The notes under the pieces: model-generated | The model's input: only the letters and a program-made list of their open reading frames with translations | The model's database searches: none | Told to the model about the DNA's origin: nothing | IMG/VR virus record: IMGVR_UViG_3300013137_000098 | Coordinates: 1 to 23,441 of that record | Origin: a virus | DNA: 23,441 nt | Strand: one strand, 5' to 3' | Made by a program: the position numbers and the translations under genes | Part shown: in pieces, positions 1 to 23,441 of the stretch | Numbering within the stretch: the stretch's first letter is position 1 | Layout: each line of letters opens with the position of its first letter

Positions 1-129
1 CTTTTCAATTTCTAATATTTTCAAATCTAATGCCTTTAATTTAATTCTCAAATTAACATAAAGTGATACAACTGCTCCTGCATAGCCAAGTAAAATTGCT
101 ACAATTGAAATAATAGTTGATAAATTCAT
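1..129 (-). CDS. Small membrane protein, N-terminal part only (holin-like or spanin-like?)
   Basis: An open frame of 43 codons starts at the ATG at 129-127 and runs off the window edge without a stop. The product begins MNLSTIISIVAILLGYAGAV, which gives one hydrophobic segment at about residues 4-26 with almost no N-terminal tail. A charged, helix-prone stretch rich in Lys, Leu, Ile and Glu follows. The start is 19 bases after the stop of the collagen-like gene, so the two are probably co-transcribed. A single N-terminal membrane helix followed by a charged helix at the end of a structural gene block fits a lysis-associated protein (holin or i-spanin type) or another small phage membrane protein. 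No family-specific motif is visible and the C-terminus is missing, so the function is only a guess. Confidence 0.55.
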   Translation of the reverse strand, partial: MNLSTIISIVAILLGYAGAVVSLYVNLRIKLKALDLKILEIEK

Positions 130-148
130 TCGTTAAAATCATTTTTAA

Positions 149-478
149 TTAGGCTGATGTGCCAGATGAACCAGAAGATCCTGATGTTCCATCAGCACCT
201 GAAGTTCCTGATGAACCTGAAGTTCCATTAACTCCTGAAGTGCCGTCAGTACCTGCTGCACCATTAACTCCTGAAGTGCCGTCAGTTCCAGCTAAACCTG
301 ATGAACCACTTGAACCTGCTACACCAGATGAACCACTTGAACCTGCTACACCAGAGGAACCAGAAGTTCCATTTATACCGCTTGTTCCTGCTTTACCTGA
401 TGTTCCTGATGATCCTGATGTAGGTTCCCAGGAAGTGCTGGTTACGGTATGTTCTGTGTCTAAGTTTGTTATTGCCAT
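149..478 (-). CDS. Short collagen-like (Gly-X-Y) virion protein
   Basis: The product is 109 residues. A head of about 21 residues (MAITNLDTEHTVTSTSWEPT) is followed to the very end by Gly-X-Y triplets, mostly GTS, GSS, GVN, GVA and GTD. It ends in GTSA with no folded C-terminal domain. The triplets match those of the large fibre (4545-7889) and the fragment at 23231-23441, so all three belong to one repeat vocabulary. Such proteins are normally trimeric rods on phage heads, necks or fibres. With no C-terminal trimerisation or binding domain, this one could be a head or neck decoration, or a rod anchored by its N-terminus. The repeat contains no proline, so a classical collagen helix is not assured. 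A 125-base intergenic stretch precedes it, so it may have its own promoter. Confidence 0.7.
   Translation of the reverse strand: MAITNLDTEHTVTSTSWEPTSGSSGTSGKAGTSGINGTSGSSGVAGSSGSSGVAGSSGSSGLAGTDGTSGVNGAAGTDGTSGVNGTSGSSGTSGADGTSGSSGSSGTSA
300..353. repeat. 27-bp perfect tandem duplication inside the short collagen-like gene
   Basis: The plus-strand unit starting GATGAACCACTTGAACC occupies 300-326 and is repeated without change at 327-353; a partial third unit follows. It encodes the nine-residue block GSSGVAGSS twice. Copy number changes by multiples of 9 bases would alter rod length without breaking the frame. Confidence 0.85.
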
Positions 479-603
479 ATCCTTTTTTTATTTTTTTTAT
501 TTTCAACCTATATAGTTAAATTGTTTTATTTGTAATTTTTAATAGTATATTTTCAATCCAAAAACATTTTTTATATATTGATATATCCGAAAAATAAAAC
601 CTT
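479..603. other. Intergenic region before the short collagen-like gene
   Basis: This 125-base gap is the longest non-coding stretch of the window. It is extremely AT-rich and contains no open frame of note on either strand. It could hold a promoter for the collagen-like and membrane protein genes, but I find neither the ATCAAA/TACTTTTT motif seen elsewhere here nor a clear Bacteroidota TTTG/TAnnTTTG pair. No terminator-like GC stem is visible. Confidence 0.4.
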
Positions 604-819
604 TTATTTTTCATCTAATTTAGTTTTTCCGCTACGCCATTTTTCATAGCAAATAGCCACGGCTTGTTTTTGTTCATAACCTTCTTTAATAAGTTTAGGA
701 ACGCATTGGTTCATAAAGTCGGATTGGTTAGCATTTTTTACATTTATTTGCTTGACCTGAATTAATGATTTCTTTTTCATGTAATTTCTTAATTTTTTAA
801 TGTTTTCGGATTGTTTCAT
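604..819 (-). CDS. Small phage protein with EGYxxxQAVAICYEKW motif
   Basis: The product is 71 residues. The N-terminal 30 residues are Lys-rich. The rest carries a compact pattern, FMNQCVPKLIKEGYEQKQAV followed by AICYEKW, with Cys39, Cys57 and Trp61. Short segments of this shape (Cys, then EGxxxxQAVAIC, then W) recur in phage proteins near portal, protease or head genes, either free-standing or as parts of larger proteins; I know no firm biochemical role. Its start lies 1 base from the stop of the adaptor gene, so translation is probably coupled. A role in head morphogenesis is inferred from position only. The two cysteines could bind metal or form a disulfide. Confidence 0.65.
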   Translation of the reverse strand: MKQSENIKKLRNYMKKKSLIQVKQINVKNANQSDFMNQCVPKLIKEGYEQKQAVAICYEKWRSGKTKLDEK

Positions 820-820
820 A

Positions 821-1357
821 TTATGTTCTTATTTTTGATGAAATATTATTAGTTCCAAGGTACCATCCAGTCTTTACTGTATTTTCAGTTTTAGGTATTA
901 AGCCAGTATTATTTGTATATTCTGGAAATAGTGTGCTATTTTTATAAAGGTATTCGCTTAATTTACTATCATATTTTGATCCTATAATTTTATATTTTGT
1001 TACCAATCTATCTATATCATCCATAGGACTATATTGTGCATTAGTATAAATATGTTGTGATACACCACCATCTGATATTTCAAATGCATTAAAAGGAAGA
1101 AATAATTCCATTGTGTGAAACACTACTGATGGAACTATATAACTTACTAATAATGTATAATAGTTATCATATAAACTTATTGTGCTTCCACTAATTAAAC
1201 CTTCAATTCTATTATAAAGGTCACTACCAAGTAGTGGTTCTAAATAAAGTATTTGTGCGTTATATATATGTGGTGATATTTTATATTCATCTATATTTCC
1301 ACTTATCGTGGTATAATGTAGTATATCTTCCATACTTGCGAATAAAATAGTTTCCAT
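821..1357 (-). CDS. Putative head-tail adaptor (DUF6712-like)
   Basis: The product is 178 residues and begins 3 bases after the portal stop codon. Its pattern (ISPHIYNAQILYLEPLLGSD, then LYNRIEGLI, then a helical stretch around YTLLVSYIVPSVVFHTMELF) is that of small all-helical phage proteins next to portal genes in Bacteroidota phages, which I associate with DUF6712 and with gp6/gp15-type connector proteins. Such proteins form the ring below the portal that receives the tail. The family assignment is from memory of its pattern, not from a search. The C-terminal 40 residues are Thr/Asn-rich and look flexible. A copy of the bipartite motif lies at 1395-1420, inside the end of the portal gene. 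Confidence 0.6.
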   Translation of the reverse strand: METILFASMEDILHYTTISGNIDEYKISPHIYNAQILYLEPLLGSDLYNRIEGLISGSTISLYDNYYTLLVSYIVPSVVFHTMELFLPFNAFEISDGGVSQHIYTNAQYSPMDDIDRLVTKYKIIGSKYDSKLSEYLYKNSTLFPEYTNNTGLIPKTENTVKTGWYLGTNNISSKIRT

Positions 1358-1360
1358 TTT

Positions 1361-2740
1361 TTATTTATTTTTTTTCATATAATTCATTTCCATAAAAAAG
1401 TAATCTTCGGTATTTTTGATTATTTCTTCATCTGGTTTAAATAACCATCCTTGTTTTGATAATAATTCTAATTTTTTATTTACTAAATTATTATTGTTGC
1501 TTGACTTAATAAACTTATAATAAGCATTATTATTAAGTTTCGTAAGTATTTTTTCACTTATTAAAATATCATCCACTTTTATTTTTAGCGAATCTATTTT
1601 ATTTAATAATTCTTGTGAATCTATTTCGTTTATTTGTTTAATTTTTGATAAGGTTTGTGTAGTTTCCTTTTTAAAAGGATTATAGGTTTTAAATTTTACA
1701 TCAGCATATAAAAGGTTTCCATTCATAATTTTTTTAATAAACTCTAATATATAGGATTGGTAATGTTTTAATTTTCCTTCATAAAACAAAAGGAATGATT
1801 GTTGTAATTCATCAGCATTTGAACCAAGTCCGTTTCCAGTATCTCTTGTAATACCAAATAAAAGTGGACTAGTTGCTCCGTGTCCTACTAATATTTTTTC
1901 ACTTGTTTCTTTTGTTAAAAACTCATAAGTGTCTGGTAATGTTGGTTGGTCTATTGTTTGTAATTGTGTAGCATCATCTTTAGTTGATGCGAATCCAATA
2001 ATTGCACGACCTGTATTTGATGAACCACCAAACTTTTTATTTATATCAGTTTCAATTTGGTTCATTTGTTCATCACTAAACTCTGTTCCTATAAAAGTTA
2101 TAATAAATGATGGAAATAAACCATTTTTAATATTTGAAAGATGATATTTACTTATTTCTGCTTCTAAGTTTATATAATTTATTGATGCTGCATAATCAAC
2201 TGGTGCATAGTAATCATAACCTTTTTTATCCATAGTTATTACTAATATGGTTAATTGCTGGTCTGTTCCTTCTTTATAAATTGGAAGTTTTATAGGTTTA
2301 TTTTTATTACTTGTATAATTTTCCCAATCGTTACTATACCATATAAAATTATTTTTATCAACATCAAATCTATATTTAATGGCTTCTGAATATTTAACAA
2401 TGTTTCCTGAATATATTTGAGCTACACAAAACCCATACATTTTAAGGTCTGATAATAGTTTCTTTACTACATCTTTTGGAAAGTTTTCATTTAACCATTT
2501 ATTTGATAATGGATTTTTTGCTGGATCCACTACTTCAACACCTTCACCTGTAGCAAGGTTAATAGTTCCATCAATTACTGCTTGGTTAGTTGGTGATGAA
2601 AGGTATAATGTTCTAAGGTATTGAGGATAGTCATTATCTTTTCCAAAACTTATCCATTTTGAACCACTTGATAAGTATTCACCAAAGTTATAAGCATTTA
2701 TATCTTCTAATGATAAGTTTAATGTTCTAATTTTTTTCAT
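1361..2740 (-). CDS. Portal protein
   Basis: The product is 459 residues, the usual size for portals of Bacteroidota siphoviruses. Portals form the twelve-subunit ring at one capsid vertex through which DNA enters and leaves. The N-terminal signature (KWISFGKDNDYPQYLRTLYL at about residues 28-47, then a run ending INLATGEG) matches the W-x-x-x-G-x-x-N-x-Y-P-x-Y-L pattern I know from these portals. Later features also fit: a polar stretch at GLFPSFIITFIG, the segment around LVGHGATSPLLFGI preceding GLGSNADELQQSF (the clip/stem-helix region), and a charged helical C-terminus. It lies between the adhesin gene and the adaptor gene. A terminase gene would normally sit just before a portal; here that place is taken by fibre genes. 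Confidence 0.87.
   Translation of the reverse strand: MKKIRTLNLSLEDINAYNFGEYLSSGSKWISFGKDNDYPQYLRTLYLSSPTNQAVIDGTINLATGEGVEVVDPAKNPLSNKWLNENFPKDVVKKLLSDLKMYGFCVAQIYSGNIVKYSEAIKYRFDVDKNNFIWYSNDWENYTSNKNKPIKLPIYKEGTDQQLTILVITMDKKGYDYYAPVDYAASINYINLEAEISKYHLSNIKNGLFPSFIITFIGTEFSDEQMNQIETDINKKFGGSSNTGRAIIGFASTKDDATQLQTIDQPTLPDTYEFLTKETSEKILVGHGATSPLLFGITRDTGNGLGSNADELQQSFLLFYEGKLKHYQSYILEFIKKIMNGNLLYADVKFKTYNPFKKETTQTLSKIKQINEIDSQELLNKIDSLKIKVDDILISEKILTKLNNNAYYKFIKSSNNNNLVNKKLELLSKQGWLFKPDEEIIKNTEDYFFMEMNYMKKNK
1395..1420 (-). promoter_or_regulatory. Bipartite motif copy 1 (possible promoter, inside portal 3' end)
   Basis: On the minus strand ATCAAA (1420-1415) is followed after 12 bases by TACTTTTT (1402-1395). 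The start codon of the adaptor gene is 37 bases further on. This copy lies in coding sequence and lacks the A/T-rich TAATAAAA extension of the other copies, so it is the weakest and could be due to codon content. Confidence 0.2.
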
Positions 2741-2757
2741 TTATATTATTATATTTT

Positions 2758-4548
2758 TTATTCTGGTTCACATTCTGTTGCTGCACTTAATGTTGAACCA
2801 TTCCAATATCTTTCCATTGACTTGTTTGACCAATAGCCAACATCTGCTACGGTATTACAACCAGCACCAACATATAATTTAGTTGCTGTTGCAAAGGTTG
2901 CTGTATCTGTGCTCATGCTATTTGGTATATTGGATTCACAAGCAAGCGTTTCCACGGTACTATAATATAAAGTTTGTGAATAGCAAGAAAGTACCGTTGT
3001 AGTTGTAGTTGTTGTATAACTTATATTATCCATAACTATATTATATCTTTTTATATTATTTAATAATTCTTCTATTGAAGGTTCTGTTCCATCTACAAGG
3101 TCTATTCTTGGATATACTGCTTGCATATGTAAGGTGGATTGATAAGGCATCATAACACGCATATAAACACCTGTGGTAGAACCACTTGAATAATAATTAT
3201 AAATGCTTGTATAGTCAGTTCCTCCTGTTAAATTATATATTTTTGGTACTAAACTTGAATTAAAACTAAATGGTGATGTTGTTGATGGTAATAAATAACC
3301 AACACATAATTTCCATTCATTTAACTGGAAATAAGTTTCTACTGGTGATAATGCTGGTAAAAAATAATAACTATTTGATATACCAGTTGTTGATAAATTA
3401 GTATGAAATGAAAAATCAGCACTTACTCCTTTTCTTGGATTGTAGCCAAAATAATATCTATTTGCTATACTTTGACCAGTTAAAACCAATCTATTCCATA
3501 TTGAAAAACGATAAGTTTTAGTGTTATCAATTAAAATACCTTCAGCGGGGCCTGTGCTTTGAAATCCGGCTGTTGCATCACTAGTATTACCAAAACCCTC
3601 CCATATAATAGAATTATTATTAAATGGATCAGTTCCTAAAAATCTATAATTAGTTGAATTAGAAGTATATTGTGTAAATGATGTAGTTAAATCTGCTGCG
3701 GTTGAACCAGTTGTACCATCAATCCAACTTGATAAATCTAACATATTAGTATTCTGTTCATATGAAACTAATTTGTTATCTTTTTCAGCTTTTAATAATT
3801 GTGCTATTGATGGTTCTGTTCCATCTACAAGGTCTATTCTTGGATATAAAAAACATCCTGATACGGATGTGCCTGATGGTACATTAAAAGGTGTTGATGC
3901 TCTTATACCAACATTATATGTATCACTTATCATTATATAATCTCTTATGGTCATTCCAGTTGTAAGTTTAGTGCCATTTGGTTGATAAACACCAGTATTA
4001 GTATGTAATGTTGTTCCTGTTGGTGTTGTATATGGTCTCAAATGAGCAACACATAAACGCCATTCATTTTCAGGAAATATAACATTTGTTTGTGTTGGTG
4101 ATGTTAAAATTGGATAAGGATTATTTGTCGTTGAATATGTTGGTGTTGCTATAATTGAGTTTCTGCTGGTTATACCACTCATTGCCCATAAACCAAAATA
4201 TACATATCCTTGTCCAGCAACTACATTTTTTCTTTTAATCCAGCAAGAAAATCTATAAGTTTTTGTCTTATCTACAGGTACTAATTGATATGAATTCGCG
4301 GCTGCAGTTATATTAAATCCACCATATACATTTCCAGATTGTGTATTTCCTGATAATGCTCTCCAACATACAGATTGAATACCCCAAGGATCCGTTTCTA
4401 AAACTCTTTCATTTAAAGTATTATTTAAACTATATTGATTCCAAAATGAAGGAGATGGACCAGTACCATTAGTTGAACCTGTTGTTCCAGTAATCCAAGT
4501 TGAATAATCAATTAAATTAGTATCTTTATTTAAAAATAATTTATTCAT
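2758..4548 (-). CDS. Adhesin with duplicated beta-sandwich, Thr linker and Cys/Tyr-rich module
   Basis: The product is 596 residues. Residues about 6-255 and 265-505 are two divergent copies of one domain. Both begin with NTN(L/M)(I/L)D, contain KTYRFSxW and NEW(R/K)LCV, and end in YPRIDLVDGTEPSI followed by a short Lys-rich helix. This Tyr/Trp-rich, Ser/Thr-rich pattern resembles carbohydrate-binding beta-sandwich domains of phage fibres. A linker of seven threonines (about 511-518) then joins a Cys-containing C-terminal module with KLYVGAGC and RYWNG, related to modules in the gene at 13864-14931. The start codon overlaps the stop of the large fibre gene in ATGA, so the two are translationally coupled and may form one fibre complex. 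Host glycan binding is inferred. Confidence 0.65.
   Translation of the reverse strand: MNKLFLNKDTNLIDYSTWITGTTGSTNGTGPSPSFWNQYSLNNTLNERVLETDPWGIQSVCWRALSGNTQSGNVYGGFNITAAANSYQLVPVDKTKTYRFSCWIKRKNVVAGQGYVYFGLWAMSGITSRNSIIATPTYSTTNNPYPILTSPTQTNVIFPENEWRLCVAHLRPYTTPTGTTLHTNTGVYQPNGTKLTTGMTIRDYIMISDTYNVGIRASTPFNVPSGTSVSGCFLYPRIDLVDGTEPSIAQLLKAEKDNKLVSYEQNTNMLDLSSWIDGTTGSTAADLTTSFTQYTSNSTNYRFLGTDPFNNNSIIWEGFGNTSDATAGFQSTGPAEGILIDNTKTYRFSIWNRLVLTGQSIANRYYFGYNPRKGVSADFSFHTNLSTTGISNSYYFLPALSPVETYFQLNEWKLCVGYLLPSTTSPFSFNSSLVPKIYNLTGGTDYTSIYNYYSSGSTTGVYMRVMMPYQSTLHMQAVYPRIDLVDGTEPSIEELLNNIKRYNIVMDNISYTTTTTTTVLSCYSQTLYYSTVETLACESNIPNSMSTDTATFATATKLYVGAGCNTVADVGYWSNKSMERYWNGSTLSAATECEPE
3071..3848 (-). 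repeat. Direct DNA repeat marking the domain duplication in the adhesin gene
   Basis: The plus-strand stretch beginning CTATTGAAGGTTCTGTTCC near 3072 recurs near 3803 as CTATTGATGGTTCTGTTCC, and the match continues for roughly 45 bases. Both copies encode the end of the beta-sandwich domain (PRIDLVDGTEPSI). The rest of the two domains is much more diverged, so this tract is either under strong constraint or has been homogenised by recombination. Confidence 0.7.
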
Positions 4549-7500
4549 AATCTACTATCTATTAACCAATTTAAGTTAGTAATTTTTATACTTTCTGATG
4601 CTGCTGCTTTGAAATATAATTCAAAGTAATCATTTTGTATAACATCACTTATATACACATTAGTTCCAAAGTTAAAATCTCTTGCGTTTGTATCTAATGT
4701 TATAATTCCATATCCATAAGTAGTTCCAGTTAAACCATTCTTAACTATTGCATATTCTAATGATGATAATTGTGTTGATGTTTGCATCGTTCCATTTAAC
4801 CACATCATTAAATCTTTTTCATGTGTAGGTAAGAAAGTAATTCTATTACCTGAATAAGTAAACTTTTTATAATAACTGTTAGCACTTGGGCCATAAACTG
4901 CTTTAGTCCAATTTGTAGTTACTGATGTAACACCAGTTGATGATATAACATTTAATTTAGCGTGTGGGTTTTGACTTTCTTGTCCAACATTATTTATCAT
5001 TACAATATCAGCATCTCTAGCTATTGTAAAATCAAATCCACTTTTAAATGTTCCAACATTATTCCAAATTGCACCTTCTATAGCAAACTCACTATAAGTT
5101 GTGGCTGAACCAACATAATTTATAAATGTTTGTGCTGAATGTGTTAATTCAGTTGTATCACCTTGGCTTGAAAGGTACATATTTGTTCCACCTGAAAGTA
5201 TATTTATACCTTTATAAAGTGGATATTTACTTTGTGCTGAATAATCAGTAAAACTGGATCTATATTTAGCACCTACAGCACCAGTATTTAATTCAAAACC
5301 ACTGGTTATGCAATCGTTTATTTGACTTTCAAATACCCAAAACTCTCCATTATTTGTTGATACTAAACCTTTATCAAAATCACAAATTGTAGTATCTTTA
5401 ATTTCATAATACTTATCAGCTGTTGCACATCTTATACCAGTTGTAGTTCCTGTTGCAGTTCCACCACTTAATATAAGTTTAGTAAATGAAACATCACTTT
5501 GACAAGTAAACATAGGTTGGTTACTCATACCACTTGCTGCAGTTAAATAAGATTGTGCGTAACCACCTGAAGTAATTGTTAATTGATAAGGTAAGTTTAT
5601 TGTAATACCTGAATTAATACTTTCATTGTCAGCTGTTAAAACTAATGTAGTTGCTCCTGACATATTTCCTTGTAGCCAAGTTAAACTGGTTACTAAGTTT
5701 GGAAATTGTGAAAGTGGATCACCAATAAATATATAATATGGAAAACCAAGAGGTCCATATGTTCCACCTATTGCACCAGTTACAAATAAGTTTGGTGTAT
5801 AAAGTGTGCTATTTGAATAATATAATTCATTTAAAGTTGTTCCTGATATACCTGAGGTTCCAGATGATCCAGAAGTTCCATTAGTTCCTGAACTACCTGA
5901 GGTTCCATTTGTTCCTGAACTACCTGATGTTCCATTTGTTCCTGAACTACCTGAGGTTCCATTTATTCCTGAACTACCTGAAGTTCCATTAGTTCCTGAA
6001 GTTCCATTAACACCACTTGAACCACTTGAACCTGAAGTTCCATTAGTTCCACTTGAACCGCTTGTTCCACTTGAACCACTTGTTCCATTAGTTCCACTTG
6101 AACCTGAGGTTCCATTTGTACCTGAAGTTCCATTAACACCACTTGTACCACTTGATCCAGATGTTCCATTAGTTCCTGAAGTTCCATTAACACCACTTGT
6201 ACCACTTGAACCTGAGGTTCCATTTGTACCTGAAGTTCCATCAACACCACTTGTTCCATTAGTTCCTGAAGTTCCATTAACACCACTTGATCCAGATGTT
6301 CCATTAGTTCCTGAAGTTCCATTAACACCACTTGAACCACTTGAACCTGAAGTTCCATCAGTTCCCGAACTACCATTATCACCATTTACACCACTTGAAC
6401 CTGATGAACCTGATGTTCCACTTGTTCCTGATGAACCAGATGAACCAGATGTTCCACTTGAACCAGATGAACCAGAAGTACCATTTACTCCTGAACTACC
6501 TGATGAACCTGATGAACCACTACTACCATTAACACCGGAAGTACCATTAGTTCCTGATGTACCATCTATACCAGAAGTACCATCAGCTCCTGAAGTACCA
6601 TCAGTTCCTGAAGTACCATTATCACCATTTACTCCAGATGTACCAGATGATCCTGATGTACCAGATGATCCTGATGTACCATTTTCACCACTTGTACCAC
6701 TTGATCCAGATGTACCATTTTCACCATTTACACCACTTGTACCACTTGTACCACTTGAACCTGAACTACCTGAAGTACCATTATCACCATTTACACCACT
6801 TGAACCACTTGAACCTGATGTACCATCAACACCGGATGTACCATCAGTTCCTGATGTACCATTTACACCACTTGTTCCTGATGAACCACTTGAACCAACA
6901 AACTCACCATCTTTACCACTTGTTCCTGATGAACCACTTGTTCCATTATCACCATTCACACCACTTGATCCTGATGTACCATCAGTTCCTGATGTGCCAC
7001 TATCACCATTTACACCACTTGTTCCTGATGAACCACTTGTTCCATTATTACCATTTACACCGCTTGTTCCTGATGAACCACTTGTTCCATTATCACCATT
7101 TACTCCTGATGTACCAGATGAACCTGATGTTCCATCAACTCCTGATGTACCATTATCACCATTCACACCACTTGAACCAGATGAACCATTTGTACCATCA
7201 GTTCCAGTTGCTCCATCTTTACCACTTGTTCCACTTGAGCCTGATGCACCATCAATACCTGATGTTCCATCAGTTCCAGCTGCACCATTTACTCCAGATG
7301 AACCTGAACTACCTGATGTACCATCAATTCCAGAAGTACCATCAATACCTGATGAACCAGATGAACCTGATGTTCCATTATCACCATTTACACCACTTGA
7401 ACCACTTGATCCATTAACACCAGATGTTCCATTAGTTCCAGCTTCACCATTTATACCTGACGAACCAGATGTACCATCAGTTCCAGCTGCACCATTTACT

Positions 7501-7889
7501 CCAGATGAACCAGATGAGCCAGAATTACCTGATGTTCCTGAACTACCTGATGAACCAGATACACCATTTATACCTGAACTACCTGATGTTCCATCAACTC
7601 CTGATGTTCCATCAATTCCTGATGTTCCATCAATTCCTGATGTTCCATCAATTCCTGATGTTCCATTAACACCACTTGTACCTGAACTACCAGATGATCC
7701 AGATGTTCCATCTATACCAGATGTTCCATTATATGTAAGGCCAGTCCAATAAGTTAAACCATCACCAATTTTAAACTGGTCCAAATCTAAATCTACACCT
7801 ACTTCACCTTGTGCTAATATAGGATTATATTGTTCCCAATTTGCGGTTGTATCTCTTCTTAATTGAAGTTGTGCATTTATTGTGCTCAT
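4545..7889 (-). CDS. Long collagen-like tail fibre with beta-helix C-terminal region
   Basis: The product is 1114 residues. Residues 1-54 (containing NAQLQLRRDTTANWEQYNP, then LAQGEVG and FKIGDG) match the N-terminal domain common in phage fibres and named after the major tropism determinant, which attaches the fibre to the virion. Residues 55-683 are about 209 Gly-X-Y triplets built from GTS, GSS, GVN, GTD, GTN, GID and GDN, with a single interruption, GEFV, near residue 330. Residues about 690-960 are rich in short Gly/Thr/Ser strands with spaced hydrophobics and resemble a right-handed beta-helix. The last 150 residues look like a compact beta domain, perhaps a receptor-binding tip. No proline occurs in the triplets. 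It overlaps the next gene by four bases (ATGA). Confidence 0.82.
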   Translation of the reverse strand: MSTINAQLQLRRDTTANWEQYNPILAQGEVGVDLDLDQFKIGDGLTYWTGLTYNGTSGIDGTSGSSGSSGTSGVNGTSGIDGTSGIDGTSGIDGTSGVDGTSGSSGINGVSGSSGSSGTSGNSGSSGSSGVNGAAGTDGTSGSSGINGEAGTNGTSGVNGSSGSSGVNGDNGTSGSSGSSGIDGTSGIDGTSGSSGSSGVNGAAGTDGTSGIDGASGSSGTSGKDGATGTDGTNGSSGSSGVNGDNGTSGVDGTSGSSGTSGVNGDNGTSGSSGTSGVNGNNGTSGSSGTSGVNGDSGTSGTDGTSGSSGVNGDNGTSGSSGTSGKDGEFVGSSGSSGTSGVNGTSGTDGTSGVDGTSGSSGSSGVNGDNGTSGSSGSSGTSGTSGVNGENGTSGSSGTSGENGTSGSSGTSGSSGTSGVNGDNGTSGTDGTSGADGTSGIDGTSGTNGTSGVNGSSGSSGSSGSSGVNGTSGSSGSSGTSGSSGSSGTSGTSGSSGSSGVNGDNGSSGTDGTSGSSGSSGVNGTSGTNGTSGSSGVNGTSGTNGTSGVDGTSGTNGTSGSSGTSGVNGTSGTNGTSGSSGTSGVNGTSGTNGTSGSSGTNGTSGSSGTSGSSGTNGTSGSSGSSGVNGTSGTNGTSGSSGINGTSGSSGTNGTSGSSGTNGTSGSSGTNGTSGSSGTSGISGTTLNELYYSNSTLYTPNLFVTGAIGGTYGPLGFPYYIFIGDPLSQFPNLVTSLTWLQGNMSGATTLVLTADNESINSGITINLPYQLTITSGGYAQSYLTAASGMSNQPMFTCQSDVSFTKLILSGGTATGTTTGIRCATADKYYEIKDTTICDFDKGLVSTNNGEFWVFESQINDCITSGFELNTGAVGAKYRSSFTDYSAQSKYPLYKGINILSGGTNMYLSSQGDTTELTHSAQTFINYVGSATTYSEFAIEGAIWNNVGTFKSGFDFTIARDADIVMINNVGQESQNPHAKLNVISSTGVTSVTTNWTKAVYGPSANSYYKKFTYSGNRITFLPTHEKDLMMWLNGTMQTSTQLSSLEYAIVKNGLTGTTYGYGIITLDTNARDFNFGTNVYISDVIQNDYFELYFKAAASESIKITNLNWLIDSRL
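5841..7727 (-). repeat. Collagen-like 9-bp-periodic repeat tract
   Basis: About 1.9 kb of near-periodic DNA encodes the Gly-X-Y rod of the large fibre. The base unit is 9 bp, and higher-order units of 18-45 bp recur, such as the blocks for GTSGSSGTSGVNGDNG. The same words occur in the tracts at about 150-416 and 23312-23414. Because every unit is a multiple of 9 bp, recombination between units can change fibre length without frameshift. The tract also keeps long antisense frames open on the plus strand; those are artefacts of composition. Confidence 0.9.
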
Positions 7890-7904
7890 TATTCTTAATT
7901 TTTT

Positions 7905-8348
7905 TTATATATATTTACCATCTATTATAGTATCACCGACACTACTCGCTGAACCACAATCAATCAATAATTCACCAACATAACTTGCTGAACCAAAATC
8001 ATAAATAACAATAGTAGTTGGTTTAAATGTTCTAAATGAATAAGTTCTATCTAATTTTATAAATGGTGCATCTAACCTTGATGTTTCACCTGAAAAAGAC
8101 TGTAATAAAAGATGTGCTGCTAAATAATAATTTCCTTCATATAAATAATAGGATTTATAAGTAAAAATTGTATTATTCTGAAAGTCATAAGTTAATCCAG
8201 TGTGATTTATTTTACCGTCATAACCTACAATATGTGTTATACCACTACTTACAATTCTTGAAGCATGATCTAATATTTCATATTTATCAATCTGTGTTTG
8301 TCTTGTATAATATGTTAATGAATTATCACCATTAAATACCGTTATCAT
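7905..8348 (-). CDS. Virion-associated protein of unknown function, paralogue B
   Basis: The product is 147 residues and has no family I recognise. It is a paralogue of the gene just before it: both share LTY-TR-T-IDKYEILDH, IFTYKSYYLY or LFTYKSYFLY, YYLAAHLLLQSFSGET and LDAPF. This copy has an extra C-terminal tail with its own short repeat, DFGSASYVGELLID followed by DCGSASSVGDTIID. Its start overlaps the stop of paralogue A in ATGA. Lying between the tail tube gene and the fibre gene, the pair could be structural proteins that attach or decorate fibres, but this is inferred from position alone. Confidence 0.7.
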   Translation of the reverse strand: MITVFNGDNSLTYYTRQTQIDKYEILDHASRIVSSGITHIVGYDGKINHTGLTYDFQNNTIFTYKSYYLYEGNYYLAAHLLLQSFSGETSRLDAPFIKLDRTYSFRTFKPTTIVIYDFGSASYVGELLIDCGSASSVGDTIIDGKYI

Positions 8349-8458
8349 ATTCTTCTATCTTTATTTCTATAAGTTCTACTAACTTTCTTGAATGGTGCAT
8401 CTAACATTGATGTTTCACCTGAAAAAGACTGTAATAAAAGATGTGCTGCTAAATAATA
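8062..8458 (-). repeat. 68-bp near-identical tract shared by the two paralogues
   Basis: Bases 8062-8129 and 8391-8458 are identical except at one position (8076 against 8405). They encode the shared APF and YYLAAHLLLQSFSGET regions. The flanking parts of the two genes are clearly more diverged, which suggests gene conversion or very strong local constraint after tandem duplication. Confidence 0.85.
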
Positions 8459-8683
8459 CTCACCTCTATATAAAAAATATGACTTATAAGTGAATAAATT
8501 ATTTTCTGGAAATGTATATGATAAACCAGAATGTGTTATTAAACCATTAGTCCATCCAAATATATTAGTAGTTCCACTATTTAATAACCTATTTTCATGG
8601 TCTAATATTTCATATTTATCAATATGTGTATATCTTGTGTGATAAGTTAATGAATTATTTGGTATATTTGGTTCTACAACCAT
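8345..8683 (-). CDS. Virion-associated protein of unknown function, paralogue A
   Basis: The product is 112 residues. It shares most of its length with the following gene (paralogue B) but ends shortly after LDAPFKKVSRTYR in a basic tail (NKDRRI) and lacks the GSAS repeat of B. It is the first gene after the terminator at 8740-8763, and a copy of the bipartite motif sits 16 bases before its ATG, so it probably begins a transcription unit that continues through the fibre, adhesin and portal genes. No catalytic motif, signal peptide or membrane segment is visible. Confidence 0.7.
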   Translation of the reverse strand: MVVEPNIPNNSLTYHTRYTHIDKYEILDHENRLLNSGTTNIFGWTNGLITHSGLSYTFPENNLFTYKSYFLYRGEYYLAAHLLLQSFSGETSMLDAPFKKVSRTYRNKDRRI

Positions 8684-8699
8684 CTTTTTTCTTTTTATT

Positions 8700-8726
8700 A
8701 AAAAGTAAAAAAATGTCTTTTTTGAT
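8700..8726 (-). promoter_or_regulatory. Bipartite motif copy 2 (possible late promoter)
   Basis: On the minus strand ATCAAA (8726-8721) is followed after 13 bases by TACTTTTT (8707-8700) and then AATAAAAAG. The ATG of paralogue A is 16 bases downstream of TACTTTTT. The element lies directly after an intrinsic terminator, the order expected for the end of one transcription unit and the start of the next. The TACTTTTT half resembles the Bacteroidota -7 consensus TAnnTTTG except for the last base. Confidence 0.45.
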
Positions 8727-8739
8727 TTTTTAAAAATAA

Positions 8740-8763
8740 AAGTGGGGTATTTCTACCCCACTT
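8740..8763 (-). terminator. Intrinsic terminator after the tail tube gene
   Basis: A perfect stem pairs 8740-8749 with 8754-8763 around a 4-base loop and contains a GTGGGGTA/TACCCCAC core. On the minus strand it is followed by TTTATTTTTA. It lies 38 bases after the stop of the tail tube gene. It is the only GC-rich hairpin seen in an intergenic region of this window. It probably ends the scaffold, capsid and tail tube transcript. Confidence 0.85.
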
Positions 8764-8801
8764 ACCAAAAAATAATACGATGAATGAAACGAATAGTGAC
8801 T

Positions 8802-9338
8802 TTACGAACCTCTCACTATTGTTGGTGCTATTGATAACCCGGTAAAAGCACTTGTAAGTGTTGAACCGGATAAAAAGTCAGCGTATGTTGGTTCCATACC
8901 AACTAAGGTGACGGTATAACCGTATTTATCACCCATAGCGGCACCTGATGTTTGTGAAGATGTAGTTAATTCAGCGCCTCTAACTCTACCAACTAACCAA
9001 GCATTTCCATAGTTGTCTTGGACTACCACATGTGGTCGTCCATATGCAAGTAGTTTAATTTCATTATTAGTTGAATAATCTATACCTTTCAAATCTAATG
9101 TTAAAGTTTGCGTTACAAAGGTTGTTCCATTTTCTCTTGAAGAAGCTAATTCTTGTGTAAGATTTGAAACACCTTTTAATTCATATTCATAAAGCGTTAC
9201 TGCGCTTAATGAAGTAATAACACCATCAGTTGTCACGGTAGGATTGATTGCACCAAAGTTTGCGAACCATACTTTATAAAGACCACCAACGAACTCTTTA
9301 CATGGTTCTAATCTTCCTTTAGTTATTAAACAAGCCAT
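8802..9338 (-). CDS. Probable tail tube (major tail) protein
   Basis: The product is 178 residues. Characteristic stretches are MACLITKGRLEPCK at the start, VWFANFG, YEYELKG, SSRENGTTFVTQTLTL (about 66-81), EIKLLAYGRPHVVVQDNYG (about 93-111) and GAAMGDKYGYTVTL. This series matches a family I know from Bacteroidota siphoviruses, placed close after the major capsid gene and thought to be the tail tube subunit that polymerises around the tape measure. Composition (beta-rich, few charged clusters) fits a tube protein. It lies between two hairpins: 9362-9395 before it and the terminator at 8740-8763 after it, so its message may be handled separately from the capsid message. The role is by family resemblance, not proven here. 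Confidence 0.72.
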   Translation of the reverse strand: MACLITKGRLEPCKEFVGGLYKVWFANFGAINPTVTTDGVITSLSAVTLYEYELKGVSNLTQELASSRENGTTFVTQTLTLDLKGIDYSTNNEIKLLAYGRPHVVVQDNYGNAWLVGRVRGAELTTSSQTSGAAMGDKYGYTVTLVGMEPTYADFLSGSTLTSAFTGLSIAPTIVRGS

Positions 9339-9361
9339 AATTTTTAATTTTTTTTTTTATT

Positions 9362-9395
9362 AAATTGTGTGGTGATATTTCACACCACACAATTT
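9362..9395 (-). other. Strong hairpin between capsid and tail tube genes
   Basis: A perfect 13-bp stem pairs 9362-9374 with 9383-9395 around an 8-base loop. It begins 18 bases after the stop codon of the capsid gene. In the direction of transcription (minus) it is followed by an A-rich tract rather than a U-tract, so it is not a textbook terminator. It could be a partial terminator, an RNA-processing site or a 3' stabiliser for the capsid message. A U5 stretch on the plus side could stop antisense transcription. Confidence 0.6.
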
Positions 9396-9413
9396 TTAAT
9401 CTGTTTCAACTGA

Positions 9414-10340
9414 TTAGTAAATCCAATAATATACAATTTCAGCACCGATGCCATATTGAACACCAGCAGTAAATCTCATTACGAATCTAACATTTTCTGA
9501 ACCATCTAAATCTGCCATATCTAACACTTTTACTTGGTTAGTGTCGTTCAATAAACCAGTACCGAACCATAAGTTCTCTTTTTCAGCCATAACCATTTCA
9601 CTTGTTGGTAAACCAGATGTTTCAATAATTGGTACACCAGCAAAATATAATGAATTAATTGTTTGGTTAGGACCTTTATTATCATAACCAGCAGCACCTA
9701 AACCATTTGCTCCAAATCCACCTAATGAAATTAAGTAGTTGTAATAAACATCTTTTGCTACATAAAGCACTGGATTAGTTGTATTTAATGCTAAACCAGC
9801 AGCAACAACTTTTGCTAATTCTGCTTGAACATTAGAAGCCGTAATTGTAGTTCCTGATACATCAACAACAGTTGCATCATCTTTGAATAACAAAGTGAAA
9901 CCAGTTAATATATTAGTTGAATGTTGCCATATACCAGTTTCAACAGCAGCACCTACTGATTGTGATAAATTACCGATTAAAAAATCGCTAAAGTTTCTTG
10001 GTAACTCATCAAATGCTGAATAACCCATTTGAATTGCTTCCCAATCTGAGTGAAAATCTTTCTTACAAAGTTGAAGGTTTACTTGAAACTCAACTGGAGT
10101 TAAGATTCTTTCGGTTAATGCGACGGTTCCTGTTGCGGTAAAATCGCAAGTTGCGGCTGCTAAAATACTTGAAGTAGCCAATTTTTTAACAACTTCTTTA
10201 TACTTAATATTTGGTTTAACGGTAATTGTACCATTTCCCAAAGTTGGCGATGCTAAAAGAGCGGCTTGGATATATTGTCCAGCAAACTCACCTGCATATG
10301 TGCTCGTAATAGAAGTAGTAGTTGATAATTTTTGTTCCAT
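9414..10340 (-). CDS. Major capsid protein (HK97 fold expected)
   Basis: The product is 308 residues. It follows a scaffold gene and a prohead protease gene, the normal order for an HK97-type head. The segment LTERILTPVEFQVNLQLCKK (about 75-94), then DFHSDWEA, matches major capsid proteins of Bacteroidota siphoviruses that I recognise. The N-terminal 30 residues are Ser/Thr/Ala-rich without a long Glu/Lys-rich delta domain, consistent with the scaffold being a separate gene. The C-terminal part (GVPIIETSGLPTSEMV, then FRFT-like VMRFTAGVQYG) fits the P-domain end of the HK97 fold. It should form the icosahedral shell. The start codon is chosen 17 bases after the scaffold stop; there is no Shine-Dalgarno site. 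Confidence 0.85.
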   Translation of the reverse strand: MEQKLSTTTSITSTYAGEFAGQYIQAALLASPTLGNGTITVKPNIKYKEVVKKLATSSILAAATCDFTATGTVALTERILTPVEFQVNLQLCKKDFHSDWEAIQMGYSAFDELPRNFSDFLIGNLSQSVGAAVETGIWQHSTNILTGFTLLFKDDATVVDVSGTTITASNVQAELAKVVAAGLALNTTNPVLYVAKDVYYNYLISLGGFGANGLGAAGYDNKGPNQTINSLYFAGVPIIETSGLPTSEMVMAEKENLWFGTGLLNDTNQVKVLDMADLDGSENVRFVMRFTAGVQYGIGAEIVYYWIY

Positions 10341-10357
10341 AATTTCTATTTTTATTT

Positions 10358-10927
10358 TTAATATAACTTTTTGTTATACATATTCTTAAATATGTTATTT
10401 AATTCTTTATTTTTATTCAATGGTTTTTCAATCATTTTACCTAATTTAATTTCAGGTTGAACTTCAGTTTCCATACTTGCTTTAACCTCTTTTTTGAAAT
10501 TAGATTCTGAAAAACTTTGTGCAAGTTGTGTTACAACTTCCATCATTTGCGCGTAATCGCTTTCTAATTTAGCAATCTTTGATGCTAATTCTTCAACTGA
10601 TAATGTAGTTGGTGCTTCTTCTTCCATTTCTTCTTCAACAACTGGCATTTCCTCAGGTGCTTCAATAGGTGCTTCAGGTGCTTCCATTTCTTCAATCTTA
10701 CCACCAGCAACCATTAACTTAGTTCCATCCTCTAAAATATACTCTCCATCTGGAGCAGGATTTCTACCACTTTCATCTACAACAAAGATTTCAATTCCAA
10801 CACCCAATTCACCTTCATAACTTAATATAATACCATCTTTGGTTTTAATATCAATAAGATTAGTTGGTTGTTCTGTTTCCTCTGTTAAGAATGCCTTAAT
10901 TTTACTTACTGCTTCTTTGATATTCAT
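10358..10927 (-). CDS. Capsid scaffold protein
   Basis: The product is 189 residues. Residues about 27-77 look like a small beta domain (IKTKDGIILSYEGELGVGIE and an ILEDGTKLMVAGGKIEE stretch). A strongly acidic Pro/Glu/Met segment follows at about 78-106. A coiled-coil stretch (SVEELASKIAKLESDYAQMM) follows at about 109-140, then a basic Lys-rich C-terminus. Acidic, coiled-coil proteins with a basic tail lying between prohead protease and major capsid genes are scaffolds; the basic tail usually binds the capsid protein. A Pro/Glu-rich middle of this type is common in Bacteroidota phages. Cleavage by the protease at 11006-11875 is likely but no site can be named. A bipartite motif lies 20 bases before its ATG. 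Confidence 0.75.
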   Translation of the reverse strand: MNIKEAVSKIKAFLTEETEQPTNLIDIKTKDGIILSYEGELGVGIEIFVVDESGRNPAPDGEYILEDGTKLMVAGGKIEEMEAPEAPIEAPEEMPVVEEEMEEEAPTTLSVEELASKIAKLESDYAQMMEVVTQLAQSFSESNFKKEVKASMETEVQPEIKLGKMIEKPLNKNKELNNIFKNMYNKKLY

Positions 10928-10947
10928 AATGATTTTTTATTTTTATT

Positions 10948-10974
10948 AAAAAGTAATATAATTACTATTTTGAT
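10948..10974 (-). promoter_or_regulatory. Bipartite motif copy 3 (possible late promoter)
   Basis: On the minus strand ATCAAA (10974-10969) is followed after 13 bases by TACTTTTT (10955-10948) and AATAAAAAT. The scaffold ATG is 20 bases downstream. The element lies in the 78-base gap between the protease and scaffold genes. It would drive the scaffold, capsid and tail tube genes. Confidence 0.45.
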
Positions 10975-11005
10975 TGGTTTTCATTTATATCAATTTGATA
11001 ATAAA

Positions 11006-11875
11006 CTATTTACGCCATTTATCAAATGGATTTTTAACTGCTGTTTTAGTTACTTTTTCTAATTTACATTTACAAGCATCTTCACAATAAGTGGAATATG
11101 GTCCAGGACTAAATGTTAAAGTAATACCTGCTACAACATCACCATTTTTTGCACCTGGTATTCCAGTTGTAATCCATTCACTTAATTTTTTTACTTGGTT
11201 ATCTCTACTTTCACAAATAGGACAATTTTTATCTGCTTTATTTGTTTTCCAAGTATAATAACTATCTAAATCCGATGCTGGATATGTTATTGTTAAATAT
11301 ATTTCTCTAAACTCCTTATCTAAATCTTCATGTTCTTCGTGCTCACACATATGAACTTCCTTTTTACTGAAATTACCTTCTAAACTAAATCCTTTTAATA
11401 CTCCAGTTTCAATATATTCGTTCCATAAATCATCATCAGTAATTTTATAACTTGCCATCCAGGATCCAGCAGGTAAATTAAACCCTAAATAAGTGGATTT
11501 ATCTTTTTCTGGATCTTCAACAATCCAACTTTCAACTAAATAAACTTTACTAATAGGAAATTGATGTTGTAATGTTACATTATCTTTATTTCCATTTATT
11601 ATAAAGTTCTCACTTATTTTTCTTATTGTATCTTTTCTAAATACGATATTAAAACCTTTTCTTGGTATAACTTGGTCTGTTACTAAAATAGGTCCAGTTA
11701 CAATTTTTTTCTTTTCATCTATAATTTTACCTAATTTTAATTCTATTTTCATAGTATTATCTTCTGATAATAATACATAATCTTCTTGAATTGCTGGACT
11801 ATCTACTAATGATATTGCAAATACTGCATCAGTTAATTCATTTTCAATAAGCATTTCATATGTTGGTATTTCCAT
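11006..11875 (-). CDS. Prohead protease (XkdF-like) with Cys-rich C-terminal extension
   Basis: The product is 289 residues. The N-terminal 175 residues follow the XkdF-like putative serine protease pattern: ISLVDSPAI at 21-29, then GPILVTDQVIPR, then TLQHQ with candidate catalytic His104, then AGSWMASYKITDDDLWN and GVLKGFSLEG with candidate Ser164. These proteases clear the scaffold and mature the prohead. The C-terminal 80 residues are unusual: CPIC at 218-221 and CEDACKC at 264-270 give a CxxC...CxxxCxC set. This recalls the Cys pattern at the end of Mu gpF/SPP1 gp7-type minor head proteins, for which no separate gene is seen here. Metal binding is likely. The gene lies directly before the scaffold gene, as expected. 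Confidence 0.78.
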   Translation of the reverse strand: MEIPTYEMLIENELTDAVFAISLVDSPAIQEDYVLLSEDNTMKIELKLGKIIDEKKKIVTGPILVTDQVIPRKGFNIVFRKDTIRKISENFIINGNKDNVTLQHQFPISKVYLVESWIVEDPEKDKSTYLGFNLPAGSWMASYKITDDDLWNEYIETGVLKGFSLEGNFSKKEVHMCEHEEHEDLDKEFREIYLTITYPASDLDSYYTWKTNKADKNCPICESRDNQVKKLSEWITTGIPGAKNGDVVAGITLTFSPGPYSTYCEDACKCKLEKVTKTAVKNPFDKWRK

Positions 11876-11894
11876 TTTGATAATTTATTTTAAT

Positions 11895-11922
11895 AAAAAG
11901 TATTTTTAATATACTTTTTGAT
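11895..11922 (-). promoter_or_regulatory. Bipartite motif copy 4 (possible late promoter) overlapping an AT-rich hairpin
   Basis: On the minus strand ATCAAA (11922-11917) is followed after 14 bases by TACTTTTT (11902-11895) and ATTAAAA. The protease ATG is 19 bases downstream, and the motif begins right after the tape measure stop codon. The same bases form a 9-bp AT-only inverted repeat (11895-11903 with 11911-11919), so a weak terminator cannot be excluded for this copy. Confidence 0.42.
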
Positions 11923-13686
11923 TTATATTGTTCCGTTGGCTACTACTTGTCTATCCAATTGTTGTTGTGTTTGAACATCTTTTGATATAACATAGGTTCT
12001 AACTGGTTGTAATTGTGGTGTAGTTGATGATGGTGAAAAAGTAAATGATGTATTTGGTGATGTTCCACCACCTGCAGGTGCTCCAGTAGGTATTGAACCT
12101 CCACCACCTGACATAGTTCCATCTACTGGCGTAGAAATTATTTTTGATATTTGTGCGGCACCTAATAAACCAGTTGCTACTGATAAAATTGTAGCCATAA
12201 CACCATAATCTTTTTTTGGTACATCTTTCCATATACCCATAATAGCAGCGGCTGTATCAATAATTGTTGATGCTACTGCATATGCTTTCTCCCTTTTAGC
12301 TGATTCGGCTTGTATTTTTGATACAGCTTTATCATATTGTTCTTGTGTAATTTTTTTATCTCTTAATAATTGTTGTTGTCTATTTAATGCTACATTTGTA
12401 AATGCTTGGTCTAATGTTGCTATTGCTTCTAATGATGTTCTTGCACTTTCTATTTGTGTTTGTTTTTTCCACTCTTCAAAATCAGCAGCATCTTCTTTAT
12501 CTTGCTCAATTTTTTCTAGTGCTTTATTTGCTTCTTCTTCTGCTATTTGTTGTTTAGCATCACTAACTCTTTTTTCACTTTCAATTTTTTCATCAGCACC
12601 TTTTGCTTCCCTATTCATCATTTCATTAAATGCTGCATCCATAGCATCATTAAACTCTTTCTCATTCTCCAGCATTATATCTCTGGCATCTTTTTCATTT
12701 TTTTTAATTTCATCCCATAATTCTTTTTCCTTTTGTTTTGTTTTTTCTATTCCTGATTCGGATGCTTCTATTATTTGGTTTCTTCTATTCTGTGTTTTTT
12801 CTGCTAATTGTATATTCTGACCTTCAATTGATGCTCTTTTTAAATATGCTTGTTTTAATATATCTATTTCTTTATCAGCATTAACCTGTGCACCATTTTT
12901 TTTCATAGCACCAGCTACACCTATATTTCTTAATTCTTCTTCTGTTATGCCAAGTTTAATAGCAAGTGCTTTTTCTGCCATTCTTACTTCATCATCATTT
13001 ACTTTTTTAGTTTGCTCAAAGCGTTGTTGCTCTAACTTCATAGCATCATCAATCGCTTTTAATCTTTCTTTTTCAGTTTTAGTTCTATCTCTTGACTGCA
13101 ATAATAATCTATCTATCTGGTTTTGTAAATTAGCATTTGATAATTCTAATAGTATTTGTTGATCCTCTAAATCTTGCTCTGTGGCTTTTAATCCTCTTGC
13201 AGCAGCAGCTGCATCTCTCATACTTTCACCAAGTCTAGTAAAACTTTCCTTAAATGACTTATTACCAGTAATCCAACCTAATACACTATTTTTAAATGTA
13301 TCAAAACCAGCAGTTAAACCAGCCCATTTTTGTTGAACTTTTTCAACTACAGGTGTAAATGTTTTTAACATTGCTACTAAGCCAGTAATTGCACCTACAA
13401 TTGCAGTAATGGATAATAAAATTGGATTTGTTACAAAGGTGGTCATCAATGCTTTACCAACACCAATTATACCTTGCATAAATCCTTTTAATCCAATTTC
13501 ACCTGACTTAAAACTATCAGTTAAATCATTTATTTGTTTTCTAAAATTACCTAAATTGGTTTTTTCAATTTTTTTAGTTTCTGCTAAAACTTCTTTAACT
13601 GCTTTTTTAAACCTATTTATATCAACGGTTGCTTCTTTACCATCTATTGTTAATTTTATAACTTTTTCAGTTGTGTTAGTTGCCAT
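11923..13686 (-). CDS. Tail tape measure protein
   Basis: The product is 587 residues, short for a tape measure. It starts with a small lysine-rich domain (KLTIDGKEATVDINRFKKAV), then a hydrophobic segment at about 67-107 with LLSITAIVGAITGLVAML. A long charged coiled coil follows, rich in Gln, Glu and Lys, at about 150-465. A second Ala-rich hydrophobic region follows at about 465-515 (STIIDTAAAIMGIW, then SVATGLLGAAQ), then a Gly-rich stretch and a C-terminus RTYVISKDVQTQQQLDRQV. This C-terminal signature recurs in tape measure proteins of Bacteroidota phages. Tape measures set tail length and move into the membrane during DNA ejection. If it is the sole length determinant, the tail should be relatively short. 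Its ATG overlaps the stop of a small upstream ORF. Confidence 0.82.
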   Translation of the reverse strand: MATNTTEKVIKLTIDGKEATVDINRFKKAVKEVLAETKKIEKTNLGNFRKQINDLTDSFKSGEIGLKGFMQGIIGVGKALMTTFVTNPILLSITAIVGAITGLVAMLKTFTPVVEKVQQKWAGLTAGFDTFKNSVLGWITGNKSFKESFTRLGESMRDAAAAARGLKATEQDLEDQQILLELSNANLQNQIDRLLLQSRDRTKTEKERLKAIDDAMKLEQQRFEQTKKVNDDEVRMAEKALAIKLGITEEELRNIGVAGAMKKNGAQVNADKEIDILKQAYLKRASIEGQNIQLAEKTQNRRNQIIEASESGIEKTKQKEKELWDEIKKNEKDARDIMLENEKEFNDAMDAAFNEMMNREAKGADEKIESEKRVSDAKQQIAEEEANKALEKIEQDKEDAADFEEWKKQTQIESARTSLEAIATLDQAFTNVALNRQQQLLRDKKITQEQYDKAVSKIQAESAKREKAYAVASTIIDTAAAIMGIWKDVPKKDYGVMATILSVATGLLGAAQISKIISTPVDGTMSGGGGSIPTGAPAGGGTSPNTSFTFSPSSTTPQLQPVRTYVISKDVQTQQQLDRQVVANGTI

Positions 13687-13849
13687 TTCCTTTTATAATT
13701 CTTTTTATAAAAAGTAAATCTCTTTTAATTTGATATTTAATCTCTTTAAATGATAATTTAAGTTTATTTTTTCCTTTGGCTATTTCTATCTCCTTTGATA
13801 AACCAAACCAAGGATCACTATTTAACAATTTTAATATATTTTGTATCAT
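13676..13849 (-). CDS. Small ORF overlapping the tape measure start
   Basis: The frame has 57 codons, from the ATG at 13849-13847 to TAA at 13678-13676. The product starts MIQNILKLLNSDPWFGLSKE, is strongly basic in its second half (many Lys and Ile) and ends IIKGNGN. It fills the gap between the Cys/Tyr-module protein and the tape measure, and it overlaps the tape measure start by 11 bases (ATGGCAACTAA), an arrangement typical of coupled phage genes. A potential start of the same sort of A/T-rich leader as its neighbours precedes it. I recognise no family. Coding is supported by exact filling of the gap and the overlap; against it, the frame is short and copy 5 of the bipartite motif lies within it. 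Confidence 0.55.
   Translation of the reverse strand: MIQNILKLLNSDPWFGLSKEIEIAKGKNKLKLSFKEIKYQIKRDLLFIKRIIKGNGN
13709..13734 (-). promoter_or_regulatory. Bipartite motif copy 5 (possible late promoter)
   Basis: On the minus strand ATCAAA (13734-13729) is followed after 12 bases by TACTTTTT (13716-13709) and then ATAAAAAG; CTTTTTATAAAAAG is a perfect palindrome. The tape measure ATG is 22 bases downstream. The element lies inside the 57-codon small ORF, so it serves either as an internal promoter or shows that the ORF is not coding. Confidence 0.4.
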
Positions 13850-13863
13850 AATTTTAAATTATT

Positions 13864-14931
13864 TTATCCATTACAATTAAATACTTCACCTAATTCTTGA
13901 TTATTTGAATCCCAATATCTAACATACAAGCCATCTGAGTAAAAACCAATTGGTGCAGTTACAGAACAATTTGAACCATTTATATATAACTTACTTGATA
14001 ATGATAATGATGTATTATTCATATCAATAGTTGTTGGTGACGATACAAAGCAAGCACCAGTCCAAGAAGTTTCTGAATAACTTAATGATGCTTCAATACA
14101 ACCAGTAGTTGTTGTGGTCGTAGTTGCAGGACAAGAATATAAATCTGATACTTGACCTACATTACTTATTCTTGCTGCATAAAAACTTGTTAAAAATTGT
14201 AATTTATAAAAATCTCCATTTCCTACAAATGGTGTGGACATATTAGTATCAGTATATAATACTGGTGATGTTGTTAAATCAGTTTTTGAATATAAATAAT
14301 CAGATCCTGATGGACCAGCACAAGCCAATAAATTAGTTGAATAAGTGCTGTCATTTTTAAGACAGAACCAAACTGGACCTGAATAAGGTGTAGTTGTAGT
14401 AGTTGTAGTTGGTGAAGGCGTAGTTGTTGTGGTTGATACTGGTGGATCTGGTGGAACTACAGCACAATTAGCTGCAACACCTAAAGTTTCAACACCACTG
14501 TCCCAATATCTAACTATAGTTCCATCACTATAATAACCATTAGCAGCTGTTACTAAACAAGAAGAATTATGAATATATAATTTTGTTGAAGTTGCCAAAT
14601 TAAGATTATTCATATCAACTGGGCTTTCTGATGCTGAACAAGCAGTATATTGTGTAGATGAATATCTTAAACTATTTGTAGTTACACAACCGGTTGTAGT
14701 TGTAGTAGTTGTTGCCGGCATAGTTAAAGTTATTGAATTAGTGCAAGTTCCAACAGATGTTATTGTTACTGATGTAGCTGTATCATCAACCGTTGCTAAT
14801 TGTCCTAATAACAATTGTGTTTTTGTTGAAGTTACTGGAACTACTGTTCCTATATCAGCAGTAAGGTTAAAGTTTGGTCCTAAATTAGCACCTAAACCTC
14901 CACTTAATGTTATTATTATACTTTTACTCAT
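13864..14931 (-). CDS. Multi-module virion surface protein with Thr linkers
   Basis: The product is 355 residues in five clear parts. Residues 1-71 form an N-terminal domain (IIITLSGGLGANLGPNFNLT, then a VTSVGTCTNSITL-like end) of a type seen at the N-terminus of tail or surface proteins of environmental phages. Three Thr-only or Thr/Pro linkers at about 72-80, 162-181 and 268-275 separate three modules of 75-85 residues. Modules 1 and 3 are clear repeats: each has a first Cys, a Tyr/Ser-rich start, (S/T)KLYI, an xxC, GYYSDG or GFYSDG, RYWDS and a final Cys. Module 2 is a distant relative or a different domain. A related module ends the adhesin at 2758-4548. The role is probably surface adhesion; disulfides are likely. 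Confidence 0.65.
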   Translation of the reverse strand: MSKSIIITLSGGLGANLGPNFNLTADIGTVVPVTSTKTQLLLGQLATVDDTATSVTITSVGTCTNSITLTMPATTTTTTTGCVTTNSLRYSSTQYTACSASESPVDMNNLNLATSTKLYIHNSSCLVTAANGYYSDGTIVRYWDSGVETLGVAANCAVVPPDPPVSTTTTTPSPTTTTTTTPYSGPVWFCLKNDSTYSTNLLACAGPSGSDYLYSKTDLTTSPVLYTDTNMSTPFVGNGDFYKLQFLTSFYAARISNVGQVSDLYSCPATTTTTTTGCIEASLSYSETSWTGACFVSSPTTIDMNNTSLSLSSKLYINGSNCSVTAPIGFYSDGLYVRYWDSNNQELGEVFNCNG

Positions 14932-14947
14932 TTTATATTTTTATTTT

Positions 14948-17200
14948 TTAAGTCATTTCACATAATTTAGCAGTTCCAGGACCAGCCCATTTAGTTACAA
15001 AAACTCTTGATCCTACAAACAATATTTCATTTGGTGTAAATCCACTTTCTAATTTATAAACAGCTACACTATCTGGTGTAGAAACACTAAACTTCTCAAT
15101 ATAACCACTTATTTTACAACTATATATATTAGTTCCATTTAAGAATAAACCATAAGTTTCACTAATAGTTAATGGTGTAATTGAATTGTTATTTGCTAAA
15201 TCCACAATTATACAACCACCCAATTCACTACCTATATATAATTTATTACTATAATAAACCATATCATCAGTTAAAGTATTTGTATAACTTGAAAGATCCA
15301 CAATTGTATAAGTCCAAATATCATCAGCATCTAAAATTGCTAATTTTTCAGTAGTTCCTTGTGAAGTTAAATATACTTCATTTCTTGTTGCGCTATAAGC
15401 CGCAGCATGTGTTGATGTAAAATCATTATAAAACTTAGCTTTCTGAATAAGTTCCCAATCACTAATTCTAATTTTAAAGAACTCATAATCAGTTCCACCA
15501 TAAATATATGTTCCATCCGTAGTTATAGCAAAGTTCCATACATCAATTGTTGGATATGTATGTTTTGTAAATGTTAAATCTGTTCCACATTCAACTATAA
15601 CTAAATAACCTGTTGTAGTTTCAATAGTTCCAAAATACATAGTGCTTCCTGATGAACATACATTTTCTAAACCAATATATTCATTTCCAACATCACTTAC
15701 CGTTACTCCTGTATATGAATTCAAATCATCTGGATCATCAAACTTAATTATATATGGGTTTTGTTTCCTTTCACCAATAAACATCATACCATCTACTGTA
15801 ATTGATGAATGTGCATATTCAAATATATTCGTAGCTGAACAACTTAATGATGCTAGAGCAGTTGTAGTTGTTGTAGTTATATTTGAAGTTGTAGTTGTTG
15901 TAGTTAATACCGTGGTTGAAGTAGTTGTAGTTGTATTTCCTGTTGTTGAGGTTAAACCTGCTAAAAAATATTTTTTACCAGCAACAGTTATACTTTCAAC
16001 ATCTGACAAACCTTCTAATATATATTCTTCTATATTATTTCTATCTGAGAAATCTAAATTAGTTTGTCCAGTGTAAGGTGATATATTCATAAGTGTCTTA
16101 ATTCTATCAATTCTACAACAAATAGCAGTCGTATAATTATCTACTGGCGTTCCAGTCCAAGGATTATTTACAGTTCCTGAAATAAGTCCAGCAAGAACTA
16201 AACCTATAATCTTTTTAGTTCCTGAACCATCAACATCAGCATAAACAACTGAACCACTATCTCCTGGATTAACAGGTAAATAACATAAACCACCTGAACC
16301 ATCAGTTGCTACCATAGTAAATAAGTCATTATAATTTACGCTTACATAAGAATAACTTATTGTATTAGCATAAAAAATTGAACTTAATTTCATTTTAGTC
16401 CTACCTTCACCTTTTGAACCAGTTGTCCTACCAGCAGCATAAAGGTTATAATCGTTTTCTAATATATTATTTATTTCATCAGTTGAAGCCCATAACATAC
16501 CTGCTGTATAACCAGTTAAACCTTCTATTTTCCAACTTTGTGAATTATCAATGTCTGTGTCATCAATAGTACATAACGCACAATCAATAAAATTATCAGT
16601 TGCTCCAGTTCTCCAAGGTTTAAATCTTTTAATAGCACCTATATAATCAGTTCCACCATCACCACTTGCTGGTTGAACTATCAAATTATTTTTAGTATTA
16701 TCAATAGTTCCAGTAGTTCTATATGGTGCTAATAATGCATTATTTACAATCACATGTGCATTTGAAACACCAACTAATGTATTATCTTCATTATCTACCG
16801 CTAAAAAACCTAATGTACCTGTTGAAGTTGGCATATTTGTATAATTGGTACAAGAAATACCACCTTTTAATGGTCTAATTTGGTCTCTATTTGTTGGTTC
16901 TACTGGTGTTGGGTATTGTGGCATCCATTGGTAAAACTCATCATAACACCAATCCATTAATGGTCTTATTTCACCTTCAATAACATCAGTATTATAAGTT
17001 TTTCCTTCGTGTTTAATAGTTTTTAGTATTCTTTTTCCTTCTGGTATTTGGTCTATTGGTAATTTCTTTTTTACTGTATAGGTTATACCAATTTCTTTAG
17101 TTAAAATTCCATTTTTAATTTTTCTACCAATTCCTACACCAATTACATTATCATCAGTCTCTATTAATTGTTTGCTTGTTAATTTATTTAAATCTTTCAT
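14948..17200 (-). CDS. Trypsin-like serine peptidase fused to a probable beta-propeller
   Basis: The product is 750 residues. Residues about 17-60 (DNVIGVGIGRKIKNG, later YTVKKKLP) are the N-terminal pro-domain-like segment that precedes many bacterial and phage trypsin-fold peptidases of the Nal1-like type. The catalytic triad is visible: His149 in VGVSNAHV, Asp206 in FIDCAL, and Ser315 in NPGDSGS. A Thr-rich linker (about 420-448) then joins about 300 residues with repeated hydrophobic/Gly/Tyr strands (TDGTYIYGGTDYEFFKI, NKLYIGSELGGCIIVDL, NGTNIYSCKISGYIEKF), which look like blades of a beta-propeller. It sits among baseplate genes with 1-base to 16-base gaps, so it is probably a virion tail-tip enzyme that cleaves a host surface protein or matures tail proteins. 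No signal peptide is seen. Confidence 0.8.
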   Translation of the reverse strand: MKDLNKLTSKQLIETDDNVIGVGIGRKIKNGILTKEIGITYTVKKKLPIDQIPEGKRILKTIKHEGKTYNTDVIEGEIRPLMDWCYDEFYQWMPQYPTPVEPTNRDQIRPLKGGISCTNYTNMPTSTGTLGFLAVDNEDNTLVGVSNAHVIVNNALLAPYRTTGTIDNTKNNLIVQPASGDGGTDYIGAIKRFKPWRTGATDNFIDCALCTIDDTDIDNSQSWKIEGLTGYTAGMLWASTDEINNILENDYNLYAAGRTTGSKGEGRTKMKLSSIFYANTISYSYVSVNYNDLFTMVATDGSGGLCYLPVNPGDSGSVVYADVDGSGTKKIIGLVLAGLISGTVNNPWTGTPVDNYTTAICCRIDRIKTLMNISPYTGQTNLDFSDRNNIEEYILEGLSDVESITVAGKKYFLAGLTSTTGNTTTTTSTTVLTTTTTTSNITTTTTTALASLSCSATNIFEYAHSSITVDGMMFIGERKQNPYIIKFDDPDDLNSYTGVTVSDVGNEYIGLENVCSSGSTMYFGTIETTTGYLVIVECGTDLTFTKHTYPTIDVWNFAITTDGTYIYGGTDYEFFKIRISDWELIQKAKFYNDFTSTHAAAYSATRNEVYLTSQGTTEKLAILDADDIWTYTIVDLSSYTNTLTDDMVYYSNKLYIGSELGGCIIVDLANNNSITPLTISETYGLFLNGTNIYSCKISGYIEKFSVSTPDSVAVYKLESGFTPNEILFVGSRVFVTKWAGPGTAKLCEMT

Positions 17201-17201
17201 A

Positions 17202-19643
17202 TTATTCTGATATTTTTTGTATATAAATGTATGAGGTATTTCTAACTGCTGGATTTGTAGTTGAAGTTGTTGTAGTAGTTGGTTCAGATGTAGTTGAAGT
17301 AGTTGTGGTTGTTGGACCAGCAGTTGTAGTTGTAGTTGTTATTGGTTCAGATGTAGTAGTTGTTGTTGTAGTAGTTGGTTCAGATGTAGTTGAAGTAGTT
17401 GTTGTTGTTGAACCAGCCCAAGTAATTTCACCACCAGTATATTCACAACCTTCTGGTTGGATTTCTATATTTCCACCATTAAAATCACAAACACTGGTTG
17501 GTGTATAATCATTTGATGGTATAGCCATAGTTAATAATTTAATTTTGGCGTAACCATTTTTTATATTACTTCTAATTTCTAATATTTCATACCATATATT
17601 ATGAACTACTATTTTATCCGATACTTTAATTGTATATAATATATTTGATGGTAATATAAAATCTAATGTAGTTTCATATTTAATTGATACATTATCTTTT
17701 ATAGCATTTGGAAACTTCGTATAATCTAACGAATATCCATTTGGTCCATCAGGTCCATAATCCGAAGCATAACACATACCTGAATAAGATGTTAAGCCAC
17801 TTTGTAAATTATAATATTCTGCAGTTAATCCTGATACAATTGGTAATCTATATAATAATAAAAATGGTGTATTAATAGGTTCTAAACTTTCGTTCAATTC
17901 ACTATGTAATGGAATTGTAGTATCCTCTAATATAACATTATTATTATCTGTTTTATTTAATGTAGTCCTTGGAAATACGGTGAATAAACTTTTAAATTCT
18001 AATTTTTCTTCACCATTATCATATGAATAATATACTCGGCTTTGTCCATAACTCAATCCATTTGAACCAATCTCAGGCTGTAAATCATCTTGCGCTTGTC
18101 GCCATGCTATATTATTAATATCTTTACCTTCTGCGAATTGATAATCAATTAGTTTATATTTTTGGTTGTGGTTCCAAGTATAATCTTTATCTTTTATAAA
18201 GTATTCACTTAAGTCATATATAGTTGAAGGTATTTCACTTTTAAAATAAGTATTTACTATTTTTGTATTACTATTATATTCAAAAAATATATTAAACGAC
18301 TTACAAAATTGTATAAAAAAATCACTTTTATACATATCAGGGAAATTGATAGTAATTTTACTATAATCATAAGTTGGATCTGTTAAAAGTGTAAGTTTTA
18401 ATGTTGATATTAATTGGTCGTTATTAAAATATCCATATTTAGTTTCCCAAGATGTTCCATTCCAATATTCATATTCAATACTTACTAAAAATTGAAGTTG
18501 TTGTCCTACCGTTAAGTTTATTAATGAAATTGTATTTTCAGAATTAACATCTATATAAGCATGTTGCACTAATGCGCCTGTATCATATCTAATTACATAT
18601 AATGAATATCCAACGATATTTTCATATTGTGTTGGTGGGTTTATTAATGTCATATCTAACTTTAAACTAATAGGTGTTGAAGGTATAGTGTAGTAATTAT
18701 TTGATAATGTATAAGTTTCTATATTATCCCATGAAGTTAAGTCAGTATTCCCTTCCATTATACCACCATCTGAACCACCACCAGGTGATAATTTTAATTT
18801 ATTACAAGTAATAGGCGTTCCTGGAACTATAACCGTAGTAATTTGTCTGGTATAATCACCTCTTGCTGTTGTATAAATATAAGTTAAACTATTAGTATAT
18901 TCTGTTTTTGTATTTGGCATCAAAAATAATTCATCTAAAAAAGATGAAACTTCTGTGCTCGGTGAATGTGTGATAGTATTTGGTGTAAAAAGTTTATCAA
19001 TTATATCACCTAATTTATATGAAACTGATAAATCTGTCATTTTTACACCACCAGTATCAGCCATAACTCTTGCTATATTACCTTCTTGTTGTGTATCTCT
19101 AAAGTTTAATGGTCTTTTATTAGCCATTATTGGTACAAAAATATCACCAGCCGCCCAACTTCCAGTCACATTTCCTATATTAAAAGTAAATGACATATCA
19201 GTAAGGTCTATATTATTCAATTTTGGTGTCTCAGAAGTATTTAATTCTTTAATTAAATCCTTTTCTTGTCCATAAAATACTAAGTTATAAGCATATTTAT
19301 ACATTTTTTTAATTGAAAAACCTTGAACCTGTATATTACCTAATATTTCATATTCATTAATAACTATTTTTGCTGGCATAAAGTATGCTGGATTTAATCT
19401 TTCATTACTTGATGATATTGAAGTTGAATTAACAAGGGTTCCACCAATTTCATCATAATATTTAAATATTTCAGCATTATTATCATCTATTGGAACTGAA
19501 AAACTTGTTGAATATGAACCATAACCAGTTATAATTTGTTGGTTATTCCAATTTCTGGTTAATTCTATTTCTTCATCACCAAATAAACTTACTTTATGTT
19601 CAACATAAGATCCACTAACTAATGTTTTTACGAATAGTTCCAT
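17202..19643 (-). CDS. Baseplate / tail-tip hub protein with C-terminal Thr linker
   Basis: The product is 813 residues. The first 140 residues (SLFGDEEIELTRNW, then YGSYSTSFSVPIDDNNAEIF, then PAYFMPAKIVIN and GNIQVQGF) match the start of large tail proteins in Bacteroidota siphoviruses: a domain with a STSFSxPxxxxNxxIF signature after a short strand-rich lead. The middle part is strand-rich and includes a domain around DMYKSDFFIQFCKSFNIFFE, the type expected of Tal/gp27-like hub proteins. Residues about 743-797 are a long Thr linker with SEP, AGP and NP spacers, and only 17 residues follow, ending QKISE. It lies directly after the 425-residue baseplate gene (its ATG begins the base before that stop). 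The Thr stalk may hold a small terminal tag or a partner protein. Confidence 0.68.
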   Translation of the reverse strand: MELFVKTLVSGSYVEHKVSLFGDEEIELTRNWNNQQIITGYGSYSTSFSVPIDDNNAEIFKYYDEIGGTLVNSTSISSSNERLNPAYFMPAKIVINEYEILGNIQVQGFSIKKMYKYAYNLVFYGQEKDLIKELNTSETPKLNNIDLTDMSFTFNIGNVTGSWAAGDIFVPIMANKRPLNFRDTQQEGNIARVMADTGGVKMTDLSVSYKLGDIIDKLFTPNTITHSPSTEVSSFLDELFLMPNTKTEYTNSLTYIYTTARGDYTRQITTVIVPGTPITCNKLKLSPGGGSDGGIMEGNTDLTSWDNIETYTLSNNYYTIPSTPISLKLDMTLINPPTQYENIVGYSLYVIRYDTGALVQHAYIDVNSENTISLINLTVGQQLQFLVSIEYEYWNGTSWETKYGYFNNDQLISTLKLTLLTDPTYDYSKITINFPDMYKSDFFIQFCKSFNIFFEYNSNTKIVNTYFKSEIPSTIYDLSEYFIKDKDYTWNHNQKYKLIDYQFAEGKDINNIAWRQAQDDLQPEIGSNGLSYGQSRVYYSYDNGEEKLEFKSLFTVFPRTTLNKTDNNNVILEDTTIPLHSELNESLEPINTPFLLLYRLPIVSGLTAEYYNLQSGLTSYSGMCYASDYGPDGPNGYSLDYTKFPNAIKDNVSIKYETTLDFILPSNILYTIKVSDKIVVHNIWYEILEIRSNIKNGYAKIKLLTMAIPSNDYTPTSVCDFNGGNIEIQPEGCEYTGGEITWAGSTTTTTSTTSEPTTTTTTTTSEPITTTTTTAGPTTTTTSTTSEPTTTTTSTTNPAVRNTSYIYIQKISE
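17254..17414 (-). repeat. Threonine-linker repeat tract in the hub gene
   Basis: This tract of ACA/ACT codons with short spacers repeats units of about 33-60 bp, such as the blocks for SEPTTTTTT. A 41-base segment (17299-17339) is identical to 22819-22859 in another gene more than 5 kb away. Equivalent shorter tracts lie at about 2990-3016, 14105-14128, 14388-14445, 14691-14718, 15859-15945, 20322-20337, 20862-20915, 22440-22466 and 22785-22892. Confidence 0.85.
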
Positions 19644-20921
19644 TTATTTTACATTATTTATTCTATCGTAGCCAGCTTCTAAGGTCACAATATAATTTAT
19701 CATCCTATCATATCTATTTGTTTTATACATCATTTCTTTATCGGTTACGATATATGGTTTACCATAAATCCATACATATTCACTTAAAAATAGTTGTTCT
19801 AATTTCAAATTATAATCTTCATCAATCCAACCTGTATTTAAAACCAGTTTAATTCTTCCAGTTGTAAATAATTTATGATAAGATCCAGATGCTGAATTAT
19901 AAGTCGCTGTTAAATAATTAACCTTATCATATTTATATGTTTCATATTCAATAGTATCATATGTAGTTACACGACCTATAAAATATATTGTATCAACAAC
20001 ACCATTTATATTTATAAAATCTACTGGATATAAATCTTCTAAACAAGGATAAGGATATAACATATAAGTTGATAATATCGTTGAATTATTCATTATTCTT
20101 AATTTAATTGGTTGTGTTTGGTCTATATCTGTGTGTAAATGTGTTGTGATAATATCATAATAACCACACGCTATTTCTTTCATAGTATTTGTTGAAGCAT
20201 TTGAACCTGCGGTCCAAGCCGTAGTAAAACTAACCTCATTTGTTAATGGATCTGGTATTGGTAATGCCATCGGAACTATTAAACTTGCTGGTCCTGGACT
20301 TTCTGGTGCTAATGTAGTTGTAGTTGTTGTTAAACTTGTGTATGATATTTTATATCCAGTGCTATCACCTGAAATATATTTATATTTCATAATATAATTC
20401 AAAAATGTAGGTATTCTAATTTCAGTAGTATCTGGTATATAACTTAACATATATTCACCGGTTTCAACATCATCATTAAATCCACCAGTTGCATCATTTA
20501 TATATCCTAAACTTGCTACCGATATATTTGTTGATGTTTCTTTATTTATAACACCTGATGCATACTCTACAAGTTTAGCAGTAAAATATATAAAATAATT
20601 TCCACTATAAGTTATATTATAATTATTTTTTAAATAACTTCTAAGTAGTGATGATGCATCTACAAATATACAACCATTAGTATCTGGTGTCCTATCAATA
20701 GAAGCATAAATTGTGGTTAAATCTGAAGTTAAACCAGTCGTGCAATATAATACAAACTTATATGTATATAGTGTTGAACTACAATTCTTAAAAGCATATA
20801 TAACTGGACTTCTTGCATATACTATATCATCTGAATATAAATATGGCTGCGACACTATTACTTGTGTAGTAGTAGTAGTTGTCGTAGTTGATGATGTAGT
20901 AGTTGTTGTTGTATCTGGCAT
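19644..20921 (-). CDS. Baseplate protein (distal-tail-like) with N-terminal and internal Thr linkers
   Basis: The product is 425 residues. It begins with a Thr/Ser run (residues 4-18), then a beta-rich domain starting PYLYSDDIVYARSPVIYAFK, which resembles the N-terminal beta-sandwich of Bacteroidota phage baseplate proteins. A second Thr run with LAPESPGP at about 195-207 splits the protein. The C-terminal segment (NTGWIDEDYNLKLEQLFLSE, then VWIYGKPYIVTDKEMMYKTN) matches the end of this family: a W-(I/M)-(N/D)-E motif, LE-LFxS, then K-R-D-(R/K)-hydrophobic strands. It precedes the hub gene as Dit precedes Tal in other siphophages, which supports a distal-tail role. A poly-Thr run at the extreme N-terminus of a phage protein is odd and may mark insertion of a linker next to a start codon. 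Confidence 0.65.
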   Translation of the reverse strand: MPDTTTTTTSSTTTTTTTTQVIVSQPYLYSDDIVYARSPVIYAFKNCSSTLYTYKFVLYCTTGLTSDLTTIYASIDRTPDTNGCIFVDASSLLRSYLKNNYNITYSGNYFIYFTAKLVEYASGVINKETSTNISVASLGYINDATGGFNDDVETGEYMLSYIPDTTEIRIPTFLNYIMKYKYISGDSTGYKISYTSLTTTTTTLAPESPGPASLIVPMALPIPDPLTNEVSFTTAWTAGSNASTNTMKEIACGYYDIITTHLHTDIDQTQPIKLRIMNNSTILSTYMLYPYPCLEDLYPVDFININGVVDTIYFIGRVTTYDTIEYETYKYDKVNYLTATYNSASGSYHKLFTTGRIKLVLNTGWIDEDYNLKLEQLFLSEYVWIYGKPYIVTDKEMMYKTNRYDRMINYIVTLEAGYDRINNVK

Positions 20922-20936
20922 TTTATTATATTATTT

Positions 20937-21209
20937 TTATTTAAACTCATCATATAACTTTTTAAGATTAAATAATATACCTTGCCAGCACGGTGTGCAT
21001 TGGGTCATTACTTGGTTTAATCCTAAAACTCTATTATAAATATTTAGTATTTCTCTTTGTTGTTGTGCTTCAATAATAGCTGCGTTCCAATTAAACTTAT
21101 CTAAGTAAGCTAATTCATCAGGTGTAAAAACTATTCTACTTTCCATTATTACTAATTTTTTTTTTATATCTTCTTTATCTCTTCCACCTGAATATCTTAT
21201 TGGATTCAT
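20937..21209 (-). CDS. Small protein with CxxCW motif, function unknown
   Basis: The product is 90 residues. It is mostly helical in appearance (FTPDELAYLDKFNWNAAIIE, then QREILNIYNRVLGLNQV), with Cys71 and Cys74 in QCTPCWQG near the C-terminus. An internal Met at residue 22 (IMESRIVFTP) could be the true start; the upstream Met is kept because it leaves a normal 39-base gap. It lies between the gp10-like tail completion gene and the baseplate genes. The single CxxC could coordinate metal with a partner copy or be redox-active; with only one pair, a complete zinc finger is not present. I recognise no family and infer a structural or assembly role only from its place. Confidence 0.65.
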   Translation of the reverse strand: MNPIRYSGGRDKEDIKKKLVIMESRIVFTPDELAYLDKFNWNAAIIEAQQQREILNIYNRVLGLNQVMTQCTPCWQGILFNLKKLYDEFK

Positions 21210-21229
21210 AATTTTTCTTTATTTTTCAT

Positions 21230-21247
21230 AAACTCTTCTGCGAGTTT
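21230..21247. other. Short hairpin after the tail completion gene
   Basis: A 6-bp stem pairs 21230-21235 (AAACTC) with 21242-21247 (GAGTTT) around a 6-base loop, directly after the gp10-like stop codon. On the plus strand it continues into TTTTT-like sequence, on the minus strand into ATGAAAAATAAAG. It is weak as a terminator in the direction of the genes. Confidence 0.3.
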
Positions 21248-21248
21248 T

Positions 21249-21689
21249 TCAAAAACCATACATTTCTGCTTCTATTGATGCTTCATCTAAATCCTCTAAT
21301 AAACCATTTACATATTGGTCTATTAGTTTATCCATATCTTCTGTATATTGTTCATAAGGTATTGTGAAAAAATAAGTTGGCTTCCAACCTCTTCTTTCAA
21401 TTGCTCTTTTAATAACATATAAATACTTTTCATCAATACCTTTTTTTTTCATCCATTTTTTTAATGATTTAGCACCTTCTTTACTAATTGGCCCAGGTCT
21501 TCTACCTTGGTCTATCCAATAACCATAAGGTTCCATATCAAACTCTAACGCAGTTTTATCATCAGTTAGTTTATATGCTAAACTATTATACAAATTACCA
21601 GTTGCTATTTTTCTTTTTCTTTTAAGATTAGATTTAGCATCTTTAATTATATTTTTTCCTAAACTATTTAGAACCTCCTCCAGCGTCAT
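21249..21689 (-). CDS. HK97 gp10-like tail completion / minor tail protein
   Basis: The product is 146 residues. It contains IATGNLYNSLAYKL at 28-41 and a YGYWIDQGRRPGPI segment at 55-68. Together these are the hallmark of the HK97 gp10 family: a helix followed by (T/S)GxLxxS and then Y(A/G)xxxexG(t/r)R..pP. These proteins act at the head-tail joint or tail end and are made with early tail genes. Then follow a Lys-rich stretch with KSLKKWMKKKGI and a C-terminal acidic helix. The start ATG overlaps the last 26 bases of the frameshifted chaperone frame, so its translation is likely coupled to the long chaperone form. Confidence 0.78.
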   Translation of the reverse strand: MTLEEVLNSLGKNIIKDAKSNLKRKRKIATGNLYNSLAYKLTDDKTALEFDMEPYGYWIDQGRRPGPISKEGAKSLKKWMKKKGIDEKYLYVIKRAIERRGWKPTYFFTIPYEQYTEDMDKLIDQYVNGLLEDLDEASIEAEMYGF

Positions 21690-22409
21690 TTTTCTTACTT
21701 AGTATTTTTTCCAATTTTATTTTATCTACTATAAAACTTAACCATATTAAAACTTCACCTATTCGTTTTTCAAGGATAATGTCCTGACGGGTGATATCTC
21801 CATTACATAATTCATATATCCAAGGAAACCATCCATATATTTTTCCAAACTCTGCTTCTTCTCTCCATCTAAACCCATCTCCATTAAAGATTGATGGGTA
21901 TAATTTATGAATGCGCTCTGTATATTCAAAAAAAAACTTATAAAACCATAATAAACATCTAATGTTAATTCTTCTTTTAATAATTCATAATGTGATATGT
22001 CTGCTTTATATTTTTCTATTGTATATTTTCTAAATAATTTCTTTTTAATAGGTCTATATAAAATTGCTATTTGTTTAATAATATCATCAGTATCACAATC
22101 CACTAATTCACCAAATGTCATATCATCAAAGTTTGGATTTATACCATATTTTTTATCACCTAATTTGAATATAGGAACCAGTGGTTTATCCATCATAAAT
22201 ATATTTTCTATAATTTTATACATATCTAATAAAGTATTAAATGGTATTTGGTTAAAAACCTGGTCATCTATACCATAAAATATACAAATTGTATTTTTTA
22301 ATAGTAATTGTTCATCATTTTTTTGCTCATCAGTTAAACTATTTAAAAATTTTTGATATTCTAAATAATTTTTTACTTTAATATCACTTAATTTTCTTGG
22401 TATTTTCAT
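21664..22409 (-). CDS. Tail assembly chaperone, full-length form by -1 frameshift
   Basis: The zero frame runs from ATG at 22409 to TAG at 21759 (216 residues). The -1 frame stays open through TAG at 21664-21666 and reads far more like a conserved protein: after the shift at 21930-21936 it gives FEYTERIHKLYPSIFNGDGF, then GWFPWIYELCNGDITRQD, then EVLIWLSFIVDK and ends GGGSK. The GWxxxIYxxxNGDIT...WLSF pattern is that of C-terminal parts of tail assembly proteins in Bacteroidota phages. The combined product would be 248 residues: 160 zero-frame residues plus 88. Tail assembly chaperones of many siphophages are made as short and long forms by such shifts. Here the long form overlaps the next gene by 26 bases. 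A sequencing loss of one T from a T10 run would give the same picture. Confidence 0.68.
21930..21936 (-). promoter_or_regulatory. Slippery heptamer T_TTT_TTT for -1 frameshifting
   Basis: Nine consecutive T on the minus strand (21936-21928) include a canonical X_XXY_YYZ heptamer in correct phase: codons 158-161 are AGT TTT TTT TTG. Slipping back one base gives TTT GAA, which enters the open -1 frame. The -1 frame opens about 12 codons upstream of this site, so the site lies exactly in the permitted overlap. No strong downstream stem-loop is visible; long U runs can act without one and can also cause polymerase slippage. Confidence 0.6.
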
Positions 22410-22428
22410 ATTATTTATTTTTTTAAGG

Positions 22429-22450
22429 TGCTAATGTGGTGCTAATGTGG
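22429..22450. repeat. 11-bp perfect tandem duplication at the 3' end of the Thr-linker gene
   Basis: TGCTAATGTGG occurs twice in a row (22429-22439 and 22440-22450). The stop codon of the Cys-rich protein lies in the first copy. With one copy only, the frame would end TLAP then TAA, so the duplication changes the last residue but not the general point at which the protein ends. Confidence 0.8.
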
Positions 22451-23231
22451 TTGTAGTTGTTGTTGTTGGACAAGATATAGTATATATATTAGTAATTGCT
22501 CCACTTGCATCTATTAAAACTATTCTATCATTTGCTGATTTAATTAAGAAATCAGGTGCATATAAATAATAACCTGTTGAAGCAGTATGACAAGCATGAG
22601 ATCCAGTTATTGCTTCATAAGGTTTATCACCAACAGTTGGAGTTGAATTAGCAGTATAATAAACCAAACCTGCTGAACTTGTAGGACTTCCACAATATTG
22701 ATTTAAAATTGCTTGTTGTGATGTAGTTATATTAACACCATTTATCTCATGATATAATGTATAATACTGCGTTCCTGTGCAAGTAGTTGTAGTTGTTGAT
22801 GTTATATTTGTAGTTGTTGTAGTTGTGGTTGTTGGACCAGCAGTTGTAGTTGTAGTTGTCTCAGGACTTGTCGTAGTTGTTGTTGTAGTTGGTGGACAAG
22901 CCTCTGAACAAGTATCATAAGGACCAGTTAATGTAAATACACCATCTGCGCCTGTTCCACCGGTACTTTTAATATAAAAAACTATATTTTGATTATTTAC
23001 TTTATAATATTTTGATAATGTTAAATTACCAAAAACCTCAAGTTCCATTTCAGGTGGTTCACCATCACAAGCACAAGTATAATAGTCAGCAATATAAAAA
23101 TTATCTGGCCACCATTGCTTCCAATAAGAACCTGTATATATCCATCCTTCCACAATTGATTTCCATCCATCAACATAGACATTCACATCTATAACATTTT
23201 TCCAATCTGTAATATATATATTTGCTGACAT
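22431..23231 (-). CDS. Cys-rich virion surface protein with Thr linkers
   Basis: The product is 266 residues. The N-terminus holds three short Trp-centred strands (YITDWKNVIDVNVYVDGWKS, then WIYTGSYWKQWWPD), like the repeated VNGxWK units at the N-termini of some phage structural proteins. A domain with CAC and CSEAC follows, then a Thr linker (about 113-150), then a second domain bounded by Cys residues (CTGTQYYTLYHEI to YTISCP), then a second Thr run at the extreme C-terminus ending LAPH. Ending in a linker suggests that a further C-terminal module has been lost. The ATG overlaps the stop of the preceding collagen-like gene by one base. It is probably an exposed fibre or baseplate accessory; no enzymatic motif is seen. 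Confidence 0.62.
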   Translation of the reverse strand: MSANIYITDWKNVIDVNVYVDGWKSIVEGWIYTGSYWKQWWPDNFYIADYYTCACDGEPPEMELEVFGNLTLSKYYKVNNQNIVFYIKSTGGTGADGVFTLTGPYDTCSEACPPTTTTTTTSPETTTTTTAGPTTTTTTTTNITSTTTTTCTGTQYYTLYHEINGVNITTSQQAILNQYCGSPTSSAGLVYYTANSTPTVGDKPYEAITGSHACHTASTGYYLYAPDFLIKSANDRIVLIDASGAITNIYTISCPTTTTTTTLAPH

Positions 23232-23441
23232 TATGCTGTATATTTTATATAAACAGTTCCATTTGTATATGTTCCACCTGGAGCTGCACCTGTTCCATAT
23301 AATGCTGATAATCCATCTGTTCCTGATGTTCCTGGAGCTCCATTATTTCCAGAAGTACCATTTGTTCCTGATGTTCCATTTGTGCCTGATGTTCCTGAAC
23401 TACCTGATGTTCCAGGTGTATTAGTTCTTTTTTCTATATTA
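23231..23441 (-). CDS. Collagen-like protein, C-terminal part only
   Basis: The frame is open from the window edge to TAA at 23233-23231. The visible 69 residues read NIEKRTNTP, about 11 Gly-X-Y triplets (GTS, GSS, GTN, GNN, GAP, GTD), then a C-terminal segment LSALYGTGAAPGGTYTNGTV ending YIKYTA. Unlike the long fibre, this rod includes a proline in one triplet (GAP). The short C-terminal beta-like tail may cap the rod or bind the capsid or fibre. The start codon is outside the window but probably only a few residues away, judged from the short head of the similar protein at 149-478. Its stop overlaps the next ATG by one base (TAATG), so translation of the two is coupled. Confidence 0.68.
   Translation of the reverse strand, partial: NIEKRTNTPGTSGSSGTSGTNGTSGTNGTSGNNGAPGTSGTDGLSALYGTGAAPGGTYTNGTVYIKYTA

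Follow-up and report, generated by a model that had tools for sequence, protein, structure and literature searches.

Thr-rich tracts in six genes of the window

The stretch of DNA analyzed here, referred to as the window, is the 23,441-base IMG/VR virus record IMGVR_UViG_3300013137_000098. Six of its minus-strand ORFs (2758, 13864, 14948, 17202, 19644, and 22431) contain Thr-rich tracts (Table 1): 2758 has a single tract and 13864 three, 14948 (three runs) and 17202 carry one cluster each, 19644 has two tracts (residues 4-19 and 198-203), and 22431 has a cluster (residues 115-150) and a separate tract (residues 256-262). The longest Thr runs in these genes comprise 6-8 residues, lengths that shuffled versions of each protein reach 0-3 times in 1000, and none of the remaining 14 of the 20 ORFs tested has a Thr run longer than three. 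The initial annotation had described Thr linkers in these six genes; we confirm all six ORFs and their tracts, including the tract adjoining the start codon of 19644 (M-P-D-T...) and the one adjoining the stop codon of 22431 (...TTTTTTTLAPH-stop).

The minus-strand genes of the window also include a portal gene, which is 29% identical to that of Nonlabens phage P12024S, and the phage relatives of this portal are Nonlabens phages only. P12024S is a cultured tailed phage with a marine bacterial host recorded as Persicivirga, and tblastn finds relatives in it for window genes 821, 1361, 8802, 9414, 10358, 11006, and 21759. The portal and these seven other genes argue that the window is a distant relative of that cultured phage. 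Gene 13864 lies between a tape-measure candidate (11923) and a tail candidate (17202) and, based on gene neighborhood and relatives, the six tract-bearing gene products are putative virion proteins. A match of 17202 to a "major tail protein" (phrog_14018; residues 739-799) was rejected because it is of low complexity and falls on the Thr tract. The neighboring gene 4545-7889 encodes a collagen-like protein (PF01391).

The tracts had been placed at domain borders, and this holds for at least four genes. Relatives of 13864 match only residues ~1-73, just ahead of the tract at residue 74, and a complete 422-residue relative of 14948 (L089:793-2061) aligns to residues 4-422, where the tract begins. 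Three 664-residue relatives of 17202 (L133, L142, and L177) align up to residue 704, where they end (from residue 1 or 13), ahead of a tract that begins at residue 746; another relative of 17202, P12024S_45, instead has a weak match to BACON at its end (E 0.003, below the cut-off). Alignments with relatives of 19644 start at residue 33-38, past the N-terminal tract; the border assignment in this protein concerns that tract rather than the internal one (residues 198-203). No direct relatives of 17202 and 14948 were detected in IMG/VR by single-sequence patterns, and no relatives of 22431 and 13864 were detected among 50,697 phage records. Family F25, the members of which have so far been found only in the window, unites two heads of 13864 (1 and 3) with the C-terminal head of 2758. 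Relatives of head 2 of 13864 are carried by other anchors (L076, L105, L080, L091, L048, L110, and others), and none of the PDB matches listed in a structure search with this head is convincing (best E 0.98). The C-terminal head of 14948 matched no family, and its fold appears beta-propeller-like by eye.

Table 1. Positions of anchor, tracts, heads, and shared DNA in the six Thr-tract genes of the window
Feature	Coordinates	Strand	Evidence
N-terminal anchor of gene 13864-14931, residues 1-73	14713..14931	-	Relatives in 29 IMG/VR loci; AlphaFold2 pLDDT 86
Thr tract 1 of 13864 (TTTTTTT)	14692..14712	-	Position same in 26/29 + 80/80 anchor relatives
Head 1 of 13864, Cys module, ...VRYWDSG...	14434..14691	-	53% identical to head 3; family F25
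Thr/Pro/Ser tract 2 of 13864	14386..14433	-	Tract composition
Head 2 of 13864, Cys module, LYTD..TPF.GNGDFYK	14125..14385	-	Relatives on other anchors; AlphaFold2 pLDDT 85
Thr tract 3 of 13864	14104..14124	-	Tract composition
Head 3 of 13864	13867..14103	-	53% identical to head 1; family F25
Trypsin-like protease part of 14948, residues 1-422	15935..17200	-	phrog_20754 protease E 9.5e-23; L089:793-2061, 29% identity
Thr tract cluster of 14948	15857..15934	-	Begins at residue 423, the end of the stand-alone relative
C-terminal head of 14948, beta-propeller-like by eye	14951..15856	-	Missing from L089:793-2061
Conserved core of 17202, residues 1-704	17532..19643	-	Aligned to L133, L142, L177 (664 residues) and P12024S_45
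Thr/Ser/Glu-Pro tract array, C-terminus of 17202	17256..17408	-	Past the end of relatives
41-bp stretch in 17202, identical to 22819-22859	17299..17339	-	Longest shared tract DNA
41-bp stretch in 22431, identical to 17299-17339	22819..22859	-	0/200 synonymous resamplings
N-terminal Thr tract of 19644, residues 4-19	20865..20912	-	Relatives start after the tract
Internal Thr tract of 19644, residues 198-203	20313..20330	-	Tract composition
Thr tract cluster of 22431	22782..22889	-	Tract composition
Head of 22431	22467..22781	-	Sits between two tracts; no relative found in the loci
C-terminal Thr tract of 22431	22446..22466	-	Tract composition
Thr tract of 2758	2995..3015	-	Tract composition
C-terminal head of 2758	2761..2994	-	Family F25 with heads 1 and 3 of 13864; 35% identical to head 1

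According to the initial annotation, the tracts are the same ACA/ACT-rich sequences at the DNA level. Thr codon usage in the tracts (ACA 69, ACT 59, ACC 7, ACG 6) equals that elsewhere (339, 309, 55, and 27, respectively), arguing that the tracts look alike mainly because this phage prefers ACA and ACT. The likeness is unremarkable in 12 of the 15 gene pairs, in which identical tract DNA stays within the expectation from synonymous resampling (P>0.05), and marginal in two (18 bp, P 0.025; 21 bp, P 0.03). It exceeds codon bias for 17202 and 22431, which share 41 identical bp compared with a null maximum of 26 (0/200 resamplings reach 41). This copy would be expected if tract DNA itself were a recombination site, at which short ACA/ACT-rich identities let phage recombinases cross over and heads move as cassettes. 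However, codon bias alone predicts identities of only ~12-20 nt, and the tract codons of the window, being those of the rest, give no sign of selection for DNA identity.

The Thr runs could also form mucin-like stalks that are O-glycosylated and sugar-coated. Their composition fits this idea, and D[ST][AILVMT], which we take to be an O-glycosylation motif, occurs 1, 2, 1, 1, and 5 times in 2758, 13864, 14948, 17202, and 19644, respectively, once at the N-terminal tract of 19644. However, nine of these ten motifs lie away from the tracts, 22431 has none, and no glycosyltransferase was recognized among the ten window proteins scanned. Moreover, general O-glycosylation in Bacteroidota is periplasmic, while tailed phages are assembled in the cytoplasm. 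We consider glycosylated stalks very unlikely.

An anchor family and its heads in uncultivated phages

13864 opens with a putatively Ig/FN3-like anchor of ~72 residues that is absent from Pfam. A profile search of IMG/VR with this anchor identified 29 loci (A-type), and a second, "GPF" type of anchor (B-type) was found in at least 400 IMG/VR loci, of which 80 were kept. The two types are homologous (hhalign probability 97%, E 8.7e-11). Although the patterns used to scan for anchors left the tract out, the anchor runs directly into a Thr tract in 26 of the 29 A-type and all 80 B-type loci and, with the window included, in 107 of 110 anchor genes; the three A-type anchors lacking a tract are those of L023, L024, and L028. 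The anchor is predicted with good confidence to form a small beta-sandwich (AlphaFold2 pLDDT 86). Among the PDB matches listed in structure searches, none was below E 1 (best E 1.2; best VIA Z 6.4), and BFVD matches include four Virus NIOZ-UU157 proteins, also predicted folds (TM 0.69-0.79). The "GPF" anchor was not detected among the 50,697 phage records, and neither anchor type was detected in prokaryote genomes at the sensitivity of the patterns, so that no host is assigned through the anchors. In L073, L080, and L091, the anchor genes adjoin a gene with tail PHROGs.

Among 76 unique tract-bearing proteins, 15 end after the tract and are headless, while the remaining 61 carry heads that fall into 23 blastp clusters, three of which are common to both anchor types. 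A Pfam scan of nine proteins identified a sortilin-like propeller head in L002 (E 2e-7, just below the cut-off) and, on another gene, a Fib_succ_major head in L066 (E 1.3e-31); the other seven matched no family. Several N-terminal families were never seen as heads (F0, 90/90; F2, 66/66; F4, 39/39; F5, 23/23), and F3 is mixed, with 37 heads and 16 N-terminal modules; these counts are rough, as families were built by single linkage and F1 (68 members) fuses several types, including the Fib_succ_major head of L066.

In the lineage of the window itself, the trait is patchy, and the system is not general there. Among 80 relatives fetched by gene 11006, i.e., independently of the tracts, two have Thr-tract ORFs (2/40 among loci of at least 10 kb; many of the 80 loci are short). 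This patchiness fits acquisition of the trait from outside, with the donor lineages being inferred. One relative in this lineage, L026, keeps the matching genes in the same order and has a 17202 homologue that lacks the tract. L026 also has two tandem genes with alike N-termini followed by Thr tracts and then differing heads, one of which is Gly-rich (PF21722, E 1.9e-4, below the cut-off). We found no genome nearly identical to the window, so a swap was not observed directly in its lineage.

Replacement and movement of heads

Close relatives of the anchor genes differ in their heads. In 25 anchor-gene pairs, the anchor DNA is at least 80% identical and the heads are unrelated; in L097 and L105, for example, the anchors are 96% identical in DNA and the heads belong to different clusters. 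On either side of the exchanged segment, L074 and L088 share 93% identity (5.1 kb before it, 0.9 kb after it), with homology stopping in the tract and resuming at the gene end. In L073, L080, and L091, five adjacent or nearby genes each have a constant N-terminus and a variable head set.

To locate breakpoints, we compared all locus pairs with collinear DNA, counted replaced segments for which both sides had 90 or more nt outside tracts, merged repeated contexts, and excluded chains <2.5 kb and pairs at least 99.5% identical. Left borders were assigned to a tract up to 15 nt away; for right borders, we accepted either a tract or a stop codon up to 30 nt away. At a chain identity of at least 90%, left borders in Thr-tract genes lie at a tract in 34 of 35 cases (expected, 23%), as do 116/134 and 334/451 in looser chains (85% and 75% identity, respectively; chance 22-23%). 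Before merging contexts and dropping one-sided gaps, the count was 297/476, with a median distance of 0. Right borders lie at a tract or stop codon in 24/26 cases in chains at least 90% identical (expected, 27%) and in 80/85 (85%) and 318/340 (75%) in looser chains (chance 24-27%). Of all left borders, 451/654 fall in Thr-tract genes, which account for 30% of the sequence; this is ~5 times the density elsewhere, an excess favored by the choice of loci around such genes; borders outside these genes number 203/654 (left) and 197/537 (right). All of these counts derive from loci fetched for holding anchors, and related loci are not independent. Thus, head swapping with breakpoints at Thr tracts, as the initial annotation proposed, is strongly supported in related phages, and a fixed module order with breakpoints outside the tracts was not found. 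The proposal is accurate for the left border; the right breakpoint, however, is usually the stop codon, with a second tract in only 6/26 cases.

Such differences could also arise if the heads were orthologous and evolved so fast that they now seem unrelated, the tract just being a domain border. Blastp similarity persists in 23 of the 68 distinct head pairs that were replaced in chains with an identity of at least 85%, and fast divergence thus explains part of the signal. By contrast, the other 45 pairs lack similarity, the head family changes within genomes that are 93-96% identical, the same head DNA occurs on unrelated genes, and headless versions exist. As a general explanation, fast divergence is highly improbable.

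In a set of 270 head modules, five types recur, at a DNA identity of at least 75%, on genes whose N-terminal modules lack any similarity. One is a within-genome copy in L013, found on a 1284-residue gene (PHROG "virion structural protein") and on an anchor gene, which extends past the stop codon. Between L073 and L101, a head moved together with 24/24 identical tract nt, including the rare codons ACC and ACG, and the identity ends at the 5' edge of the tract. The junction tract in L073 resembles its sister L091 on the 5' (left) side and, on the right, the donor gene in L080/L101, with which it has a 16-nt run in common. Such junctions are the best cases for recombination inside tracts, and they are few in number. 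The suggestion in the initial annotation that tracts offer homology for recombination therefore has patchy support. Within-locus shared tract DNA goes beyond the codon null at P<=0.01 in 5/86 loci (L021, 58 nt; L027, 41; the window, 41; L030, 26; L088, 23), in line with the 41-bp copy, the hybrid tract in L073, and the tract that moved with its head in L073/L101, but 81/86 loci do not go beyond P 0.01, and most right borders are stop codons. Overall, we regard tract DNA as the site of recombination as possible but doubtful.

A probable joint for exchangeable heads and its relation to known systems

The constancy of anchor and tract, the border positions, and the shared heads argue for the tracts as joints at which C-terminal heads are swapped or added. 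We conclude that the tracts are very likely flexible joints between a part that is constant for each gene and small heads that are gained, lost, and exchanged. According to this model, the constant part, either an anchor or a whole structural or enzymatic protein, would stay with its gene, and replacement of the head would span the segment between tract and stop codon, as seen in genomes otherwise 90-96% identical. The proteins may be displayed on the virion, in the tail or fiber region, and the heads may bind host or environmental surfaces. If in-frame junctions are tolerated in the tract whatever their length, then almost any recombination in it would yield a working protein, and selection could afterwards retain useful heads. 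By its anatomy, the window appears to follow the same design, with F25 heads on 13864 and 2758, the 41-bp copy, and the added ends of 14948, 17202, and 19644.

The tracts could be spacers only, with illegitimate junctions arising anywhere, those in unfolded linkers surviving, and Thr being one of several suitable residues. We find this somewhat likely: codon bias accounts for most of the tract DNA similarity, headless genes exist, and Gly-rich and collagen-like linkers have a similar role in other phages (PMC12892980, PMC9437275). Against it, some tract DNA was copied from one gene to another or traveled with a head. More tentatively, we speculate that there may be a horizontally spreading head-cassette system in which unrelated tailed phages use one anchor family and a common head pool, and the poly-Thr coding tracts are the DNA sites at which heads are inserted, deleted, and moved among the anchored genes of one genome. 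If true, the virion surface would be combinatorial and rapidly reshuffled. One report remarks that poly-threonine tracts might influence recombination in two species of bacteria (PMC6821194).

Mosaicism of tail protein domains is documented (PMC10684548, PMC8262889). Modular receptor-binding proteins likewise combine a constant N-terminus with a variable C-terminus that is exchanged between close relatives; here, a conserved N-terminal module, the anchor, is present in 110 genes, and the C-terminal module is exchangeable in close relatives of the anchor genes. Unlike in those proteins, the heads described here are mostly small (~60-110 residues) and Cys-rich, and are arranged in strings of 0-4 or more, several adjacent genes per genome carry them, the joints are Thr tracts, and the anchor lies outside Pfam. 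In T-even gp38 adhesins, a repeated low-complexity motif likewise frames exchangeable host-determining segments (PMC12892980, in its accessible text); however, gp38 is one gene in which loops are framed in a poly-glycine II sandwich, whereas the Thr tracts described here separate entire domains in many genes, and the window tracts consist of Thr rather than of glycine-rich framing motifs. Tal proteins of streptococcal phages are built, LEGO-like, from common-fold domains with repeated linkers between them, but the available part of that report describes collagen-like linkers and carbohydrate-binding modules and no Thr tracts (PMC9437275). Gly-X-Y repeats, typical of collagen-like fibers, are absent from the six Thr-tract genes and occur only in their neighbor 4545-7889. 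BACON and Ig-like arrays of gut Bacteroidota phages place small beta-sandwiches on tail and adhesion proteins by transfer and duplication; the accessible sections of the two reports do not mention a Thr tract (PMC6949934, PMC13370021), and the anchor and heads described here belong to other families.

In the open-access literature, preprints apart and to the extent that its texts were available, we found no description of heads jointed by Thr tracts. The anchor-linker-head design is known, while the literature searched appears to contain no description of the Thr joint, the anchor family, or one head pool for several genes and for unrelated phages. Poly-Thr provides a simple sequence mark for exchangeable surface modules in uncultivated, mostly unannotated phages and allows the swapping of adhesive domains to be tested directly through comparisons of close genomes. 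The evolution of phage adhesins is usually viewed as exchange in one or two fiber genes; many of the phages analyzed here appear to run several anchor genes in parallel that draw small heads from a shared stock via one type of joint.

Repeats and heads at the Thr tracts

In an anchor gene (opening with a predicted Ig/FN3-like anchor) of the phage contigs L013, L014 and L015, TTTTTTTVAP-like units form an array of about ten. Because the unit number varies among these otherwise ~98% identical contigs, the sequences point to repeat slippage within the Thr tracts of this gene. One Thr-tract gene of phage locus L113 carries three near-identical CPCQTGVTI... heads in tandem together with two other heads, and its N-terminus is similar to L026:6836 and L026:8273. 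In window gene 17202, CxFxGG mini-repeats (CDFNGG...CEYTGG; residues 719-738) follow the conserved core and precede the Thr tract; the L003 gene, which has no Thr tract, ends C-terminally in the same motif.

Coordinates of the features discussed
Locus	Position	Feature
Window	149-478	GxSG-type repeat
Window	about 23230-23420	GxSG-type repeat, near window end
Window	4545-7889	Collagen-like protein, 1114 residues
Window	7905-8348	First of similar pair
Window	8345-8683	Second of similar pair
Window	17202-19643	Gene 17202, with CxFxGG mini-repeats
L003	6375-9965	1196-residue gene
L013/L014/L015	10001-10861	Anchor gene
L026	10944-11879	311-residue protein, no Pfam match
L026	11879-12412	Methyltransferase (Methyltransf_11, E 2.9e-7)
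L113	2832-4922	Thr-tract gene

The collagen-like gene and its surroundings

The collagen-like protein matches PF18454 (Mtd_N; E 2.3e-12) at its N-terminus and contains a long array of GxSG-type repeats, which recur in two other window pieces; its gene adjoins Thr-tract gene 2758. Two neighbouring window genes, closely similar in sequence, look like a tandem duplication.

Genes downstream of the L026 anchor gene

Two genes lie immediately downstream of the L026 anchor gene, and we speculate that their products could have a virion-modifying role.

Follow-up and report, generated by a model that had tools for sequence, protein, structure and literature searches.

Organization of the locus

The window analysed here, a complete IMG/VR virus record of 23,441 bases, carries on its minus strand a gene whose coding information is divided between two reading frames (Table 1). 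The N-domain is common to all products of the gene and leads into a pure run of nine T (T9), which the zero frame reads as AGT TTT TTT TTG AAT. The zero-frame open reading frame (ORF) matched phrog_32199, a family of unknown function (E=1.4e-6). Nowhere else does the coding strand of the whole record have a T run of eight or more. The −1 frame beyond it contains no ATG, no GTG and a single late TTG (codon 72), and would for this reason be hard to start independently. The end of the −1 domain overlaps the next gene by 26 nt. The initial annotation of this DNA had already located the run, the zero-frame stop and the in-phase heptamer T_TTT_TTT and had noted the overlap with the following gene, and our analysis reproduced each of these.

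Table 1. Features of the two-frame gene and its neighbors in the window
Feature	Position	Strand	Description
Zero-frame ORF	22409-21759	minus	216 aa; N-domain (residues 1-160) plus a 56-codon zero-frame tail
T9 run (putative slippage run)	21936-21928	minus	core T_TTT_TTT_T, with the ninth T from the following TTG codon (3' type)
In-phase heptamer T_TTT_TTT	21936-21930	minus	sequence alone permits ribosomal slippage
−1-frame C-terminal domain (GWFPWIYELCNGDIT...WLSF)	21664-21930	minus	88 codons and stop; 87 codons past the run
Stretch dual-coded in the zero and −1 frames	21759-21930	minus	from wobble substitution rates and synonymous shuffles
+1-frame stop (TGA)	21926-21928	minus	at the run's very end, distance 0 codons
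Next gene, neck/tail-completion-like	21689-21249	minus	phrog_29822 (E=4e-7); phrog_5, tail completion or Neck1 (E=0.0025)
Tape-measure-like protein	11923-13686	minus	phrog_18891, tail length tape measure (E=3e-12), C-terminal part

Other features of the window were observed in passing. Two long A runs on the minus strand lie less than 800 bases from the T9, an A9 (21441-21449) inside the neck-like gene and an A10 (21156-21165) inside the following ORF of 90 aa. Either could be a further slippage site, and A runs are perhaps merely tolerated here. Long collagen-like GTSGSSG repeats occur in fiber-like proteins (4545-7889, 149-478 and 23231-23440), and several structural proteins have threonine tracts as linkers (13864-14931, 17202-19643 and 22431-23231). 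A protein of 750 aa among the tail genes (14948-17200) gave a protease match (phrog_20754, E=1e-22).

Frame relation and T run in relatives

The zero-frame product, used as query, retrieved six relatives from IMG/VR, all with exactly T9 at homologous FF codons and with the zero and −1 frames both open past the run. With the N- and C-domains combined into one profile, at least 548 relatives were found, 80 of which were retained, and a second profile, built from divergent members, found 572; a search of genome contigs gave loci in Winogradskyella, Flavobacterium and Galbibacter. All 168 loci that could be analysed in this first set, 133 of them distinct, showed the −1 relation with T9 or T10 at the junction. 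Deeper searches covered the family, the order and the class of the Galbibacter genome, another order of that class, and IMG/VR; the deeper relatives, which reached about 20% identity, as a rule also had T9 at this position. The C-domain alone had no match in viral contigs and returned nothing from INPHARED, a six-row profile found nothing in genome contigs, and a query of the L189 type found nothing in viral contigs.

The wider set comprised 243 loci from IMG/VR, from the cultured Nonlabens phages P12024L and P12024S, and from Galbibacter and Flavobacterium genomes. Some of them were fetched from one genome and overlap, so the clusters (87 at 90% identity, 29 at 50% and 16 at 40%) are the fair count. 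The N- and C-domains stood in the −1 relation in 243 of 243. Without exception the junction consisted of T only and fell at one codon, with T9 in 227 loci, T10 in 15 and T8 in one, and every locus had T_TTT_TTT in phase. No alternative heptamer was present at any out-of-frame junction. The T10 loci are likewise out of frame, the tenth T being a substitution. The single T8 belongs to L194 (G1105), which sits on a deep, long branch and has the junction GTT TTT TTT ATA. The claims that the gene is split over two frames at the T9 and that the −1 extension is conserved are thus borne out across the set. The runs at this codon, which the initial annotation had suggested looking for in relatives, are kept as T8-T10, and the arrangement is not a chance one.

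In a clade of 25 loci (among L243-L271, on viral contigs) the two domains share one frame and there is no T run. Across the loci collected, a difference of frame and a T run always go together, neither occurring without the other. Since the single-ORF relatives carry both domains in one frame, the joined N- and C-domain protein is taken to be real. This clade may produce the long form alone, or may arrive at the short form in another way.

The same T9 occurs in the Nonlabens (Persicivirga) phages P12024L and P12024S, whose records annotate two hypothetical proteins. In P12024L these are gp40 and gp41 (L088, 8995-9689), annotated as two genes; they should be one gene in two frames. The same pair represents PHROG 32199 (N-domain) and PHROG 38404 (C-domain), both of unknown function, which are catalogued as two families with the link between the frames unannotated.

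Two loci departed from the common form in other ways. On one IMG/VR contig (L057, about 1840-2320) the frame of the N-domain is broken by apparent indels, likely assembly errors, that lie upstream of its intact T9; its scoring as an in-frame locus was rejected, as it proved to be an out-of-frame T9 locus with indels elsewhere. Gp10 of Flavobacterium phage 6H (L181, about 10040-10930) is a distant match to the N-domain (Foldseek E=5e-4). It has two apparent frame breaks, no T9 and a C-terminal domain in another frame, and the breaks could stem from errors in sequencing or from recoding of another kind.

Coding constraint on the two C-termini

Substitution rates were estimated by comparing related sequences in about 43 disjoint pairs. 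The wobble position of the −1 frame changed at a rate of 0.189 within the overlap with the zero frame, compared to 0.324 past the zero-frame stop (chi-square p ~2e-11, from approximate pooled counts). Position 1 of the −1 frame, which is the wobble position of the zero frame, changed at a rate of 0.182 in the overlap and 0.122 past the stop. Synonymous shuffling of the −1 frame left the zero frame equally long with a median probability of 0.09 per sequence, and of 0.03 in the window. The slowed wobble change and the outcome of the shuffling argue that the zero-frame tail, 23-82 codons long depending on the lineage, is a real protein end. By these measures of constraint both the zero-frame and the −1 C-termini are real, and neither is junk. 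The initial annotation had held that homologues matching the zero-frame C-terminus instead of the −1 frame would defeat the proposal. The −1 C-terminus was matched as it had foreseen; the zero-frame tail was matched too, and the either-or on which the refutation depended does not apply.

Length of the run and placement of the ninth T

All sites except L194 have the core T_TTT_TTT_T in common. The ninth T is the middle base either of the preceding codon (GTT, CTT or ATT) or of the following one (TTG or TTA), so that it is supplied from the 5' side (xTT) or from the 3' side (TTR); no lineage has both and none has neither. The corresponding table read 0/22/7/0 for the 29 lineages (Fisher p=6e-7) and 0/11/5/0 for the 16 lineages (Fisher p=2e-4). 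Kinship among the lineages weakens these p-values, and a tree was built for this reason. On the tree the 3'-type label changes six times by parsimony, at least three of them on well-supported branches, and T10 arose at least twice; the total remains 9-10 throughout. No lineage has anything but T at position Z of the heptamer, even though a T-to-C change there would be synonymous in both frames at 5'-type sites; from each lineage's own usage of Phe codons the log10 P of this is −4.3, a calculation that treats the lineages as independent.

At these sites the length of the run is conserved independently of codon phase. The arrival of the ninth T from one side only, never from both or neither, indicates that selection holds the length itself. 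A selected length favors slippage of the polymerase, as the heptamer does not need that length. The run of 9-10 matches the RNA-DNA hybrid, which is 9-10 bp long (PMC5009743), as well as the nine-nucleotide threshold of the literature: transcriptional slippage is described for Tn with n above 8 (PMC3711429), and nine is the length that many bacterial genomes avoid and that IS elements use (PMC1088944). The T8 of L194 counts against a reading based on this threshold. As a ribosomal site in E. coli, U_UUU_UUU is much weaker than A_AAA_AAG (PMC5009743).

RNA structure, avoidance of runs and third-frame stops

Folding z-scores, computed for eight windows across 133 sites, revealed no conserved stimulatory RNA structure on either side of the run, pseudoknots not being modelled. 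The mean z was −0.11 and −0.33 downstream and 0.08 upstream, which agrees with the initial annotation, where no obvious stimulatory stem had been seen. A 3' structure is not an absolute requirement for a −1 ribosomal frameshift site. The window has a hairpin of its own (21899-21873; z of −2.3 for its stretch), which begins 29 nt downstream of the run, too far away for it to act on a ribosome there.

In the genes neighboring the first 133 distinct loci (224,261 codons), we counted one T run of nine or more where synonymous shuffling predicted 8.3, and eight such A runs where it predicted 48. This avoidance is not specific, since replication slippage would produce the same pattern. The A9 and A10 of the window, in two neighboring genes, indicate that long A runs are tolerated, and they count against polymerase slippage. 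A stop in the +1 frame lies within three codons of the run in 21 of the 29 lineages. Such a stop would dispose of one-base deletions, and coding constraints could also contribute to its presence.

Structural model and possible identity of the gene product

The AlphaFold2 (AF2) model of the zero-frame product had a mean pLDDT of 85.8 (49-row alignment) and was confident to about residue 180. In this model the slip site falls inside the last helix of the N-domain (150-177). The model of the C-domain was weak (mean pLDDT 68.7). A Foldseek search of the PDB by fold gave no match to solved structures (best E=0.62), there was no sequence match in Pfam or the PDB, and the fold matches in BFVD were to uncharacterised viral (phage) proteins only.

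The gene lies in the tail module, before the neck gene, with the tape-measure gene some five genes further downstream; in several relatives the large terminase gene is directly upstream. That it encodes a tail assembly chaperone was the proposal of the initial annotation, and this stands in part. The criterion of two products that share an N-terminus and are linked by a −1 change is met, at the level of sequence only and without protein data. Measured against the expected place between the major tail protein and the tape-measure gene, it is in the tail module and ahead of the tape measure, yet some five genes away and before the neck gene. No similarity to a known tail assembly chaperone was found by sequence or by fold; this and the lack of adjacency to the tape-measure gene count against the assignment. 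From its architecture and position we infer that a helical protein of the tail module, made as two products linked by a −1 change, is most simply, and quite likely, a tail assembly chaperone.

Discussion

Given the constancy of the frame relation and of the run, it is almost certain that these viruses make programmed use of two frames at the T9. For the agent of the change, slippage by RNA polymerase is our preferred inference and probably the main mechanism, with considerable doubt remaining in the absence of mRNA or protein data. It is favored because the length of the run is held, no conserved RNA structure accompanies it and no other heptamer is used. On this reading, many phages and proviruses across the class Bacteroidia, a large group, would have in common a tail assembly chaperone gene with two products. 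Normal reading would give the short protein, consisting of the N-domain and the zero-frame tail. RNA polymerase copying the T9 would add one U in a fraction of the transcripts, and ribosomes on these U10 messages would enter the −1 frame and produce the long protein, in which the N-domain is joined to the WGW-type C-domain. In most lineages, reading of a transcript that had lost one U would meet a stop after only a few codons. The short and the long protein may work around the tape-measure protein like gpG and gpGT of lambda. The direction of slippage and the fraction affected, RNA polymerase as its agent, and the chaperone function are all inferred.

The presence of T_TTT_TTT in phase at all sites weighs against the polymerase as sole agent, as ribosomal slippage is possible there. 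The ribosome might account for the change of frame by itself, with two tRNA-Phe slipping back by one base on the heptamer of a tail assembly chaperone, inefficiently and with no stimulatory element. Ribosomal frameshifting is established for the chaperones of lambda and many dsDNA phages (PMC5009743), and the E/E' gene of P2 has a T6G in phase that is annotated as a −1 translational frameshift. Yet seven bases suffice for such a site, as in P2, and 9-10 are held here across lineages of about 20% identity, with the ninth T moving between the 5' and the 3' side. The diversity of heptamers is absent from the family, position Z is never C, and no downstream structure was found over the 133 sites. 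We regard ribosomal frameshifting alone as possible and on the whole unlikely. The initial annotation had considered the two mechanisms equally good; the conserved length of the run favors polymerase slippage. An arrangement in which the polymerase gives most of the long product and the ribosome some of it, from the same U run, overlaps both single readings. The run suits each machinery, A/T runs being slippery for polymerase and ribosome alike (PMC3711429), but the conserved length remains unexplained beyond the part played by the polymerase, and we consider shared action rather improbable.

Explanations without programmed slippage fared worse. Homopolymers are prone to sequencing and assembly errors, and a true T10 would make the gene a single ordinary ORF, a question that the initial annotation had referred to raw reads. 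The relatives, rather than reads, settled it: independent assemblies, including those of the cultured phages P12024L and P12024S and a Galbibacter isolate sequenced at 413x, all have the T9 out of frame, the T10 loci are out of frame as well, and selection acts on the zero-frame tail. Error is thereby refuted for the family as a whole and can hardly be entertained for the window. That the C-domain is a separate protein, made by reinitiation and without fusion, would accord with the annotation of P12024L as gp40 and gp41. The −1 frame of the window offers nothing beyond its late TTG for this purpose, however, 24 of the 29 lineages have no ATG or GTG in the first 25 codons, and the single-ORF relatives have the fusion in one frame; independent initiation was rejected on the missing starts and these fusions, and is very improbable. 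Homopolymer runs inside genes are often phase-variable, and replication slippage could in principle switch such a contingency locus, but an on-phase copy, with an indel fusing the frames, was absent among the 243 loci. Phase variation was rejected on this count, and the chance that it applies is negligible.

The gene resembles several known systems, none of them fully. Like gpG/gpGT of lambda, it would yield a short product and a rarer −1 extended product with a shared N-terminus, from a tail module upstream of the tape-measure gene, although no sequence relation to the lambda proteins was detected. In lambda the slippage is ribosomal, near the end of gene G and adjoining the tape-measure gene. 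The lambda slip site is GGGAAAG and the zero-frame tail is short. Here there is a T9, a dual-coded zero-frame tail of 23-82 codons and a distance of about five genes to the tape measure. Phage P2 has a T-rich slippery site, T_TTT_TTG, in its equivalent two-product tail gene (E and E+E'), but this is a bare T6G heptamer rather than a T9/T10 of conserved length, P2 is a myophage, and E is directly upstream of the tape-measure gene T. The A/T run of about nine and the conservation of its length are shared with known cases of programmed transcriptional slippage, namely with Thermus thermophilus dnaX (A9), which has stops close by in both other frames, with IS elements (A8-A9) and with Shigella mxiE/spa13. 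No phage tail chaperone is among these in the literature searched, and unlike these systems one site is kept here in phages across a whole bacterial class. For phages of Bacteroidetes or Flavobacterium we found no account of transcriptional slippage or of tail chaperone frameshifting, with the subscription literature little covered.

Frameshifting in tail chaperones is a textbook case of ribosomal recoding. We lean towards the view, as a cautious inference from sequence, that in tailed phages of the class Bacteroidia the ratio of the short to the long chaperone may be set by polymerase slippage on a T9 and not by ribosomal frameshifting, with a run that matches the 9-10 bp hybrid and that, along with a dual-coded alternative C-terminus, has stayed at a single codon despite very deep divergence. 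What is new is the proposed mechanism and its conservation throughout the class; the kind of gene is not. PHROG 32199 and PHROG 38404 are joined into one gene in hundreds of environmental viruses, which corrects their annotation as two hypothetical proteins. If polymerase slippage is indeed the mechanism, the ratio of the two proteins, rather than the machinery that sets it, would be what evolution conserves, and a whole class of phages would set it at the level of transcription.
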